Assembly (NCBI RefSeq): GCF_007644045.2
Contig: NZ_VMDW02000099.1
Location: 62,001 to 126,000, forward strand
Length of the DNA stretch: 64,000 nt
Reading direction: 5' to 3'
DNA from: Vogesella urethralis
GTDB taxonomy: Bacteria; Pseudomonadota; Gammaproteobacteria; Burkholderiales; Chromobacteriaceae
The notes below the pieces were generated by a model. It did no database searches and was not told the origin of the DNA. It saw only the letters and a list, made by a program, of their open reading frames with translations. Shown here one piece after another: positions 1 to 64,000 of this stretch. A program made the position numbers and the translations under genes. How positions within the stretch are numbered: the stretch's first letter is position 1; each line of letters begins with the position of its first letter.

Positions 1-817
1 TGGTGATCTCGTCCACGCGGGGCAGCGGGTGCAGGATCTTCATGTTGGGGCGGGCGTGGCGCAGCATGTCGGCGCGCAGCACGAACTGGCCCTTGATCTT
101 CTGGTACTCGGCCTCGTCGAAGCGCTCGCGTTGCACGCGGGTCATGTACAGGATGTCGATATGCGGGATCACTTCTTCGATCGTGCTGGCAATGGTGTAG
201 CTGATGCCGCGTTCGTCCAGCTCTTCGCACAGGTAGTCCGGCATCGCCAGCGCCTCGGGGCCGACAAAGTAGAACTTGGCACCGAACAGCGACAGCGCCT
301 GCGCCAGCGAGTGCACGGTACGGCCGTACTTCAGGTCGCCGACGAAGGCCACGGTCAGGTTGTCCAGCCGGCCCTGGGTTTCGTGCAGGGTGAACAGGTC
401 GAGCAGGGTTTGCGACGGGTGCTGGTTGGCACCGTCACCCCCGTTGATGATGGGCACGGCGGAGAACTCGCTGGCCACGCGGGCGGCGCCTTCCTTCGGG
501 TGGCGCATCACGATGGCGTCGGTATAGCTGCTGATGATGCGCACGGTGTCGGCCAGCGTTTCCCCCTTCTTGGTGGAGGTGCTGGCGGCGTCGGAGAAGC
601 CGATCACGGTACCGCCCAGGCGCTGTACGGCGGTTTCGAACGACAGGCGGGTGCGGGTGGACGGTTCGAAGAAGCAGGTAGCAATCAGGCGATCCTGCAG
701 CAGATCGGCACGCGGGTTGGCTTTCAGGCGTGCGGCGGTTTCCACCACCAGTTCCAGTTCGGCCCGGCTGAAGTCCGGGATGGAGAGGATGTGCTTGCGG
801 TAAAGCGGGTTGGACAT
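1..817 (-). CDS. pyrB: Aspartate carbamoyltransferase catalytic subunit (C-terminus cut by window edge)
   Basis: PyrB condenses carbamoyl phosphate with L-aspartate to give carbamoyl aspartate, the first committed step of pyrimidine synthesis, in the cytosol. The 272 visible residues align almost throughout with E. coli PyrB. They include the carbamoyl-phosphate loop [13 protein letters not shown] near residue 50, KKGETLADT near 82, [11 protein letters not shown] near 132 and HPLPRVDE at the window edge, so about 40 C-terminal residues are missing. The ATG at 817 has GGAG nine bases upstream. The gene sits behind a leader peptide and attenuator (853-989), so expression is probably set by UTP level. 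Whether pyrI follows cannot be seen. Confidence 0.97.
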
Positions 818-852
818 GGCGGGTCGCTCCGGCAGATGACAAAAACAGGCTG

Positions 853-888
853 AAAAAAAAGCCCCTGAGCAATCAGGAGCTTTTTTTG
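853..888 (-). terminator. Intrinsic terminator / attenuator upstream of pyrB
   Basis: Read on the minus strand, a 9-bp stem (AGCTCCTGA / TCAGGGGCT, one mismatch) with a 4-nt loop is followed at once by eight U residues. It lies only 35 nt before the pyrB start codon and after the likely promoter, so it must act as an attenuator of pyrB rather than as the end of another gene. The stop codon of the small leader ORF lies inside the first stem arm, the arrangement needed for ribosome-mediated disruption of the hairpin. Confidence 0.85.
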
Positions 889-989
889 CAAAAACGGTCG
901 GGCCCGGCAGCACGTCGTTCGCGGCCGGAAACGGCATTGCCTTGCGCCTGGGCGGCAAGGAAAGCGGTACGGTAGCGGGAACGGGACAT
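873..989 (-). CDS. Putative pyrB leader peptide (38 aa)
   Basis: A 38-codon ORF starts about 20 nt after the presumed transcription start and stops inside the attenuator stem. Its last codons run through a U-rich patch (CGTTTTTGC) just before the hairpin. In E. coli pyrBI, low UTP makes RNA polymerase pause in a U-rich leader, the ribosome catches up and blocks the terminator. This layout has all the parts of that mechanism, although the peptide has no obvious similarity to E. coli PyrL. It has no strong Shine-Dalgarno sequence. The assignment rests on position and architecture only. Confidence 0.5.
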
Positions 990-1009
990 GGTGCGGCTCG
1001 CGAACAAAA

Positions 1010-1046
1010 TCGCGGGATTATACGAAATCCGCTGCGGTGTGGGTAG
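1010..1046 (-). promoter_or_regulatory. Candidate sigma70 promoter for the pyrB leader
   Basis: On the minus strand there is a perfect TATAAT at 1017-1022, giving a start near 1010 and about 20 nt of leader before the 38-codon ORF. The -35 region is poor (TACCCA near 1040). The identification rests on the -10 box and its position. Confidence 0.55.
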
Positions 1047-1309
1047 GGGGCAGCTGGTGATCAGCCGTGCGGCCAACAGTACGAAGCCTGCGGCCAACCA
1101 TGGCCGCCAGCGTGGCCCCAGCAGTGTGGCCGGCGCGCCGAGCAGTAATAGCAGTAGCCATTGGCTGTGGGCTGATACGGTGGCGGGTATCGCTTGCTAT
1201 TGCGGCCAACCATAGCGGGTAATGAGCTGTCGTTTTGAAAAGCACATTCATCTACCGAATCCGCTACGCGGATGATGTTTGAAGATGCCGGTTCCGCCCG
1301 GCAAACGGG

Positions 1310-1336
1310 AAAGGGGGCGGATTGCCGCCCCCTTTT
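1310..1336. terminator. Strong GC hairpin, probable bidirectional terminator
   Basis: An 11-bp perfect stem, AAAGGGGGCGG / CCGCCCCCTTT, with a 4-nt loop is flanked by A and T residues. It lies between the pyrB leader and the chemoreceptor gene ending at 1579, about 240 bp past the latter's stop. The rest of 1047-1578 has no credible gene. It holds three copies of the GCGGCCAAC word (1069, 1090, 1202) and the nested inverted repeat at 1384-1460. Confidence 0.6.
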
Positions 1337-1383
1337 CATTCCCCCGCAACCCGGGGCTGCTCGAAACCCCGGTCAAAACGGCA

Positions 1384-1460
1384 CGCCCCAGGCGCCGCCG
1401 AACTCGCTCCTCGCTAACGGCTCGGAGCTCAAACAAATCGGCGTCTTAAAACCTGGGGCG
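1384..1460. repeat. Nested inverted repeat in the pyrB-chemoreceptor gap
   Basis: Three nested complementary pairs fold this 77-nt stretch into one long interrupted hairpin: CGCCCCAGG (1384) with CCTGGGGCG (1452), CGCCGA (1396) with TCGGCG (1438), and GCTCC (1406) with GGAGC (1424). It encodes no plausible protein. It could be a dispersed extragenic palindrome or a small structured RNA. From memory, similar GTTTGAGC...GAGTTCGGCG intergenic sequences recur in other proteobacteria, which I cannot verify here. Confidence 0.55.
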
Positions 1461-1578
1461 CACCATTTTGCCCGGCTCGCGCCAACGGGACCGGGTGATC
1501 GACTGGCCTTTCAGCGGCTGACCAGGTTGTCTGCGCGCATTCAGTGCTGTCCGGTGGCTTTCGAGCGCGGGCCTTTCC

Positions 1579-3657
1579 TTACAGCCGGAAGTTGCTGACC
1601 AGCCGCTCCAGGTTGCCCGACAGCTCGCGCAGCTGCTCTACCTCGCTGCGCACCTCGCGCGCGATGTCGCTGTTGGTGTGCGCCATATTGCTGATGCGCT
1701 CCACGTTCTGCGCGATTTCGGTGGTGGCGCTGGATTGCTCGCGGGTAGACGAGGCGATGTCGCCGATGGACAGCACCAGTACCTGGCTCTTCTCCTGTAC
1801 CGACTGCATGGCCTGGTTGGCCGCATGGGCGATGTCCACGCTGGTGGCTACCAGGTCACGGCTACGTTTTACCTCGGCGACGGCGTCGCCGGTTTCGCTG
1901 CCGATGGCATTGACGATACGGCTGATCTGCACCGTGGCTTCGGCGGTGCGGCCGGCCAGGTTGCGCACCTCGTCCGCTACCACGGCAAAGCCGCGGCCCT
2001 GCTCGCCGGCGCGTGCTGCTTCGATGGCTGCGTTCAGTGCCAGCAGGTTGGTCTGGTCGGCAATGTCCTTGATCACGTTGACAATGGTGTTTACCTCCTG
2101 TGAACGCTCGCCCAAGGCACCCATGCGGTCGGCCAGCGCCTGCATGCTGCTGGTCATGCGGCGGATTTCGCCGGTGACTTGCTCGACGGTGGCCACGCTC
2201 TGCTCGGTCAACTGGCCGGTATCCTGCACGATCTTCTCGGCATCGCTGGCCGAGTTGGCGATGTGCTGCACGCTGACGGTGACTTCTTCCACGCCGGCGG
2301 CGGTGGCGCTGGCGGCGTCGGACTGTTGCGCCGAGGCCTGTTCCACCTTGATGGCGCTGTCTGCCAGCTGGCCTGCGCTGCGGCTGACGGCCAGGCTCTG
2401 CTCGCGCACGTCGATGAACATCTCGCGCAGGCTATCGATAAAGCGGTTGAAGGCGTCGGCGGTGTGGCCGATCTCGTCGCGGTTGCTGACCTGGATGCGT
2501 ACGGTAAGGTCGCCCTTGCCACTGGCCAGCTGTTCCATGGTGTTGGCCAGCGTATTCAGCGGACGGGTCAGCGCGCGTACCACGGCGGCTAGCACCAGCA
2601 GGATGATCACCAATGCCACAATGCCGATCACGATGGCCATATTGCGCTGGCTGACGGCCGACTCGGTAATGGCGGCGGTGGGGATGGCAACGCCGGCCGC
2701 CCAGAACTGCCCGGTATTGCCGACCTTGATCGGGTAGAAGAAGTGGGTGAAACCACCGTCTTCAAACACGAAGTCTTCACCTTTGCGGATTTTGTCCTGG
2801 TAACTGGTGAGCACGTCTTCCTTGGCCAGCGGTTTGCCCACCAGGGCGGCGTCGGGGTTGACCACGTACAGGCCGCCTTCCGACACCATGCGCACGTAGC
2901 CGGTTTCATACAGCTTCACGCTGCCGTATTTCTTCTGCAGTGTGTCCAGCGCCAGGTCGGCTGCCGCAACGCCGAGAAACTTGCCGCTACCATCTTTGAT
3001 GGCCACGGCCAGCGAGCTTTCCAGTACTTGCTTGCCTTGTACTTCGTAGAAGAACGGCTCGGTGATGGTGTCGCGGCCACGGGTTTTCGGTACGTAGTAG
3101 AAATCGCCCCAGCCCGGCTTGTCGTAGTCGGGCACATACTCGGTGAGCTTGTCTTTCCACTCCGGAAACTTCTCTACCCGGTCTTTGGACATCATTACGT
3201 CCTGCGCGGCCTTGCCGTCACCGCCACGGGTCATGTACGGGCTGTAGCGGCCGGTGGGGTCGTGACGCGGCCAATCCAGACGGAATGCGTCGTCTTTGCC
3301 GTCCAGCGCGTTGGGTTCGTACAGCATCCACATGCCGATGATTTGCGGTTCGGCGTCCAGCATGCTGAGGATGGTGTTGTCGATGACCTTGCGGTCGACG
3401 GTGCCGGCGCGCTGCATGCCGGCCACCGCGTCGGCCAGGTGTTTGGGTACGCTGAAGCCGTAGGCCAGGTCGGCGGTGACGGCGTCGGCAAAGCGGCCGG
3501 CCTGTTCCGACGCCAGCTTGTAGCCTTGTTCTTCGGCCGATTGGTAACTCTGACGCGCGATCAGCCCGATCATGCTGCTGAAGCCGACGGCGATGGCGAT
3601 GCCGGCGACCACGATGATGCGGTTACCCAGGTGTCCCCATTGCTTTACTGTAGCCAT
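1579..3657 (-). CDS. Methyl-accepting chemotaxis protein, dCache sensor
   Basis: A 692-residue membrane chemoreceptor that would pass ligand signals from the periplasm to CheA/CheW. A first membrane helix (about 14-36) is followed by a roughly 300-residue periplasmic dCache-type domain, a second helix at about 339-361, a HAMP domain to about 415 and a cytoplasmic signalling coiled coil. The hairpin tip, with the family signature [19 protein letters not shown], is near residues 530-550. The protein ends soon after the coiled coil and has no NWETF-type tether for CheR. The ATG at 3657 directly precedes the signal-anchor helix. It stands alone, so its ligand cannot be inferred from neighbours. 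Confidence 0.95.
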
Positions 3658-3985
3658 AGTGTTTTCCCGTGCTGGACCTGATGGTGACTGATCCTTGCAG
3701 GATAGAAGTCACGACTAGGTATTTCTACGTATGTTCTGATAAAACCATACGCTCGGTAAGGACTGTTGAATAGCAAATGATCAAAACTGCGCTGATGTTT
3801 TATAGTGTAACCAGTTAAAAGCCACACCTTGCCAGATTATGCCATCGGGAAAATTTGTAGCGGGGCGATTTCGGTATTGGCGCTACAGCCTATCTCCTTC
3901 GATAATGAAAGCGTGGCCGTCGCGCCAGCCGTGGCGCGCAGCACAACGCCGCATTCACCCCATCACAGAGCAGTCAGTATAAGAA
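3658..3985. other. Intergenic region between divergent signalling genes
   Basis: A 328-bp gap separates the chemoreceptor (minus) from the HD-GYP gene (plus). The part nearest the chemoreceptor is relatively AT-rich (about 3715-3850) and should hold its promoter. On the minus strand an AT-rich ACACTATAAAAC stretch near 3805 is a possible -10 area. No ORF, hairpin terminator or clear FliA-type promoter was recognised. Confidence 0.5.
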
Positions 3986-5200
3986 ATGATCAAGTGTATT
4001 GAAGTCTCGGACCTGAAAGTCGGCATGTTCGTGCATGACCTGAACTGCGACTGGGCTTCGCATCCGTTCTTCCGCAAACGCTTTCTGCTGAAGAGCGATG
4101 ACGAGATTGCCAAGATCGTCGAGGCGGGCATCCACGAGGTCTACATCGATACCCAGAAGGGGCTGGATGTGCGCCATGCCCGCACCGAGGAGGAGGTGAA
4201 AGAGACGCTGCAGCAGGAAATGCTGGAAATTGCCAGCAAGGAAGCGCCGCCGCCGCTGCAGGTATCGTTTGCCGACGAGATGGGTCGCGCTGCCCGCATC
4301 AAGAACCAGGCGCAGACGCTGGTGAAAACAGTGATGCAGGACGTGCGGCTGGGCAAGGCGGTGGAGCTGGAGCAGGTGGACCCGATGATCGAGTCCATTA
4401 CCGAATCGGTACTGCGTAACGGCGGTGCGCTGACCACGCTGCTGCGCATCAAGAACAAGGACGATTACACCTTCCTGCATTCGGTGAGCGTCGGTACGCT
4501 GATGATCGCGTTCTGCCGCTCGGTGGGCATGGACCGCGAGGCCATTCGCCAGGCTGGCTTGGGCGGCCTGTTGCACGATACCGGCAAGGCACTGGTGCCG
4601 GATGACATCCTCAACAAGCCTGGCCGGCTAACCGACGAAGAATTCGACATCATCCGCCGCCACCCCGGCGACGGTCACGCCATCTTGCTGAAAACGCCGG
4701 GCATTGGCGAGATTCCGCTGGATATCACCCTGCATCACCACGAGCGGGTAGATGGCAGCGGTTACCCGCACAAGCTGCCGGGCGACCAGATCACCACCAT
4801 GGCCAAGATGGCTGCCATTGTCGACGTGTACGACGCCATTACCGCCGACCGTTGCTACCACAAGGGCATGTCGGCCACCGATGCGCTGCGCAAATTGTAC
4901 GAATGGTCGAAGTACCACTTCGACCCCAAGCTGGTGCAGGCTTTCATGCGCTGTGTCGGCATTTACCCGGTGGGCACGCTGGTGCTGCTGGAGTCCGGCA
5001 AGCTGGGGGTGGTGGTGGAGCAGAACGACGGCAACCTGCTGCAGCCGAAGGTGAAAACCTTCTTCAGCACCCGCAGCGGGGTGTATGTGGCCCCCGAGGT
5101 GGTGGATCTGTCCAGGCCGCTGGGCTTTGGTGGCGGTGACAAGATTGTCAGCCACGAAGACCCGGCCAAGTGGCAGGTGAACCCCTTGCGTTTCCTGTAA
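3986..5200 (+). CDS. HD-GYP cyclic-di-GMP phosphodiesterase with DUF3391
   Basis: A 404-residue cytosolic protein predicted to hydrolyse cyclic di-GMP. The first ~130 residues match DUF3391, the usual N-terminal partner of this family. The HD-GYP domain then shows LLHDTGK near residue 195 (metal-binding HD), HPGDGHAIL near 228, and the diagnostic HHHERVDGSGYP at about 250-261, all intact, so it should be active. The ATG at 3986 begins the conserved DUF3391 start. It has no receiver domain. It faces a diguanylate cyclase (5276-6211) across a shared terminator, giving an opposing synthesis/degradation pair. Confidence 0.95.
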   Translation: MIKCIEVSDLKVGMFVHDLNCDWASHPFFRKRFLLKSDDEIAKIVEAGIHEVYIDTQKGLDVRHARTEEEVKETLQQEMLEIASKEAPPPLQVSFADEMGRAARIKNQAQTLVKTVMQDVRLGKAVELEQVDPMIESITESVLRNGGALTTLLRIKNKDDYTFLHSVSVGTLMIAFCRSVGMDREAIRQAGLGGLLHDTGKALVPDDILNKPGRLTDEEFDIIRRHPGDGHAILLKTPGIGEIPLDITLHHHERVDGSGYPHKLPGDQITTMAKMAAIVDVYDAITADRCYHKGMSATDALRKLYEWSKYHFDPKLVQAFMRCVGIYPVGTLVLLESGKLGVVVEQNDGNLLQPKVKTFFSTRSGVYVAPEVVDLSRPLGFGGGDKIVSHEDPAKWQVNPLRFL

Positions 5201-5230
5201 CGCGGTCGCTCTGGCTGCGTGCAAGACAAA

Positions 5231-5264
5231 GCGGCCAACCCTAGCGGGGTTGGCCGCTGTTTTT
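5231..5264. terminator. Bidirectional terminator built from two inverted GCGGCCAAC words
   Basis: GCGGCCAACC (5231) pairs with GGTTGGCCGC (5248-5257), followed by TGTTTTTTTGG on the plus strand. It lies 30 bp past the HD-GYP stop and 12 bp before the end of the convergent GGDEF gene. This is one of several places where the over-represented word is used head-to-head as a stem. Confidence 0.85.
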
Positions 5265-5275
5265 TTGGCGCTGCT

Positions 5276-6211
5276 TTACAGCCGTACCAGCTCGCGGTCG
5301 TTACCGCCGCGGCGCTTGGCGCGGTACATGGCGCTGTCGGCCTGGTTCAGGATGTCGCGCGGCATCACGCTGCCGCTGTGGAACAGGGTAATGCCGACCG
5401 AGGCGCTGACGCTGTTGGGCTGGCTCAGCCCTTCCACCTCCACACCCAGTGCGGCGATGATCTTGCTGGCCACGGCGCGGGCACCGCTTTCGTTGGTGTT
5501 TTCCAGCAGCACGGCAAATTCGTCGCCGCCGACGCGGATCAGCAAGTCGCTGGTGCGCACCACGCCGCGCAGGCGCGCCGCCATGGTGGACAGCACCCGG
5601 TCGCCAATGACGTGGCCGTGTACGTCGTTGATGGCCTTGAAGCGGTCGAGGTCGAGGAATAGCAGCGCGCAGAGCCGGGCGGTGTTGTCTTTGGCCAGCG
5701 TGTCCAGCTTCAGCTCCAGATAACGGCGGTTGGCCAGCCCGGTCAGCGAGTCGCGGTGGGCCAGCTCGGTGAGGTGGCCTTGCAGCAGCTGCAGCCGCTG
5801 CGCTTCCAGGCGGCGGGCGGTGACGTCGTGGTGGGTTTCCAGCAGCGCGTCCAGTTCGCCGTGGGCGGTGAACAGCGGTGCCAGTGTGATTTCGTAGTAG
5901 CGTTGCTGGCCGAAACTGTCGGTACAGGCTTGTTCAACCGTGATCGGCTGGCGGCGCTCCAGCACTTGTTGGCGCGGGCAGGGTGCACCGCTGTCGCAGG
6001 GTTGGCCGATGCCGTGGATGTACTGGTGGCAGGGGGCGTGTTGCGGTTCGCCGTACAGGCGGCGGGCCTCGGCGTTGGCGTATTCCACGGTATGGTCGGG
6101 ACGGAACAGCATGACGGGGTGCGGCAACAGGTCGAGTATCTGCTGCAGCCGGCTGGCATCCGCGGTAACGGGGCCGGCAGAGGAAAGGTGCGAGAGGTCA
6201 GTGCGCGTCAT
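5276..6211 (-). CDS. PAS-GGDEF diguanylate cyclase
   Basis: A 311-residue soluble diguanylate cyclase that would make cyclic di-GMP from two GTP. A PAS domain covers about residues 22-130 and a GGDEF domain about 150-311. The active-site loop RVGGDEF (about 226-231) is intact. The product-inhibition I-site RTSD lies exactly five residues before GGDEF, so feedback inhibition is expected. The PAS domain carries a cysteine/histidine-rich segment (CHQYIHGIGQPCDSGAPCP, about residues 62-80) reminiscent of metal- or cofactor-binding PAS variants. No receiver or membrane segment is present. Confidence 0.93.
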   Translation of the reverse strand: MTRTDLSHLSSAGPVTADASRLQQILDLLPHPVMLFRPDHTVEYANAEARRLYGEPQHAPCHQYIHGIGQPCDSGAPCPRQQVLERRQPITVEQACTDSFGQQRYYEITLAPLFTAHGELDALLETHHDVTARRLEAQRLQLLQGHLTELAHRDSLTGLANRRYLELKLDTLAKDNTARLCALLFLDLDRFKAINDVHGHVIGDRVLSTMAARLRGVVRTSDLLIRVGGDEFAVLLENTNESGARAVASKIIAALGVEVEGLSQPNSVSASVGITLFHSGSVMPRDILNQADSAMYRAKRRGGNDRELVRL

Positions 6212-6335
6212 GTCCGCTCAAGTAGTTGTCTACAAAAAGAAATAGGTTAGCAGTTGCTTGAAATCGTCATGACCGCTGTTTGAAACTAAATGACGATTTA
6301 AAAAGATAAGGTTTAAAATTGGTTGTTGTTTCGAT

Positions 6336-6366
6336 AAAAAAGGCCGGCGCAAGCGCCAGCCTTTTG
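6336..6366. terminator. Terminator after cpdB
   Basis: A stem of AAAAGGCTGGCGC / GCGCCGGCCTTTT (minus strand, one mismatch) with a 3-nt loop is followed by TTTTTTATC. It begins 22 nt past the cpdB stop. Confidence 0.85.
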
Positions 6367-6388
6367 TCATTTATGCAACACCGATTGT

Positions 6389-8293
6389 TTACTTGATCAG
6401 CTCCAGCGTGATGGCGTCGTCGCTGCCCTCGCTTACCAGGCGGAACTCCGGGTGACGGTCCAGCACCGCCTTGGCGCCGGCGCCGGTGGCAAAGCGCAGG
6501 CCGACACCGGCCACCGGCAGGATGCGCCAGTTGTTGTCGCGGCTGGGGTTGACCTTGCCTTCGCTGGCCAGGTAGCGCGCCAGCGCCTCGCGGTTTTCGT
6601 CCGGGGCATCGATGACGATTTGCTTGCCGTTCAGGCCGGCAAAGTTGCCGCCGCCGCTGGCGCGGTAGTTGTTGGTGGCCACCAGGAAGGTCTGGTTATC
6701 GTCCAGCGGCTTGCCGTCGTAACGCAGGTTGACGATGCGGTGCGCGGCCGCATTGGCCAGCTTGCCGTCCATGTCGTAGCGCGAAGGCTGCGTCACGTCG
6801 ATCTCGTAGCTGACGCCATCGATGGTGTCGAAGTTGTAGGAGCGGAAGTCGGGGTTGATCAGCTCCTGCGCCGCCGGGCCTTGCGGGTCGATGCGGTTGA
6901 ACTGGCCTGCCGAGCGCTCCAGCCATTCACGCACGTCGCTGCCTTTCACCTTCACCACTTTCAGGGTGTTGGGGTAAATGTACAGGTCGGCGAGGTTTTT
7001 GATCGCCAGCGGGCCGGCCGGAATATCGGTGTAGTAACGCCAGCCCTGGCGGCCACCGGCCTTGAACGGGGCGGCTGCCGACAGCAGCGGCAGCTGTTCG
7101 TACTCGGTGCCGCGCACCGCGTTCTTCACGTACCAGCGCTGTGCCTGCGATACCAGTTGTACCGACGGGTCGTCGGCCACCTGGGCAAAGTAGCTGTAGA
7201 TCGGCGCCGTGGTTTCCGCCACCCGGCCGCGCACGTAGGCCAGCGTGTCGTCGTGCACGTGGCCGATCAGGTCGCGCACCATCGGGTCGGCGTCCACGGT
7301 GGGCTTCTTGGCTTTCTTGTCGAAGATCGGGCGCAGGCTGGCTTGCTGGTCGACTACTTTCCAGTTGCGGCCAACCTTGTCCAGCGTCAGGTCGATCACG
7401 CCCAGGTGGTCGCCCCAGCGGCCGGGCATGGTGGCGGCCACGCCGTTGATGGTGCCCTTGTCGATATTGACCTTCGGGTAGTCGGCAAATGCCTTGGACG
7501 GAAACTCGGCGTGGGCGTGGCCGAACAGGATGGCGTCAATGCCCGCCACCTCGGCCAGGCCGGCGACCGAGTTTTCGGCAAAGCGCGGCTGTTCGCCCTT
7601 CTCGAAGCCGGAGTGCGCTACGGCTACCACGATGTCGGCGCCTTTTTTCTTCATTTCCGGCACGTAGCGGCGGGCGCTTTCCAGGATGTCTTGCGCTTGC
7701 ACGCGGCCTTCCAGGTTGGCTTTGTCCCACATCAGGATCTGCGGCGGCACGAAGCCGATCACGCCGATGGTCAGCGTGTGCATCTTGCCGTCTTCATCCT
7801 GCACCTTGCGCTTGAGCAGGGTGTAGGGCTGTACCAGCGGCTTGCCGGTTTTGGCGTCGGTGACGTTAGCGGACACGTACGGGAAGGCGGCACCTTGCAG
7901 CGCCTGCTTCAGGAACGGCAGGCCGAAGTTGAACTCGTGGTTGCCGATATTGCCGGCGTCGTAGCGCAGCGCGTTCATCACGGTGTAGGCGGGGTGGGTG
8001 TCACCCTTTTTCAGCGGTTTCACCTTGGCGACCAGGTCGCCCATCGGGCTGCCTTGCAGCAGGTCGCCGTTATCGATCAGCACGCTGTTGCGCGCCTCGG
8101 CGCGGGCGGCCTTGATCAGGCTGATGGTTTTGGCCAGGCCGAACTCGTCGGTGGCTTTGTCCTGGTAGTAGTCGTAGTTCACCAGGTTCATGTGGATATC
8201 GCTGGTTTCCAGCAGGCGCAGCTTCACCGGGGCGGCCCAGGCGCTGGAAACGGCGACAGCCAGCAGGCTGGCGGCAAACAGTTGGCGTGTCAT
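6389..8293 (-). CDS. cpdB: Periplasmic 2',3'-cyclic-nucleotide 2'-phosphodiesterase / 3'-nucleotidase
   Basis: A 634-residue exported enzyme (E. coli CpdB is 647) that opens 2',3'-cyclic nucleotides and dephosphorylates 3'-nucleotides, allowing salvage of RNA breakdown products. A Sec signal peptide spans residues 1-20 (cleavage after SSAWA). The metallophosphoesterase domain shows LLETSDIHMNL, IDNGDLLQGSP, GNIGNHEFNFG and FGHAHAEFP, which supply the two-metal ligands. The 5'-nucleotidase C-terminal domain follows from about residue 350, with the substrate loop YRASGGGNF near 550. It stands alone between two terminator regions. Confidence 0.95.
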   Translation of the reverse strand: MTRQLFAASLLAVAVSSAWAAPVKLRLLETSDIHMNLVNYDYYQDKATDEFGLAKTISLIKAARAEARNSVLIDNGDLLQGSPMGDLVAKVKPLKKGDTHPAYTVMNALRYDAGNIGNHEFNFGLPFLKQALQGAAFPYVSANVTDAKTGKPLVQPYTLLKRKVQDEDGKMHTLTIGVIGFVPPQILMWDKANLEGRVQAQDILESARRYVPEMKKKGADIVVAVAHSGFEKGEQPRFAENSVAGLAEVAGIDAILFGHAHAEFPSKAFADYPKVNIDKGTINGVAATMPGRWGDHLGVIDLTLDKVGRNWKVVDQQASLRPIFDKKAKKPTVDADPMVRDLIGHVHDDTLAYVRGRVAETTAPIYSYFAQVADDPSVQLVSQAQRWYVKNAVRGTEYEQLPLLSAAAPFKAGGRQGWRYYTDIPAGPLAIKNLADLYIYPNTLKVVKVKGSDVREWLERSAGQFNRIDPQGPAAQELINPDFRSYNFDTIDGVSYEIDVTQPSRYDMDGKLANAAAHRIVNLRYDGKPLDDNQTFLVATNNYRASGGGNFAGLNGKQIVIDAPDENREALARYLASEGKVNPSRDNNWRILPVAGVGLRFATGAGAKAVLDRHPEFRLVSEGSDDAITLELIK

Positions 8294-8380
8294 GGTGGCG
8301 GTACTCGTGTTGGCGGCCGGTCGGTATGCCGGCTGATGGCGCGAGTGTGCAATAAATGCCGGCCGCCTGACAATGTGCGC

Positions 8381-8725
8381 TCAGCCCAGTGCGCGGCTGC
8401 CGTCGGCCGGGTACTTGCGGGCGTTCTTCTGCAGCTTGTCGGCCACGGCGGCGTTGAGGTCCACGCCTGTCACATCGGCCAGTCGCACCAGGTACATCAG
8501 CACGTCGGCCAGCTCTTCCTGCAAGTGGGTGTACTCGGCCGGGTTGGCCGCAAGGTTGGCGGCCTCGGCGTCGGTCTTCCACTGGAAGATCTCGGCCAGC
8601 TCGCCCACTTCGCCGGTCAGCGCCAGCATCAGGTTGCGCGGGGTGTGAAACGGTTGCCAGTGGCGGGCGGCGGCAAATTCGCGCTGGGCGGCGATCAGGC
8701 CGTCTACGTTCACAAGGTGGGTCAT
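8381..8725 (-). CDS. MazG-like nucleotide pyrophosphohydrolase (dCTPase type)
   Basis: A 114-residue all-alpha protein of the MazG/DCTPP1 superfamily, which hydrolyses (d)NTPs to (d)NMP and pyrophosphate and helps keep nucleotide pools clean. It has the paired acidic motifs EVGELAEIF (about residues 35-43) and EELADVLMYLVRLAD (about 68-82) that bind magnesium. The ATG at 8725 was chosen over an in-frame start nine codons upstream because AAAGGA lies eight bases before it and the family starts here. The exact substrate is not fixed by sequence. Confidence 0.88.
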   Translation of the reverse strand: MTHLVNVDGLIAAQREFAAARHWQPFHTPRNLMLALTGEVGELAEIFQWKTDAEAANLAANPAEYTHLQEELADVLMYLVRLADVTGVDLNAAVADKLQKNARKYPADGSRALG

Positions 8726-8755
8726 GCGGTGTCCTTTATCGGGCGGGTACAAGGC

Positions 8756-8783
8756 AACACGCCCTGCACAGGCAGGGCGTGTT
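8756..8783. terminator. Hairpin after the glutathione transferase gene
   Basis: A perfect 12-bp stem AACACGCCCTGC / GCAGGGCGTGTT lies about 20 nt past the end of gstA. There is no U tract, so termination strength is uncertain. Confidence 0.55.
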
Positions 8784-8804
8784 GGTATCGGGCAAGTTGA
8801 CCAC

Positions 8805-9413
8805 TTACAGCAGGCCTTCTTCCTTCATCGCCTGTTGCACCGCCGGGCGGGCAAAGATGCGGGCGCTGAACGCCTGCAGCGCCGGCCAGGTGTCCAGGGT
8901 GCGGCCAACGTATTTGGTCCACGACAGGCACACGAACAGGTAGCCGTCGGCCACGGTGTAGCTGTCGCCCAGCAGGTAGTCCTGCTGGCCCAGTGTGGCG
9001 TTGAGCGCGTCAAAGCGGGTGCTCAGGCGCTGCCAGGCAGCCTCTTTGACGGCATCGTCCTGGCTGTAGAACATCGGCGAGAAGCCCTTGTGCACTTCGG
9101 TGGAAATGAAGTTCAGCGCTTCTTGCAGGCGGTAGCGTGCCAGCGTGCCGTTGGCCGGGGCCAGGTTTTTTTCCGGCGCCAGGTCGGCAATGTACTGCAC
9201 CAGCGCCGGGCCTTCGGTGAGGATCTCGCCGTTATCCAGCTGCAGCGCCGGTACGTAGCCCTTGCTGTTGATGGCGCGGAAGTCGGCGCCGCTTTCGGTG
9301 AGGCGCGGCTCGGCGCGCAGGTTCACTTTTTCGAACTGGTACGGCAGGCCGCTCTCGGCCAGGGCAATGTGCGGGGACAGCGAGCAGGCACCGGGGGAGT
9401 AGAACAGTTTCAT
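8805..9413 (-). CDS. gstA: Glutathione S-transferase, beta class
   Basis: A 202-residue cytosolic enzyme that conjugates glutathione to electrophiles. It aligns along its full length with E. coli Gst. The N-terminal thioredoxin-like domain has YSPGACSLSPH, placing the beta-class cysteine at residue 10, and the glutathione-binding LTEGPALVQYIADL near 65. The C-terminal helical domain contains ELHKGF-like TEVHKGFSPMF and YTVADGYLF, the N-capping box. It is monocistronic, with hairpins on both sides. Confidence 0.95.
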   Translation of the reverse strand: MKLFYSPGACSLSPHIALAESGLPYQFEKVNLRAEPRLTESGADFRAINSKGYVPALQLDNGEILTEGPALVQYIADLAPEKNLAPANGTLARYRLQEALNFISTEVHKGFSPMFYSQDDAVKEAAWQRLSTRFDALNATLGQQDYLLGDSYTVADGYLFVCLSWTKYVGRTLDTWPALQAFSARIFARPAVQQAMKEEGLL

Positions 9414-9439
9414 CTTGTATCCTCAACGAAGGGGGCCGT

Positions 9440-9465
9440 ATTGCCCACCCGACCGGGCGGGCAAT
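9440..9465. terminator. Terminator-like hairpin after the siderophore operon
   Basis: ATTGCCCACCCG pairs with CGGGCGGGCAAT (one mismatch) between the reductase gene (ends 9513, minus) and gstA (starts 9413). It has no T run. It may end the siderophore-uptake transcript. Confidence 0.5.
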
Positions 9466-9512
9466 GGACTAGGGCAGGCCCTAACCCATCATGGTGATGG
9501 CCACGGCCGATT

Positions 9513-10253
9513 TCAAGCCTCGTCCATCTCCACGTGGCGCAGGTCGTGGTACTCGTGCTCGGCCAGGCCCTGCTTCCAGTAGCCGACTAGCCGGGTGCGA
9601 GCGCGGCTGCTGCGGCCGGCGGCGATGAAGCGCGCGCGGATGGCCTTCACCACGCCGGACTCGGCTGCTGCCCACAGGTAGGCGTCTTGCCACTGGCTGG
9701 CCGGCAGCGCGTCCAGCGCCGGCAGCAAGGCGTCCACGGCGTCGGCCACCACCCATTGCACGCTGACGCCGGCCGGGTGTTGCAGCGCGATGATTTCGTC
9801 GGCCGCCGGCACCGCCAGCAGCGCGTGGCCGCTGGTGTCGGCGGGCAGGCTTTCCAGCAGCGCGCTGGCGGCGGGCAGCGCGCACAGGTCGGCCAGCAGC
9901 AGCACTTGCCGTTCGCCAGCCAGGTCCAGCGGTGCACGCGGGCCCATTACCGCCAGCGGGTCGCCGGGCTGGGCGTGGCGCGCCCACAGCGAGGCGGCGC
10001 CGTCCGGCTCGTGCAGCAGGAAGTCGATGTCCAGCTCCAGCGCGTCGCGGCGGAAGTGGCGCACGGTGTAGGCGCGCGAGGCGCGGCCGCCATCGGGCAG
10101 CGGGAAGTACAGCTTGATGTTGGGGCCGTTTTCTACGTGGAACACGGCAAGCTCCGGGCAGCTCACCGTGATGCGGCGCATGCGCGGGGTGAGCTGGGTG
10201 GCGCGAACCACGCGGGTGTCGAAGTGGTACAGGCGGTCGGTGGGGCGGCTCAT
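9513..10253 (-). CDS. Siderophore-interacting protein (NADPH-dependent ferric-chelate reductase)
   Basis: A 246-residue cytosolic flavoprotein of the SIP/ViuB/YqjH family, which reduces ferric siderophore so that iron is released after import. The FAD-binding barrel (about 1-110) shows RAYTVRHFRRD (the RxYT FAD motif). The C-terminal SIP domain ends with WAAAESGVVKAIRARF and LVGYWKQGLAEHEYHDL, typical of the family. It is the last gene of the uptake operon, 33 nt after the ATPase. That position fits iron release as the final step. Confidence 0.93.
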   Translation of the reverse strand: MSRPTDRLYHFDTRVVRATQLTPRMRRITVSCPELAVFHVENGPNIKLYFPLPDGGRASRAYTVRHFRRDALELDIDFLLHEPDGAASLWARHAQPGDPLAVMGPRAPLDLAGERQVLLLADLCALPAASALLESLPADTSGHALLAVPAADEIIALQHPAGVSVQWVVADAVDALLPALDALPASQWQDAYLWAAAESGVVKAIRARFIAAGRSSRARTRLVGYWKQGLAEHEYHDLRHVEMDEA

Positions 10254-10286
10254 GGCGGGCTCCTGGTGCGTTCTTGGCAGGGTGGT

Positions 10287-11066
10287 TCAGGCGAGGACGC
10301 CGTCGATCAGTACATTGAGGCGGCCGCGCGAGCAGGCTTCGACGCGGCTTTGCACGCCGTAGACGCTGGCCAGCGTGGCCGGAGTAATCACGTCGGCAGG
10401 TTGGCCGCAGGCCAGCACGGCGCCGTGTTTCAGTAATAGCGCACGGTGGCAGTGGTGCAGCGCGATGTTGAGGTCGTGCAGCACCACCAGCGTCACCATG
10501 CGGCGGCGGCGGGTTTCCTCGGCCACCAGCTGCATCACGTGGCACTGGTGGTTGAGGTCCAGTGCCGACAAAGGTTCGTCCAGCAGCAGCACGTCGGGCT
10601 GGCGGATCAGCGCCTGCGCCAGGCCCACCAGCTGCTTCTGGCCGCCGGATAGCTCGTCCAGGTAGCGCATGCCCAGCTCGGCAATGCCCAGCCGCGCCAG
10701 CAGGGTGTCGATGTCGGCGGCGGCGTGGCGGCTGGCCAGCCCCAGGCCGGTGGCGTTGGCCGCCACCATCACCGATTCCACCACCCGCAGGTGCAGCGCC
10801 GGCGGCAGGCTTTGCGGCAGGTACACCACGTGGCGGGCGCGCGCTTCCAGCGGCAGCGCCCCCAGCGCCTTGCCATCCAGCGTTACGCTGCCGTGCAGCG
10901 GCAAGAGGCCGGCCAGTGTTTTCAGCAGCGTGGACTTGCCACAGCCATTGGGGCCGAGCACCGCGGCCACTTCGCCGCGCGGCAGCGGCGGGCAGCTGAT
11001 GTCGCTCAGGATCTGGCGGCGGCCGTAGCTGGCGGCCACGCCTTGCAGTAACAGGCCGTCGTTCAT
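10287..11066 (-). CDS. Iron-siderophore ABC transporter ATP-binding protein (FecE/FhuC type)
   Basis: A 259-residue ATPase that powers the inner-membrane siderophore importer. It has Walker A GPNGCGKST (about residues 35-43), the Q-loop YLPQSLPP, the signature LSGGQKQL, Walker B VLLLDEP and the H-loop histidine in VVLHDLNIA. The ATG at 11066 overlaps the permease stop as ATGA, so the two are translationally coupled. A longer upstream ORF in this frame is an antisense-like artefact of the permease gene. Confidence 0.95.
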   Translation of the reverse strand: MNDGLLLQGVAASYGRRQILSDISCPPLPRGEVAAVLGPNGCGKSTLLKTLAGLLPLHGSVTLDGKALGALPLEARARHVVYLPQSLPPALHLRVVESVMVAANATGLGLASRHAAADIDTLLARLGIAELGMRYLDELSGGQKQLVGLAQALIRQPDVLLLDEPLSALDLNHQCHVMQLVAEETRRRRMVTLVVLHDLNIALHHCHRALLLKHGAVLACGQPADVITPATLASVYGVQSRVEACSRGRLNVLIDGVLA

Positions 11067-12115
11067 GCGCGTTCTCCGTGGCGGAACACCACCGATACGA
11101 AAAAGGGAATGCCCACCAGCGCGGTGACCACGCCTACCGGGATGATGATGCCGGGCAGCAGGTTTTTCGACGCCAGCGACGCCCACGACAGCACCGCGCC
11201 GCCGATCAGCATCGAAGCCGGCAGGTAAAAGCGGTGATCTTCGCCGAACAGGCGGCGGGCGATGTGTGGGGCGATCAGGCCGATAAAGCCGATGGTGCCG
11301 GCAAAGGCCACCGCCAGGCCGGTGAGCAGGCTGACGCGCAGCAGGCTGGCCAGGCGCAGGCGGCGCACGTCGATGCCGAAACTCTGCGCCCGGTCTTCGC
11401 CCAGCCGCAGCGCGGTCAGGCGCCAGGCGCTACGCAGCGACAGCGGCAGCACCAGCAGCAGCGCGGCGGCCACCAGGCCCAGTACCGGCCAGTTGGCGCG
11501 CGACAGGCTGCCCATGGTCCAGAACACCATGCTTTGCAGCGCCTCCGGGCTGGCCACGAACTGCAGCAGCGATACCAGCGCATTGAAGCTGAACAGCATG
11601 GCAATGCCCAACAGCACCACGCCGTTGCCGGACAGCCGCGCACGGCGCGCCACCGCGTCCAGCAGCAGCGCGCTGCCCATGGCAAACACGAAGGCGTTGG
11701 CCGACACCATCCACGGCCCGCTGACGCCGGGCAGGCTGGCCTGCAGCACGATGGCCAGCGACGCGCCCAGCGCCGCCGCCTGGTCCAGCCCCAACGTGAA
11801 CGGGCTGGCCAGCGGGTTGTGCAGCACGGTCTGCGTTTCGGCGCCGGCCAGGCCCAGCGCCATGCCCACCAGCACCGCCATCAGCGCGTACGGCAGGCGG
11901 ATGTCCCACACGATGATGTGATTGGTCACGTCGCCTTGCTGCCACAGCGCCTGCCACAGCTCGCCCAGGCTCAGCGCGGCCGGCCCCAGCGTAAAGTCGG
12001 CCAGCAGCGACAGCACGATGACGCCGGCCCAGAGCGCCAGCCACAGCAGGCGCTGCCACTGCAGCGCCTGGTAGGCCGGTGCGTGCCCGGCCAGGCTTGC
12101 CTGCCCTGCCCTCAT
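11063..12115 (-). CDS. Iron-siderophore ABC transporter permease, FecCD family
   Basis: A 350-residue inner-membrane permease with roughly ten hydrophobic helices. Family signatures include IRLPYALMAVLVGMALGLAG near residue 70, NPLASPFTLGLDQAAALGAS near 97 and the cytoplasmic coupling region GTIGFIGLIAPHIARRLFG near 280. It passes the siderophore delivered by the binding protein into the cytosol. The start (12115) overlaps the upstream gene's stop as ATGA. Only one permease gene is present, so it should act as a homodimer. Confidence 0.95.
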   Translation of the reverse strand: MRAGQASLAGHAPAYQALQWQRLLWLALWAGVIVLSLLADFTLGPAALSLGELWQALWQQGDVTNHIIVWDIRLPYALMAVLVGMALGLAGAETQTVLHNPLASPFTLGLDQAAALGASLAIVLQASLPGVSGPWMVSANAFVFAMGSALLLDAVARRARLSGNGVVLLGIAMLFSFNALVSLLQFVASPEALQSMVFWTMGSLSRANWPVLGLVAAALLLVLPLSLRSAWRLTALRLGEDRAQSFGIDVRRLRLASLLRVSLLTGLAVAFAGTIGFIGLIAPHIARRLFGEDHRFYLPASMLIGGAVLSWASLASKNLLPGIIIPVGVVTALVGIPFFVSVVFRHGERA

Positions 12116-13227
12116 CGGCTGCCCACCCAGTAGGTGCCGGCCGGGGTGAAGGCGGCAAAGCGCTGGTGCATGTCCTGCCAGCTGCGCGCCGGGTCCACGT
12201 CCTTGAACTGCGCCGGGTGCAGCCACTTGGCCATCGCCTCGGCCAGGATGATGTGCTGCGGCATGATGTAGAACATGTGCCAGCCGGCAAAGGTGTTGCC
12301 GTTACGCGCGGCGGGCAGGCCCTTGAGCTGTTCGCGCTGGCCCATGGCGGCTAGCGACGCCAGCGCGTCGGCACGGCTGACGGCGGCGCCGAACTTCACG
12401 CCGGTCTTGTCGCCGGGGCCGGCGGCGCCGGAGGCAAAGTAATGCGTGGGCTTCTGCACCAGCACGTGTTCGGGGTTCACCTGGCCCAGCGGCGCGTCCA
12501 GCAGCGCGCTGCCCAGGTTGCGGCCGCCAGCCAGGGTAATCAGCTCGCCAAAGCTGCCCTTGCCGGCGGTGGTCAGTTCTTCGATGGTGCCGGCGCGCAC
12601 GTCGGCAAACACCAGCGGGCGCTGCGCGGCCGGTACCGCCGCCAGGCGGCGCTGGATGGTGTTGCGCTTGTCTTCATAGAAGCGGATGAAGCTTTCCGCC
12701 TGCTGGCTGCGCCCCAGCGCCTTGCCCATCAGGCGCAGGCTGGGCACGGTGTGCTCCAGCGGTTTGTCGCGGAAATCGACAAAAATCACTGCCACCCCGG
12801 CCTGGGTGAGCTGCTGCACGATGGGGTTGTCCAGGCTGGGCCCGTGGCCGGAGGTGCTGAAAATGGCCAGGTCCGGGCGCAGGGTCAGCACTTTTTCCGG
12901 GCTGATGCTGGCTTCGCTGGTTTTGCCGATCAGCGGGATTTTGTCGATCTCGGGAAAGTGCTGGCGGTACTCGGCGTAGCCTTGCGGGTCCAGCATACGG
13001 AAGTCGCCTTGCCAGCCGGCAATGCGTGCCAGCGGTTTTTTGCCTTCCAGCAGCGACAGCGCGTAGAACAGCCGCCCTTCGCCCAGCAGCACCCGCTCGA
13101 CTTTGTCCGGCACGTTGACGCTGCGGCCGGCGATGTCTTTGACCACCACGGCGGCGGCGTGCTGGCTGGCCAGTACGGCCAGCAGGGAAAGCCCGAGGCG
13201 GGCGGTGCGGGGTAAGGAGGCGATCAT
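12112..13227 (-). CDS. Iron-siderophore ABC transporter substrate-binding protein
   Basis: A 371-residue periplasmic binding protein of the FepB/BtuF (helical-backbone) type that carries ferric siderophore from the receptor to the permease. The start at 13227 gives a signal peptide (MIASLPRTARLGLSLLAVLA, ending at QHAAA). The downstream sequence VKDIAGRSVNVPDKVERV and LTLRPDLAIFSTSGHG are typical of the fold. AGGAACG precedes the ATG. It begins a segment coupled to permease and ATPase by 4-nt overlaps. A 146-bp gap with a possible Fur box separates it from the receptor gene. Confidence 0.9.
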   Translation of the reverse strand: MIASLPRTARLGLSLLAVLASQHAAAVVVKDIAGRSVNVPDKVERVLLGEGRLFYALSLLEGKKPLARIAGWQGDFRMLDPQGYAEYRQHFPEIDKIPLIGKTSEASISPEKVLTLRPDLAIFSTSGHGPSLDNPIVQQLTQAGVAVIFVDFRDKPLEHTVPSLRLMGKALGRSQQAESFIRFYEDKRNTIQRRLAAVPAAQRPLVFADVRAGTIEELTTAGKGSFGELITLAGGRNLGSALLDAPLGQVNPEHVLVQKPTHYFASGAAGPGDKTGVKFGAAVSRADALASLAAMGQREQLKGLPAARNGNTFAGWHMFYIMPQHIILAEAMAKWLHPAQFKDVDPARSWQDMHQRFAAFTPAGTYWVGSR

Positions 13228-13237
13228 GGCTCGTTCC

Positions 13238-13256
13238 TGAGAATGATTTGCAACAA
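13238..13256. promoter_or_regulatory. Possible Fur box before the binding-protein gene
   Basis: TGAGAATGATTTGCAACA matches the left half of the Fur consensus well (GA-AATGAT) and the right half poorly. It lies 11 nt upstream of the ABC start codon, overlapping the ribosome-binding region. Iron repression of this segment would be expected. The site is weaker than the one at 17261-17283. Confidence 0.4.
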
Positions 13257-13331
13257 AGCGGCAGTATTTCACTGCCGCCAGGGGGGAGCGTTTGCGAAAC
13301 GCGCAATCTGCTTTGTGCTGGCGGCAAGTTG

Positions 13332-13369
13332 TGCGGCCAACCTTGCCGGGGCAGCGAAGGTTGGCCGCA
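13332..13369. terminator. Inverted pair of GCGGCCAAC words after the TonB receptor gene
   Basis: TGCGGCCAACCTT (13332-13344) pairs perfectly with AAGGTTGGCCGCA (13357-13369), a 13-bp stem with a 12-nt loop. It starts 5 nt past the receptor stop codon. No U run follows, so it may be a terminator or an mRNA-stabilising hairpin between receptor and ABC genes. Confidence 0.65.
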
Positions 13370-13373
13370 GCGC

Positions 13374-15689
13374 TTACCAGCGGTAGGCCAGCGACGCCTT
13401 CATGGCGCGGCCAAAGCCCGGCGCGCAGAAGGTGCCGTCGCACAGCGTCAGGTACTGCTGATCAAACACGTTGCTGACGTTCAGCGCGGCACGCCAGCTG
13501 CGGTTTTCCCACGCCAGCATGGCGTCGGTCAGCGTGTAGGCGTCGTTATGGCTGGCGCCGCCACCTTGCGACGCGGCGGCGTGGCGCACGCCAACGGCGG
13601 TGCTGAGGCCTTGCAGCGCGCCGGCAAAGCGGTATTTGGCCCACAGTGCTGCTTGCCAGTCGGGCACCATTTCCACGCGGCGGCCCACTTCATTGGCCTT
13701 GTTGCTGCGGGTAATGGCGGTATCGGTATGGCTCAGCGCGGCCAGCACGTCCCACTGCCGCGCCAGGCGCAGGCTGGCTTCCAGCTCCACGCCACGGGCG
13801 CGCACCTGGCCGGTCTGCACGTTGCCGCTGAACGGGGCCGGCGCGGTGGTGGTGACGTTGTCGCGTACCAGTTCGTACACGCTCGCTGCCAGCGTGGTGT
13901 CGCTGTCTTCCGGCTGGTAGCGCACGCCGGCTTCCCACTGCTCGCCCTGCTCCGGTTTCATGCGCTGGCCGTAGGCGTCGTTGCCGCTGATGGCCTGGAA
14001 CGAGGTGCTGTAGCTGAGGTACGGCGCCAGGCCGTTGGCAGCCAGGTACACCACGCCCAGGCGGCCGGTGGTGGCGCTGCTGCGGTCGGTGGTGGTGAGC
14101 TTGGCGGCCAGCTGCTCGTTGGTGTCGCGCACCTTGTCGTGGCGCAGGCCGGCGGTGAACGCCCAGCGCTCGCCCAGCTTGATCTGGTCTTGCAGGTAGA
14201 GACCCAGCTGGCGCGAGGTGTCCTTGTCGTCCCACAGCAGCGGCAGGTTCTGCCAGGCGGGCACGGTAAACACCGGGTTGAAGATGTTCACCGCGTTGGC
14301 CGCACCGCGATAGGTGGGCTGGCGGAAGGTGCTGCGGCGCCAGTCCACGCCGGCCAGCAGCGTGTGCTGCACGTCGCCGTGCTGCAGCCGGCTTTCCAGC
14401 TGGGTGTCGGCGGCCAGCGAGGTTTCCTGGTTCAGGCGGTACCAGGCGCGGCGGCTGAGGGTGCGGCCGTCGGCGGCCAGCGCTAGCGGGCGGACCTCGC
14501 GCCGGGTGTTGTCGCCGTCCAGGTAGCGCACGTTCTGGCGCAGCGTCAGCGCTGGGCTGAAGGCGTGGCTGAACTGGTAGCCCAGCATGCTGCCTTTCTT
14601 GTCGTGCAGCGTGTCCGGGCCTTGCAGGTTGGTGCTGGCGTCCGGCTGGCCGAGGGCGCCGGGGCTGACCAGCTGGTTGGGCACGGCCCAGCCGTTTTCG
14701 TCGTGCTGGTACTGCGCTTGCAGCAGCAGGCTGGTGGCGTCGCTGGGTTGCCAGCTCAGTGCCGCCGCCAGGTAGCGGCGGTTGTCGGGCAGGTATTGCC
14801 ACTGGGTATCGCTGTCGCGGCCCAGCGCGGTGACGCGGTAGCGCAGCGTGCCGGCGTCGTCCAGCTGGCCGCCGATGTCAGCGGCCAGCTGACGGTGGCC
14901 GTGGCTGCCGCTTTCTACCACCACTTCGTTCTGCATGCCGGCGCGCGGCTGCTTGCTCACCATGTTCACCATGCCGCCGGGGGTGGCGCGGCCGTACAGC
15001 ACCGACGCCGGGCCGCGCACCACCTCCACCCGCTCCAGGCCGTAAGGCTCGCTGCGGCTGATGAAGGCGTTGTGGTACAGGCGCAGGCCGTCGCGGTACA
15101 GGCCGTCCTTGGACACGCCAAAGCCGCGCAGGATCACGTCGTCGTCGGTGAGGGCGGTGGGGTAGACCGCCACGCCGGGGGTGTAGCTCACCGCCTCGGC
15201 CACGGTGGCGGCGCGCTGGTCTTGCAGCTGCAGTGCGTTCACCACGCTGACCGCCTGCGGCACTTCTACCAGCGGGGTGCGGGTCTTGCTGCCGCTGCGG
15301 GCGGCGCGGTTCTGGTAGCTGGCCGGCAGGCCAGGGTTGGCCGCCGTGTCGGCGGTGACCTGCACCGTGGGCAGCGTGGTGGCGGTTTGCGCGGCGCGCG
15401 CGGCGGGCAGCACGGTGACGGTATTGCCGTCCACGCGCAGTTGCAGCCCGCTGCCGGCCAGCAGCTGTTGCAGGGCGGCCTGCCAGCTCATCTGGCCTTT
15501 TACGGCCGGGGCTTGCTTGCCGGCCAGCAGGCTGCTGTCCACGATCAGGGTGATGCCGGCCTGGCGGGCCAGTTGCTGCAGGCTGCTGGCCAGCGGTTGA
15601 CGGGCTTGGTCCAGTTGCAGGTCGGCGGCGTGTGCGCTGGCGAAGGCGGCGGCCAGCGCGGCCGCCAGCAGGGTGTGGCGAGGTGTCAT
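13374..15689 (-). CDS. TonB-dependent siderophore receptor with STN signalling domain
   Basis: A 771-residue outer-membrane receptor of the FecA/FpvA group. It has a signal peptide (cleavage after ASAHA at about 21) and an STN domain at about residues 22-98, which talks to FecR. A plug with VEVPQAVSVVN, ILRGFGVSKDG and VRGPASVLYGRATPGGMVNM follows, then a 22-strand barrel ending in AYRW rather than the usual phenylalanine. It binds a ferric siderophore and imports it with TonB energy. The FecI/FecR pair upstream should raise its transcription when the ligand binds. The siderophore is unknown, and no synthesis genes lie nearby, so it may be a xenosiderophore. Confidence 0.94.
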   Translation of the reverse strand: MTPRHTLLAAALAAAFASAHAADLQLDQARQPLASSLQQLARQAGITLIVDSSLLAGKQAPAVKGQMSWQAALQQLLAGSGLQLRVDGNTVTVLPAARAAQTATTLPTVQVTADTAANPGLPASYQNRAARSGSKTRTPLVEVPQAVSVVNALQLQDQRAATVAEAVSYTPGVAVYPTALTDDDVILRGFGVSKDGLYRDGLRLYHNAFISRSEPYGLERVEVVRGPASVLYGRATPGGMVNMVSKQPRAGMQNEVVVESGSHGHRQLAADIGGQLDDAGTLRYRVTALGRDSDTQWQYLPDNRRYLAAALSWQPSDATSLLLQAQYQHDENGWAVPNQLVSPGALGQPDASTNLQGPDTLHDKKGSMLGYQFSHAFSPALTLRQNVRYLDGDNTRREVRPLALAADGRTLSRRAWYRLNQETSLAADTQLESRLQHGDVQHTLLAGVDWRRSTFRQPTYRGAANAVNIFNPVFTVPAWQNLPLLWDDKDTSRQLGLYLQDQIKLGERWAFTAGLRHDKVRDTNEQLAAKLTTTDRSSATTGRLGVVYLAANGLAPYLSYSTSFQAISGNDAYGQRMKPEQGEQWEAGVRYQPEDSDTTLAASVYELVRDNVTTTAPAPFSGNVQTGQVRARGVELEASLRLARQWDVLAALSHTDTAITRSNKANEVGRRVEMVPDWQAALWAKYRFAGALQGLSTAVGVRHAAASQGGGASHNDAYTLTDAMLAWENRSWRAALNVSNVFDQQYLTLCDGTFCAPGFGRAMKASLAYRW

Positions 15690-15798
15690 GCGTGTGCTCC
15701 ATTCAGGGTGGGGGCATCTGATGGCGGCGGCTACAGGTGCTTGTCCTGTGTCTGACGCTTGGCCCGCGCTTTTCCCTGATGTGTAGCCGGCAATTTTT

Positions 15799-16725
15799 TT
15801 AACGGCGCGGGCGCAGCATGGTGGCGCTGTCGGTGTCGGTTACCACCACGGGCAGTACTTGCGGCAGGCGCTGCAGGAAGGCGGACAGGTCGCGCAGCTG
15901 CACCACGGCGGTAAGGCGCAGCGAGGCGTTGCCTTCCACCCGCAGCGGTTTGCGGCGGTACGGCGTTAGCGTGGCGGCCACTTGCTGCAGGCTGGCGTTG
16001 TGGAAGGCCAGCGTGCCCTGCGCCCACAGGAAGGGGTCTACCGCCGGCGCCGGTGTGCGCTCGGCCCCGGCCGGCCCCAGCGTCAGGTAGTCGCCGGCTT
16101 GCAGCACGGCCAGGTTGTCGCCGGCGTGGCGGCCAACCTGCACCCGGCCGCTGGCCACCGCCACGTGCAGCTGCTGGCCGTCCAGCTGCACGGCGAAGCG
16201 GGTGCCCAGCACGGTGACCTGGCCTAGCGGGGTGCTGACCACAAACGGCCGCGCGCTGTCGCGCTGCACGTCGAACAGCGCTTGGCCGGCGTCCAGTTGC
16301 ACGTGGCGCATGGTGGCCAGGTAGCGCACGCTGGCACGGCTGGCGGCGCCCACGGTGAGCACGCTGCCGTCGGGCAGGGTTTGCCGTAGCGGCGCCTGCT
16401 GGCTGGCGAGCAGGGTTTGCCACTGCGGCTGCGCCTCCCGCCAGGCCCACAGGCGCCAGCCGGCCACGCCCAGCAGCAGACTGGCGGCGCTGCCCTTCAG
16501 CAACTGGCGGCGTTGCTGGCGGCGGGTTTCGGCGGCGCGCGCCAGCTGCTGCAGGGTGTCGGGCCGATCTAGCCCGTGCCACAGGCTGTCGAACTGGCGG
16601 TATTCGTGGCCGTGGCGCGGGTCGGCCAGCAGCCAGGCTTCGAAGCGGGTACGCAGGCTGTCGTCGTCGGGGCGGTCTTGCAGGCGCAGGAACCAGCGCG
16701 CCGCTTCTTCGCGCAGCCGGCTCAT
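15799..16725 (-). CDS. FecR-type anti-sigma / signal-transducing protein
   Basis: A 308-residue inner-membrane regulator. The N-terminal cytosolic part (EEAARWFLRLQDRPDDDS, about 6-23, the DUF4880 region) binds the sigma factor. One membrane segment lies near residues 78-92. The periplasmic FecR domain contains RQTLPDGSVLTVGAAS and VLGTRFAVQ and should contact the receptor's STN domain. Its ATG overlaps the sigma gene stop by 4 nt. A 109-nt gap separates it from the receptor, where a FecI-type promoter would be expected. Confidence 0.92.
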   Translation of the reverse strand: MSRLREEAARWFLRLQDRPDDDSLRTRFEAWLLADPRHGHEYRQFDSLWHGLDRPDTLQQLARAAETRRQQRRQLLKGSAASLLLGVAGWRLWAWREAQPQWQTLLASQQAPLRQTLPDGSVLTVGAASRASVRYLATMRHVQLDAGQALFDVQRDSARPFVVSTPLGQVTVLGTRFAVQLDGQQLHVAVASGRVQVGRHAGDNLAVLQAGDYLTLGPAGAERTPAPAVDPFLWAQGTLAFHNASLQQVAATLTPYRRKPLRVEGNASLRLTAVVQLRDLSAFLQRLPQVLPVVVTDTDSATMLRPRR

Positions 16726-17246
16726 GCGCCCTGCTCTTGCAGCGCGCGCAGGTCCAGCATGGCGCGGATCAGGTGGCGCTCTACCATATTGAGGCTGATG
16801 CCCAGCGCGGCGGCGACGTGCGGCTGGCTGTCGCCTTCCACCCGCACGCGCCAGAACACCTCGCGGCAGCGTGGTGGCAGGGTGTCGATCACTTGCTGCA
16901 GCAGCGCCAGGCGCTGGCGCAGCGCGGCCAGGTCGGCGGTATCGGGCGCGGCGGGGAGCCGTTGTTCGTCGGGTTCGGCTTCGAACACGTAGTGCTGATC
17001 GCGCCGCAGCTGGTCGCTGAGCACGCTTTGCGCCACGCGGCGCAGGTAGGCCTGCGGCTCGGTCACCTGGCTGCGGTGCTGTAACAGCGCGTAGCGCAGC
17101 AAGGCGTCGTGCAGCACGTCTTTGGCGCGTTGCGGGCAGCCGCATTGGCGGCGCAGCGCCGACAGCAGCTCGGCATAAGCCCAGCGCAGGTCAATGCCGA
17201 ACCAGTGTAGTGACGGGGTGGCAGGCGGGAGCAAGGCGGCAGTCAT
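16722..17246 (-). CDS. ECF sigma factor, FecI family
   Basis: A 174-residue extracytoplasmic-function sigma factor that should direct RNA polymerase to the siderophore receptor promoter. Region 2 spans about residues 20-90 (RRQCGCPQRAKDVLHDALLR, QAYLRRVAQSVLSDQLRR) and region 4 about 115-165 (LPPRCREVFWRVRVEGDSQ, ALGISLNMVERHLIRAMLDL). The ATG at 17246 is preferred to an adjacent GTG. A Fur box lies 14-37 nt upstream, so iron starvation should switch on the whole locus. Confidence 0.93.
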   Translation of the reverse strand: MTAALLPPATPSLHWFGIDLRWAYAELLSALRRQCGCPQRAKDVLHDALLRYALLQHRSQVTEPQAYLRRVAQSVLSDQLRRDQHYVFEAEPDEQRLPAAPDTADLAALRQRLALLQQVIDTLPPRCREVFWRVRVEGDSQPHVAAALGISLNMVERHLIRAMLDLRALQEQGA

Positions 17247-17260
17247 CACAACACGCTTAA

Positions 17261-17283
17261 CTATTGATAATGGTTATCAATAG
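17261..17283. promoter_or_regulatory. Fur box upstream of the FecI-type sigma gene
   Basis: A perfect palindrome, CTATTGATAA-TGG-TTATCAATAG, contains the GATAAT/ATTATC-type half sites of the Fur consensus and sits 14 nt before the sigma factor start. Iron-bound Fur would block the promoter. Confidence 0.85.
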
Positions 17284-17392
17284 TAATATATCGGCTGTGT
17301 AGCTGTCATGCGTGTTGTTGGCAACATCTGCCGTGGCTGGCGCAAGCGTTGGCATGCCACGTTAAAAAGCACGGGCATGCCGCACACCCTGC

Positions 17393-17704
17393 TCAGTGCT
17401 GGTCGTCTGCCGGCTTGCGGCCAAACAGCACGCGCGGGGCGTTGCCGTGGCCGGTGTGCGAACGCGGCGGGTGCGCCGGTTTCGGGGTTTTCAGCTGGAT
17501 GTACAGCGCTTCCACTTCGGCGCGTGCCCACGGGGTGCGGCGCAGGAAGGTGAGGCTGGACTTGATGCTGGGGTCGCTGTTGAAGCAGCGAATTTTCACC
17601 AGGCGACCCAGTTGCGGCCAACCGTAGTGCGCCACCAGTTCGTTCAGCAGCGCTTCCAGGGTAACGCCTTGCAGCGGGTCTTTGCGGGCGGGGGTGTCGC
17701 TCAT
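17393..17704 (-). CDS. VF530 family (DUF2132) small protein
   Basis: A 103-residue protein matching the VF530/DUF2132 family over its first ~75 residues ([40 protein letters not shown]). The rest is a basic, low-complexity tail. A structural genomics study of the Vibrio member suggested DNA binding, but the function is not established. The ATG overlaps the stop of the upstream YkgJ-like gene as ATGA, so both are made together. Confidence 0.88.
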
Positions 17705-18099
17705 CCGTTGCTCCTGCGGCCGTGGTTGGGGTTCTTGGTGTAGGCGCAGTAGCCGGGGCGCGGGCCTACCTTGGGGTGGTTGCGACAGGTGTTGGGCCGT
17801 TGCTCGTAGATGGTGCACAGCCGCGTTTTCTGGTCCAGGTACATGCAGTCGCCGTTGGCGCGGCGGCTGAGGGTGAATACCTCGTACTTGAAGTTGAAGT
17901 GCTGGATGATGCGCTGTTTTTCCAGACGTTTGGCGATGTTCTTCACCGGCTCTTGCAGTTCGAACTCGTCCACGATGCCCATGCGCACCAGGTCGGGCAG
18001 CTTCACTTCCACCGGCATGCTGCAACAGGACGCCATGCAGTCGCTGCACAGCCCGTTCTTGTATTTCACCCAGGTATCCAGGCGCTCGATATCCGCCAC
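17701..18099 (-). CDS. YkgJ family cysteine-cluster protein
   Basis: A 132-residue protein with the Cx2Cx3CC cluster (CSDCMASCC, about residues 18-26) and further cysteines at GDCMYLD, RLCTIYE, NTCRNHP and GYCAY, the pattern of the putative zinc/iron-chelating YkgJ domain. Function is unknown in the family. The start is a GTG at 18099 with AAGGGTGAG seven bases upstream. It is coupled to the VF530 gene. Confidence 0.87.
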
Positions 18100-18349
18100 A
18101 ACTCACCCTTAACGTATTGAATCCACAAAACTTTCCGCCGTGATGGCGAAAGGTGCGCATTCTACGGACCGGCGCCGATACCGGCAAGCCAAACTGATTG
18201 CCATTAGTTCGATAAATGAACATCGCATGACATGTTATATTCCATTCGCTTTTTTGCGCCAAGATAAAAATGCATAAAGAATTAACGGTTTGAGGGGCAT
18301 CGGGCAGCGCAAACAGGCAGACCTGTCGTTTCCACTCAAGGGCATACCT

Positions 18350-19954
18350 ATGAAGATCGTAACAAAACTCATCCTGGCGTTTGCCTGTAGCTGCCTGGTC
18401 GTCTTGCTGGTCGGGCTGGCCGGGGTGTTCAAGCTGAACCAGGCCGACCAGCGTTTCGATGCCTTTACCGGCAACATCCTGCCCAGCGTCGAGCTGCTGG
18501 GTAAAGTCGGCAACCGCACCTGGGCGGCGCGTAACGAGGTGTGGAAGCACCTGGCTAACCCGGATGCGGCGGCCAAACTGGCGTCCGAGCGCGTCATCGA
18601 TCAGCGGCTGGACGAGGTAGCGCAGTTGCTGAACGCGTACGAACCGATGGTGGTGGACGCCGAAGACAAGCGGCTGCTGGACCTAACCCGCCAGCGTTTG
18701 CGGGAGTACCGTACCGGCCTGACCGAGACGCTGGCGCTGTCACGCGCTGGCCAGCAGCAGGCGGCGGTGGCACGTGCGCTGCAAGGCAGGGGCAATGCGC
18801 TGGTGGCGGCGCTGGACGAGCACGTGGTGTACAACCGCAAGCTGGCCCAGCAGCTGCAGCAAGCCAACCGCGATGCGGCCCACGCTGCGCTGATCCAGCT
18901 GGCGCTGGTGCTGGCGGTCGTGGTGGCGGCGCTGACGCTGGGCGGCACGCTGCTGTGCCGCAATATCGCGCAAGGCCTGCGCCGCATGCAGCAGGCGATG
19001 ACCGGCATCAGCCGCGACTTGGACTTTACCCGTCGTGTCAGCCTGGCCAGCCGCGATGAAATCGGCAGCGCGGCGGCCGCTTTCGACGCGTTGCTGGACC
19101 GCTTGCAGCAAAGCCTGCACGGCATGCAGGCCGGCATTGGCCAGGTAGCCGATACCGCCGGCCAGCTGCAGCAGGCAGCCGGCAGCGTGGCCAGCAGTGC
19201 CAGCCAGCAAAGTAGCGCCTCGTCCAGCATGGCGGCGGCGGTAGAGGAAATGACGGTTAGCCTGGGCCACGTGGCCGACCGTGCCCGCGAGGCGCACGCA
19301 CTGTCTGCCGAAGGCGCCAGCCATGCCACCCGCGGTGGCGAGGCCATCCAGCAAGTGGTCAGCGATATCGGCGGCATTGCCAGTACCGTGCGCGACACGG
19401 CCGGCGAGATCGGCCAGCTGGCCGAGCGCAGCAAGAATATCGAATCGGTGGTCAATGTGATCCGCGAGGTGGCCGAGCAGACCAACCTGCTGGCGCTGAA
19501 TGCGGCCATCGAGGCGGCGCGTGCCGGCGAAAGCGGCCGCGGCTTTGCCGTGGTGGCCGACGAGGTACGCAAGCTGGCGGAACGCACGGCGGCGTCCACG
19601 CAGGAAATCGGCCATATCATCCAGTCCATCCGCCAGGTCACCGACAACGTGGTGGCGCGCATGGACCAGGCGGTGGCGCAGGTGGCGCGTGGCCAGCACG
19701 GCGTAGGCGAGGCGCAGCAAAGCATCCAGCGCCTGCTGCAAGGTGCACACGACAGCGCGCAGGTGGTGCAGGAAATTGCCGACGCCATTCGCGAGCAAAG
19801 CATGGCCACCAGCAGCATTGCCCAGCAAGTGGAACAGGTGGCACAAGGCGCCGAGGCCAATAGCAGCGCCGCGGGCCAGACCGCGGGCCAGGCGGCAGCG
19901 CTGGATCGGCTGGCTGCCAGCATGCAGCAGGAAGTACGCGCCTACCGGGTGTAG
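18350..19954 (+). CDS. Methyl-accepting chemotaxis protein, four-helix-bundle sensor
   Basis: A 534-residue chemoreceptor. A membrane helix at about 6-28 is followed by a roughly 150-residue periplasmic four-helix-bundle (4HB_MCP) domain, a second helix near 180-203, HAMP to about 257, and a long signalling domain. The tip motif [20 protein letters not shown] is near residues 375-394. AAGGG precedes the ATG at 18350. An in-frame codon 60 nt upstream is ignored because the signal anchor begins at 18350. It has no C-terminal CheR tether. It is transcribed alone and ends at a strong terminator. Confidence 0.95.
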
Positions 19955-19965
19955 GCGGGGGCAAG

Positions 19966-19997
19966 CAAAAAAGCCGGCACGGGATGCCGGCTTTTTT
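19966..19997. terminator. Bidirectional terminator between chemoreceptor and GNAT gene
   Basis: AAGCCGGCA (19971) pairs with TGCCGGCTT (19985). An A run precedes and a T run follows, so it can end both convergent genes. Confidence 0.9.
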
Positions 19998-20008
19998 GTG
20001 CGCGTGGT

Positions 20009-20437
20009 CTAGGGCTGGGGGCCGTCGGCGATCAGCCGCTTGCCCAGGCTGACCGCTTCGTCCTGCGCGTAGCCCAGCTGGCGGTAGAAGGCCAGCACGG
20101 CGGTATTGCTGCTGCGTACCTGCAGGTTGAGCTTGGGGCAGCCGCGCGCCAGCAAGGCCGCTTCGATATGCGCCATCAGCGCCCGGCCGTAGCCCAGGCC
20201 CTGCGCGTCCGGCACCACCGCCAGGTAGTTCACCCAGCCCCGGTGGCCGTCGTAGCCGGCCATGGCGCTGGCCACCAGCCGGCCATCCGCCTCGCCTACC
20301 AGAAACAGCTCGCGCTGCACGGTGAGCTTGCGCTGGATGTCGCGCAGCGGGTCGTTCCACGGCCGCGTCAGGCCGCAGGCCTGCCACAGGGCAATCACCG
20401 CGTCGGTGTCGGCCTCGGTAAACGGGCGTATCTGCAT
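20009..20437 (-). CDS. ypeA: GNAT acetyltransferase, YpeA-like
   Basis: A 142-residue N-acetyltransferase that aligns along its length with E. coli YpeA (RPWNDP, GYDGHRG, ARGCPKLNL, LGKRLI). The acetyl-CoA binding loop is present as QGLGYGRAL, near residue 78. The substrate is unknown for the family. It is monocistronic, convergent with the chemoreceptor. Confidence 0.88.
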   Translation of the reverse strand: MQIRPFTEADTDAVIALWQACGLTRPWNDPLRDIQRKLTVQRELFLVGEADGRLVASAMAGYDGHRGWVNYLAVVPDAQGLGYGRALMAHIEAALLARGCPKLNLQVRSSNTAVLAFYRQLGYAQDEAVSLGKRLIADGPQP

Positions 20438-20497
20438 GAGCGTCTTCCTGCACTATCGATACGGCATCATGGCATGCGCAGCTGCCTGCGGCCAACC

Positions 20498-20947
20498 TTA
20501 GCCAGCGGGCGCGTCGAAACGGCGGGCAAAGGTAAACGCGGCCGGGCCGGGGCCGTGTTGTGCCAGCTGCGCCAGGCGGTCGGCGGCTTCTACCAGCGTG
20601 GGGCGATGGCCGTACGGCACCCACCACAGCACCTGGCCGGGGGTGTCCATGCGGGCAAACCACTCGCGGCGGCGGCGGAAGAAGTCCACGTGTTCGCTGC
20701 GGTAGGCAAAGTCGGCCAGGGTGTCGATGTCTTGCCATACCGACATGTTGACGATGACGTCGTCGCCAAACGGGCGGAAGGCGGTGGCGTCGCCAGCCTC
20801 GTCTTGCAGCCGCCATACAAAGCCGGGCGACGCCTCGCCCAGCGCGTTAATGCGCTCGAGGTTGGCCGTAAAATCGTGCAGTTGCGGCGAGTCGAGCGGC
20901 GCCAGCAAGGTGGCGATATTGAGTTGGGCGAGCTGGTAAGCGGACAT
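20498..20947 (-). CDS. DUF3291 family protein
   Basis: A 149-residue cytosolic protein with the DUF3291 hallmarks: AQLNIATLLAPLDSPQLHDF at the start, PGFVWRLQ, VNMSVWQDIDTLADFAYRS and WWVPYGHRPTLVEA. The fold resembles dimeric alpha/beta-barrel monooxygenase-like domains, but no reaction is known. It lies alone. One GCGGCCAAC word (20488) sits just past its stop codon. Confidence 0.85.
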   Translation of the reverse strand: MSAYQLAQLNIATLLAPLDSPQLHDFTANLERINALGEASPGFVWRLQDEAGDATAFRPFGDDVIVNMSVWQDIDTLADFAYRSEHVDFFRRRREWFARMDTPGQVLWWVPYGHRPTLVEAADRLAQLAQHGPGPAAFTFARRFDAPAG

Positions 20948-21027
20948 GGCGGCCTTTCGGTGGCGAATGCCAGACAGATGGCTGCAGTGGCCCGGGTTTC
21001 AAGCCCGCCCCGTTTTTTATGGCAAGG

Positions 21028-21369
21028 TCAGTCGTCGCGCGTCAGCACGCTCAGTAGCTCGATCTCGAACAGCAGGTTGCTGTTAGGCGGGATCCTGTCG
21101 CCCACCTGGCGTTCGCCGTACGCCAGTGCTGCCGGTACCCACAGCTTGCGTTTGCCGCCCACGCGCATGCCGGCCAGGCCGAGGATCCAGCCCTGGATCA
21201 CGCGCTTGTTGCTGAGAATGCACTCGAACGGCTGGCCCTTGCGGTGCGAGCTGTCGAACTCGGTGCCGTCTTCCAGCCAGCCGGTGTAGTGCGCGGTGAT
21301 CAGCGCGCCGCGCTCGGCAGCCTTGCCCTCGCCCACGAGGATGTCTTCGATGGTTACGCTGTCGCTCAT
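21028..21369 (-). CDS. FKBP-type peptidyl-prolyl cis-trans isomerase
   Basis: A 113-residue single-domain FKBP that speeds proline isomerisation during folding. The conserved core is present: TAHYTGWLEDGTEFDSS, KRVIQGWILGLAGMRVGGKR, IPPNSNLLFEIELL. It has no signal peptide and no SlyD-type insert, so it is a cytosolic minimal FKBP. Confidence 0.95.
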   Translation of the reverse strand: MSDSVTIEDILVGEGKAAERGALITAHYTGWLEDGTEFDSSHRKGQPFECILSNKRVIQGWILGLAGMRVGGKRKLWVPAALAYGERQVGDRIPPNSNLLFEIELLSVLTRDD

Positions 21370-21421
21370 GGCAGCCTCCCGCTAAGTAAAGGCGGCATTT
21401 TAGGCGCAGTTGGCCGCGTTT

Positions 21422-21844
21422 TCACCTGCCGCCGCCGCGCTCGCCGCGCGCCTCGCGTTCGAACGGGTTGTCCAGATAGGGGCGCTTGCCACGCAGCCAC
21501 AGCCACAGGCTGGCCGCCGGGTAGGCCAGCAGCATCATCCCGCCCCAGCGCTCGTACTGCCGTACGTGGACATGTTCGTGCTGCCGCCACTGCGCCAGCA
21601 CAGCGGGGCTGACGCCCAGCACCACGTGGCCCAGCGTGATGGCACAAAACGGCAGCCGGGCCAGGTGGCGCCACGGCGGTGCCGCGACCTCCAGCACCCC
21701 GGCGCAGCGTTGTGCACGGCCACCGGCCAGCCATAAGGGCAATGCCAGCAGCAGGCCGACGGCGCTGGCAGGCGCGGCCCACAGGTAGCGCCACAGTGTG
21801 CTGGTGAGCAATTTTGCCATTTGAGTTACCACCACTTCGTTCAT
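21422..21844 (-). CDS. Conserved hypothetical membrane protein with HExxH-like motif
   Basis: A 140-residue protein of unknown function. Two hydrophobic segments lie at about 20-40 and 100-115. Between them is the histidine-rich HEHVHVRQYERWGG (about 88-101), reminiscent of zinc metallopeptidase motifs but without a proven catalytic role. The C-terminus is arginine- and glycine-rich. A start at codon 9 (MAKLLT) is possible. It diverges from the cytochrome c peroxidase gene, so its start region overlaps the FNR-like box. Confidence 0.7.
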   Translation of the reverse strand: MNEVVVTQMAKLLTSTLWRYLWAAPASAVGLLLALPLWLAGGRAQRCAGVLEVAAPPWRHLARLPFCAITLGHVVLGVSPAVLAQWRQHEHVHVRQYERWGGMMLLAYPAASLWLWLRGKRPYLDNPFEREARGERGGGR

Positions 21845-21857
21845 TGACCCCGATCAA
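21844..21857 (+). promoter_or_regulatory. FNR/Anr-type box upstream of cytochrome c peroxidase
   Basis: TTGAC-CCCG-ATCAA matches the FNR/Anr consensus TTGAT-N4-ATCAA at nine of ten positions. A TTTAGA at 21877-21882 could be the -10 box, placing the site close to -40 from the start, the class II activator position. Cytochrome c peroxidases are often oxygen-regulated, which fits. Confidence 0.6.
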
Positions 21858-21894
21858 ACCAGCGATTTACTGCCGCTTTAGACTGGCTTCAGTT

Positions 21895-21911
21895 TTTAGA
21901 CATTGTCTAAA
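21895..21911 (+). promoter_or_regulatory. Perfect 17-bp palindrome, probable operator for the downstream Fur-family regulator
   Basis: TTTAGACATTGTCTAAA is a perfect 8-1-8 palindrome 54 nt before the peroxidase start codon, at or just past the expected transcription start. Its size and symmetry match operators of Fur-superfamily repressors such as PerR. A further half site, TTTAGAC, is at 21877. The candidate repressor is encoded at 23014. Confidence 0.6.
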
Positions 21912-21964
21912 CAGGAAGCCCCACCCTTCCGCCTTTTTCCGTCCTGCATTGAAGGAGTGTCAAC

Positions 21965-22969
21965 ATGAAAAAGCTCGTACTGGCCATTGGTGCCTGTTTT
22001 GCCCTGGGTGGGGGTGTCGCCCTGGTTCAGGCTGCGTCGCCTGCCAACGAACCGATCCAGCCGATCAGGCCGGCCAAAGTAAGCAACCCGGCCATGGTGG
22101 AACTGGGCAAGAAACTGTACTTCGACGTGCGCCTGTCGCGCTCCGGGTTCATTTCCTGTAATTCCTGCCATAACCTGTCGATGGGCGGTACCGACAACTT
22201 GAAAACCTCCATCGGCCATAACTGGCAAAAAGGCCCGATCAACTCGCCAACAGTACTGAACGCCAGCCTCAACCTGGCGCAGTTCTGGGATGGCCGTGCC
22301 AAAGACCTGAAAGAGCAGGCGGGTGGCCCCATTGCCAACCCCGGCGAGATGGCGTTTACCCACGAACTGGCGGTGGATGTGCTGGCTTCGATTCCGCAAT
22401 ACGTTACCGAGTTCAAGCAGGTATTTGGCGATGGCAAGGTCAATATCGACCGCGTGACGCAGTCGATTGCCGCCTTCGAAGCGACGCTGGTCACGCCCGA
22501 TTCGCGTTTTGACCAGTGGCTGAAGGGCAATAAAAAAGCACTCAGTGTTCAGGAACTGCGCGGCTATCAGACCTTCAAGACTGCCGGTTGCGTGGCCTGC
22601 CACAATGGCCCGGCCGTGGGCGGCAACTCGTTCCAGAAGATGGGCCTGGTAAAACCTTACCTCACGGCCAATACCGCCGAAGGCCGCGTGGCAGTAACCG
22701 GCAAGGACGCTGATCGCATGAACTTCAAGGTGCCGACGCTGCGCAACGTGGCGCTGACCTATCCGTACTTCCACGACGGCGAGGCGGCTACGCTGCACCA
22801 GGCAGTCGATACCATGGGCAAGCTGCAGCTGGGCCGCGAGTTCAGCAAGCAGGAGCTGGACGACGTGGTGGCCTTCCTGCATACGCTGACCGGCAAACAA
22901 CCCGACTTCAAGCTGCCTATCCTGCCGCCGTCCAGCGACAAGACCCCGGCGCCGAAACCGTTCAACTAA
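21965..22969 (+). CDS. Di-haem cytochrome c peroxidase
   Basis: A 334-residue periplasmic enzyme that reduces hydrogen peroxide to water using electrons from small c-type cytochromes. A signal peptide covers about residues 1-23 (ALVQA). Two covalent haem sites are present, CNSCH at 65-69 and CVACH at 209-213, with the CcpA/MauG-family segments NSPTVLNASLNLAQFWDGR and NFKVPTLRNVALTYPYFHDG. An FNR-like box and a palindromic operator lie upstream. A Fur-family regulator follows 44 nt downstream on the same strand, so the two probably form an operon. Confidence 0.95.
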   Translation: MKKLVLAIGACFALGGGVALVQAASPANEPIQPIRPAKVSNPAMVELGKKLYFDVRLSRSGFISCNSCHNLSMGGTDNLKTSIGHNWQKGPINSPTVLNASLNLAQFWDGRAKDLKEQAGGPIANPGEMAFTHELAVDVLASIPQYVTEFKQVFGDGKVNIDRVTQSIAAFEATLVTPDSRFDQWLKGNKKALSVQELRGYQTFKTAGCVACHNGPAVGGNSFQKMGLVKPYLTANTAEGRVAVTGKDADRMNFKVPTLRNVALTYPYFHDGEAATLHQAVDTMGKLQLGREFSKQELDDVVAFLHTLTGKQPDFKLPILPPSSDKTPAPKPFN

Positions 22970-23013
22970 CCCTTTGACGCGGCAGGCCGGGTGCAAGCCC
23001 GGCCTGATACACC

Positions 23014-23421
23014 ATGACCCTGCATCACGACATTGCCCGCAAGCTGGCCGACGCCGGTATTCCGCTGACCAGCCAGCGCTTGCTGATTGCCTGCGAGCTG
23101 TTTGCGCAGCATTGCCACCTGAGCGCCGACGAGCTGCTGTTGCGCGTTGGCAGCCTGACGCCGGACATCTCGCGCGCCACGGTGTACAACACGCTGAAGC
23201 TGTTCAGCCAGAAAGGCCTGGTACAGGAGCTGGTGGTGGAAAACGGCAAGCGCGTGTACGACTCCAACACCGCACCGCACCCGCACTGCTACAACGCCGA
23301 TACCGGCGAGCTGACCGACGTGCACCAGCAGCTGCAACTGGCCGGCCCCCTGCCGGAGCTGCCGCCTGGTACTGCGCTGGAGCGGGTGGACATCATCGTG
23401 CGGGTGCGCAACGTGGCTTGA
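23014..23421 (+). CDS. Fur-family transcriptional regulator (peroxide-type candidate)
   Basis: A 135-residue winged-helix regulator. The DNA-binding domain has TSQRLLIACELFA and ISRATVYNTLKLFSQKGLVQEL, the typical Fur recognition helix region. The dimerisation part has HPHCYNADTGELTDV but lacks the two CxxC zinc sites of Fur proper, so it is closer to short PerR/Irr-like members. Its place right after a peroxidase gene, and a perfect palindrome before that gene, suggest peroxide- or haem-responsive control of the operon and itself. That role is inferred. Confidence 0.88.
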   Translation: MTLHHDIARKLADAGIPLTSQRLLIACELFAQHCHLSADELLLRVGSLTPDISRATVYNTLKLFSQKGLVQELVVENGKRVYDSNTAPHPHCYNADTGELTDVHQQLQLAGPLPELPPGTALERVDIIVRVRNVA

Positions 23422-23443
23422 GTGCGCGCTGCGTATGCAACAC

Positions 23444-23470
23444 AAAACCGCCCTTTCCGGGCGGTTTTTT
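23444..23470. terminator. Terminator after the Fur-family gene
   Basis: AAAACCGCCC (23444) pairs with GGGCGGTTTT (23459) around a 5-nt loop and is followed by more T residues. It can serve the convergent gene at 23482 as well. Confidence 0.9.
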
Positions 23471-23481
23471 CATGCGGCGCT

Positions 23482-23850
23482 TTAGTAGCGTTCCACCGCT
23501 ACCAGCCGTGGCGGCGGGCTGTAGTCTTCCGGCCACCAGTCGTCGATGCGCCAGATCAGGCCGTCTTTCAGCGTGAAAAAAGCGATGCCGGTCTGCGTGT
23601 GCGGTTCCACGTGGAACGCGGTGGTGGTGACGGCGCTGTCGCCGTCGGCGATCAGCCGGGTGATGGTGACCGTCCAGTCGCCCGGGTAGGTGGCGTAAAA
23701 GGCCACCAAGGCGTCGATGCCGCGAATCAGCTCGCGGGTTTGCGGCACGCGGTATTCGATGCCGGGGTGCAGCGTGGCGGCAAACGCCTGCCAGTCGCGG
23801 GCATTGGCCAGCGCCCAGTGGCGGGTGATCAGGTCGTGGGTGTGACGCAT
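23482..23850 (-). CDS. SnoaL/NTF2-like protein
   Basis: A 122-residue protein of the NTF2-like superfamily: HDLITRHWALANARDWQAF, then LHPGIEYRVPQTRE and IWRIDDWWPEDY. Such proteins are often isomerases, hydrolases or ligand-binding proteins, and the reaction cannot be told from sequence. The ATG at 23850 follows a longer non-coding extension in the same frame. It lies 40 nt after a cupin gene on the same strand. Confidence 0.82.
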   Translation of the reverse strand: MRHTHDLITRHWALANARDWQAFAATLHPGIEYRVPQTRELIRGIDALVAFYATYPGDWTVTITRLIADGDSAVTTTAFHVEPHTQTGIAFFTLKDGLIWRIDDWWPEDYSPPPRLVAVERY

Positions 23851-23890
23851 CGGTGCTCCGTGAAAGCTTGGCCGCAGCGGGCGGCGTGGT

Positions 23891-24400
23891 TCAGCTGGCG
23901 GTGTCGTCGCTGCCGGCCTGGCCTTCCCAGTAGGCCATGGTGGCCTTGCTGTCGAAGCCCTGCCCCAGGCTGCGCACGCCAACGCGGCCGCTTTCCGGGT
24001 ACACCACCACCTCGTGCGGGTTGCGCTCGCCGATGATCAGGTAGCGGCACGGGGCATCGCTGTGGTTGTACAGCGCGTGGCCTACCTGCTGGCCGGCCGG
24101 AAAGCACACGTAGTCGCCGCTTTGCATGCGGTAGCGTTGTTCGCCCAGCAGCAGGGTGAGTTCGCCGTCCAGGATCAGCAGGTGTTCTTCTTCCTGCATG
24201 TGGTAGTGCAGCGGGCAGGCTTGTTTGCCTGGTGCCAGTTCTTCGCGGCAGACACCCACGTGCTGCGCGCCGCCAAAGCTGCCCAGCTGTTGATAACGCA
24301 CGCCGAAGCGGCTGCCCTGTTGATAACTTTCCCAGGGTACGCTGTCGGCGGCAAACGGCTCACAGGCGCCGTCGGTATTGCGTGGGGTGCGGGCGTCCAT
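23891..24400 (-). CDS. Cupin-domain protein
   Basis: A 169-residue single-cupin protein. The first cupin motif is CPLHYHMQEEEHLLILDGE (histidine and glutamate metal ligands, about residues 62-80), and the second is PAGQQVGHALYNHS (about 100-113). It probably binds a metal and a small molecule. It sits in a run of four small same-strand genes (25146 down to 23482) of similar metabolite-handling type. Confidence 0.85.
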   Translation of the reverse strand: MDARTPRNTDGACEPFAADSVPWESYQQGSRFGVRYQQLGSFGGAQHVGVCREELAPGKQACPLHYHMQEEEHLLILDGELTLLLGEQRYRMQSGDYVCFPAGQQVGHALYNHSDAPCRYLIIGERNPHEVVVYPESGRVGVRSLGQGFDSKATMAYWEGQAGSDDTAS

Positions 24401-24409
24401 GTGCTGCTC

Positions 24410-24739
24410 CTAATCGACAATAAACAGCGTGGCGCCCACCGGGGTGGACGAGCGGTGCGGCTCGGCGTGGTCGGCCACCTGGTAGCTGCTGCCCGGCGTC
24501 AGCACAAAGCGGCGGCCGTCGGCCAGCTCGGTATGCAGCTCGCCGCTGAGGCACAGCAGGATGTGGCCCTTGTGGCACCAGTGGTCGGCCAGATAGCCGG
24601 GGCTGTATTCCACCATGCGCACGCGGATGGCGCCGAACTGGCAGGTACGCCACCAAGCGGTGCCGCTGTCGCCGGGGTGTTCGGTGCGCGGGATGGCGGC
24701 CCAGTCGGTGGTGCCAAACGGAATGTCGTTTAGTTGCAT
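24410..24739 (-). CDS. DHCW-motif cupin-fold protein
   Basis: A 109-residue cupin-fold protein with NDIPFGTTDWAAIPRTEH at the start and MVEYSPGYLADHWCHKGHIL followed by CLSGELHTEL, the hallmark of the small family named for its DHCW/DHWC motif. Its function is unknown. The start at 24739 is inside the end of the upstream VOC gene (10-nt overlap), showing translational coupling. Confidence 0.85.
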   Translation of the reverse strand: MQLNDIPFGTTDWAAIPRTEHPGDSGTAWWRTCQFGAIRVRMVEYSPGYLADHWCHKGHILLCLSGELHTELADGRRFVLTPGSSYQVADHAEPHRSSTPVGATLFIVD

Positions 24740-25146
24740 GTGGGCTCCTGGCTGGCTTGTGCGGCGTGGTTTTCGCGCAGGTGGAAGATGTTGCCTTCCG
24801 GGTCGTGGCCGTTGCACACGGTAAAGCCCGGCCCCTGGTAGCGTTCGCGGTACAGCGCACCGCCCTGGGCGGCGATCAGCTGGGCGGCGTCGGCCAGGCT
24901 GGGCACGGTAAAGAACAGCTTGATCGCTTGTTCGCTACGCGGCTGTGGCGGGGTATCGATGTGCACGTTGGCCGCAAGGTGCGGCGGTATGGCGTGCACG
25001 ATCAGCTGGAAATCGGCGTTGGCCAGCACCTGGTGTTCGGCGTCGCCGTGCAGCAGCTGCATGCCGAGTAGCTGCTGGTAGAAGGCGGCCAACCTGGTGA
25101 GGTGGCGGGCGTAAATCAAGGCGCCAGCGCGGGCGGGACCGGTCAT
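24730..25146 (-). CDS. VOC (glyoxalase/bleomycin-resistance) family protein
   Basis: A 138-residue protein with two beta-alpha-beta-beta-beta modules typical of the vicinal oxygen chelate fold: ARHLTRLAAFYQQLLGMQL near the start and DPEGNIFHLRE near residue 122, the usual metal-ligand strand. The substrate is unknown. It is the first gene of the small cluster that continues with the DHCW cupin, the second cupin and the NTF2-like gene. Confidence 0.87.
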   Translation of the reverse strand: MTGPARAGALIYARHLTRLAAFYQQLLGMQLLHGDAEHQVLANADFQLIVHAIPPHLAANVHIDTPPQPRSEQAIKLFFTVPSLADAAQLIAAQGGALYRERYQGPGFTVCNGHDPEGNIFHLRENHAAQASQEPTCN

Positions 25147-25226
25147 GGCAAGCTCCTGTCATGGGCAAGACGCTACCTTACGCCTGCGCGCCGGCTTTGT
25201 CGCGGCGAGTGTCCTGCCGGTCAGGT

Positions 25227-25391
25227 TCAGGCCGCCACGCTGCCGGCGGTGGGCAGCGGCAGCCGGTAACCCAGCGGCGCGTCGAGGTCGAACAGCCACA
25301 CCGCCAGCATCAACAGCAGCAGCACGATCAGCATTTGCAGCGGCCAGCGCGTGGCCGGGTCGCGCCACAGGCGTCGCCATAGCTTGCGCAT
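25227..25391 (-). CDS. Small single-pass membrane protein (54 aa)
   Basis: A 54-codon ORF whose ATG overlaps the stop of the preceding membrane-protein gene (TGATG). It has a basic N-terminus (MRKLWRRLWRDPATRW), one membrane helix (about residues 17-34, leucine-rich) and a short acidic-to-neutral tail. Coupled translation and a topology obeying the positive-inside rule support a real gene. No family is recognised. It may be a small subunit of the adjacent membrane protein. Confidence 0.6.
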   Translation of the reverse strand: MRKLWRRLWRDPATRWPLQMLIVLLLLMLAVWLFDLDAPLGYRLPLPTAGSVAA

Positions 25392-26404
25392 CACGGCACC
25401 GGCTTCAACGCTGGCAGGCCGGCCAGCCAGCGGGCGGGCAAGCGCGGCAGCAAGGCGCTGCGGCAGCGTTGCCAGAAGGCGGACAAGGTGAGCAGGCCGC
25501 CGCCGATCAGCAAGCCGGCTACGGCAAAGCCGGCGCCTTCCAGCCCGGCGGTCTGCAGCAGCTGGCTGAAGGCGTACAGCACGTAGGCCAGCGCCGACAC
25601 CATCAGCGCGCGGCGGTCGATGGCCAGCGACAGCACGGCAAACAGCGCGTACAGCGCCAGCACGACGACCAGTGCCGGCAAGCTGGCACTGCCTTGCAGG
25701 ATGCCCAGCATGTCGAAGAACGGGTGCACCAGCAGCGGTGCGGCCAACAGGTGCAGCCAGAACGCCACGTCCGACTGCCGCTGCTGGCGCGCCGGGTCCT
25801 GGCGGTCCCAGTGCATGGCCAGCACGAAGCAGACGCTGCCACCGGCCAGCAGCAAGGCGTTAGTGTAGGCGTCCAGCGCCGGCCACAGCGCCAGCAACAA
25901 GGCGATGACCATGCCCAGCGCGGCGGCGGCGCCGGCGGCCACCGTCAGCGGCACCCGGAAGCGGCGCCAGTGCAGCCAGGCCGCCACGCCGGCGGCACTG
26001 CTGGCGGCCAGCAGTACCAGCTCGTCCTGGCGCGATTGTTCGCCCAATGCGATCAGCGTGGCGACGGCGCAGGCACCGACAAAGGCGGCCAGCAGCGCGA
26101 TGGCCGGCAGCGCCATGCGCCGTTGCCGCACGAAAAACTCGGCCAGCCCCCAGGCGCTGGCGGCCACGCCGACCGCGCCCAGCAGTGGCGCCACGCTCCC
26201 GGCCAGCCACGCCACCGAGCCCAGCAGCAGGACGCAGGCGATCACCACAAAGATATCGTTGAAGCCGGACAACAGCCGGAAGTGTTCCTCGTCGGCCAGC
26301 AGCGTGTGCTGGCGCTGCGCCACCAGCGTGCGAAACGCTTGCGCGGTGTCGGCATCGAAAATGCCGGCATCGACGGCGGCGTTGAGGTCATCATCGCTAT
26401 ACAT
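25391..26404 (-). CDS. Hypothetical multi-pass membrane protein
   Basis: A 337-residue protein. An N-terminal cytosolic stretch of about 55 residues (DDDLNAAVDAGIFDADTA, LLADEEHFRLLSGFND) is followed by about ten hydrophobic segments. The layout resembles DUF2157/DUF4401-type predicted membrane proteins, which commonly travel with a small companion membrane protein, as here. The start at 26404 was chosen because a longer frame would add a cysteine- and proline-rich stretch unlike the family. Function unknown. Confidence 0.75.
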   Translation of the reverse strand: MYSDDDLNAAVDAGIFDADTAQAFRTLVAQRQHTLLADEEHFRLLSGFNDIFVVIACVLLLGSVAWLAGSVAPLLGAVGVAASAWGLAEFFVRQRRMALPAIALLAAFVGACAVATLIALGEQSRQDELVLLAASSAAGVAAWLHWRRFRVPLTVAAGAAAALGMVIALLLALWPALDAYTNALLLAGGSVCFVLAMHWDRQDPARQQRQSDVAFWLHLLAAPLLVHPFFDMLGILQGSASLPALVVVLALYALFAVLSLAIDRRALMVSALAYVLYAFSQLLQTAGLEGAGFAVAGLLIGGGLLTLSAFWQRCRSALLPRLPARWLAGLPALKPVP

Positions 26405-26467
26405 GGCTGCCTCCTGAGGGCATGAGCATGCGGCCATTATTTTCCCGGCATGTCCGGGTGGCAAGTG

Positions 26468-27100
26468 CTAGGGCAGCACGCCGGCCAGCTCCAGCAGAAT
26501 GGTCAGGCTTACCAGGCCAAACAGCACGCCGCTGGCCAGGTTCACCAGCCGCTGGCTGCCGGCCAAGCGTGCCTGCACCCGCGGCGACGACAGGCACCAC
26601 GCCAGCGCGCCGAACCACAGCAGCGACAGCACGAACAGCTCGCCAGCCAGCAGCGTGCGGGCTGCCAGGCCCACCTGCGGCGATACCATGGCGGCCAGCA
26701 GGCCGACAAAGTACAGCAGCGCCTTGGGGTTCAGCAGATTGGTGGCCAGCCCCTGGCGGATGCCCTGCCCCACGCTGCCGTGCGCACTGCCGCTTACCAG
26801 CTTGGTCGCGTTGGCCGGCAGGCGGGCGGCGCGCAGCGCGCCCAGCGCCAGCCAGCCCAGGTACAGCGCGCCCAGCAGCTTCAGCAGCGCAAACAGGCCC
26901 GGTGCGGCGGCCAGCAACACGCTGATACCGGTCAGGCTGAGCAGGCTGTGCAGCAGGATGGCCAGCGCAATGCCCAGCGCCGCACCCAGCGCCAGCGGCC
27001 GGTGGTGGCTGCTGCGCAGTACCAGCGCAAAATCGGGGCCGGGGCTGGCCAGCATCACCACGTGCAGCAGGCCCAGGGTAAGAAACAGTTCGGTCGGCAT
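26468..27100 (-). CDS. LysE/RhtB family amino-acid exporter
   Basis: A 210-residue inner-membrane transporter with six hydrophobic segments. The family signature is at the start (LHVVMLASPGPDFALVLRSS), followed by GIALAILLHSLLSLTGISVL and QGLATNLLNPKALLYFVGL. It exports amino acids or analogues such as homoserine lactone, and the substrate is not fixed by sequence. The ATG at 27100 begins the family's usual first helix. Confidence 0.92.
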   Translation of the reverse strand: MPTELFLTLGLLHVVMLASPGPDFALVLRSSHHRPLALGAALGIALAILLHSLLSLTGISVLLAAAPGLFALLKLLGALYLGWLALGALRAARLPANATKLVSGSAHGSVGQGIRQGLATNLLNPKALLYFVGLLAAMVSPQVGLAARTLLAGELFVLSLLWFGALAWCLSSPRVQARLAGSQRLVNLASGVLFGLVSLTILLELAGVLP

Positions 27101-27279
27101 GGCAAGGCTCCGTATCGATAGACAAGGCGGCCAGTGTGGCGTGCCGGCAGGCGGCGTGGCTTGTAAACGATTGCAGGCGGCGCATGTACGGTTTTGTGGC
27201 AACAGGGTTACCAGCCGGACATGGTGTGGATAAATGCGGCTGCCACACTGGCTATCGTCAGCTGTTGCCGGAACACGTC

Positions 27280-27807
27280 ATGAAGGCCGTCTCTCCCCTG
27301 CTTTGCCTGCTGCTTGCCGCCTGCGCCACGCCGCTGCCGCCGCCCGCCGTCACCGGGCCGACGGTGAGCGTGATGCCGGGCAAGAAAACCACCTTCGAAC
27401 AGTTTTTGCTGGACGACCAGCGCTGCCGACGTCACGCGGCCAGCCTGGATACGGGGAATAGTGCAGACGAAGTGGCGGCCAACAGCGTGCTCGCCGGTGT
27501 CGCCACCGGGGCAGCAGCTGGCGCCCTGCTGGGCGGTAACAGCCACGCCGCCGCCCAGGGTGCCGGCATCGGCTTGCTGGCGGGGGTATTGGGCGGCCAG
27601 CAGTCGGCGCAGGCCACGCAGGCGCAGCGCCAGTACCGCTACAACCTGGCGTACCAGCAGTGCATGGTGGCCAAGGGCCACAGCGCCGAAACCGCGTCCA
27701 GTGCCGCCTGGCGCAGCGGCCAGCCACCGGCCTGGCATACCGAACGCGAACCGGCCTGGGTGCTGGTGCCGGCCTGGCCCGGCGGCCCAGGCCACCCGCC
27801 GCACTGA
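27280..27807 (+). CDS. Lipoprotein with glycine-zipper repeats
   Basis: A 175-residue predicted lipoprotein. The signal peptide ends in the lipobox LLAAC (cysteine at about 15). A glycine-zipper membrane-associated region (AGVATGAAAGALLGG, GAGIGLLAGVLGG, about residues 70-108) follows, then YNLAYQQCMVAKGH, a segment typical of YMGG-like glycine-zipper lipoproteins. Start at 27280. It is monocistronic and ends at a terminator. Confidence 0.82.
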   Translation: MKAVSPLLCLLLAACATPLPPPAVTGPTVSVMPGKKTTFEQFLLDDQRCRRHAASLDTGNSADEVAANSVLAGVATGAAAGALLGGNSHAAAQGAGIGLLAGVLGGQQSAQATQAQRQYRYNLAYQQCMVAKGHSAETASSAAWRSGQPPAWHTEREPAWVLVPAWPGGPGHPPH

Positions 27808-27827
27808 TCGCGGCGCTGCCATAAAAC

Positions 27828-27861
27828 CACCCCCTGACGGCACGCTGGCAGGGGGTGTTGC
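27828..27861. terminator. Terminator after the glycine-zipper lipoprotein
   Basis: CACCCCCTG (27828) pairs with CAGGGGGTG (27849-27857), followed by TTGCTTT. It lies between two convergent genes. Confidence 0.7.
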
Positions 27862-27885
27862 TTTGCTATGCCACGGGCGACCCGT

Positions 27886-28683
27886 TCAGCGCAGCATCTG
27901 CTGGCGGAACTGCGCCGGTGTCAGCCCGTAGGCCTGACGAAAACCGTGGTGGAAATGGCTCTGGTCGAAAAAGCCCACCGCCAGTGCCACGTCGCTGATG
28001 CCCTGCCCGTCCGCCAGCAGCTTCTTGCCCTGCTCCAATCGCAAGCGTTTCAGCCAGGCGTACGGCGTGATGCCGGTGCGCTGCTTGAACTGGCGCAGGA
28101 AGGCAAAACGCGTCAGCCCCACCACCTGCCCCAGGTCTTCCAGCGTGTGGCGCGCGTCCAGCGTGGCCATCAGGTAGTCGCGTAGCAGGCGCAGCTGCGG
28201 GTCGCCCAGCGCGTGGCTGTGCCCCGGCAAGGCGAACAGCGTGGCCAGCAGCCGCAGCGTTTCTTCTTCCACTTGCAGCGGGTCGCTGTGCGGCTGTTCC
28301 AGCCAGGCGTGCAGGCGGGCAAAGCCGGCGTACAGGTCGGGCCGCGCCAGCAAGGGGGTGGCAAAGAAACGGCCGTCGGCCTGCGGCAACAGTGCGGCCA
28401 ACTGTGCCGGCGGCAGCGAGAACACGCGCACTTCGTAACCTTCCGGCAGCAGGCTCAGACCGTCGTGCACTTCGTCCGGATTCACCGTGGACAGCGTGCC
28501 GGCCACCAGCGCGTGGCTGCTGCCCTTGTGGATGAAGCGCTGGCCGCCGTACTGCACCAGGCCGATGTGGTAGTCCAGGTGCACGTGGCGGCCGTAGCTG
28601 AAGTCCAGGTGGCGCGCACGGCACAGCTCCACGCCGGGTAACAGCGGGGTTTGCCAGTAGCGGATGGTGGAGGCGGCGTTCAT
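27886..28683 (-). CDS. AraC-family transcriptional regulator
   Basis: A 265-residue regulator. The N-terminal cupin-like effector domain (YGRHVHLDYHIGLVQYGGQR, VNPDEVHDG) is followed by an AraC DNA-binding domain at about 165-265 with two helix-turn-helix motifs (LEDLGQVVGLTRFAFLRQFK and ISDVALAVGFFDQSHFHHGF). The neighbours (LysE exporter, kynureninase) could be targets, but none is proven. Confidence 0.92.
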   Translation of the reverse strand: MNAASTIRYWQTPLLPGVELCRARHLDFSYGRHVHLDYHIGLVQYGGQRFIHKGSSHALVAGTLSTVNPDEVHDGLSLLPEGYEVRVFSLPPAQLAALLPQADGRFFATPLLARPDLYAGFARLHAWLEQPHSDPLQVEEETLRLLATLFALPGHSHALGDPQLRLLRDYLMATLDARHTLEDLGQVVGLTRFAFLRQFKQRTGITPYAWLKRLRLEQGKKLLADGQGISDVALAVGFFDQSHFHHGFRQAYGLTPAQFRQQMLR

Positions 28684-28751
28684 GCCTTACTGATAGCGCA
28701 AATGGCCGCCGCGCGCTTGTAGATTATTGCGCCCACGCCGCAGGCCGCCGC

Positions 28752-30002
28752 TCAGGTTACCGCGGCGCGCTGCTGGTACTGCGGCTGGCGCCAGCTTTCG
28801 CTGTCCAGGATGTCCTGCAGGATGGCCACCGCGTCCCAGATGTCGGTATGGCTGAGGTAGAGCGGTGTCAGACCGAAGCGCAGCACCGCCGGCTCGCGGT
28901 AGTCGCCGATGACGCCGCGCGCGATCAGCGCCTGCATCACCGCGTAACCGTGCGGGTGGCAGAAGCTGACGTGGCTGCCGCGCGCGGTGTGCTCGCGCGG
29001 GGTGATCAGCGTCAGCGGGTGGCGGCTGCATTGCTGCGCCACCAGCGTGATGAACAGGTCGCCCAGCGCCAGCGATTTGTTGCGCACCGCCTGCATGTCG
29101 GCCTGCAGCGCGATGTCCAGCCCGCACTCCACCATCGCCAGCGCACTGATCGCTTGCGTGCCGCACAAAAAGCGGCGGATACCGCTGGCCGCCTGGTACG
29201 CCGGCTGCATGGCAAACGGCTGCTGGTGGCTCCACCAGCCCGACAGCGGCTGCCAGAAACGGTCCTGGTGGGCGGGCGCTACCCAGATGAAGGCCGGCGC
29301 GCCGGGGCCGCCGTTCAGGTATTTGTAGGTGCAGCCGACGGCAAAGTCGGCGCCGCTGTGGTTCAGCGCCACCGGCACCGCGCCGGCCGCGTGCGCCAGG
29401 TCCCACAGCGTCAGCGTGCCGTTGGCGCGCGCCTGCGCGTTGACGGCGGCCATGTCGTACATGGCGCCGGTGCGGTAGTTGACGTGCGACAGCAGCAGCA
29501 CCGCCACGTCGCCGTCCAGTGCGTCGTCCAGCGACAGCTGTTCGTCCACCAGCCGCAGCTGGTAGCCCTGCTGCAGCAGGTCGATCAGGCCTTCGATCAT
29601 GTACAGGTCGGTGGGAAAGTTGTCGCGTTCGGACACGATCACGCGCCGGGCGGGGCGGTCTTGCTGCTGGATGCGCAACGCGGCGGCCAGCGCCTTGAAC
29701 AGGTTGAGCGAGGTGGTGTCGGTGATCACGGTTTCGCCGGGGGCGGCGCCGATCAGCTGCCCCAGCTTGTCGCCCAGCCGACTCGGCAAATCGAACCAGC
29801 CGGCGTCGTTCCAGCTGCGGATCAGGCCATTGCCCCACTCGTCGGCTACCACTTGCTGGCTGCGGGCCAGCGCGGCGTGCGGCCGGGCGCCCAGCGAATT
29901 GCCATCCAGGTAAATCACACCGGGCGGCAGGGCAAAGAGCTGGCGGAAACCGGCCAGCGGGTCCAGGCTGTCTGCGGCCTGGCAGTGTGAGCGGGTCATC
30001 AT
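28752..30002 (-). CDS. kynU: Kynureninase
   Basis: A 416-residue PLP enzyme that splits L-kynurenine into anthranilate and alanine in tryptophan breakdown. The family landmarks are present: [36 protein letters not shown], and the PLP lysine in [14 protein letters not shown]. It starts with two adjacent ATGs, so the start is 30002 or 29999. A KynR-like regulator is divergent. kynA and kynB are not nearby, which is unusual because they often cluster with kynU. Confidence 0.96.
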
Positions 30003-30106
30003 CGGGTATCTCGCTTGCCGGCACCGCCGGCGTGGGTGGGTAACGCTTTCATGCTAGCGGCCGCCAAGGTGCAGAAACTGGCAAAAATGGCGGCTTGTGG
30101 CGCCGG

Positions 30107-30148
30107 TTTTCGCAGGATAGTGTGTAAGTGGCACATTTTTTCGCAGGA
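30107..30148. promoter_or_regulatory. Direct repeat in the kynU-kynR intergenic region
   Basis: TTTTCGCAGGA occurs at 30107-30117 and again at 30138-30148, 31 bp apart, which is close to three helical turns. The second copy supplies the AGGA ribosome site of the Lrp-type gene. Spacing on one helix face suits binding of an Lrp/AsnC-family octamer. This is an inference. Confidence 0.4.
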
Positions 30149-30156
30149 AATTCACC

Positions 30157-30621
30157 ATGCAACTGGATAACCTCGACTGGCGCATTCTGGCGGCGCTGCA
30201 GGACAACGGCCGTCTCAGCAACCAGGATCTGGCCGAGCGGGTGGCGCTGTCGCCGTCGGCGTGCTTGCGCCGCGTGCGCGCGCTGGAAGACGCCGGGCTG
30301 ATTGCCGGCTACCACGCCCGGCTGGACGCCGCGCGGCTGGGTTTCGAGGTGAACGCCATCGTGCACGTGACGCTGGACCACAGCCAGCCAGGCTGGCACG
30401 AAACCTTCGAGGCCGCGGTGATGGCCTTCGACGAAGTGAGCGCCGCTCACGTGGTGACCGGCAGCTGCAACTACATCCTGCACATCCGTGCGGCCAACCT
30501 GGCGGCGTTTTCCGACTTCATGGTGCACCGGCTGAACAAGCTGCCCGGCATGCGCGACATGTGCTCCTACCTGGTGATGAAAACGCTGAAAGACCACGGC
30601 AACCGGCTGCCGCTGCGGTAG
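30157..30621 (+). CDS. kynR: Lrp/AsnC-family regulator, KynR-like
   Basis: A 154-residue Lrp/AsnC protein. The N-terminal helix-turn-helix is LDNLDWRILAALQDNGRLS and DLAERVALSPSACLRRVRAL. The C-terminal RAM domain has VTGSCNYILHIRA, the effector-binding turn. It is transcribed away from kynureninase, the arrangement of kynR in Pseudomonas and Burkholderia, where kynurenine-responsive KynR activates kyn genes. The name is given from this synteny. Confidence 0.85.
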   Translation: MQLDNLDWRILAALQDNGRLSNQDLAERVALSPSACLRRVRALEDAGLIAGYHARLDAARLGFEVNAIVHVTLDHSQPGWHETFEAAVMAFDEVSAAHVVTGSCNYILHIRAANLAAFSDFMVHRLNKLPGMRDMCSYLVMKTLKDHGNRLPLR

Positions 30622-30630
30622 ACGTGCGGT

Positions 30631-31737
30631 CTACAGCGCCGGAATCATCAGCAAGGAGCGCACCAGGTCTTGCTGGCGGCGCTCGCCGGTCTTGTCCAGT
30701 ACCTGGCGCAGCTGGCTGCGCACGGTGTTGACCGACACACAGTTGGCCGCCGCGTAGTCATCCAGCGAGCTGCCGCCGGCCAATGCATGCGCCAGCCGCG
30801 CTTCGGCCGGGCTGAGGTCGAACAGCTCGCGTAGCTGGCTGGCCGGCGCCACCCGGTGCTGGCGGCTGTCGTTAAGGATCAACAGGTAGCGGGTGCGCTG
30901 CGTGAGCAGGGTGTCGTCCGGTAGCCAGCCGACATGGCGGCTGACCGGCAGCAGCAGGCAGTGCAGGCTGCCTTGCGGCAAGGGCTGGCGAAAGCTGGCG
31001 GCCCGGCCATGCGATTGGCACTGTTGCAGCAGGGCGTACAAGCGACCGTGGCGTCCCAGGCCGCCAGGTTGCACGTCGGCCGGTAGCAGGGCAAGCAGGG
31101 TCTCGGCACGCCGGTTGGCGTAATGCAGGCTGCCGTCTTCGCCCAGACCGGTCACGCCGTATTGCAGGTGGTCCAGCGCTTGCAGGCCGATGGCGGCCTG
31201 TTCGCGCAACGACAAGGTGTGGTCACGCAGCTGCAGCATCTGTACGAAATGCGGCAACAGTTGGCGTACGACGGCCATCTTGTCGTGATCGAACGGTTCA
31301 CGCCCGTGAAAGTGGTGGAACGCCAGGTGACCGTTCTTGCCGGCATCGCGTTGCACGCAACCGCCACTGACGTATCGGCCGCCGTTGGGGATGAGCCAGT
31401 CCTGGAAGAACTCGCTACGCGAGACGTAGCCGGAATCAAAGAACTCGGAGCAGCGGAAGCTCTCGCCCACGCTGTGTTGCTGCAGCACGGTTTTGCGCGG
31501 GTCCAGTATCGAATAGTGATCACGATAGCTTTGCGCGGCGGGCAGGAAGGCATCGTTGCTGTAAATCTGGAAGAACATATGGCGCTGGTCGTGGCTGTTC
31601 ACCACCAGGTGGATGAGGTCCACTTGCAGCGCCTGCTCCAGCCGCTGCAGTACAGCGGGCAAGGCTGCAGGCGTGACGATGCTGGCATAAAGCTCGGCAA
31701 TCAGCGGTGCTAACTGGGCTGGGTCGAGTTTTTTCAT
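30631..31737 (-). CDS. LuxR-type transcriptional regulator, copy 1
   Basis: A 368-residue regulator with a roughly 270-residue N-terminal sensor part of no recognised family (LIAELYASIV, NSHDQRHMFFQIYSNDAFLP, LAFHHFHGREPFDHDKMAV, then a PAS-like stretch near 180-280) and a LuxR-type helix-turn-helix (DLSPAEARLAHALAGGSSLD, NCVSVNTVRSQLRQVLDKTG). The C-terminal 88 residues are identical to those of the neighbouring paralogue (31924-33030), while the sensor part has diverged. The two probably bind the same DNA but answer different signals. It ends 9 bp after kynR, convergently. Confidence 0.9.
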   Translation of the reverse strand: MKKLDPAQLAPLIAELYASIVTPAALPAVLQRLEQALQVDLIHLVVNSHDQRHMFFQIYSNDAFLPAAQSYRDHYSILDPRKTVLQQHSVGESFRCSEFFDSGYVSRSEFFQDWLIPNGGRYVSGGCVQRDAGKNGHLAFHHFHGREPFDHDKMAVVRQLLPHFVQMLQLRDHTLSLREQAAIGLQALDHLQYGVTGLGEDGSLHYANRRAETLLALLPADVQPGGLGRHGRLYALLQQCQSHGRAASFRQPLPQGSLHCLLLPVSRHVGWLPDDTLLTQRTRYLLILNDSRQHRVAPASQLRELFDLSPAEARLAHALAGGSSLDDYAAANCVSVNTVRSQLRQVLDKTGERRQQDLVRSLLMIPAL

Positions 31738-31839
31738 GGCAGCGACAGAACGAAGATGGCTGCCAGATTAGGTGAATTCGGTCATTTCATAAACAGTTTC
31801 TATACAAAACCGCATATTGTTTATACATATTCAGTTGCA

Positions 31840-31871
31840 ATTATCACACAGAAAACCATAAATTATGTCAA
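31840..31871 (-). promoter_or_regulatory. Candidate promoter of LuxR copy 1
   Basis: On the minus strand TTGACA (31866-31871) is followed 20 bp later by an extended -10 element, TGTGATAAT (31840-31848). The spacer is longer than ideal, so the extended -10 may dominate. The AT-rich gap (31738-31923) holds no gene. Confidence 0.35.
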
Positions 31872-31923
31872 TTGGTTGGCGTGCACTGCGGTACCGTGAT
31901 CCGTGGTAGGCCGCGCGGGGGGG

Positions 31924-33030
31924 TTACAGCGCCGGGATCATCAACAGGGAGCGCACCAGGTCTTGCTGGCGGCGCTCGCCGGTCTTGTCCAGCACCTGGC
32001 GCAGCTGGCTGCGCACGGTGTTGACCGACACGCAGTTGGCCGCCGCGTAGTCATCCAGCGAGCTGCCGCCGGCCAGCGCATGCGCCAGCCGCGCTTCGGC
32101 CGGGCTGAGGTCGAACAGCTCGCGCAGCTGGCTGGCCGGCGCCACCCGGTGCTGGCGGCTGTCGTTGAGAATCAGCAGGTAGCGGGTGCGGCTGCTTTCC
32201 CATTCATGGGCGGGTAGCCATAGCACACTACGGCTGACCGGCAGCAGCAGGCAGTGGATGGCGCCCTGGGGCAGTGGCTGGCGGTAGCTGACGGCGTGCC
32301 CCAGCAAGCGGCTTTGCAGCAGCAGCCGGTATAGCTGCCCGTGCGATGCCAGCCCGCCGGGGTGGACATTGCTGCCCAGTTGCGCCAGCAGCTGTTCGGC
32401 GCGGCGGTTGGCGTAGTGCAGTTCGCCGCCGTCGCCCAGGCCGGCCACGCCGTATTGCAGGTGATCCAGTGCGCCCAGACCGATGGCGGCCTGTTCGCGC
32501 AGTGTCTGTGTTTGTTCGCGCAACTGCAGCAGCTGCACGAAGTGCGGCAGCAACAGGCGGATGATCGCCATCTTGTCGTGATCGAACGGTTTGCGGCCCA
32601 GAAAGTGGTGGAACGCCAGATGGGCATTTTGTTGCCGGTTGCGCAGCACGCAGCCGCCACCCACGTAACGGCCGCCGTTTGGCAGCAGCCATTCCTGGAA
32701 GAAGGCACTGCGCGAGACAAAGGTGTCGTCGAAGTAGTCGGCGCAGCAGTAGCTCTCACCTACCGGCTTGCCTTTCAGCAGCACTTTGCGCGGGTCCAGT
32801 GTGGAGTAATGCTCGCGGTAGCTGTGTGCCGCCGGCAGGAAGGCATCGTTGGTATACACCTGGAACAGCGTCTGGCGCTGGTCGTGGCTGTTGACCATCA
32901 GATGGATGAGGTCGACATCCAGCAGCCGTTCCAGTCGGCGCAAGGCCGGTGGCAGCGCCGCGGTACTGGCAATGCTGGCGTACAGTTCGCCGATTAACGG
33001 GGACAAATGTTCAGATGAAAGTAGCGACAT
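31924..33030 (-). CDS. LuxR-type transcriptional regulator, copy 2
   Basis: A 368-residue tandem paralogue of the gene at 30631, of equal length. The last 88 residues, holding the helix-turn-helix, are identical between the two, and the DNA there differs at about 12 of 266 positions, all silent. The first ~280 residues are clearly related but differ throughout (SSEHLSPLIGELYASIAS, HLAFHHFLGRKPFDHDKMAI). The sharp change at RTRYLL suggests gene conversion or strong selection on the DNA-binding part. Confidence 0.9.
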   Translation of the reverse strand: MSLLSSEHLSPLIGELYASIASTAALPPALRRLERLLDVDLIHLMVNSHDQRQTLFQVYTNDAFLPAAHSYREHYSTLDPRKVLLKGKPVGESYCCADYFDDTFVSRSAFFQEWLLPNGGRYVGGGCVLRNRQQNAHLAFHHFLGRKPFDHDKMAIIRLLLPHFVQLLQLREQTQTLREQAAIGLGALDHLQYGVAGLGDGGELHYANRRAEQLLAQLGSNVHPGGLASHGQLYRLLLQSRLLGHAVSYRQPLPQGAIHCLLLPVSRSVLWLPAHEWESSRTRYLLILNDSRQHRVAPASQLRELFDLSPAEARLAHALAGGSSLDDYAAANCVSVNTVRSQLRQVLDKTGERRQQDLVRSLLMIPAL

Positions 33031-33150
33031 GATTATGCAAGACGGGATTCTTCTGCAGCATAGTGCAGTTGTTTTGCATTTGTAATGAAGGGTATCGCTT
33101 TTTCTATAATGTAGATGCCAGCGTGCAACACGGCGGGCCGTTACGGGTAC

Positions 33151-33420
33151 TCAGCTGATGAACAGCGGCGTGCCGCACAGGCTGCAGTAATGCAGCTGTC
33201 GGCCGCAGCCGTGGCCGCGGCTGAGCAGGCGTGAGCAGTGGCAATGGTGGCAGTACACCAACCCGCCGCGCACGGTGCCCGGGTAGCGCCAGGCGTAGCT
33301 GCTCAGATCGGGCAGCGCCTGGTGCCGGCGCTGGCACAGGGTACGCACCGTACAGACCACCACCACCAGCAACAGCAGGCCGGGGATGGCAAACAGTATC
33401 AGCAGCGAGGCCACGCTCAT
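33151..33420 (-). CDS. Small membrane protein with zinc-ribbon-like cysteines
   Basis: An 89-residue hypothetical protein. A membrane helix covers about residues 4-27. The rest is rich in cysteine and histidine (YCHHCHCSRLLSRGHGCG, HYCSLCGTPLF), arranged as CxxC pairs that could bind zinc. No family is recognised. It lies alone between the LuxR pair and the TauE gene. Confidence 0.6.
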   Translation of the reverse strand: MSVASLLILFAIPGLLLLVVVVCTVRTLCQRRHQALPDLSSYAWRYPGTVRGGLVYCHHCHCSRLLSRGHGCGRQLHYCSLCGTPLFIS

Positions 33421-33537
33421 GTGGCTGCCCCGCTAGCCGGTAGCGCAATCGGCATGACAAACCTTCCATAAGGATAGAAGGCGTCATGCTAGATAGCTGC
33501 TAGCGGCGTGGCATCATCCATTTTGATGATTTTGTCG

Positions 33538-34293
33538 TCAGCCCAGCCACCACGTCATCGCCGCCGTCAGCCACAGCATCAGTGCAAACAGGCGGCGCAG
33601 CAGCAGCGCGGGCAGACGGTAGGCCAGCGCCACGCCGGGCGATACCGTCAGCACGCCGCCGGCCGCCAGGCAGGCGCCCAGGCGCCAGTCCACTTCGCCG
33701 GCGCGGCTGTAGCTGGCCAGCGCTACCAGCGCGGCCGGTACCACCAGCGCCAGCGCCAGGCCTTGTGCTTCGGTCTGGCCCTTGCCGAAGCCGCGCACCA
33801 GGATGGGCGCCGCCACGATGCCCGACCCTACCCCGAAAAAGCCGCCGCAAGCGCCGCCGATCAGCCCCACACCGGGCAGGTAGCGCGCCGGCCACGGTTG
33901 GCCGCGTGCCGGGCTGCCCTGCCCCGCCGCCCGCCAGAAGTACGCCCCCAGCAGCAGCATGAAGCCGGCAAACACCTGCCGCAGCAGTGCTTTGTCCAGC
34001 CCCAGCGCCAGGTGTGCCGCCAGCCAGGTGGCCACCACCGACAGCGCGCCGATGCGTACCGCCAGCAGTAGAGGAAACGGGCTGCGCTGCCGGTAGCGCC
34101 AGAAGCCCAGCAGCACGTTGGGCACCATCATCACCAGCGCCGTGCCCTGCGCCAGCGTCTGGTCCATGCCGTACAGGCTACCCAGCAGCGGAATGGCCAG
34201 AATGCCGCCGCCAATGCCCAGCAAGCCACCGAGGCCGCCGAGTGCGGCGCCCAGTGTGGTGGCACCCAGCGCAGAAAGAAGGTCGAGTTGCAT
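33538..34293 (-). CDS. TauE/SafE-type membrane permease
   Basis: A 251-residue protein of about eight membrane helices, predicted to export sulfite or another small organic anion. The family repeats are GGLGGLLGIGGGILAIPLL near residue 21 and GGACGGFFGVGSGIVAAPIL near 150. The start at 34293 gives the usual family N-terminus and is preferred to one 24 codons upstream. It diverges from a LysR gene, the common arrangement for regulator and target. Confidence 0.9.
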   Translation of the reverse strand: MQLDLLSALGATTLGAALGGLGGLLGIGGGILAIPLLGSLYGMDQTLAQGTALVMMVPNVLLGFWRYRQRSPFPLLLAVRIGALSVVATWLAAHLALGLDKALLRQVFAGFMLLLGAYFWRAAGQGSPARGQPWPARYLPGVGLIGGACGGFFGVGSGIVAAPILVRGFGKGQTEAQGLALALVVPAALVALASYSRAGEVDWRLGACLAAGGVLTVSPGVALAYRLPALLLRRLFALMLWLTAAMTWWLG

Positions 34294-34391
34294 GGCGAGG
34301 CCCGTGGTGATCAGCAAGGCTGGCAGTGTATAACTGCTATCGAAAGCTATAATTTCGCCTGCCACAAGCCATTATTGATCTGGAGGCACGA

Positions 34392-35291
34392 ATGGACCCG
34401 GTTGCCGACCTCGCCTTTTTTTGCCGCCTGATGCAGTGCGGCAGCCTTGCCGCCACCGCCCAGCAGCTGGGTATTACCCCGCCTGCAGTCAGCCGCCGCC
34501 TGGCCGCGCTGGAGCGCCGCTTGGGCGTGCGCTTGCTGAACCGCACCACGCGCAGCCTGGCGCTGACGCCGGAGGGCGAGCGCTACCTGGCGCGCGGCCA
34601 ACCGTTACTGGCCGAGCTGGCGGAGCTGGAAGGCGAGCTGATGGCCGCCAGCGGCGCGCCGCAAGGCCTGCTGCGCGTCAACGCCACGCTGGGTTTTGGC
34701 CGCCGCCACATTGCGCCGCTGGTGTCGGCCTTTGTGCGCCGTTATCCGCAGGTAGAAGTGCAACTGCACCTGAGCGACCGCATGCCGGCGATGAGCGAGG
34801 GCAGTTTCGACGTCAGCATCCGCTTTGGCCCGCCGCCCGATGCCCGCATCTGCGCACGGCGCATTGCGGCCAACCGCCGCATCCTGTGCGCGTCGCCGCT
34901 GTACCTGGCGCAGCAGCCGGCCTTGCAAAGCCCGGCTGATTTACGCCAGCAGCAGTGCATTGTGGTGCGCGAAAACGACGACATCTGGGGCAATTGGGTG
35001 CTGCACAGCGGCAGCCAGGTGCAGACCGTGAAAGTGGGCGGCGCGCTGTCCAGCAACGACGGCGAAACCGCGGTGAACTGGGCGCTGGCCGGGCACGGCG
35101 TGCTGCTGCGTTCGTTGTGGGATGTCACACCCTATCTGCACAGCGGCCGCCTGCAGCGCGTGCTGCCGGACTGGCACGGCGCACCGGCCGATATCTGGGC
35201 GCTGTACCCGCAGCGGCAGGGGCTGTCGGCCAAGGTGCGCTGTTTTGTCGATTTTCTGGGCGAGCACTTTGCCGACGGTGCCGGCTGGTAG
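34392..35291 (+). CDS. LysR-family transcriptional regulator
   Basis: A 299-residue regulator. The winged helix-turn-helix is at about 5-63 (LAFFCRLMQCGSLAATAQQL, TPPAVSRRLAALERRLGVRL), followed by a substrate-binding domain of the type seen in the CrgA/DmlR subgroup (FDVSIRFGPPPDARICARRI). TGGAGG precedes the ATG. The 98-bp gap to the divergent permease holds GCTAT-N5-GCTAT at 34336-34350, a possible binding site. Confidence 0.92.
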   Translation: MDPVADLAFFCRLMQCGSLAATAQQLGITPPAVSRRLAALERRLGVRLLNRTTRSLALTPEGERYLARGQPLLAELAELEGELMAASGAPQGLLRVNATLGFGRRHIAPLVSAFVRRYPQVEVQLHLSDRMPAMSEGSFDVSIRFGPPPDARICARRIAANRRILCASPLYLAQQPALQSPADLRQQQCIVVRENDDIWGNWVLHSGSQVQTVKVGGALSSNDGETAVNWALAGHGVLLRSLWDVTPYLHSGRLQRVLPDWHGAPADIWALYPQRQGLSAKVRCFVDFLGEHFADGAGW

Positions 35292-35372
35292 CGCGCGGGC
35301 GTATATCCGTTTTACCCGCCGCAGGCTTGGCCCCTCGTCTGGCAAGGCGGAGTAAAGCGCGGCGACGCGGTA

Positions 35373-36155
35373 TCAGCGGACGTCGTGCTGCTGCAGGAAG
35401 CCGCACACACTGTCCAGCACCGCCTGCGGCAGCTCGCGGTGCGGTACGTGGCCGCAGTGGTCCAGCAACAGCAGCTGCGACGGCCCGGCCACCTCGGCCG
35501 CGATACGGCGCGGGAAGGCGTGCGAACCGAACTCGTCCTGGTCGCCGTGTATCGCCAGCACCGGGCAGCGCACCCGCGCCAGCCATGGCGACAGCGACCA
35601 GTCGTCAAACAGCGGCAGCAGCCAGGTTTCCGTCCACGCGTCCAGCACCCAGCGCGCCCGTTCGCCGTGCCAGCGCGTCAGCCGCGCAAACTGCGCCGCC
35701 TCGGCAAAGCCGGCCTTGGCCGCCACAATGCCCTCGCGCGTGCGCGGCTCCACAAACGCCTGCGCCGATTCCGACACCACCGCCACACAGCCTGCCGCCT
35801 GCGCCGCGTGCGTCAGCGCCATGCCGCCGCCCACGCTGTGGCCAAACAGCACGTAGCGCGTCAGCCCCAGCGCGGCCAACAGCGCCGGCAGCAGCGTGTT
35901 TGCCTCCTGCTCGATGAAATCCGGCTGCGCCGGCGCCAGGCGCGGGCTGGACTGGCCATAACCCAGCCGGTCGTAAGCGATGACGTCGCGCCCGCTGGCC
36001 GCCGCCAGCTGCGCGGGGAAATCCCGCCACAGCGCCACGCAGCCCAGCGAGTCGTGCAGCAGCACAATCGGCGCCAGCGTGCTGCCGGCTACCGGCCAGT
36101 GGCGGACAAAAACCTGGCCGTCGGCCAGTGCAATCAGGCGATCGATAGGTGTCAT
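35373..36155 (-). CDS. Alpha/beta hydrolase
   Basis: A 260-residue alpha/beta-hydrolase-fold protein. The oxyanion region is LLHDSLGCVALW, the nucleophile serine is in the elbow FGHSVGGGM (about residue 105), the acid is likely the aspartate in IHGDQDEFG, and the histidine is in LDHCGHVPHRE. It is probably a cytosolic esterase or C-C hydrolase; the substrate cannot be told. It stands alone. Confidence 0.88.
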   Translation of the reverse strand: MTPIDRLIALADGQVFVRHWPVAGSTLAPIVLLHDSLGCVALWRDFPAQLAAASGRDVIAYDRLGYGQSSPRLAPAQPDFIEQEANTLLPALLAALGLTRYVLFGHSVGGGMALTHAAQAAGCVAVVSESAQAFVEPRTREGIVAAKAGFAEAAQFARLTRWHGERARWVLDAWTETWLLPLFDDWSLSPWLARVRCPVLAIHGDQDEFGSHAFPRRIAAEVAGPSQLLLLDHCGHVPHRELPQAVLDSVCGFLQQHDVR

Positions 36156-36240
36156 GCGGTAGGGGTGTGATGGGGAACGCGACGCGGCATGGTAGCAGCT
36201 TGCCGCGCGGCCAAGGTTGGCCGCAGGGGCAGGTGGTGGG

Positions 36241-36390
36241 TTACCACCCCAGGTGGTGGCGCAGGTAGGCGTCGGTATCGCCGTAAAAGCGCTTCATCAC
36301 GATGTAGTGCTCGGTGTCCTGATAGGCAACCGGCTGGATGCCGTCGCGTTGCAGTTGCAGCAGGCTGGCGTCGGGGCAGACGTGTTCAGA
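36241..36390 (-). pseudogene. C-terminal remnant of a truncated gene
   Basis: On the minus strand 49 codons stay open to a TAA at 36241 (ending DTDAYLRHHLGW), with the base composition and codon use of the host chromosome. The reading frame is closed upstream by a TGA at 36391, exactly where the sequence turns AT-rich. There is no start codon context or ribosome site. The likely reading is a host gene whose front was lost when the AT-rich island arrived. The family is not recognised. Confidence 0.6.
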
Positions 36391-36407
36391 TCATCCCTAG
36401 CACGTGA

Positions 36408-36423
36408 TTTGATAAAAATCAAA
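36408..36423 (+). promoter_or_regulatory. FNR/Anr-type box before the island gene
   Basis: TTTGATAAAAATCAAA is a perfect match to TTGAT-N4-ATCAA with an extra pair on each side. Possible -10 boxes lie at 36432 (TACTAA, with TTGATA as -35) or 36449 (TATACA), the latter placing the box near -45. Oxygen control of the following gene is suggested. An AT-rich region can produce such matches by chance, but a perfect 16-bp palindrome is less likely. Confidence 0.55.
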
Positions 36424-36509
36424 GTAATTCATACTAATCTATTACAAGTATACAACTCGCATTACAATTAAAACTTATCAATGCAAAATGATTAACGAAA
36501 GGAGTTTTT

Positions 36510-37292
36510 ATGAAAAAAAGACAAATCGTAATTGTACTTACACTAATAGTAAGTGGACATGCCAGTGCACTTGAATTAAAAAACTACAGCTTTGGTATAG
36601 AAAAATATAATGAAAACTATCTAGACTATGAAAGCGGCGAAAAATTCATGCAGGAAAATAGCATGATGACCAGTATTATTGGAGAAGCCAATCTATATTT
36701 TAATGAAGATGCTACAATATGGGTATCAGGTCGTTATGCCAAAGGCAAAAGTGACTATACTGGTGCATACACCAATGGAGTTTATGGCGACCTTAAAGTA
36801 AAAGGAATTAATAGAGAGTCTTGGGAAATACAAACTATTTTGAAACATGAATTCAATATAGAATCATTGGGAAGTTTTACCATTGGCCCCGGGCTTGGTT
36901 TGCGTCACTTAAAAGACTCTTTAGATCAAGCATCCTCAGGTGGATACACTCGTAAAAATGATCTATCATATGCAATAATTAGTATTAGCAAAGAATTTGA
37001 CAACAAAGGTATTTTTAAAATCACACCATCTGTCGCATACAAAAAAATAATAAAAGGAAAGCAACATTCTGCAATTGAGGAAGGAGTAGATAATATACAA
37101 AAAAACGGCTATGGTTTTGACATAAATTTAGCCATAGAGAAAAAGATCTATCAGCGATCACTCTATGTCACACCATTTTACCGATTTTGGAAAATAAAAA
37201 GATCAGATCCAGCAATCTTTCGTTCCAGCACGGTTTTTGAGCCAGAAAATACGACAAAAGAGGTAGGCTTAAAAATTGGAATCCAATTTTAA
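36510..37292 (+). CDS. AT-rich outer-membrane beta-barrel protein, probably acquired
   Basis: A 260-residue exported protein. A signal peptide (MKKRQIVIVLTLIVSGHASA) is followed by alternating amphipathic stretches rich in tyrosine, glycine and lysine (TIWVSGRYAKGKSDYTG, FTIGPGLGLRHL, LYVTPFYRFWKIK) and a C-terminal phenylalanine (GLKIGIQF). These are the marks of an outer-membrane barrel of about 10-12 strands. A strong AAAGGAG precedes the ATG. GC content is roughly 35%, far below the neighbours, and lysine/asparagine codons are AT-ending, so it is foreign. Its ligand or role is unknown. Confidence 0.75.
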   Translation: MKKRQIVIVLTLIVSGHASALELKNYSFGIEKYNENYLDYESGEKFMQENSMMTSIIGEANLYFNEDATIWVSGRYAKGKSDYTGAYTNGVYGDLKVKGINRESWEIQTILKHEFNIESLGSFTIGPGLGLRHLKDSLDQASSGGYTRKNDLSYAIISISKEFDNKGIFKITPSVAYKKIIKGKQHSAIEEGVDNIQKNGYGFDINLAIEKKIYQRSLYVTPFYRFWKIKRSDPAIFRSSTVFEPENTTKEVGLKIGIQF

Positions 37293-37340
37293 ATAAATTT
37301 ACCTGAAATCTATTTAAATACACATATTGCGGATTTGTTG

Positions 37341-37408
37341 GGCTTTGTTGCACCAATCAGGGCTTGCGTCCGTTCTGTAGAATGACTACATGAGCAAGCT
37401 CTCCCCTC
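37341..37408 (+). mobile_element. Remnant terminus of an IS5-family (IS903-like) insertion sequence
   Basis: GGCTTTGTTGCACCAATC resembles the terminal inverted repeat of the IS903 group. About 50 bp inside it is an ATG (37390) followed by MSKLSPPR, the usual start of such transposases, after which similarity is lost at about 37409 where a chromosomal repeat begins. No other end and no transposase body remain. It marks the right edge of the AT-rich island. Confidence 0.55.
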
Positions 37409-37410
37409 CC

Positions 37411-37606
37411 AGGCAAGCAGGGTGGGCAAAGCGCAGCGTGCCCACAACGCCTTCGCTCAGTTTGGTGGGCACGGCTTGTGGCCTTTGCCAACCTTACCCC
37501 AGCCGCTTCAGTGGATAGGCGCATGCAACAAGGGCAAGCCATTCGGCTTGCCCTTGTACGTTTGTGATGCGCTCGCATCCTGCCCTGCGGCCAACGTTGG
37601 CCGCGT
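37411..37606. repeat. Intergenic dispersed repeat, copy 1
   Basis: A roughly 190-bp non-coding unit also found at 39160-39342. Its parts in order are a hairpin around GTGGGCA-AAGCGCAGCG-TGCCCAC, the phrase CTCAGTTTGGTGGGCACGG, a hairpin AAGGGCAAGCC / GGCTTGCCCTT, and the palindrome GCGGCCAACGTTGGCCGC (37587-37604). It lies past the 3' end of the minus-strand gene at 37644, so it could help end that transcript. Confidence 0.8.
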
Positions 37607-37643
37607 CCCGTGTAACGCCTGATCGTGTGCCGCGCAGCGATGT

Positions 37644-38015
37644 TCAGCCCTGCTGCCCGTCTGCGGGGCGGACAAAGTAGCCGGCCACTTGCCAGCTGCC
37701 GTCGGCTTGCTGTTGCAGGGTCAGGGTTTCCTGCCAGTGCGGGTGTTCATCGTTGCCGCTGAGGCATTGGTAAACCCAGCACGGCGCGGCAGCGGGCGGT
37801 TGCCGGTAGTGCTGGCAAGTCAAGAGTTGCCGTGGCTGTCGCGGTGGCAGCGCTTGCAGGGTGGCTTGCAATTCGGCCAGCGTGATGGCGTGTTGCAGGC
37901 TGCTGGCGGCGGCGTGCCAGCACCCGGCATGGTGGCCGGCGTCCAGCTGTGCCAGCCACGGCTGCGCGTGTTGTTGCCAGTAGTGATGGGCGCGATCGAA
38001 GAAGGTGTCGGGCAT
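37644..38015 (-). CDS. DUF4019-like protein
   Basis: A 123-residue protein. The second half (CWVYQCLSGNDEHPHWQETL, DGSWQVAGYFVRP) matches the DUF4019 pattern. The first half is helical and tryptophan-rich. Relatives are usually exported, but no signal peptide follows the ATG at 38015. The tiny hydrophobic ORF upstream (38023-38115) could once have supplied one, so a frameshifted or mis-started gene is possible. Function unknown. Confidence 0.65.
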   Translation of the reverse strand: MPDTFFDRAHHYWQQHAQPWLAQLDAGHHAGCWHAAASSLQHAITLAELQATLQALPPRQPRQLLTCQHYRQPPAAAPCWVYQCLSGNDEHPHWQETLTLQQQADGSWQVAGYFVRPADGQQG

Positions 38016-38022
38016 GGCGGGC

Positions 38023-38115
38023 TCAGCGTTGATGTTTGTGCAGGACGTGGCCGCTTGGCCACTGCGCGGCGCCGGCCAGTAGCAGGGCGAGCGCCAGCGT
38101 GTCATAGGGTGTCAT
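38023..38115 (-). CDS. Tiny hydrophobic ORF (30 aa), doubtful
   Basis: An ATG at 38115 opens 30 codons with a hydrophobic leader-like core (YDTLALALLLAGAAQWPSG). It lies 7 bp before the DUF4019-like gene and 12 bp after the exported protein gene, both on this strand. It may be a leader, a small membrane peptide, or a relic signal peptide. Confidence 0.25.
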   Translation of the reverse strand: MTPYDTLALALLLAGAAQWPSGHVLHKHQR

Positions 38116-38127
38116 TGAGCGGGGCGC

Positions 38128-39096
38128 TTACTGTGCATCGCACAGGCCGCCTTGGCATTGCAGGGTGTTGAAGTCGTATACCGCCGAGTGGCCGGGGTTG
38201 CCGCTTGGTGTGGGTACGCCGGCCGGGATGAAGAAGGTGACGGAATGGGCGCCGTACAGGCCGGCGGGGTAGGTAAAGCGGCGCAGTACCACGTAGCCGT
38301 CGTGGAATTCGGGCACTTTCAGCCTGCCGGCACGGCTACCGGCGATTGGTGGCACATCGGCAGGCGGCTGTTTGCTGGCCACCGCTTTGGCCCAGGCTTG
38401 GGCGTCGGCGGGCCCGGCGCGGCGTAGTTGGCCGCGTTGCAGCGCTTGCGCCAATCCGGCGGCGCCGGCCAGCGGGGCGCTGCGGTCGCGGAACGGTTGT
38501 GACTGCTGGCTGTTTTCGCTCAGCAGTACGGTGCCGGCCGGCATCGGTGCGCCGATGCTGATACGGCCTTCCTGTGCCAGGTACACGCGGCTGACGGCGC
38601 GGCCGAACAGCTGGCGCGACAGGGGGTTGAGCGGCTTCAGGTTATCGGCATCCACATAGTGCCAGCCGCAGGCGCCGTTATTGTCGTAATAGCTGATCAG
38701 GGTGGGGGTACCGGCCGGTAGGCCCACTATGGCCTGGCGGTGGTAGCCGGTGAGCAATACCGCCAGGACGCGGGTGCCGCTGCTGCGGTATAGCCGCCAG
38801 ACGGTGGGGTCGTAGGCGCCCAGCATCAGCACTACCGGTTGCGCCGGGTTGTGCACCGTGACGTCCATCATGCCGGCGCTGTTGCCGCTCTGGTCGATCT
38901 GGTAATCCAGCGCTTTGCCGCTGTAGCCGCCGGCGGCGTATACCACGGCGTTGGCCGGTAGCTGCAGGCCGGGAAAGGCGCACGTTTGTGGCGCACGCGT
39001 TGCTGCGGCCTCGGGCGCCGGGGCGGTCACGACGATCTCGCTGGCGAGCACCAGCGCTGGCAGCAGCGCGAACAGACAGGCGAGCGGGTGCTTCAT
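38128..39096 (-). CDS. Exported hypothetical protein
   Basis: A 322-residue periplasmic or envelope protein. Start at 39096 gives a signal peptide (MKHPLACLFALLPALVLA, then SEIVVTA). The body has no recognised domain. It contains an N-terminal beta-rich half (YAAGGYSGKALDYQIDQSG, VVLMLGAYDPTVWRL, LLTGYHRQAIVGLPAGT) and a C-terminal part ending GHSAVYDFNTLQCQGGLC. The wording of the first half suggests a protein built around a ligand-binding sandwich. Function unknown. Confidence 0.75.
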   Translation of the reverse strand: MKHPLACLFALLPALVLASEIVVTAPAPEAAATRAPQTCAFPGLQLPANAVVYAAGGYSGKALDYQIDQSGNSAGMMDVTVHNPAQPVVLMLGAYDPTVWRLYRSSGTRVLAVLLTGYHRQAIVGLPAGTPTLISYYDNNGACGWHYVDADNLKPLNPLSRQLFGRAVSRVYLAQEGRISIGAPMPAGTVLLSENSQQSQPFRDRSAPLAGAAGLAQALQRGQLRRAGPADAQAWAKAVASKQPPADVPPIAGSRAGRLKVPEFHDGYVVLRRFTYPAGLYGAHSVTFFIPAGVPTPSGNPGHSAVYDFNTLQCQGGLCDAQ

Positions 39097-39159
39097 GGCA
39101 GGGCTCCGGGTTGGCCGCACGGGCAGGATAGACGCAATGAAAATGGCATTGTGCCAGCA

Positions 39160-39342
39160 GCATGCCGGGCGGACAAAGCGCAGTGTGCCTATAAGGCCTC
39201 GCTCAGTTTGGTGGGCACGGTCTTTACCCGCCCTACCCCAGCCGCAGTGGAGGGTCACATGCAACAAGGGCAAGCCAGCCGGCTTGCCCTTGTACGTTGG
39301 TGATGCGCTGACGCCCTGCCCTGCGGCCAACGTTGGCCGCGG
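39160..39342. repeat. Intergenic dispersed repeat, copy 2
   Basis: The second copy of the roughly 190-bp unit at 37411-37606, with the same order of parts: a degenerate first hairpin (GGACAAAGCGCAGTGTGCC), CTCAGTTTGGTGGGCACGG, the AAGGGCAAGCC / GGCTTGCCCTT stem (39266-39291), and the perfect palindrome GCGGCCAACGTTGGCCGC (39323-39340), which lies 10 bp past the rlhA stop. Like copy 1 it follows the 3' end of a minus-strand gene. Confidence 0.8.
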
Positions 39343-39349
39343 GCCCGGT

Positions 39350-41338
39350 TTAGGATGCCGGGCGCTGCTTGAAGAAGGTGATCGGCGCGGTGGCGGGGAT
39401 CTCGCTGGGCGGCGGCGACTTCAGCACGTGCTTTTTCATCTTGCCCATCACGTGCATTTCGCACGGGCGGCATTCGAATTTCAGCGTGTAGGTTTCGTCG
39501 CCCGATTTCAGCACCATCGGGTCGGCGCGCACCTGGCCCATCACGCCCTTCACGCCTTTGGCCTGCTTGGGGCACAGGTTGTACGAGAAGCGCAGGCAGT
39601 GCTTGGTGATCATCAGCGATACTTCGCCTTCTTCCTGATGCGCTTCGTAGGCCGGCTCGATGATTTCCACGCCGTGCTTTTTGTAGAAGTCCCACGCCAG
39701 CGCGTTGTAGACGTTGGCCAGGTAGCTGAGGCTGGTTTCCGGGAAGCGCGGCTTGGGCTCGGCCTCGGCCTTGCGCGGCGGGCGTACCCAGGCGGCCAGG
39801 CGGGCGGCTTCCAGTTGCGCTACCGCGTCGCGGCGCAGGCCGTTGATGACTGAGGCCGGTACGAACCACGGCTGTGCCAGCTGCAGCGCCACGTCGTGGG
39901 CGTAGAACAGGGTATTGCCCAGTTTGGCCACGGCTTCGCGCAGGCTGCTTTCGGCACGGGCGGCGTCCTTGGCCGGCTCCAGCGCGACGTTGGCCGCCGC
40001 GGTGGCGCTACAGCCGTCGGCGTCGGTCAGCGTCAGCGTCAGGCCGTCGGCGGTGTCGGCCAGCGTGGCCCATACGCCGATGCGGCGCTCGGCGGATTTC
40101 TTCAGCAGCGCCAGCTCCCAGGCGTGGTCGCGGTTGCGGCTGATGTCGGTGCCGGGCTTCAGGCCGGCCAGTAGCGCCGGGTCGTTGGGTACGCAGCGCC
40201 ACAGCTTGTCGCCGCCCGGCACGTGGCCGATCTGCTTGACGGTGTTGAGCTGCATGCCCACCACGTCGCGCTTTTTCATGAAGTTGATGCCGTCGCCGTT
40301 GCTCATCTGCTCGGCGGTGGCGATGTCCACCCAGCCGTCGCCTACCTGGTGCACGGTGCCCAGCTGTACGCCCACGAACTTGGGCGAGTCAAAGGCGCCG
40401 ATGTCCTGCTTGCGGCCAGTGGCAAAGTAGTCGGTGGCGCCACGGTGGAAGGTTTTGTCCGGGTCGGGCGTGAAGAAGATTTCGCTGCTGCCGCTGGCGG
40501 CCGGGGCCAGCTCGGGGCGGCGCTCGAAGATTTCGTCCAGCAGCAGGCGGTAGTGGGCGGTGATGTTCTTCACGTAGCTCACGTCCTTGTAGCGGCCTTC
40601 GATCTTCAGCGAGCGCACGCCGGCATCCAGCAGCGCTTCCAGATTGGCGCTCTGGTTGTTGTCTTTCATCGACAGCAGGTGCTTGTCGAAGGCCACCACG
40701 CCGCCTTTTTCGTCGGTCAGCGTGTACGGCAGGCGACAGGCCTGCGAGCAGTCGCCACGGTTGGCACTGCGGCCGGTGTCGGCGTGGCTGATGTAGCACT
40801 GGCCGGAAAACGCCACGCACAGTGCGCCGTGGATGAAGTATTCGATGGCGGCCGGGTCGGCGCCTTCTGCCACCACTTGCGAGATCTTGGCGATCTGCGG
40901 AATGGTCAGCTCGCGCGCCAGCACGATCTGGCTGAAGCCGGCGTCGGACAGGAAGCGGGCTTTTTCCGGGGTGCGGATGTCGCACTGGGTGGACGCGTGC
41001 AGCTGGATCGGCGGCAGGTCCATCTGCAGGATGCCCATATCCTGCACGATCAGCGCGTCCACGCCGGCGTCGTACAGTTGCCAGATCAGCGTGCGGGCGG
41101 CGTCCAGCTCGGCGTCGTGCAGGATGGTGTTCAGCGTGGTGAAGATGCGCGCATGGTAGCGGTGGGCAAACTGCACCAGCTCGGCGATCTCGGCCACGCT
41201 GTTACAGGCGTTGTGCCGCGCACCAAAGCTGGGGCCGCCGATGTACACGGCGTCGGCGCCGTGCAGGATGGCTTCGCGGCCGATGTCGATGTTTTTGGCG
41301 GGCGAGAGCAGCTCGACCTGGTGCGGCAACAGACTCAT
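39350..41338 (-). CDS. rlhA: 23S rRNA 5-hydroxycytidine C2501 synthase (U32 peptidase-like)
   Basis: A 662-residue protein aligning along its length with E. coli RlhA (YdcP, 653 residues), which hydroxylates C2501 of 23S rRNA. Landmarks: LLSPAKNIDIGREAILHGAD, ELHASTQCDIRT-type LHASTQCDIRTPEKARF, YISHADTGRSANRGDCSQAC with the conserved cysteines, and the C-terminal CLRFSYNLCPKQAKG and FECRPCEMHV, which add further cysteines likely to hold an Fe-S cluster. It is monocistronic, ending at the dispersed repeat. Confidence 0.95.
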   Translation of the reverse strand: MSLLPHQVELLSPAKNIDIGREAILHGADAVYIGGPSFGARHNACNSVAEIAELVQFAHRYHARIFTTLNTILHDAELDAARTLIWQLYDAGVDALIVQDMGILQMDLPPIQLHASTQCDIRTPEKARFLSDAGFSQIVLARELTIPQIAKISQVVAEGADPAAIEYFIHGALCVAFSGQCYISHADTGRSANRGDCSQACRLPYTLTDEKGGVVAFDKHLLSMKDNNQSANLEALLDAGVRSLKIEGRYKDVSYVKNITAHYRLLLDEIFERRPELAPAASGSSEIFFTPDPDKTFHRGATDYFATGRKQDIGAFDSPKFVGVQLGTVHQVGDGWVDIATAEQMSNGDGINFMKKRDVVGMQLNTVKQIGHVPGGDKLWRCVPNDPALLAGLKPGTDISRNRDHAWELALLKKSAERRIGVWATLADTADGLTLTLTDADGCSATAAANVALEPAKDAARAESSLREAVAKLGNTLFYAHDVALQLAQPWFVPASVINGLRRDAVAQLEAARLAAWVRPPRKAEAEPKPRFPETSLSYLANVYNALAWDFYKKHGVEIIEPAYEAHQEEGEVSLMITKHCLRFSYNLCPKQAKGVKGVMGQVRADPMVLKSGDETYTLKFECRPCEMHVMGKMKKHVLKSPPPSEIPATAPITFFKQRPAS

Positions 41339-41411
41339 CTGGTACTTCCTGCGGTGGGTGGTGTGGCAAGGGGCGGAAGTATAGCGGAATCAGTCACTTG
41401 CGCAAATGCAC

Positions 41412-41645
41412 TCAGGGCTGCTGCAAGCGGGCGGCCAGCGTGTCCACCAGCTCGGCCCAATCGGCGTCGTCGTCCAGCGCCTGTTTGAGGAAGGCGGCCT
41501 GGGCGGCGTTCCAGAACGGCGCGTCCTCGATGGCGGTGTCGGCCGACAACGGGTGGCTGGCGATGAAGGCGCGGATGTCGGCAGGGCTGTCCGGCAGGCC
41601 CAGCTGGGCAAACAGGGCGCACAGGGTGTGAAGGCTGGTATCCAT
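41412..41645 (-). CDS. DUF2789 family protein
   Basis: A 77-residue all-helical protein. MDTSLHTLCALFAQLGLPDS, then FIASHPLSADTAIEDAPFWN and AAFLKQALDDDADWAELVD, match DUF2789. Function unknown. The ATG at 41645 is the family's usual start, 12 codons inside a longer frame. Confidence 0.88.
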   Translation of the reverse strand: MDTSLHTLCALFAQLGLPDSPADIRAFIASHPLSADTAIEDAPFWNAAQAAFLKQALDDDADWAELVDTLAARLQQP

Positions 41646-41783
41646 GGGGCAAGGCTCCGGCAGGTGGGGAGCTTTCAGCATAGACGGGTAGCGGAACTGT
41701 CGGCAGCGTGCTTCACTCTACGCAGCACGCAACAGTTGGCCGCACAGTGCACCGGCACCGGCCGCATACTCAAGGAGAAAGGC

Positions 41784-42125
41784 ATGAACAAGCTGACGAT
41801 CGCCCTGTTGTCCGCCGCCGCGCTGGCGGGGTGCACGGCCGAGCAGACCAGCCAGCTGCAGCAGCAGGCCTCGGCGGCCATTGGTGGCGCGCACAAGGTG
41901 GTGCAGGACAGCAGCGCGCCGCTGGGCGAGCTGAAACAGCAGGCCAGCGCGGCGCTGGCCGACACCGCCAAGCTGAAGGAACAAGCCAGCGCCGCACTGG
42001 GCGTGGCCAAGCGCTTGGGCGCGGCGGCGGCCATCCTGAACCCGGAGCTGGGCCAGCAGATCGACGAGGCCAAGCAGCAGGTGGACGCGGTGAAACAGGC
42101 GGCCGACGCGCTGCAGGGCAAGTAA
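41784..42125 (+). CDS. Small helical lipoprotein
   Basis: A 113-residue lipoprotein. The signal peptide ends in the lipobox LAGC (cysteine 17). The rest is a continuous alanine/glutamine-rich amphipathic helix with heptad-like repeats (QQASAALADTAKLKEQASAAL), suggesting a coiled coil in the periplasm. AAGGAG precedes the ATG at 41784. No family is recognised. It ends at a strong terminator. Confidence 0.75.
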   Translation: MNKLTIALLSAAALAGCTAEQTSQLQQQASAAIGGAHKVVQDSSAPLGELKQQASAALADTAKLKEQASAALGVAKRLGAAAAILNPELGQQIDEAKQQVDAVKQAADALQGK

Positions 42126-42147
42126 GCGCTGCCACTCACACGCTACC

Positions 42148-42185
42148 AAACACAAGGCCCCGCCAGTTGGCGGGGCCTTGTGTTT
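42148..42185. terminator. Strong bidirectional terminator
   Basis: AAACACAAGGCCCCGCCA pairs perfectly with TGGCGGGGCCTTGTGTTT (18 bp, 2-nt loop). It lies between the convergent lipoprotein and FtsK genes. Confidence 0.93.
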
Positions 42186-42202
42186 GCTGATAGCCGTCAC
42201 GC

Positions 42203-45200
42203 TCAGTAGTCGCGGTCGGGTACCAGCACGGTGCGGTTGCCGTTGCTTTCCATGGCCGACACGATGCCGGCGGCTTCCATGTCCTCGATCAGCCGCGCGG
42301 CGCGGTTGTAGCCGATGCGCAGCTGGCGCTGCACCGACGAAATGGACGCCTTGCGCGTTTTCAGCACGATGGCCACCGCCTCGTCGTACAGCGGGTCGGC
42401 CTCGCTGCCGGCGGCCGCGCGGCCCTTGGCGTCGGCCTGGTCGTCGTCGGCCACCGATTCGCCGGTGAGCAGGCCTTCCACGTAGTCCGGCTCGCCCCAC
42501 TGCTTCAGGTCTTCCACGATGGCGTGCACTTCCTCGTCGGTCACGAACGCGCCGTGCACGCGCTGCGGGTAGCCGGTGCCCGGCGGCAGGAACAGCATGT
42601 CGCCCTGCCCCAGCAGGCTTTCGGCGCCCATCTGGTCGAGGATGGTGCGGCTGTCGATCTTGCTCGATACCTGGAACGCGATGCGGGTGGGGATGTTGGC
42701 CTTGATCAGGCCGGTAATCACGTCCACCGACGGCCGCTGCGTGGCCAGGATCAAATGGATGCCGGCGGCGCGGGCCTTCTGCGCCAGGCGGGCGATCAGC
42801 TCCTCGATCTTCTTGCCGGCCACCATCATCAGGTCGGCAAACTCGTCTACCACTACCACGATGAACGGCAGCGTGGACAGCGGCTCCGGCGTTTCCGGCG
42901 TCAGGCTGAACGGGTTGACCAAACGTTGGCCGCGCGCCTCGGCGGCGCGGACCTTGTCTTTGTAACCGGCCAGATTGCGCACGCCCAGGTGGCTCATCAG
43001 GCGGTAGCGTTTTTCCATCTCGCCCACACACCAGTTCAGCGCGTTGGCGGCCAGCTTCATGTCGGTCACCACCGGCGCCAGCAGGTGCGGGATGTCGTTG
43101 TACACCGACAGCTCCAGCATCTTGGGGTCGATCATGATGAAGCGCACTTCGTCCGGCGTGGCCTTGTACAGCATGGACAGGATCATCGCGTTGACGCCCA
43201 CCGACTTGCCGGAGCCGGTAGTACCGGCCACCAGCAGGTGCGGGGCCTTGGCCAGATCGGTCACCACCGGCGCGCCGGTGATGTCGTGGCCCAGCGCCAG
43301 CGTCAGCTTGGACGCCGACTGCTGGAACACGTCGGCACCGAAGATTTCCGACAGCCGGATCATCTGCCGCTGCGGGTTGGGCAGCTCCAGCCCCATGCAG
43401 GTCTTGCCGGGGATGGTTTCCACCACGCGGATGGACGCCAGGCCCAGCGCCCGCGACAGGTCCTTGGCCAGGTTCACCACCTGGCTGCCGCGCACGCCGA
43501 CGGCGGGTTCCACTTCGTAACGGGTAATCACCGGACCGGCGTAGGCGTCCACCACCGCCACTTTCACCTTGAACTCGGCGCATTTTTCTTCGATCAGAAT
43601 GCCGCGCTCGATCAGGTAGTCCTCGCTCTGCACCGCCTTGTGCACTTCGGGCGGGCGCAGCAGGTCCAGCGACGGCAGGCAGGCGTCGCCGTACACCACC
43701 GGGATGTGCGGGCGCGCCGGCGTGGCCAGCGCCTGGCTGGCTTGCGGCTCGGCGGCGCTGCTGGCCCACGGGGCGGCAGCAGCAGCTGGTGTCGCGGTGG
43801 CCGCTGCGGCGGGTTCGTCGATCAGCTGCCACACCAGGCCGGGATTGGCTGCCGCCGGGGCCGCTGTGGGGGACGGCGGCGGCGCGCTGTCGGGTTCGTC
43901 GTCCAGCAGGTGCCAGACGATGTCGCCGCGCTGGATGCCGTGTTCAACGGCCGCGGACGGCACAGCGGTACCGCTGGTAGCGGCGGGGGTGGCGGCTGCG
44001 GCAGCCGGCGCGGCGGGCGGGTTGGCCGCAACCGTTGCCGTGGTGTCCGCGGTGTGGTCACGCGCAGGGGTGACCGGCTGCTCGGGCGTGGCTACTGTCT
44101 GGCGCAGGGTCACGCCCTGCCATACCGGCGCGGCAGCAGGCACCGCCACCGGCTGGCGTAGTTGCTGCCAGCGCGGCGAGGCGGCCAGGCCATGCGGAGC
44201 AGCCGGGGCCGGCGCCGGGCTGGTGACCGCAGCCGGGGCCGCGTCGGGTTGCGGCTGGGCGGTAGGCGCCGCCGGTTCGGTAGCGTGCAGTTCGGTGCTG
44301 TGCGGTTCCGGCGCGGCGTCCAGCGTGAAATCGTCGTCCAGCACGAAGTCGTCGGTGGCGGGCGCGTGGTGCTCGGGCCAGGCGGCGGCCAACGTGTCGT
44401 CGGCGTCGGCGGGGGCCGGCGTGGCCGGCTGCGCAGCGGCAGCCGGTGTCAGCAGCGCCGGTGGCGCACCGGCGGCACGGGCTTCGGCGGCGTGGCTGGC
44501 GCCGCGCCAGTCGGCCTGGATGTCGGCGGGCGGGCGCGGGGTAGCGGGCGGCTGTGCCGGGTGGCTGTCGGCGGCGGGCGCAGCCTGGCGTTGGGCCAGC
44601 GCGTCGGCTTTGGCCTGGGCAAAGCTGGATTGCGGGCCAAACAGGGCGGCGGCGGCGCGTTCGCGCTCTTGCTGTGCCAGCGGCGACGGCGGTGGCGGCG
44701 TCGGGTGGCTGGCCTTTTTCATCACCGGCGTCGGCTGCAGGATGACCGGCGGCAACGGCGGCGGCGGCGGTGCCTGGCGGCCGCTGTGCAGCTGCTGCAC
44801 GCTGGCGCGTACTTCACGCGGGTCGATCAGCGGCAGGTCGCGTACTTGCGGTGCCGGCTTGCCGTCGTAGGCGGCGATCTTTTCGCGACGGGTCAGGTCT
44901 CGGCGCAGGTTGCGCTGCACGTCGTCCAGGCCGATGACCGGCAGCTTGGGCGTGCTGCCCTTGTGGCTGGCGGGCGCAGGCTTGGGCTGGCGCTGGTAGC
45001 GTGGCAGCTCGCGCGGCAGCTTGTCGATGATCTCGGCGCGGGCGGCGGGTTTGGGCTCGGCTGCGCGCGGTGCGGGCGGGGCGGGCGGCTTGGCCGGGTT
45101 GGCCGCCGCCGGCGGCACCGCAGGGGGCGCCTCGGCCGGGGCACCCAGCGTGCGGCGCGGCGGACGCGGCGTGATGGCCACGGGGGCGGGTTCGGGCTGG

Positions 45201-45292
45201 TCGGGGGCGGCCGTCTGGCCGTCATCGTGCTCGGGCGCGTCTTCGTGCAGCACGTGCTTGAGCTTGGTCAGCAGTTTGGAAAACTTCTCCAT
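42203..45292 (-). CDS. ftsK: FtsK/SpoIIIE DNA translocase lacking the membrane domain
   Basis: A 1029-residue DNA pump. The C-terminal half is a normal FtsK motor: alpha/beta RecA-like domains from about residue 545, Walker A GTTGSGKS near 690, Walker [12 protein letters not shown], and a winged-helix gamma domain at the end ([20 protein letters not shown]) that reads KOPS. The N-terminal half is a very long proline/alanine-rich linker with no hydrophobic helices, so the usual four-helix septal anchor is absent. The ATG at 45292 is the only sensible start, since frames further up overlap the zinc-ribbon gene. It should align chromosome ends with XerCD. A second, membrane-bound FtsK may exist elsewhere. 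Confidence 0.93.
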
Positions 45293-45309
45293 GGCATCAC
45301 TCTTCCGCG

Positions 45310-45495
45310 TTAGCGGGTCTTGTTCCAGCCGGCGATGGCGTCTTTCTTGTTGTCGGCTTGCGGGCCGATGGCGCTGCAGGTGCCTTGCCCGGCGTAGCGG
45401 GTGCACTGCACCCAGAAGCGGCGCGAGCCGGCTTTGACCACTTCGGCCGGGGCGCCGCATTTGTTGCAGGGTTTCAGGCTGGTGCTATCGCTCAT
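45310..45495 (-). CDS. Lar-like zinc-ribbon small protein
   Basis: A 61-residue protein with a CxxC...CxxxxxxGxC ribbon ([28 protein letters not shown]) and a C-terminal [11 protein letters not shown], the pattern of the Lar restriction-alleviation family of small zinc ribbons. The role here is unknown. It lies 17 bp before ftsK on the same strand and may share its transcript. Confidence 0.75.
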
Positions 45496-45585
45496 CTCGG
45501 TATTCCGCGCAGTTAATCCACGGATGATACCGCAATTGGCAGCCCCCGGCGCCGCGCTGTCGGGCGCCTGCGCTGCCCGGCTGGC

Positions 45586-46692
45586 TCAGTCCAGGAAGAA
45601 TTCCACCGGCAGGGTGACGGTGACGCTGTCGGGGCGGTCGGCTGGCAGGCGCGGCAGCGGCGCGGCGCGCTGTACGGTGTCGAGTGCGGCCTGGTCCAGG
45701 CTGGTGTGGCCGCTGCTGTCCAATAGCTGCAGCGCCAGGATCTGGCCGTCGCGGCCAACCTTCAGTTGCAGGTAAACGACGCCTTCGTGGCCCTGGGCGC
45801 GGGCGCCGGCCGGGTAGCGGCGAAAGCGTTCCAGCCGCGCCAGCACCTGGGCTTCCCAGCTGCGGCTATTGCCACCGCCGGCCTGGCCGGGCGGCAGCGA
45901 CGGGCTGGGCGGCGCTGCCGCCACGCTGTCGTGACGGGCGGCGGGGGCGGGGGTGGCCTGTGGCGCGGCGCTGGCCGTGGCATCGGCGGTTGCGGGTGCC
46001 GGCTTGGCTACGCTGGTAATGGCTTGCTGGCGGGCGGTGGGCTGCGTGGTGTGCAGCAGTGGCGTGGCCTTGGCCTGACGGATGGGGGCCGGCTGTCGGC
46101 GGCTGTCGGGGCGTGCTGCGGTGGCGGTGTGCGTGGCCAGCGGCTGCGGCACGCTGGTCAGCGTCATCACCGTGGCCGGGTTGGCCGCCAGCGTCAGTGT
46201 GGGCGGCGCGGGCGGGTGCCACAGCAGGCTGGCGATGACGGCCAGATGCGCCAGCACGCTGAGTGCGGCGGCCACACGGCTGGCTGGCCAGCGCGGTTGC
46301 CAGCGCGTGTCGCCGGGGCGTGACGGCTGGCAAAGCAGCCAGCCGGCGACGGCCAATTCCAGCACGGCAGCGGCCAGCAACCAGCCCAGGCCGGGCTGGC
46401 GGCTGGCCAGCACCACGAAGCCCAGTGCCATGCCGCTGCAGGCCAGCACCTTGCCGCGTACCGGCACCACGCCGTGTTGCTGCCAGCGCTGCAACGGCGG
46501 CCCCAGCTGCGGGTGCGCCAGCAGGCGGGCGGCCCATTGCGGCGAGCTGCGGCCAAAGCAGGCCAGCGCCAGCAACAGGAACACGGTGGTGGGCATTAGC
46601 GGCAGCACGGCGCCCAGTACGCCCAGCGCCAGCATCAGGCAGCCGGCGGCCTGCCATGCCCAGCGTGCCGGCGCAGCGGGGCTTACGCGCAT
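45586..46692 (-). CDS. DUF454-TonB fusion protein
   Basis: A 368-residue inner-membrane protein in two parts. Residues about 8-120 match DUF454/YbaN (GVLGAVLPLMPTTVFLLLAL, CFGRSSPQWAARLLAHPQLG). A further membrane helix near 138-160, a proline/alanine-rich periplasmic stretch, and a C-terminal TonB domain (RLERFRRYPAGARAQGHEGV, DSVTVTLPVEFFLD, about 280-368) follow. It should energise the haem receptor with ExbB/ExbD encoded elsewhere. Its start overlaps the haem oxygenase stop by 10 bp, tying it to haem uptake. The DUF454 part may have been joined because ybaN-like genes often sit next to haem genes. Confidence 0.88.
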   Translation of the reverse strand: MRVSPAAPARWAWQAAGCLMLALGVLGAVLPLMPTTVFLLLALACFGRSSPQWAARLLAHPQLGPPLQRWQQHGVVPVRGKVLACSGMALGFVVLASRQPGLGWLLAAAVLELAVAGWLLCQPSRPGDTRWQPRWPASRVAAALSVLAHLAVIASLLWHPPAPPTLTLAANPATVMTLTSVPQPLATHTATAARPDSRRQPAPIRQAKATPLLHTTQPTARQQAITSVAKPAPATADATASAAPQATPAPAARHDSVAAAPPSPSLPPGQAGGGNSRSWEAQVLARLERFRRYPAGARAQGHEGVVYLQLKVGRDGQILALQLLDSSGHTSLDQAALDTVQRAAPLPRLPADRPDSVTVTLPVEFFLD

Positions 46693-47276
46693 CCGTACAC
46701 CTGGTCCAGATGCTGGTTCATCAGCGTGAACGCGGCCTTGGCGCCGGCGCTGACGCGGGCTTCGGCGTCCGGGTCCAGCGTCAGCGCGTCCAGCGCGCGG
46801 GTGAAGTCGCGCCAGTGGCGGGCGCGGCCGTCGGGGTGGCCGCCCAGGTGGCGGGCGCCTTTTTCTTCGTTCAGGCCCAGCGCTTGTGCCATTTTCAGCA
46901 GGATGGCGGCGCCCAGCTTGCTGCCTTCCACCACGTACAGCCAGCCCATGGCGGTGGCCACGTCCAGCTGGCTGTCGATGGGGGCGCTGCTGGCCGGCGC
47001 CGGCAGCGGGCAGCCCAGGTCGTCCAGGTCGGCGGCGATCAGGTGCTGGCGGCGGCGTTCGGCCAGGTCGGCAAACAGCGCGGCCAGGCCCGGGTTGTCG
47101 TACAGTGCGTCGGCGTCACGCAGGAACAGGTACTGCGCCTGCAGGAAGCGGCGGTAGTGGGCGTGGCTGCTGAACGGGCGGTAGGCCATGATGCGCTGGT
47201 CCAGCGCGTCGTGGGTGGCGTGGGTGGCGGCTTTCAGGCGTTGGGTGCGGCTGAGCGGGGTGTCGGTAACGTGCAT
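46683..47276 (-). CDS. Haem oxygenase, biliverdin-producing (HemO/PigA type)
   Basis: A 197-residue cytosolic enzyme that opens imported haem to biliverdin, CO and iron. The proximal haem ligand is the histidine in ATHATHDALDQRIM (near residue 20). The distal helix with the glycine-rich kink is GWLYVVEGSKLGAAIL near 107. The ATG at 47276 is chosen over a GTG 11 codons upstream because the upstream part coincides with an over-represented intergenic word. It lies between the receptor and DUF454-TonB genes in the haem operon. Confidence 0.92.
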   Translation of the reverse strand: MHVTDTPLSRTQRLKAATHATHDALDQRIMAYRPFSSHAHYRRFLQAQYLFLRDADALYDNPGLAALFADLAERRRQHLIAADLDDLGCPLPAPASSAPIDSQLDVATAMGWLYVVEGSKLGAAILLKMAQALGLNEEKGARHLGGHPDGRARHWRDFTRALDALTLDPDAEARVSAGAKAAFTLMNQHLDQVYGCA

Positions 47277-47336
47277 GTCTGGCTTTCTGTTGATCAGGGT
47301 TGGCCGCACGTGGCGGCCTGGGGTAACGATGGCTGG

Positions 47337-50306
47337 CTAGAAACGCGCGCTGAAGGCGGCGCGGTAGGTGCGACCCGGCGCCGGCATCAGGCTGAGGGTG
47401 AGCGGGTCGAGGTAAAAGCGGTTGGTGAGGTTGTCTACTGCCAGCTCCAGCTTGGCGTGGCGCGTCAGCTGGTAGCTGGCAAACAGGTCCACCACGGTGA
47501 ACGGCCGGGTCAGCACCTGGTTGGCGGTGCCGTTGTAGCTTTCCCAGTCGCGGCCGCTGGCGGCTTGCTCGGCGGTGGGGCCGCTGGTGTACAGCACGCG
47601 GGTGCCGGCGCTGAGGGTGTCGTTCAGCCAGCGTCCGCCCAGCGTCAGGTTGGCGCTGAGGCGCGGCGGCACGTGGTTGCGTACGTAGGCGGTGGAAAAA
47701 CCGGTGGGCGAGCAGTTGCCCAGTGCCGTGTACGGGTAGACGGTGTGGAAGGTGCCGCTGTCCTCGTCGTAGACGTCGTAATGCATGGCGCGGAAGTAGT
47801 CGGCGGTCTGGCGGTCGCAGATTTCCACCTGGCGGTGGTAGGTGGCCGACAGTTCGCCGAAGAACGCGCCGTTGTCGTAGCCGGTTTGCAGCTCCAGGCC
47901 CTTGATCTGGTAGCGGTCCATATTGGCGATGGTGAAGTTCTGCATGCCGGGCAAGCCCTTGAACGGGCGGCGCGTCAGGTAGCCGTCGCTGCGGTTGTCG
48001 AAGTAGGCCAGGCGCGCGCGCAGCTTGTCGCCGGGTGTGAGCCAGTCGTCGCGCAGCAGGCTGACGCCGACTTCACGGTTCTTGCTGCGTTCTGGCGCCA
48101 GCGGGTTGAGGTAGGGTGCGGACGAGCCGAGGGTGGACTCCATCAGACTGGGCATGCGCAGCCCTTCGCTGTAACGGGCGTAGGCGCTGACGCCGCCGCC
48201 CAGTTGCAGGGTGACGCCGGCCAGCGGCGCGAAGCCGCTGTCCTGGCGGCGGAACGGCGGCGCGTATTCGTAACGGGTGGACAGGATGTCGCTGTACTCG
48301 TTGTATTCGTTCACTTCGGTACGGCTGGCTTGCGCCGGCTGGAAGGCGGCCGGTTGCGCGCCCCACAGGTACAGCGAGGTTTGCGCTTGCTGTCGCGGGT
48401 CGGTGGCGGCGCTGTATTCGCCGTTGGCGTCCGGCAGCCATTTCAGGTAACCGACGTACTTTTCGTTATCGCCTTCGCCCTGGTACACGTCGATGCTGCG
48501 GTAGCGCTGCTCGGTGTGGTGGGCAGTGGCCTGCACGTTGTGGTCACGGCTGGCAAAGCGGGTGTAGCGGCCGCCCAGCTCCAGGCTCAGCCAGTCGTTG
48601 GCTGCCCAGTCCAGCTTGAAGAAGGCGCTGTGTTCGTCGCGCTGGCCGCTGCGCACGGTGCGGTTGTGGTTGATGTCGTCCAGGTCCACCACCATGCCCT
48701 TGCCGGGGCCAGTGCGCTCGCGTTGCAGCGACACGCCGTAGTCCAGCTTGAAGGCGCCGGCGGCGGTGCGCAGCAGGCTGCTGTTGCTGATGTCGGCACC
48801 GCTGCGGGTGGCGGCGGTCTTGACGCGGTAGCGGGCGTCCAGCCAGGCGGGGTCGGTTTCGTCCCAGCCCGGTTGCGGCTTGCCTTGCTGCGGGTTGCGG
48901 AACACGTCGCCATTCATGGCATCGCCTTGCATGTCGGTATGCCACACATTGGCTTTCAGCCGGATCAGCGGCTGCGCGGCCGGTGCCCACTGGTAGCGGG
49001 CGCTGTAGCTGTCCAACAGCACGTGGCTGCCCGGCCATTGCATGATGTAACCGCTGTCGTTGCGCAGGATCTGCGACGGCATGATCTCGCCGTAGTGGCT
49101 GTCGTAACGGCGCCAGGCCAGCTCCAGCGCGCTGTCGTCGTCGGGGCGCAGCGTGCCTTTCAGCAGCAGCGAGTCGCTGCGGTTGGCGGTATTGGTCACC
49201 TCCTCGCCCGGCCGGTACACGGTGGTCACGCCGGCTTCTACCACCGGGTTGGTGCCGCCGAAGTTCATCCAGTTGTTGTACACGCGCAGCTTGTTGTAGC
49301 CGTGCTTGCCGGCAAAGTAGTTGCCTTGCTCGCGGTGGGCGTAGGCGGCCACCAGCTCGTAGTGGTCCTGGCGGGTAGCCAGCGCCACGCTGCCAGCGCC
49401 GGCGCGGCCATCCAGCCCCGGCGCCTGCTGGCGCGGCGGGGTCTTGATGCTGGCCTGTGGCGTGGCGGTGTTGCTTTGCAGGCTGCCGCGCAGGCGCACG
49501 CCGACGCGCTCGCCGGGCAGCAGCACGTCGGCCGCTTTCAGGGTATCCATCTGCACCAGGCCGCCGACGGCCCCGGCACCCTGGGCCGACAGGCTGGGGC
49601 CTTTTTCGATGGTGACGCGGCTGATCAGGTCCGGGTCCAGGTAGCTGCGGTCGGCGGCGCCGGCGTAGCCGCGGTACACGCTGATGGCCTGCTGGCTGCC
49701 ATCGATCACCACCGGCACCCTGCCCTGCCCCTGCATGCCGCGTACGTTGACATCGACCGCGCCGCTGTTGCGGCCGTCGCCCACCTGTACGCCGGGGGTG
49801 CCCTTGAACATGTCTGCCACCGAGGTACCGCGGAAGCGCTCGATCTGTTGCTGGTCGATCACCGCGCGCGAGCCGGCCTTGACGTAGGGCTGGTCGGCCA
49901 GCGCGATGCCGTCGTCGTGCAGCAGGCCGGCCGCGCGGCTGCCACCGTTGACCTGCAGGGTGGACAAGGCGGTGGCGGCGCTGGATGCCGCCGCTTTCAG
50001 CGTGATGGTGCCGTCGCGCAGTTCGGCTTGCAGGCCGCTGCCGGCCAGCAGCCGGCGCAGCGCGTCGCGCGGGGTGAGCTGGCCGCTGATGGCGGGGGCC
50101 TGGCGCTGTTGCAGCAGGCTGGCGTCGGCCAGCAATACCAGGCCGGCCTGGCGCGCCAGCTCGTTCAGGGCGCTGCCCAGTGGCTGGGCCGCGATGTGGA
50201 AGGCTACCGGCAGGTTGGCCGGTGCGGCCAGCAGCAGCGGCGGCGTGAGCGCCAGGCTGAGCGCCAGCACCAGCGGGCGAAGCGGAACGACGGAAGGACG
50301 TGGCAT
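47337..50306 (-). CDS. TonB-dependent haem/haemoprotein receptor with STN domain (HasR-like)
   Basis: A 989-residue outer-membrane receptor. A signal peptide (to about 28) and an STN domain at about 33-105 are followed by a plug (FRGTSVADMFKGTPGVQVGD, VRGMQGQGRVPVVIDGSQQ, TIEKGPSLSAQGAGAVGGLV) and a large barrel ending NRFYLDPLTLSLMPAPGR...SARF. Length and plug motifs match the haem/haemophore receptors of the HasR group. The ECF sigma factor and FecR upstream and haem oxygenase downstream confirm haem as the cargo. No hasA-like haemophore gene is visible. Confidence 0.93.
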   Translation of the reverse strand: MPRPSVVPLRPLVLALSLALTPPLLLAAPANLPVAFHIAAQPLGSALNELARQAGLVLLADASLLQQRQAPAISGQLTPRDALRRLLAGSGLQAELRDGTITLKAAASSAATALSTLQVNGGSRAAGLLHDDGIALADQPYVKAGSRAVIDQQQIERFRGTSVADMFKGTPGVQVGDGRNSGAVDVNVRGMQGQGRVPVVIDGSQQAISVYRGYAGAADRSYLDPDLISRVTIEKGPSLSAQGAGAVGGLVQMDTLKAADVLLPGERVGVRLRGSLQSNTATPQASIKTPPRQQAPGLDGRAGAGSVALATRQDHYELVAAYAHREQGNYFAGKHGYNKLRVYNNWMNFGGTNPVVEAGVTTVYRPGEEVTNTANRSDSLLLKGTLRPDDDSALELAWRRYDSHYGEIMPSQILRNDSGYIMQWPGSHVLLDSYSARYQWAPAAQPLIRLKANVWHTDMQGDAMNGDVFRNPQQGKPQPGWDETDPAWLDARYRVKTAATRSGADISNSSLLRTAAGAFKLDYGVSLQRERTGPGKGMVVDLDDINHNRTVRSGQRDEHSAFFKLDWAANDWLSLELGGRYTRFASRDHNVQATAHHTEQRYRSIDVYQGEGDNEKYVGYLKWLPDANGEYSAATDPRQQAQTSLYLWGAQPAAFQPAQASRTEVNEYNEYSDILSTRYEYAPPFRRQDSGFAPLAGVTLQLGGGVSAYARYSEGLRMPSLMESTLGSSAPYLNPLAPERSKNREVGVSLLRDDWLTPGDKLRARLAYFDNRSDGYLTRRPFKGLPGMQNFTIANMDRYQIKGLELQTGYDNGAFFGELSATYHRQVEICDRQTADYFRAMHYDVYDEDSGTFHTVYPYTALGNCSPTGFSTAYVRNHVPPRLSANLTLGGRWLNDTLSAGTRVLYTSGPTAEQAASGRDWESYNGTANQVLTRPFTVVDLFASYQLTRHAKLELAVDNLTNRFYLDPLTLSLMPAPGRTYRAAFSARF

Positions 50307-50329
50307 GTCAGGTATGTTTCAGTTTTGTA

Positions 50330-50347
50330 TGAAAATCATTCTCAATT
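50330..50347. promoter_or_regulatory. Fur box upstream of the haem receptor
   Basis: ATGAAAATCATTCTCAAT, read on the other strand as TTGAGAATGATTTTCAT, matches Fur half sites well. It lies 24 nt before the receptor start codon. Confidence 0.7.
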
Positions 50348-50420
50348 GTGAAAACGATGCAAACCGGCAAAACCTGACATCGACAATCAAAAAATTTTTC
50401 TGGCGGGCCGCGCCGGGCGC

Positions 50421-51422
50421 CTAGCGCGGGCTGATGCGCCAGCCACGGCCTTGCGCGGTGACCTGCAACGGCAGCACCGCCGGTAACGCCGCGGCGAACT
50501 GCGCGGGTGCGGTGGCCGGGAAGCTGCCGGTGAGGCGCAGCCTGCCGCTGGCGGGGTGCTGCAGCGTCAAGCCGCTGTCGCCGTAGCGGTTGAATTCGGC
50601 AATGACGTCGGCCAGCGGCACGTTATCGAACACCAGACGGCCAGCGCGCCACGGCGCCACCGCTTCGGCTTGCATGCGCACCGGTGGCTGTAGCTGCTGG
50701 CCGTTGCCGGCAATCTGCTGCCCGGCCTGCAGGATGGCTTGCTGCAGCGGCGTGTTGTCGGCGGCGGCCTGGGCCGCGTCGCGGTATTGCTGCACCCGCA
50801 CCCTGCCCTCGGCCACCGCCACCTGGTAGCTGCGGCCAACCTGGCGCACGCTGAAGCGGGTGCCCAGCACGGTGACGCGGTTGCTGCCGGCCAGCACGTG
50901 GAACGGGCGTTGCCGGTCGTGCGCGACGCTGAACAAGGCCTGGCCTTGCAGCAGCGTGGTGTCGCGGTGCTGGCGGTACAGGCTGACCTGCAGGCGGCTG
51001 GCGCTGTCCAGCAGCACCTGGCTGCCATCCGGCAGCGTGACGTTGCGCTGTTCGCCGCGGGCGGTGGCGAAGGTTTGCTGGTACAGCGGCTGCTGTTGCT
51101 GCCACTGTTGCCAGGCCAGGGTACCGCCGATGACGGCGCACAGACAGGCGGCCGCCGCCAGCGGCGCTGGCGTGTGGGCGCTGACCGGCTGCAGCAAGGG
51201 TGGCAGGCCGGCGCGCAAGACGTCGCGCTGCGCGGGGCTGGCGCGGGTGAGCAGGGTGTCGGCGGCCTGCAGGCTGGCCAGCGCCCGGCCGTGGGCGGGG
51301 TTGGCCGCCAGCCAGGCTTGCAACTGGGCGTGCTGTGCCGGGCTAAGGCCTTGCTGCTGGCGCAGCAGCCAGCTGGCGGCCTGGGTATCGATAGCCTGTT
51401 CGGGAGCGGAATGGGCGGTCAT
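50421..51422 (-). CDS. FecR-type anti-sigma / signal-transducing protein (haem locus)
   Basis: A 333-residue inner-membrane regulator. The N-terminal sigma-binding region (AASWLLRQQQGLSPAQHAQL) is followed by a membrane segment near residues 88-105 and a periplasmic FecR domain (NVTLPDGSQVLLDSASRLQV, VTVLGTRFSVRQVG) and STN-like end. Its ATG overlaps the sigma gene stop by 4 nt. It couples haem binding at the receptor to the sigma factor. Confidence 0.92.
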   Translation of the reverse strand: MTAHSAPEQAIDTQAASWLLRQQQGLSPAQHAQLQAWLAANPAHGRALASLQAADTLLTRASPAQRDVLRAGLPPLLQPVSAHTPAPLAAAACLCAVIGGTLAWQQWQQQQPLYQQTFATARGEQRNVTLPDGSQVLLDSASRLQVSLYRQHRDTTLLQGQALFSVAHDRQRPFHVLAGSNRVTVLGTRFSVRQVGRSYQVAVAEGRVRVQQYRDAAQAAADNTPLQQAILQAGQQIAGNGQQLQPPVRMQAEAVAPWRAGRLVFDNVPLADVIAEFNRYGDSGLTLQHPASGRLRLTGSFPATAPAQFAAALPAVLPLQVTAQGRGWRISPR

Positions 51423-51907
51423 CGGGCGTCCTGGTCGGTCATGGCCTGTTTGCAGGCCAGCATGCCGTTGATGATGTGCTTTTCCACCATATTGACGGAA
51501 ATGCCCATTTTTTCGGCGATGGCGGCGCTGGAAAGGCCGTCGAACTTGTACAGCACGAAGGCTTGCCGGCAGCGCGGGGGTAGCTGGCTGACGGCGTGCA
51601 GCAGGCGGTCCAGTTGCTGCTGGGCGGCGACGGTGCGTTCCGGTTCGCAGCCGGGGGCCGCGGCGTGGCTGTCTTCGTCCAGCTCGGTCTGCTCCGGCTG
51701 GCGCGCCTGCTGGCGGTACTGGTCCACCAGCAGGTTGCGCGCGGTGGCGTACAGCAGCGCACGCGGCTGCGCCGGCAGCGTGCTGCCGTGGCTGGCCAGT
51801 ACCCTGGCGTAGCTTTCCTGCACCACGTCCTGGGCGCGTTCACGGCAGCCGGTACGGCCTGCGATGAAGTTCAGAAGTTCGTGGTAATAGCGCTCGAACA
51901 CGGCCAC
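51419..51907 (-). CDS. ECF sigma factor, FecI-like (haem locus)
   Basis: A sigma factor of about 160 residues with region 2 (FIAGRTGCRERAQDVVQESY, YATARNLLVDQYRQQ) and region 4 (LPPRCRQAFVLYKFDGLSSA, KMGISVNMVEKHIINGML). The start is a GTG, at 51907 or at 51901, so the first two codons are uncertain. Together with FecR and the STN receptor it forms a cell-surface signalling unit for haem. A convincing Fur box was not found directly upstream. Confidence 0.9.
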   Translation of the reverse strand: MAVFERYYHELLNFIAGRTGCRERAQDVVQESYARVLASHGSTLPAQPRALLYATARNLLVDQYRQQARQPEQTELDEDSHAAAPGCEPERTVAAQQQLDRLLHAVSQLPPRCRQAFVLYKFDGLSSAAIAEKMGISVNMVEKHIINGMLACKQAMTDQDAR

Positions 51908-51959
51908 AACCTGCCTGCAAAAAGGCGGATGGTAGCATTATTGCAAACAGGAATCACTA

Positions 51960-53519
51960 CTATTTGAGAGTGCCTGCCAGACGGGCGCAGTTGCGGCCGG
52001 CGGCTTTGGCCTGGTACATGGCGGCGTCGGCGCGGGCGATCAGGGTGTCGGTGTGTTCGCCGTCCGGGTGCAGGGTGGCCACGCCGATGCTGCAGGTCAG
52101 CGCCAGCTGCTCGTCGTGCCATACCGGGGCCAGCCCGGCCAGCGTGCGGCACAGGCGCTCGGCCAGCAGCAGCGCCGGCTGCTCGGTTTCCTGCGGCAGC
52201 AGGATGCAGAACTCTTCGCCGCCCCAGCGCGCGATGATGTCGATTTCGCGCAGCTGCTCGCGCAGCATGCGGCCAACCTCTTTCAGCACGTGGTCGCCGG
52301 CCGGGTGGCCGAGGCGGTCGTTGAGCGCCTTGAAGTGGTCGAGGTCCAGCATCAGCAGGCTGAAGCGTTGCCGGTAGCGGGCAAAGCGTTGCTGGCTGTA
52401 CTGGCAGCGCTCCAGGAAGGCGCGGCGGTTCAGCAGGCCGGTGAGCGGGTCCAGCGTGGCCTGGCGGGCCAGCTCGGCTTCGGCGGCCTGGCGCGCCAGT
52501 TCCAGCTCGCGCACGTGCAGCAGGGTACCGATGCTGTCGGACAGGGTGGTGAGGTGCTCGACGATTTCTTCGTCGAAGCCTTCTGCCCGGTTGGCCAGTA
52601 CCAGCACGCCCAGCACCGACAGGTGGAAGAAGCACGGGATCACCAGCAGGTTTTGCAACGGTTGAAGGCTGCCGCCGGGGTCGTATAGCGCGGGGTGGCG
52701 GATGACCAGCGGCTCGCCGTTGGCGATGGCCTGGCCGAAAACGTGGTCCAGCCCGTACAGGTGGTAGCCGCTGGGTTGCGGCACCAGTTGCCGCATCAGC
52801 CATTGCAGCGCGTCCTGCTGCTGATGGGCAATGCTGGGGATGGCCAGGTAGGGGGTGTCGCTGTCGTTGACCTGGCAACTGGCGATAAAGCCTAGCGTGC
52901 AGTGGCTCATGTCCAGCAGCGACTGGGTGATGGTGCTGCAGGCCGCGCCCAGGTCGCGGTCCAGCAGGAAGCTGCTTTGCGCCTGGTTGATGGTGAGCAG
53001 CAGCCGTAGCTGGCGTTGGCCCAGTTGCACTGCCATACGCTTGCGGATCAGGTCGCTGAGGGTGTCGGCCAGCTGTTGCAGCAGGGTCTGGTCTTGCAGG
53101 TTGAACTGGCGGGGCTGGCGGTCGATCAGGCACAGCGTGCCGATGGCCAGCTGGTCGCTGATCAGCAGCGGGGCGCCGGCGTAAAAGCGGATGCTGGGGT
53201 CGCCCAGTACCAGCGGGCTGTCGGCAAAGCGGTCGTCTTGCAGCGCGTTGTCTACCACCAGCATGCGGCCACTGGCCACCACATGGCCGCAGAACGACAC
53301 CTCGCGCCCGGTTTCGCAGACGTCCACGCCTACCTTGGCCTTGAACCATTGCCGCTGGGCGTCGATCAGCGATACCAGGGCGATGGGCACCCGGAAGACG
53401 CTGGCGGCCAGTTGCACGATGCGGTCGAACTCGATCTCTGCGGGCGTATCGAGTAGCGCACTGCGGTTCAGTAACGCCAGCCTGGCGTGTTCGTGGCTGG
53501 CGGTGGGGGGTATCTGCAT
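51960..53519 (-). CDS. GAF-GAF-GGDEF diguanylate cyclase
   Basis: A 519-residue cytosolic protein. Two GAF domains span about residues 20-160 (FKAKVGVDVCETGREVSFCG, YAGAPLLISDQLAIGTLCLI) and 180-335. The GGDEF domain follows from about 350. Active site WGGEEFCILL is intact. The I-site REID lies five residues before it, so product inhibition is expected. GAF domains bind small ligands or sense redox, but the signal is unknown. Confidence 0.93.
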   Translation of the reverse strand: MQIPPTASHEHARLALLNRSALLDTPAEIEFDRIVQLAASVFRVPIALVSLIDAQRQWFKAKVGVDVCETGREVSFCGHVVASGRMLVVDNALQDDRFADSPLVLGDPSIRFYAGAPLLISDQLAIGTLCLIDRQPRQFNLQDQTLLQQLADTLSDLIRKRMAVQLGQRQLRLLLTINQAQSSFLLDRDLGAACSTITQSLLDMSHCTLGFIASCQVNDSDTPYLAIPSIAHQQQDALQWLMRQLVPQPSGYHLYGLDHVFGQAIANGEPLVIRHPALYDPGGSLQPLQNLLVIPCFFHLSVLGVLVLANRAEGFDEEIVEHLTTLSDSIGTLLHVRELELARQAAEAELARQATLDPLTGLLNRRAFLERCQYSQQRFARYRQRFSLLMLDLDHFKALNDRLGHPAGDHVLKEVGRMLREQLREIDIIARWGGEEFCILLPQETEQPALLLAERLCRTLAGLAPVWHDEQLALTCSIGVATLHPDGEHTDTLIARADAAMYQAKAAGRNCARLAGTLK

Positions 53520-53619
53520 GCCGGGCTCCGGAGAAACGGCGCCGCCGCTGCGGACAGCGGGGCGCCGTTTTCCAGTGTAGGCAAGCGATCGCCATTCGTC
53601 ATGGCGCGTTGCGTGCCGC

Positions 53620-54627
53620 TCAGACGTGCAGCAGCACCATTTTCAGCGGCGGGTTGCCGTCGAAGGTGGGGAAGTCTTCTTCCGGGGCGATCCATTCTGC
53701 GTCGCGCACGCTGCGGCCGGCTTTTTCGGCGCTGCGCTTGAGCTGGGCCAGCCAGGCGTCGCGGTCTACCTGGGCTACGTTATTGCAGCAGATCAGCATG
53801 CCGCCTTCGGCGGTAGCCAGCAGCGCCGGTTTGAACAGCGCCGGGTAGTCGTTGATCAGGTCCACCACGCCGAACGGGCTCTTGGCGTAGCGCGGTGGGT
53901 CGAGGAACACCAGGTCGAACTGGCGCGCTTCCAGCGTCGGGAACGGGGGCATTTTCTTGCCGCGTACCATCTTGGGCTGGCCGATGCCGGCCAGCTGGCG
54001 CAGCGCGGCAAAGCAGTCGCTTTCCACGCAGCGCGGGCGGGTAGCCAAGCTGTTGATCTTGGCGTTGGCGCGCGCCACTTGCAGGCTGGATTCGGCAAAG
54101 TCCACGTTCATCACGAAGCTGGCGCCGGCTTTGGCGGCGGCTACGCCGACACCGCCGGTGTAGGCGAACAGGTTCAGCACGCTCTTGCCTTCGGCCAGTT
54201 GCATCACGCGGCGGCGGCCGGCGCGCAGGTCGAGGAACAGCCACGGGTCCTGGCCCTGATGACGGGCCTGGAAGTGGTACTTCACGCCCAGCTCGCGGAT
54301 GATGCGCGGCGTCTGGGCGGCTTCCAGCTGGTCTTCCGGCAGGCGGTTGCCGATGCGCGAGTTGGCGCCGCTGCGGTCGTTGTAGCAGGCGGCCAGGCCC
54401 AGCGGTGCGTAGTGCGCCAGGATGGTGGCGTGCTCGTCGTCGCTCAGCGGGGTGTGGAAGGTTTGCAGCAGCAGCGCGTCGCCGTAGCGGTCGATGGTGA
54501 GGCCGGGGCGGCCTTCGGCACTGCCGTGGAACAGGCGGTAGGTATCGGTTTCCTCGGTGGCCAGGCGGGCGACGAGGTCGGCGCGGCGCGCGTCGGCGGC
54601 GGCCAGCAGTTCGGACAGGGTGGACAT
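53620..54627 (-). CDS. RlmI-like SAM-dependent methyltransferase
   Basis: A 335-residue class I methyltransferase. The N-terminal part (YRLFHGSAEGRPGLTIDRYG) resembles the PUA/EEHEE region of RlmI-type rRNA m5C methyltransferases. The Rossmann domain has the SAM loop VLNLFAYTGGVGVAAAKAGA near residue 150 and the catalytic-strand motif FLDPPRYAKSPFG near 228. The substrate is probably 23S rRNA, but the exact position is not shown by sequence. Start at 54627. Confidence 0.85.
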   Translation of the reverse strand: MSTLSELLAAADARRADLVARLATEETDTYRLFHGSAEGRPGLTIDRYGDALLLQTFHTPLSDDEHATILAHYAPLGLAACYNDRSGANSRIGNRLPEDQLEAAQTPRIIRELGVKYHFQARHQGQDPWLFLDLRAGRRRVMQLAEGKSVLNLFAYTGGVGVAAAKAGASFVMNVDFAESSLQVARANAKINSLATRPRCVESDCFAALRQLAGIGQPKMVRGKKMPPFPTLEARQFDLVFLDPPRYAKSPFGVVDLINDYPALFKPALLATAEGGMLICCNNVAQVDRDAWLAQLKRSAEKAGRSVRDAEWIAPEEDFPTFDGNPPLKMVLLHV

Positions 54628-54788
54628 GGTGTTCTCGCTGACAAATGAAGGCGGCCGGCAGCATCGCGCTCCGGCCGAATGGCTAGATTGTACGCGCTTG
54701 CCTGCCACGGGCTGTTTTTTTTACGCCGGCTTGTAAGAAATTGCCGCCGTTTACGGCTAATTTTTATAGAAATAGCTGGAGAGCCGAC

Positions 54789-55667
54789 ATGGAACACGCG
54801 CAGGCTTTGCTGAAGTCTTTATACGTGATGGCGATGATGGTGGAGGCGCGCGATGCCTATACCGGTGGCCATTTGTGGCGGGTATCGCAGTTTGCCCGCC
54901 TGGTGGCGGAACGCATGCAGCTGCCGGCAGACGAGGTGGCCCGCGTCGAGCTGGGCGGCTTTCTGCACGACCTGGGCAAGGTGGGCATTCCCGACGCGGT
55001 GCTGAACAAGCGCGACCGCCTGAGCGACGAGGAATACGCGGTGATCAAGACCCACCCGCAGGTAGGGGCCGACCTGCTGGCCGGCCACCCGCTGGCGGCG
55101 CTGGCGATGGACGCGGTGTGGCTGCATCACGAAACCCCGGACGGGCGCGGTTACCCGCAGGGTTTGTCCGGTAGCGCCATTCCGCGCGTGGCACGCATTA
55201 TCGGTGTGGTGGACGCGCTGGACGCGATGACCAGCTCGCGGCCTTACCGCGCCGGCATGCCGTTGGCGACGGCCTTGCAGATCATCGAGGACAACCTGGG
55301 CCGGCAGTTTGATAGCGAGGTTGGCCGCGTGGTACTGGGGCTGGGGCGCGATGGCGCGCTGGAGGCCATCATCGGTCATAGTGCGCCGGGGCGGCCGCTG
55401 CAGTCCTGCGCAGCGTGCGGGCCGACGCTGGTGATGCACAGCGAGGTGCAGGACGGCGATACCGTGCACTGCCCCTCGTGTGCGATGGGTTACCACGTGA
55501 GCCATCAGCAGGGTCATTGGCAGGTGGCGGCTACCGGCGTGGCCAACCCGGTACTGGCGCGCCAGCCGCGCGCCGATACCGCCCTGATCGAGCGCCTGGT
55601 ACAGCCGGCGTACCGGCTGTTGCCGCAGCCCAAGCGCTGGCTGGGCTGGTTCGGCGCGCCGGCCTGA
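54789..55667 (+). CDS. HD-GYP phosphodiesterase with C-terminal zinc ribbon
   Basis: A 292-residue cytosolic protein. The HD-GYP domain covers about residues 5-185: TGGHLWRVSQFARLVAERM, GGFLHDLGKVGIPDAVLNK, and HHETPDGRGYP. All HD-GYP residues are intact, so cyclic-di-GMP hydrolysis is likely. Residues about 214-240 hold CAACG and HCPSCAMGYH, a four-cysteine ribbon that is unusual for this family. There is no receiver or other sensor domain. Start at 54789 (a codon 16 residues upstream is ignored). Confidence 0.92.
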   Translation: MEHAQALLKSLYVMAMMVEARDAYTGGHLWRVSQFARLVAERMQLPADEVARVELGGFLHDLGKVGIPDAVLNKRDRLSDEEYAVIKTHPQVGADLLAGHPLAALAMDAVWLHHETPDGRGYPQGLSGSAIPRVARIIGVVDALDAMTSSRPYRAGMPLATALQIIEDNLGRQFDSEVGRVVLGLGRDGALEAIIGHSAPGRPLQSCAACGPTLVMHSEVQDGDTVHCPSCAMGYHVSHQQGHWQVAATGVANPVLARQPRADTALIERLVQPAYRLLPQPKRWLGWFGAPA

Positions 55668-55682
55668 GGCCACGCGCCGGCC

Positions 55683-56423
55683 TTACAGCGGCAGCTGGCG
55701 ACGTAGCTCGTCGGCCCAGTTGCGGCTGGCGAAGTCCGGGCCCATGACCAGCGAGCGGTAGAAGTCACCGCCGAAGCGGGCATCCACCTCGATCAGCACG
55801 TGGGTTTCCTGGCCCCACGGCAGGAAGGTGAGCTCGATTTCCTGGAAGCGGAAGTTGCCGCCGCGCGCACGCAGCTCCATTTCCTGATAGCAGCCCAGCG
55901 TGCTGCTGACGTGGCCGACGCGGGCGGTGCCCACTTCCACGTCGGTGCTGTACAGGCCCCAGCCCAGTTGCTCGAACGCCGCCAGCAGTGCGGCAACGTG
56001 CGGGGTGGGGTGCACTTCCAGCAAGTCGCGGTCGCTGGCGTCCACGGCCGAGGCAATCGCCAGGTCGGTGTGGATCCACACCGCCAGCGGGCGGCCGTAG
56101 TGTGCCAGCGCGTTGATCGGCGTTTCGGCCGGTAGCTGCAGCTGGAACGGGAACTGGCGGGTTTCGCCGGCACGCACGGTAAAGCGCGGGCTCACCAGCA
56201 GGCTGCCCAGCGGCAGCGCGCCGCGTACTTCGTGGTCGCCGCTTTCCTGTTCGGCTTCCACCATCAGCACCAGTTCGATTTTCTCGATGTCCTGGTCGGC
56301 GTTGCCGCCTTGCACCACCACACGGCCGGTGAGCATGTCACCGGGGTAGAGGCGCGGGTTGTCCAGCTGGGTATCGACCTTGGCGCCACCGACGCCGATT
56401 GAGGCAAGCAGTTTCTTGAACAT
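55683..56423 (-). CDS. Spo0M-like arrestin-fold protein
   Basis: A 246-residue cytosolic protein of the Spo0M family (MFKKLLASIGVGGAKVDTQL, PGDMLTGRVVVQGGNADQDI, RTVRAGETRQFPFQLQLP-type FTVRAGETRQFPFQLQL). In Bacillus, Spo0M affects sporulation and cell shape, whereas in non-sporulating proteobacteria the role is unknown. The fold resembles arrestins. It is convergent with the HD-GYP gene (15-bp gap). Confidence 0.9.
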   Translation of the reverse strand: MFKKLLASIGVGGAKVDTQLDNPRLYPGDMLTGRVVVQGGNADQDIEKIELVLMVEAEQESGDHEVRGALPLGSLLVSPRFTVRAGETRQFPFQLQLPAETPINALAHYGRPLAVWIHTDLAIASAVDASDRDLLEVHPTPHVAALLAAFEQLGWGLYSTDVEVGTARVGHVSSTLGCYQEMELRARGGNFRFQEIELTFLPWGQETHVLIEVDARFGGDFYRSLVMGPDFASRNWADELRRQLPL

Positions 56424-56533
56424 GTTCTATCCGTATTGAGTGCTGTGTGATGACGTGCCGCAGGGCACGCGTGCACAGACCGGTTGCGGTGGCACAGGTT
56501 CCGTGCCGGGGCTTGCCGCCGCTTCCGGGCGTG

Positions 56534-56564
56534 AAAAAGCCCCCGACGGCGTGGCCGCGGGGGC
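56534..56564 (-). terminator. Terminator after the Sel1-repeat gene
   Basis: On the minus strand GCCCCCG pairs with CGGGGGC, followed by TTTTTC. It starts 17 nt past the stop codon. Confidence 0.75.
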
Positions 56565-56581
56565 GGGCTGGGCGGCGTGGC

Positions 56582-58669
56582 TTACTTGGCGGCGGCGCCG
56601 TCACCGGCCACGATGGCGTTCAGCTGCGACGACAGCTCGACCATGGCCTTGCTGGCCGCCGCCTTCATCTTGGCAGCTTTCGGGTCGCTGGTTTCGGCCT
56701 TGGCCACTTTGGCCGGCTTGGCGGCTTTGCCTTTCACCGCCTTGCTGCTGTCGGCGCTGGCATCCTGGCTGGCGTCTGCCTTGGCCACCGGCTTGTTGGC
56801 CTTGGCCGGGCGGCCGAACAGCACCGGGCGGACGTACACCACGTAGCGTTCGATCTCGGCCAGCAGTTTGCCCGGCACGTTCATGCGGCGCGACAGGTCC
56901 TGGGCGCGGGCCAGTTGTGCGCGGCCCATGTCCTGTTCCAGCTGGGCCAGGTTGTTGGCGGCCAGCGTGTCACCCTGGGCGCGGGCCAAGTTATGCAGCG
57001 CGTAGGACACGATCGGGTCTTTCGGCACGCCCTGGCCGTAGTAGTACATCACGCCCAGGTTGTTCAGACCGCCCACGTTGTACTGCGCGGCGGCTTTGCG
57101 GTACCAGGCCACGGCTTCGTCGTAGCTCTGCTTCACGCCTTGGCCGTTTTCATACAGGCCACCCAGGCTGAACTGGGCGTCGGCGTTACCGCTCTTGGCG
57201 GCTTTGCGGTACCAGTTGGCGGCTTGTTCGTAGTTCTGCTCAGTGCCCTGGCCGTTGTAGTACTGGCCGGCCAGTGCCACTTGTGCGGCCACGTTGTCTT
57301 GCGCGGCGGCTTGCTGGTTCAGCTGGAAGGCTTTTTTCAGGTCGAACGGCACACCGTTACCCTTGGCGTACAGCGCGGCCAGGCTGGCCTGGGCCTGGGC
57401 ATCACCCTGGCTGGCGGCCTTGCTGTACCAGCTGGCGGCCTGGGTGTAGTCCTGCGGCAGTTCGTTGCCCTTCTCGTACAGCTGCGCCAGGCTGGTCTGC
57501 GCGGCGGCGTGACCCTGGTTGGCGGCCTTGTTGTACCACATGGCGGCGTCGGTCAGGTCCTGTGCGGTGCCTTGGCCTTTTTCCAGCATCTGGCCCAAGC
57601 TGTATTGCGCGTTGGCGTCGCCTTGTTCGGCGGCTTTCACGAACCAGCTGGCGGCCAGCTGTTCGGTGGCACGGCGGTGCCATACGGCGGCCTGTGCCGG
57701 GTCTTTCGGTACGCCCAGGCCGCTCTGGTACAGGTTACCCAGGATGGCCTGCGCGTTCGGGTGGCCTTGTACCGCGGCCTTGCGGTACCAGTTGGCCGCA
57801 TTCACGTAATCCTGCTCCACGCCACGGCCTTGCTGGTACATCTGCGCCAGGCTGAACTGGGCGTCGGCGTCGCCCTGGTCGGCGGCTTTGGCGAACCAAT
57901 CGGCTGCGGCGGCGTAATCCTGCGGTACGCCTACGCCGTTATGGAACATGGTAGCCAGCGCCGATTGCGCGTCCACATAGCCCTGTTCGGCGGCTTTGCG
58001 GAACCACTTGGCGGCTTCTACCGGGCTTTTTTCCACGCCACGGCCTTGCTGGTACAGCACGCCAAGGTTGTACTGTGCCTGGGCCACGCCCTGCTCGGCA
58101 GCCTTGCGGTACAGCGTGGCGGCTTGCGCCGGGCTGGCCGGGGCGCCGGTGCCGTTCTGCACCATTTCGGCCAGATTGGCCTGCGCCTGGGCGTTACCGC
58201 TCTTGGCTGCCTTGCGGTACCAGTAGGCGGCGCCGGTGACGTCCATCTGCTGCACGCGGCCGCTCTGGTACAGCGCAGCCAGGTGGGTTTGAGCCACGGT
58301 GTTGCCCTGCTCGGCGGCCTTGCGGTACCAGCTGGCAGCCGCGCTCAGGTCTTGCGCTACGCCGTTGCCCTTCTCGTACAGCTGGCCCAGGTTCAGCTGT
58401 GCGTCGGCGTAGCCTTGCTCGGCCGCCTTGCGGTACCAGTTGGCCGCCTGTTCCAGGTTAACCGGGGTGCCCAGCCCTTTGCGGTACAGCTCGCCCAGCT
58501 GGTACTGCAGGCTGGCGTTGCCTTGCTCGGCTGCTGGCGTCCACTCGCGCAAGGCGGTGGTGAAATCCCCCTTGTTGAAGGCGATGCGGCCTTCCTTGAT
58601 GCCGGCAAACGCCGGTGCGGCCAGCATCAGGCTGGTCACGAGGACAGTCGTGGCGAAGCGTTTTTTCAT
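56582..58669 (-). CDS. Exported Sel1-repeat (SLR) protein
   Basis: A 695-residue protein with a signal peptide (MKKRFATTVLVTSLMLAAPA). It holds about 15 tandem Sel1-like repeats of 36 residues, each of the form AAxWYRKAAEQGxAxAQxxL-GxLYxxGxG, over about residues 30-580. A lysine/alanine-rich tail follows (PVAKADASQDASADSSKAV, KGKAAKPAKVAKAE). Such proteins act as scaffolds for protein-protein contacts at the envelope. The repeats are close enough in DNA to allow copy-number change. The partner is unknown. Confidence 0.92.
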   Translation of the reverse strand: MKKRFATTVLVTSLMLAAPAFAGIKEGRIAFNKGDFTTALREWTPAAEQGNASLQYQLGELYRKGLGTPVNLEQAANWYRKAAEQGYADAQLNLGQLYEKGNGVAQDLSAAASWYRKAAEQGNTVAQTHLAALYQSGRVQQMDVTGAAYWYRKAAKSGNAQAQANLAEMVQNGTGAPASPAQAATLYRKAAEQGVAQAQYNLGVLYQQGRGVEKSPVEAAKWFRKAAEQGYVDAQSALATMFHNGVGVPQDYAAAADWFAKAADQGDADAQFSLAQMYQQGRGVEQDYVNAANWYRKAAVQGHPNAQAILGNLYQSGLGVPKDPAQAAVWHRRATEQLAASWFVKAAEQGDANAQYSLGQMLEKGQGTAQDLTDAAMWYNKAANQGHAAAQTSLAQLYEKGNELPQDYTQAASWYSKAASQGDAQAQASLAALYAKGNGVPFDLKKAFQLNQQAAAQDNVAAQVALAGQYYNGQGTEQNYEQAANWYRKAAKSGNADAQFSLGGLYENGQGVKQSYDEAVAWYRKAAAQYNVGGLNNLGVMYYYGQGVPKDPIVSYALHNLARAQGDTLAANNLAQLEQDMGRAQLARAQDLSRRMNVPGKLLAEIERYVVYVRPVLFGRPAKANKPVAKADASQDASADSSKAVKGKAAKPAKVAKAETSDPKAAKMKAAASKAMVELSSQLNAIVAGDGAAAK

Positions 58670-58865
58670 ATGCGTTTCTTCGTGAGTTGGGCGCCATGCC
58701 GGGCAGGCGGCGGCGGTTGCGGCCTGTCGCGGTACGGATTGGCGGCGGCCGGGCACGTTGCAGAAGTCTTTAAACGTTAATCATATCGTGTTGAAGCCGC
58801 AAAGACATGACCGTTTGGCGAAATAGTGTCGGGTGCAGCTTGGGCTTGCGCGATTTTTGCAACCC

Positions 58866-59834
58866 TTATTGCCGCCGTAATGGGGTTGGGCTGGCCTGCT
58901 GCAGCAATGTTCTGGCCTGTTCCAGCAGGGCGCGACCTGCGGTTTCACGCTGGCTGCTGATATATAGCCAAGCCAGTGCTTGCAGCGTGGTGGCGTAAGC
59001 GTGGTGCTGGCTGCCCAGGTTCAGTGCCAGCAGGGTCAGCGCTTGCTGGTAATGGCCTTCTGCTTCGGCAAAGCGGCGTTGGTAGTGATGGCAGTAAGCC
59101 AGCTCACGCTGGATGATGGCTGCGTGCAGGCCGTCGGCGTTGCCGCGGCGGGTTTCGCCTTCCAGCGCGTCCTGTAGCAGGGCGATGGCCCGGTCGTAGT
59201 GTTGCAGCTGTTGCAAGCTGGCTCCCAACCGTGCCTGACTGTACAAAATGTCGGCATGGTCGGCAGGCAGGCGTTTCTGCCGGATGACCAGCGCCCTACC
59301 TAGCTGTTCGGCGGCCTTGTCATGCTGTTGCAACTGCTGATAAAGCACGCCCAAGGCCTGCCCCGATTCTGCTACTGCCAGGCTGTCGCTGCCTGCCAGC
59401 GCATCGCGGCTGGCCAGTGCTTGCAGTAGCAGTTTTTCGGCGGCATCCGGCTGGCCGGAAAGCGCCAGTAGCCGGGCGTAGGCCTGCCGGGATTCCGCTA
59501 CCTTCAGGTGTTCTTTGCCATAGGCCTGCAGCCGCAGCGCCAGTGCTTTTGCGGCCATCTCGCGGGCAGCGTCGTATTGCTGACGGCCAAGCAGCACAAA
59601 CTGCAGCCGGTGCAGGATGTCTGCTTGCAGGGCGGGCTGGCTGTCCGGCGCACGAGCCAGTAACGTGCGCAATTGCTTTTCGGCCTCGTCCAGCCGGCCC
59701 TGCATGGCCGGGCGGGCGGTACTTTCCAGTAGCGCCGGCCAGTCTTCCTGCGCGACGGGCACGGCGGCAACCTCGCCCTGGGCCAGGGCGGTCAGCAGCA
59801 GGGTGAGAGATAAAACGGCGCGGGGCTGGATCAT
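58866..59834 (-). CDS. Exported TPR protein
   Basis: A 322-residue protein. A signal peptide (MIQPRAVLSLTLLLTALAQG) is followed by six or seven tetratricopeptide repeats of the NB-ARC/kinesin-light-chain kind (KALALRLQAYGKEHLKVAES, RALVIRQKRLPADHADILYS, HYQQALTLLALNLGSQHHAY). It is probably periplasmic and scaffold-like. It lies 196 bp before the Sel1 gene on the same strand; functional association is plausible but unproven. Confidence 0.87.
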   Translation of the reverse strand: MIQPRAVLSLTLLLTALAQGEVAAVPVAQEDWPALLESTARPAMQGRLDEAEKQLRTLLARAPDSQPALQADILHRLQFVLLGRQQYDAAREMAAKALALRLQAYGKEHLKVAESRQAYARLLALSGQPDAAEKLLLQALASRDALAGSDSLAVAESGQALGVLYQQLQQHDKAAEQLGRALVIRQKRLPADHADILYSQARLGASLQQLQHYDRAIALLQDALEGETRRGNADGLHAAIIQRELAYCHHYQRRFAEAEGHYQQALTLLALNLGSQHHAYATTLQALAWLYISSQRETAGRALLEQARTLLQQASPTPLRRQ

Positions 59835-60085
59835 GGTGTGGGGCGGGATGCAGTGCCTTCATTTGAACGTGCTACCTGCCGTGATGCAAGTGCCATGACG
59901 TTGGCAGTGCGCTGTAGCGGTAAAGTGAACCTACCATTTTTGCTTGCCAGTGTAATGACCCACCAAGGTTCCACCTGCCTCATCCAAGCCGGGCCGTGCC
60001 TGCTAAGCATTTGACGAGGTATGTTTGCGCGTACATGGCAAAGCCAGCTTTTGCTACACGCGAGCTTTGTCACTCATGACCAAAT
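59835..60085. other. Non-coding gap upstream of the TPR gene
   Basis: About 250 bp between the TPR gene start and the thiC terminator. It should contain the TPR promoter, but no good -35/-10 pair, operator or small ORF was recognised. Confidence 0.45.
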
Positions 60086-60120
60086 AAGGTTGGCCGCATT
60101 ACCTGTGGCCAACCTTTTGT
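60086..60120. terminator. Terminator after thiC made from the GTTGGCCGC word
   Basis: AAGGTTGGCC (60086) pairs with GGCCAACCTT (60107-60116) around an 11-nt loop. The plus strand has TTTTGTTTC after it and the minus strand ATTTGG. It starts 26 bp past the thiC stop. Confidence 0.75.
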
Positions 60121-60142
60121 TTCACGTGAAGCAATCGCCGTA

Positions 60143-62164
<2,022 letters not shown>

Positions 62165-62167
62165 TTA

Positions 62168-62290
62168 CGCTTCCCTACGCCGGTATTATCCGGGTCAGGT
62201 TCGAAGGGTAACTCTCACCCGCGGCGCTTTCATGCCATACGCAAATTGGTGCGAATGGTACACAAGCGGCGCAGGACCCCTAGCGATGCT
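62168..62290 (-). ncRNA. TPP riboswitch (THI element) of thiC
   Basis: The minus-strand leader contains the conserved TPP aptamer core: a GGGTGAGAG-type helix junction (GGGTGAGAGTTACCC), then CTTCGAACCTGACCCGG, ATAATACCGGCGTAGGGAAG. The 5' P1 strand is near 62280-62290 (TAGGGGTCC). The helix between them is longer than usual. TPP binding should hide the thiC start region, 120 nt further on, lowering translation or transcription. Confidence 0.93.
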
Positions 62291-62299
62291 GTGAAGGTA

Positions 62300-62330
62300 A
62301 GGTAATTGTGGGATAATCGCAAGTTGCCAT
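62300..62330 (-). promoter_or_regulatory. Candidate promoter of the thiC transcript
   Basis: Minus strand TTGCGA followed 17 bp later by TACCTT, with transcription expected just before the riboswitch. The match is modest, and position is the main support. Confidence 0.4.
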
Positions 62331-62421
62331 CTGCCGGACGATTGTGGAAGCAGGGTTGCCACAGCCCCGCTTTCAGAATCGCCCTATATGTTATTTGTCT
62401 TGGATCCCCCGGAGTTTCCGA

Positions 62422-63081
62422 ATGAATTTCGAACAAGCCCGTTTCAACATGGTTGAGCAGCAAATCCGTCCGTGGGATGTGCTCGACACCTCCATCCTCG
62501 ACCTGCTGTTCCACGTGAAGCGCGAAGACTTCGTGCCGGTAGAAAAGCGCCTGCTGGCCTTCGTGGACACCCAGCTGCCGCTGGAAAACGGCAGCACCAT
62601 GCTGGAGCCGAAAGTCGAAGCCCGCCTGCTGCAAGACCTGCAAGTGAAAGCCAGCGACAAGGTACTGGAAGTGGGTACCGGTAGCGGCTACCTCACCGCC
62701 CTGCTGGCCGCAGTAAGCCAGCACGTGTACAGCGTGGACCTGGACGCCGAGCAAAGCGAGCGCGCTGCGGCCAACCTGAAAACCGCCGGCATCCGCAACG
62801 TGACCCTCAGCGTAGGCAACGGCATTGCCGGCCTGCCGGAGCAAGCCCCGTTCGACGTGATCTGCGTTGGCGGCTCCACCCCGGTGGTGCCGGAAACCCT
62901 GAAGGCCCAGCTGGCCGTGGGTGGCCGCATGGCCGTGATCGTGGGCGATGCCCCGGTGATGATTGCCAAGATCATTACCCGCGTCAGCGAAAACGCGTTC
63001 CAGGAAAGCGTGAGCTTCGATACCAACCTGCCGCGTCTGCAGCAGATCGACGCCATCGAACCGGCCCGCTTCAGCTTCTGA
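62422..63081 (+). CDS. Protein-L-isoaspartate O-methyltransferase-like protein
   Basis: A 219-residue class I methyltransferase of the PCMT family, which repairs isoaspartyl residues in aged proteins. It has FNMVEQQIRPWDVLD at the start, the SAM motif VLEVGTGSGYLTALLA near residue 79, and FDVICVGGSTPVVPE. The start of PCMT proper is altered (no SSRTD-type loop), so it belongs to the Pcm-like group common in betaproteobacteria just before a rhodanese gene, as here (stop and start overlap by 1 nt). ATG at 62422 fits the family start. Confidence 0.88.
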   Translation: MNFEQARFNMVEQQIRPWDVLDTSILDLLFHVKREDFVPVEKRLLAFVDTQLPLENGSTMLEPKVEARLLQDLQVKASDKVLEVGTGSGYLTALLAAVSQHVYSVDLDAEQSERAAANLKTAGIRNVTLSVGNGIAGLPEQAPFDVICVGGSTPVVPETLKAQLAVGGRMAVIVGDAPVMIAKIITRVSENAFQESVSFDTNLPRLQQIDAIEPARFSF

Positions 63082-63407
63082 TGATTCGCGAAATCAGTGC
63101 CACCGAGCTGGCCGCCTGGCTGGCCGATAGCAGCCGCCCGCAGCCCTACCTGCTGGACGTACGCGAAGACTGGGAACTGGCCCTGTGCCGCATTCCTGGC
63201 TCGCAGCAGATCGCCATGCACCTGATTCCGCTGCGCCACAACGAGCTGCCGGACGACGCGCCCATCGTTACCATCTGCCACCACGGCGTGCGCAGCTTCC
63301 AGGTGGGCCTGTTCCTGCAGAACGCCGGTTTCGAGCAGGTGCTGAGCCTGCGCGGCGGCGTGGAAGCCTGGGCCAACGACGTTGACCCGAGCATGGCGCA
63401 CTACTGA
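63081..63407 (+). CDS. Rhodanese-like sulfurtransferase
   Basis: A 108-residue single-domain rhodanese. YLLDVREDWELALCRIPGSQ is followed by the active-site loop CHHGVRSFQ, whose cysteine (about residue 69) would carry persulfide, and the C-terminal SLRGGVEAWAN. It is coupled to the Pcm-like gene (TGATG). It may supply sulfane sulfur or take part in repair, but the acceptor is unknown. Confidence 0.93.
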   Translation: MIREISATELAAWLADSSRPQPYLLDVREDWELALCRIPGSQQIAMHLIPLRHNELPDDAPIVTICHHGVRSFQVGLFLQNAGFEQVLSLRGGVEAWANDVDPSMAHY

Positions 63408-63427
63408 GCGCCCGCTGCCGCACCCTC

Positions 63428-63456
63428 AAGCCGCCCCTGCCGGGCGGCTTTGTTTT
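63428..63456 (+). terminator. Terminator after the rhodanese gene
   Basis: AAGCCGCCC (63428) pairs with GGGCGGCTT (63442-63450), followed by TGTTTTT. Confidence 0.88.
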
Positions 63457-63479
63457 TGCCCCATTACCGGAAACCTGCC

Positions 63480-64000
63480 ATGTACCACCTCGCCCCTGCC
63501 CTCGCCCGCCTGCCTGCCGCCTGGCAAACCGTGCTGCAACAGCCTGCTATGGCGGCCAACTTGCAGCAGCTTGACGCCAAACTGGCCGAACGTGCCGCTG
63601 GCGGCGCCGTCATCTACCCGCCCGCCGGGCAGGTCTTTCACGCGCTGCAATATGCCGACCCGGCAGCGGTGAAGGTGGTGATCCTGGGGCAAGACCCGTA
63701 CCACGGCGCCGGCGAGGCGATGGGGCTGAGCTTTTCGGTGCCGGCCGGGGTGAAGATTCCGCCCAGCTTGCGCAATATGTACAAGGAACTGGCCAGCGAC
63801 CTCGGCATCGCCCCCGCCAGCCACGGCGACCTCACCCACTGGGCGCAGCAGGGCGTGCTGCTGCTGAACACCTCGCTGACGGTGGAGGCCGACTGCGCCG
63901 GCAGCCATGGCAAGTTCGGCTGGCAGACGGTGACCGACGCGCTGATCGACGCCGTTAACGCGCACAACCCCGGTTGCGTGTTTTTGCTGTGGGGCAACTG
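63480..64000 (+). CDS. ung: Uracil-DNA glycosylase (C-terminus cut by window edge)
   Basis: The first 173 residues of family 1 UNG, which removes uracil from DNA as the first step of base-excision repair. The water-activating motif GQDPYHG (near residue 70) and AMGLSFSVP follow the family order, as do LLLNTSLTVE and CVFLLWGN near the edge. The leucine loop (HPSPLS) is beyond the window. The ATG at 63480 follows a terminator by about 25 bp. Confidence 0.96.
   Translation, partial: MYHLAPALARLPAAWQTVLQQPAMAANLQQLDAKLAERAAGGAVIYPPAGQVFHALQYADPAAVKVVILGQDPYHGAGEAMGLSFSVPAGVKIPPSLRNMYKELASDLGIAPASHGDLTHWAQQGVLLLNTSLTVEADCAGSHGKFGWQTVTDALIDAVNAHNPGCVFLLWGN

Follow-up and report, generated by a model that had tools for sequence, protein, structure and literature searches.

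The word AGGTTGGCCGCA is very probably the DNA uptake sequence (DUS) of the genus Vogesella, with a ComP-type pilin as its putative receptor. The best reading of the genomic evidence is a candidate DUS system in which CCG stands where Neisseria has CTG. This reading is adopted because the placement and distribution properties tested resemble those of a DUS, because a ComP ortholog is encoded in every word-rich genome of the family Chromobacteriaceae, and because sister dialects of the word exist. No prior report of the Vogesella word was found in the literature searched.

Abundance of the word

The window, which is the whole 64,000-nucleotide stretch analyzed (Vogesella urethralis, GCF_007644045.2, contig NZ_VMDW02000099.1, positions 62,001-126,000, forward strand), contains 57 exact copies of the 9-mer GCGGCCAAC when both strands are counted. 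Dinucleotide shuffling predicts 2.8 +/- 1.7 copies (maximum 7 in 100 shuffles) and an order-2 Markov model predicts 4.5, and the word ranks first by excess among window 9-mers with at least 8 copies. The original prediction had called the word massively over-represented, and this is borne out; its count of 56 was one too low, and 15 of its 16 quoted positions are exact. Each line below gives one exact copy of GCGGCCAAC, with gene edges taken from a simple purpose-made gene caller.

1069..1077, +, intergenic copy
1090..1098, +, intergenic copy
1202..1210, +, intergenic copy
1816..1824, -, copy inside predicted gene
5231..5239, +, left arm of inverted pair; stem then T-run, terminator-like
5249..5257, -, right arm of inverted pair, partner of 5231 arm
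7367..7375, +, copy inside predicted gene; quoted earlier as 7377
8543..8551, -, copy inside predicted gene
8901..8909, +, copy inside predicted gene
10400..10408, -, copy inside predicted gene
10755..10763, -, copy inside predicted gene
13333..13341, +, left arm of inverted pair
13360..13368, -, right arm of inverted pair, partner of 13333 arm
14295..14303, -, copy inside predicted gene
15336..15344, -, copy inside predicted gene
16129..16137, +, copy inside predicted gene
17614..17622, +, copy inside predicted gene
20488..20496, +, intergenic copy
21409..21417, -, intergenic copy
24967..24975, -, copy inside predicted gene
25085..25093, +, copy inside predicted gene
25740..25748, +, copy inside predicted gene
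27475..27483, +, copy inside predicted gene
28394..28402, +, copy inside predicted gene
30490..30498, +, copy inside predicted gene
30742..30750, -, copy inside predicted gene
32035..32043, -, copy inside predicted gene
33897..33905, -, copy inside predicted gene
34594..34602, +, copy inside predicted gene
34866..34874, +, copy inside predicted gene
35872..35880, +, copy inside predicted gene
36216..36224, -, intergenic copy
37587..37595, +, left arm of adjacent inverted pair
37596..37604, -, right arm of adjacent inverted pair, partner of 37587 arm
38427..38435, -, copy inside predicted gene
39110..39118, -, intergenic copy
39323..39331, +, left arm of adjacent inverted pair
39332..39340, -, right arm of adjacent inverted pair, partner of 39323 arm
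39989..39997, -, copy inside predicted gene
41735..41743, -, copy straddling predicted gene edge
42925..42933, -, copy inside predicted gene
44021..44029, -, copy inside predicted gene
44385..44393, +, copy inside predicted gene
45098..45106, -, copy inside predicted gene
45751..45759, +, copy inside predicted gene
46180..46188, -, copy inside predicted gene
47299..47307, -, intergenic copy
50832..50840, +, copy inside predicted gene
51300..51308, -, copy inside predicted gene
52269..52277, +, copy inside predicted gene
55320..55328, -, copy inside predicted gene
57791..57799, -, copy inside predicted gene
58439..58447, -, copy inside predicted gene
60089..60097, -, copy forming a strong hairpin with the partial copy GTGGCCAACCTT, then TTTT
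62113..62121, -, intergenic copy
62767..62775, +, copy inside predicted gene
63552..63560, +, copy inside predicted gene

The signal persists in the whole 4.03 Mb genome, where GCGGCCAAC occurs 3,461 times versus 86 for the reversed-word control (about 40 times lower) and TGCGGCCAAC occurs 1,871 times, in keeping with the thousands of copies of a 10-12-mer that characterize a DUS. A general effect of GGCC, named earlier as an outcome that would remove the signal, is not seen: the commonest GGCC-containing 9-mer that does not overlap GCGGCCAAC reaches 34 copies in the window. Between genes the extended consensus is AAGGTTGGCCGCA, which is the reverse complement of the TGCGGCCAACCT first proposed plus one base. 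This consensus is graded and about 13 bases long, after which conservation stops, and no longer stretches of conserved flank were found.

Dialects and receptor orthologs

All 13 Vogesella genomes searched are rich in GCGGCCAAC (2,312-3,490 copies each), and all 24 genomes searched from other Chromobacteriaceae have 269 copies or fewer. With GTTGGCCGMR as the query, 22 of 61 genomes in the family are rich (868 to 3,107 copies), one is intermediate (294) and 38 have at most 245; outside the family, none of 386 genomes of the order exceeds 223 copies. The proposed comparison with related genera leaves the signal standing and adds sister words to it. These form clade-specific dialects with a fixed core, GTTGGCCG, and two variable last bases: AGGTTGGCCGCA, ending in CA, in Vogesella; the AA dialect GTTGGCCGAA in Pseudogulbenkiania, JH1-16, Crenobacter oryzisoli, Paludibacterium denitrificans, G016 and G017; and the AG dialect GTTGGCCGAG in Crenobacter luteus and G024. 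In the Pseudogulbenkiania and Crenobacter oryzisoli samples, the word is only the second most over-represented 10-mer. Pseudogulbenkiania ferrooxidans 2002 is word-rich in the present analysis, and a 2013 survey lists it without an obvious DUS.

Foreign DNA is depleted of the word in the sample covered, which comprised a single plasmid, a single prophage stretch and a single BREX-type stretch. In Vogesella sp. XCS3, plasmid NZ_CP085531.1 has 7 copies over 164,538 bp, where its own composition predicts 2.8, and the chromosome has 588 copies in 660 kb sampled. A Mu-like prophage stretch has one copy in about 18 kb.

The search for ComP-like pilins suggested with the original prediction recovered a ComP ortholog from each of the family's 22 word-rich genomes. 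The best three matches of a profile built from 27 orthologs are ComP entries (2nba, 2e-20; 2m3k, 5e-18; 5hz7, 2e-17), followed by 9egp (2e-12), which aligns over positions 2-63 only. The match to 2nba, a ComP structure, spans positions 38-135 of 137 (2.3e-20), which indicates a minor pilin of the type IV class whose homology to ComP covers the soluble domain. PF16732 (ComP_DUS) scored above cut-off in all six orthologs scanned, one of them from word-poor Aquitalea, and it also matches other pilins in word-poor genomes. For another PF16732-positive pilin of Vogesella, no ComP entry appeared among 22 matches at E <= 0.01. Bit scores alone do not tell Vogesella paralogs (70-74 bits) apart from the weakest ComP orthologs (72-82 bits). 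All 17 genomes tested gave matches to both ComEC and DprA, with 16 of the ComEC matches over cut-off.

The beta1-beta2 loop carries the motif N-x-D in 21 of the 22 orthologs from word-rich genomes and in none of the 16 from word-poor genomes, a comparison that ignores shared descent; the exception is Paludibacterium denitrificans, which is word-rich yet lacks the motif. In the word-poor relatives examined, either the receptor loop differs or no receptor ortholog was found, and in Aquitalea and Chromobacterium a ComP ortholog is retained and the word is lacking. In 18 of the 22 rich genomes, alignment rows show a Lys or Arg immediately preceding N-x-D; judging from the profile alignment and a literature passage, this residue may correspond to Lys/Arg90 of Neisseria, the basic loop residue in contact with the DUS. 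Two disulfides, one of them stapling the DD loop, are not the rule among the 39 orthologs: 29 have two cysteines and 10 have three or four. In Neisseria ComP, four cysteines form two disulfides, which are reported to be essential.

It is unlikely that the word is instead a DNA modification site or a HIP1-like repeated word, enriched by a repair- or methylation-linked bias and not by uptake. HIP1 of cyanobacteria is likewise a short GC-rich word over-represented genome-wide, and a word of this kind would also fit the rarity on one plasmid and in one prophage stretch and the clade-specific spread; the palindrome GGCC lies within the Vogesella word. However, HIP1 is a palindromic octamer with no known receptor, whereas the Vogesella word is non-palindromic, has a graded consensus of about 13 bases, varies at one end among related dialects, and tracks the loop of the ComP ortholog.

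Orientation, placement and codon choice

Across the genome the two strands carry 1,716 and 1,745 copies. Strong replichore bias, which had been named in advance as an argument for a segregation motif, was not seen, although the check did reveal a mild lagging-strand excess in one of two Vogesella genomes sampled. Orientation counts are 125/133 in one and 261/327 (p = 0.007) in the other, a complete chromosome in which the first 13 segments account for the excess (92 to 148, p = 0.0004) and 20 further segments give 169 to 179. This excess, together with even spacing of the copies (CV 0.84, KS p 8e-5 versus exponential, copies within 60 bp merged), could suggest a motif for chromosome organization or recombination, for instance KOPS, Chi or the site of a nucleoid protein. 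KOPS and Chi have a strong orientation relative to replication, and no comparable bias was seen in the two genomes sampled, where strand counts are largely near-equal. Around one chromosome, 30 of 33 segments fall between 0.65 and 1.35 copies per kb, and inverted pairs are favored; such a function is thus quite improbable.

In the window, 18 of 57 copies are wholly intergenic and one crosses a gene edge, compared with the 19 intergenic copies first claimed; intergenic DNA makes up 7,995 of 64,000 bases, where about an eighth had been estimated. Word density in Vogesella is 2.0 per kb between genes versus 0.73 elsewhere (2.8 times). The word overrides codon usage in Vogesella, with synonymous choice bent to it. 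Ala-Ala-Asn sites use GCG GCC AAC in 134 of 163 cases (22.5 expected), Val-Gly-Arg sites use GTT GGC CGC in 49 of 69 (2.1 expected), and Leu-Ala sites in the right context use TTG GCC in 88 of 291 (15.7 expected), so that codon-usage expectation is surpassed 5.6 to 24 fold at word-forming sites.

Close pairs (within 50 bp) are inverted in 29 of 31 cases. The four head-to-head pairs described earlier in the window (5231/5249, 13333/13360, 37587/37596, 39323/39332) were all recovered, as was the pairing of 60089 with a partial copy (hairpin z -5.0); strong hairpins occur at 5231, 13333 and 60089. The proposed use as terminator stems fares less well, since only 5 of 20 intergenic inverted pairs in 500 kb (arm starts within 35 bp) are flanked on one side or the other by TTTT no more than 15 nt away. 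None of these 20 pairs lies in a gap between divergent genes, versus 52 of 290 of all gaps of at least 40 bp. These hairpins, T-runs and intergenic pairs that avoid divergent genes could be accommodated by a mobile REP- or MITE-like repeat or by a spread terminator element. That origin is nevertheless very improbable, given that 323 of 431 copies lie wholly within predicted genes, that conservation ends after about 13 bases, and that synonymous codons are bent to the word. An artefact of composition or codon usage can be dismissed: a GC content of 66 percent makes GGCC words common, but the reversed word is scarce, other genera of Chromobacteriaceae with similar GC lack the word, and the codon test rules such an artefact out.

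Proposed mechanism and known uptake systems

If the word is a DUS, as we favor, a ComP-type pilin, one of the minor subunits of the type IV pilus, would bind it on free double-stranded DNA, mainly via the beta1-beta2 loop, and word-carrying DNA would be pulled in, moved through ComEC and then recombined. Because tagged DNA would preferentially be taken up and replace homologous chromosomal DNA, the word would accumulate and persist where it is tolerated, chiefly in intergenic DNA and in the choice among synonymous codons. It would stay rare in recently arrived foreign DNA, and related genera would carry dialects differing at the last two bases (CA, AA, AG).

Several observations count against the DUS reading, namely the absent CTG core, the mostly two-cysteine receptor orthologs, the unspecific PF16732, the overlapping bit scores of orthologs and paralogs, the exceptions presented by P. 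denitrificans, Aquitalea and Chromobacterium, the neglect of shared descent in the loop comparison, the second rank of the word in two word-rich samples, and the mild lagging-strand excess.

More tentatively, and with the balance leaning slightly against it, an ancestral uptake system (the word AGG(C/T)(C/T)GNC(C/T)GAA plus ComP) might have been common to Neisseriaceae and Chromobacteriaceae, followed by a CTG/CCG switch in the core, dialects in the last two bases, and several losses with decay of the DNA-contact loop. If this is true, the origin of DNA uptake words predates Neisseriaceae. So far, uptake words that serve self-recognition have been established in two families, Neisseriaceae and Pasteurellaceae. 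Another family, whose words have a different core and at least three dialects and whose receptors vary in the DNA-contact loop, would serve as a natural experiment on DNA reading by ComP, and the joint change or decay of word and receptor could be studied across Chromobacteriaceae. These environmental bacteria are possible models for uptake, and the word could flag foreign DNA in their genomes.

The uptake signal sequence (USS) of Pasteurellaceae is a word unrelated to that of Vogesella. The two share the general logic of an abundant self-recognition word, and the receptor proposed for the USS (PMC12616744) is ComN/PpdA, which differs from ComP.

The closest known system is the DUS of Neisseriaceae with its receptor ComP (Frye et al. 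2013, PMC3630211; Berry et al. 2013, PMC3868556). Unlike those sequences, the present candidate word occurs in the neighboring family Chromobacteriaceae and is paired mostly with putative receptors that have two cysteines. As the original prediction recognized, it lacks CTG; all three dialects have CCG at +6 to +8, whereas the CTG core has been described as common to all Neisseriaceae dialects and as required in N. meningitidis (PMC3630211). Like the Neisseriaceae DUS, it is a word of 10-12 bases with hundreds to thousands of copies on both strands, clade-specific dialects, intergenic inverted pairs, rarity in foreign DNA, and, in each rich genome identified, a minor pilin of the ComP type. 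The AG prefix and G +1, G +4, C +6 and G +8 are shared with most Neisseriaceae dialects, as is A +10 in two of three Chromobacteriaceae dialects (CA and AA, with G in AG), and 9 of the 12 positions of AGGTTGGCCGAA agree with two Neisseriaceae dialects (simulated P about 0.005-0.007, against five dialects).

Abundance and distribution of the word

The original prediction held that the 9-mer GCGGCCAAC (hereafter the word) is massively over-represented in the window, and this assessment was borne out by a count of 57 copies (26 plus-strand and 31 minus-strand) versus 2.8 expected by shuffling. An order-2 Markov model predicts 4.5 copies, and no other 9-mer that occurs 8 or more times shows a larger excess. 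The signal also extends to the whole genome (4.03 Mb, 157 contigs), where the two strands carry 1,716 and 1,745 copies, versus 44 and 42 for the same letters reversed. General composition was dropped as the cause after the Markov and other-9-mer test in the window and the codon-expectation test described below.

The window genome was assigned to Vogesella from the word itself and from the U32 peptidase of the window (39350-41338), whose identity is 96 percent with Beta proteobacterium L13, 95 percent with a MAG labelled Neisseriaceae, 94 percent with Vogesella oryzae and 90 percent with V. indigofera. Vogesella is placed by NCBI taxonomy in the Chromobacteriaceae, order Neisseriales. Among 61 genomes searched, all 13 from this genus contain 2,312-3,490 copies of the 9-mer, 24 from other genera of the family contain 77-269, and 24 from other families contain at most 187. 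Of 40 genomes checked for the 10-mer TGCGGCCAAC, eight of eight Vogesella carry 1,871-2,442 copies and each of the other 32 carries no more than 58. Six of the same 40 genomes are rich in a neighbouring word, TCGGCCAAC, which occurs 41-123 times in Vogesella. It is weakly in excess in two other Paludibacterium (252 and 308 copies; the reversed word has 87 and 94), and has 27-167 copies in the remaining 24 genomes.

Copies of TCGGCCAAC in the six genomes rich in it
Pseudogulbenkiania ferrooxidans: 1,220
Pseudogulbenkiania subflava: 1,017
Neisseriaceae bacterium JH1-16: 2,363
Crenobacter luteus: 1,780
Crenobacter oryzisoli: 889
Paludibacterium denitrificans: 2,010

The pattern GTTGGCCGMR, which covers all forms, is rich (868-3,107 copies) in 22 of 61 Chromobacteriaceae genomes. 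One Pseudogulbenkiania genome (G029) is intermediate (294 vs 66), and 38 genomes have at most 245 copies: the rest of Aquitalea, 19 of g7, which is read as Chromobacterium, 6 of genus g8 and 4 of genus g9. Genus g6 was identified as Aquitalea through coordinates in common with a named genome (G100 and G088). A sample of 399 genomes drawn from the order includes 386 from outside the family, and each of these has at most 223 copies. On a tree of a single gene, the U32 peptidase (36 rows; 39350-41338 in the window), the word-rich lineages do not group together as a single clade. This pattern requires either losses or repeated gains, a question that one gene cannot decide.

Genomes rich in GTTGGCCGMR, by genus (g numbers are genus handles)
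Vogesella: 13 of 13
Pseudogulbenkiania (g2): 2 of 3
g3: 2 of 2
g4: 2 of 2
g5: 1 of 1
Aquitalea (g6): 1 of 10
g10: 1 of 1

A search for a different dominant word in Aquitalea, two Chromobacterium species, Paludibacterium purpuratum and Crenobacter intestini, with 82-122 kb sampled from each and a further 57 kb from three additional Aquitalea, revealed no abundant uptake-like word. In about 102 kb of Chromobacterium alkanivorans (loci L037 and L210-L213), CCCACCCTAC occurs 9 times versus 0.04 expected and AGATCGTAAA 7 times versus 0.03, perhaps as a dispersed repeat. The neighbourhood of the U32 peptidase also differs within Vogesella. Four members (loci L024, L026, L030 and L048) have 7 or 8 DnaA boxes clustered as an origin-like site 1-4.5 kb from this gene, and the other four (the window, L021, L022 and L031) have at most one box in the DNA examined. 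This difference suggests rearrangement within the genus.

Placement of copies along the chromosome

A simple codon-score script predicted 467 genes on 500 kb of the window genome, which carries 431 copies of the word. Of these, 323 lie inside genes, 106 are wholly intergenic and 2 cross a gene edge, and the density is 2.0 per kb in intergenic DNA (10.5 percent of bases) versus 0.73 elsewhere. The intergenic consensus is AAGGTTGGCCGCA. Copies are spaced more evenly than random (CV 0.84, KS p 8e-5, with copies within 60 bp merged), and 29 of the 31 neighbouring pairs at most 50 bp apart are inverted. None of the 20 intergenic inverted pairs within 35 bp lies between divergent genes, versus 52 of the 290 gaps of at least 40 bp, and TTTT is found close by in 5 of the 20. 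In the window, the hairpins at 5231, 13333 and 60089 beat shuffled sequences (z -3.2, -3.1 and -5.0), and those at 37587 and 39323 show no clear gain (z -1.1 and -1.7). Directly after the hairpin at 60089 stands TGTTTCACGTGAAGCA (60118-60133), which is one base from the parS consensus.

Inside genes, the same 500 kb gives Ala-Ala-Asn (135 copies) and Leu-Ala (88) as the preferred reading frames. A codon test was applied to 435 genes, with genes scoring below 30 left out. Ala-Ala-Asn is encoded as GCG GCC AAC at 134 of 163 sites (22.5 expected), Val-Gly-Arg as GTT GGC CGC at 49 of 69 (2.1 expected), and Leu-Ala as TTG GCC at 88 of 291 (15.7 expected). The frame preference is therefore more than codon usage.

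Strong replichore bias, which the original prediction considered an argument for a segregation motif, was not seen in the window genome, where segments sorted by local GC skew (those with skew below 0.02 left out) hold 125 versus 133 copies. On the complete chromosome of Vogesella sp. XCS3, 33 segments of 20 kb hold 261 versus 327 (p = 0.007), with 92 versus 148 in the first 13 (p = 0.0004) and 169 versus 179 in the 20 later ones. These counts allow a mild lagging-strand excess and exclude a strong one.

Several stretches of foreign appearance are poor in the word. The plasmid NZ_CP085531.1 of Vogesella sp. XCS3 (164,538 bp), which is the second contig of genome G004 (100 percent identity over 8,000 bases) and has a lower GC content of 0.50-0.54, has 7 copies where 2.8 are predicted from its own composition, versus 588 in 660 kb of chromosomal DNA. 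A Mu-like prophage lies in a 20-kb chromosome stretch of this strain that has 3 copies, with a single copy in its first 18 kb. PHROGs matches were obtained for each of the 10 proteins scanned, from 15 open frames, and include terminase, portal, major head protein, tail sheath and transposase. GC in 2-kb steps is 0.57-0.64 over the first 16 kb and 0.52-0.55 beyond. Another stretch (L266, G004:C1:700001-720000) encodes BrxC/D, TerB-domain and helicase proteins, has zero copies over 9 kb and looks like an imported defence island. A third word-low stretch (L280), with 8 copies, contains both core genes and phage-like ones. In the window genome, the longest word-free stretch in 500 kb (G000:C9:21513-29983; 8,470 bp, GC 0.55) is a candidate for recent import.

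A ComP ortholog and its beta1-beta2 loop

An uptake sequence would call for a ComP-like pilin, and an ortholog of ComP was indeed located in 22 of 22 word-rich genomes of the family survey, with handles sharing identical hit coordinates taken as the same genome. In the window genome it lies outside the window, at G000:C46:60836-61249. Pilins that match the Pfam family PF16732 (ComP_DUS) occur in 39 of 41 genomes, including word-poor ones; the family therefore does not discriminate DUS receptors and was rejected as a marker. The pilin with the highest PF16732 score (a 178-codon frame in locus L009 and alike) was likewise dropped as the receptor: its relative in genome G009 (L010), a PF16732-positive Vogesella pilin that served as a control, has 22 PDB matches, which include PilA and PilE but none of the ComP chains.

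A lower-scoring pilin (L131/L176) matches the ComP chain 2nba best (6e-7), a geopilin second and other ComP entries third and fourth, and three ComP entries rank first for the orthologs of Crenobacter oryzisoli and Crenobacter luteus. A profile of 27 orthologs retrieves 2nba (2e-20, positions 38-135), followed by 2m3k and 5hz7, all of which are ComP structures according to a passage of PMC12061091. Aquitalea, Chromobacterium and other Paludibacterium have a diverged version of the ortholog. In the word-poor Crenobacter caeni, C. intestini, Craterilacuibacter (two genomes) and Leeia, the top-scoring proteins stay at 56-69 bits and are taken to be other pilins. Bit scores overlap between the weakest ComP orthologs (72-82) and Vogesella paralogs (70-74), so the ortholog call rests on the alignment, with its WPxLP region and two invariant C-terminal cysteines. 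ComEC (TIGR00361; 16 above cut-off) and DprA (TIGR00732) are each matched in 17 of 17 genomes, among them word-poor ones. Since most control genomes carry both as well, these matches indicate no more than the presence of the general machinery.

In the loop that joins strands 1 and 2, the motif N-x-D is present in 21 of 22 word-rich orthologs versus 0 of 16 word-poor ones, a set in which the two Paludibacterium with a weak TCGGCCAAC excess (252, 308) were classed as word-poor, and from which the intermediate G029 (294 copies) and the duplicate handles L306 and L316 were set aside. The G029 ortholog carries N-x-D. Within Aquitalea, the word-rich genome G017 has ANTDAG versus GNARAD in five word-poor genomes. 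Fisher's test gives 8e-10 for the association, a value that takes no account of descent; the receptor tree groups the Vogesella rows in a single clade and leaves the others partly unresolved. Lys or Arg immediately precedes N-x-D in 18 of 22 word-rich genomes. For N. subflava ComP, an excerpt of PMC12616744 describes the strongest shifts upon DUS binding in a loop with a central Lys/Arg90, and from the alignment of the ortholog profile with 2nba we infer that the N-x-D loop and its residues correspond to this loop.

The word-rich exception without N-x-D is Paludibacterium denitrificans, which keeps about 2,000 words. Its ComEC match is split over two separate frames, and an additional, weak DprA fragment contains an internal stop (G075:C3:1541296-1543079 and 1180068-1180705); these breaks reflect either competence decay or assembly errors. 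This genome has a second over-represented word, the palindrome TGCTTAAGCA, at 10 sites in about 102 kb (L055, L163 and L165), or 20 versus 0.18 expected when both strands are counted.

Dialects and relation to the Neisseria uptake sequence

Written in the orientation of the Neisseria DUS, samples of about 100-150 kb per group give AGGTTGGCCGCA as the Vogesella dialect. GTTGGCCGCA occurs 68 times versus 1.8 expected in the window genome, and 115 versus 1.7 in seven other Vogesella. The core GTTGGCCG is invariant across dialects, and variation is confined to the last two bases (CA in Vogesella, AA or AG elsewhere). In Crenobacter oryzisoli (L300-L303, L041 and L143), runs of ten C or G number 17 versus 0.02 expected, with both strands and overlapping windows counted.

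AA form (GTTGGCCGAA) and AG form (GTTGGCCGAG) in other genomes
Pseudogulbenkiania: AA, 20 vs 0.6 expected, second by excess
JH1-16: AA, 43 vs 0.8 expected
Paludibacterium denitrificans: AA, 60 vs 0.8 expected
Crenobacter oryzisoli: AA, 17 vs 0.7 expected, second after runs of C
Aquitalea (G017): AA, 36 copies per 100 kb
Genus g5 (G016): AA, 46 copies per 100 kb
Crenobacter luteus: AG, 63 vs 0.8 expected
Genome G024: AG, 61 copies per 100 kb

None of the open-licence PMC matches listed describes an uptake word from Vogesella or Chromobacteriaceae. Passages of two Neisseria papers (PMC11316581 and PMC10715097) mention DUS, with Chromobacteriaceae in the references only, and a third (PMC6546665) is listed as naming both. 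Frye et al. (2013), in a section of PMC3630211, count Lutiella nitroferrum 2002 as one of five genomes that lack an obvious DUS. This organism is Pseudogulbenkiania ferrooxidans in NCBI taxonomy, and strain 2002 is the genome of locus L023. Table S1D of that paper, which covers over-represented 10-mers, may include the word.

The word most likely functions as a DNA uptake sequence with ComP as its putative receptor, and on the sequence evidence the Chromobacteriaceae word would work like the DUS of Neisseriaceae. AGGTTGGCCGAA is identical to the Neisseriaceae dialects AGGTCGTCTGAA and AGGCTGCCTGAA at 9 of 12 positions, and the Vogesella and AG words reach 8 of 12. Five published dialects were taken into this comparison and the other three left out; random or shuffled words reach 9 of 12 in 0.5-0.7 percent of cases, allowing for both orientations, one-base shifts and the five dialects. 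Common descent of the two sets of words is plausible, but not proven. CTG together with A at +10 is described as common to all Neisseriaceae dialects in part of PMC3630211, whereas the Chromobacteriaceae words have CCG in place of the CTG core. The strict Neisseriaceae definition of a DUS, with a CTG core and a two-disulfide receptor, does not cover the Chromobacteriaceae system, which is best described as a variant rather than a further member.
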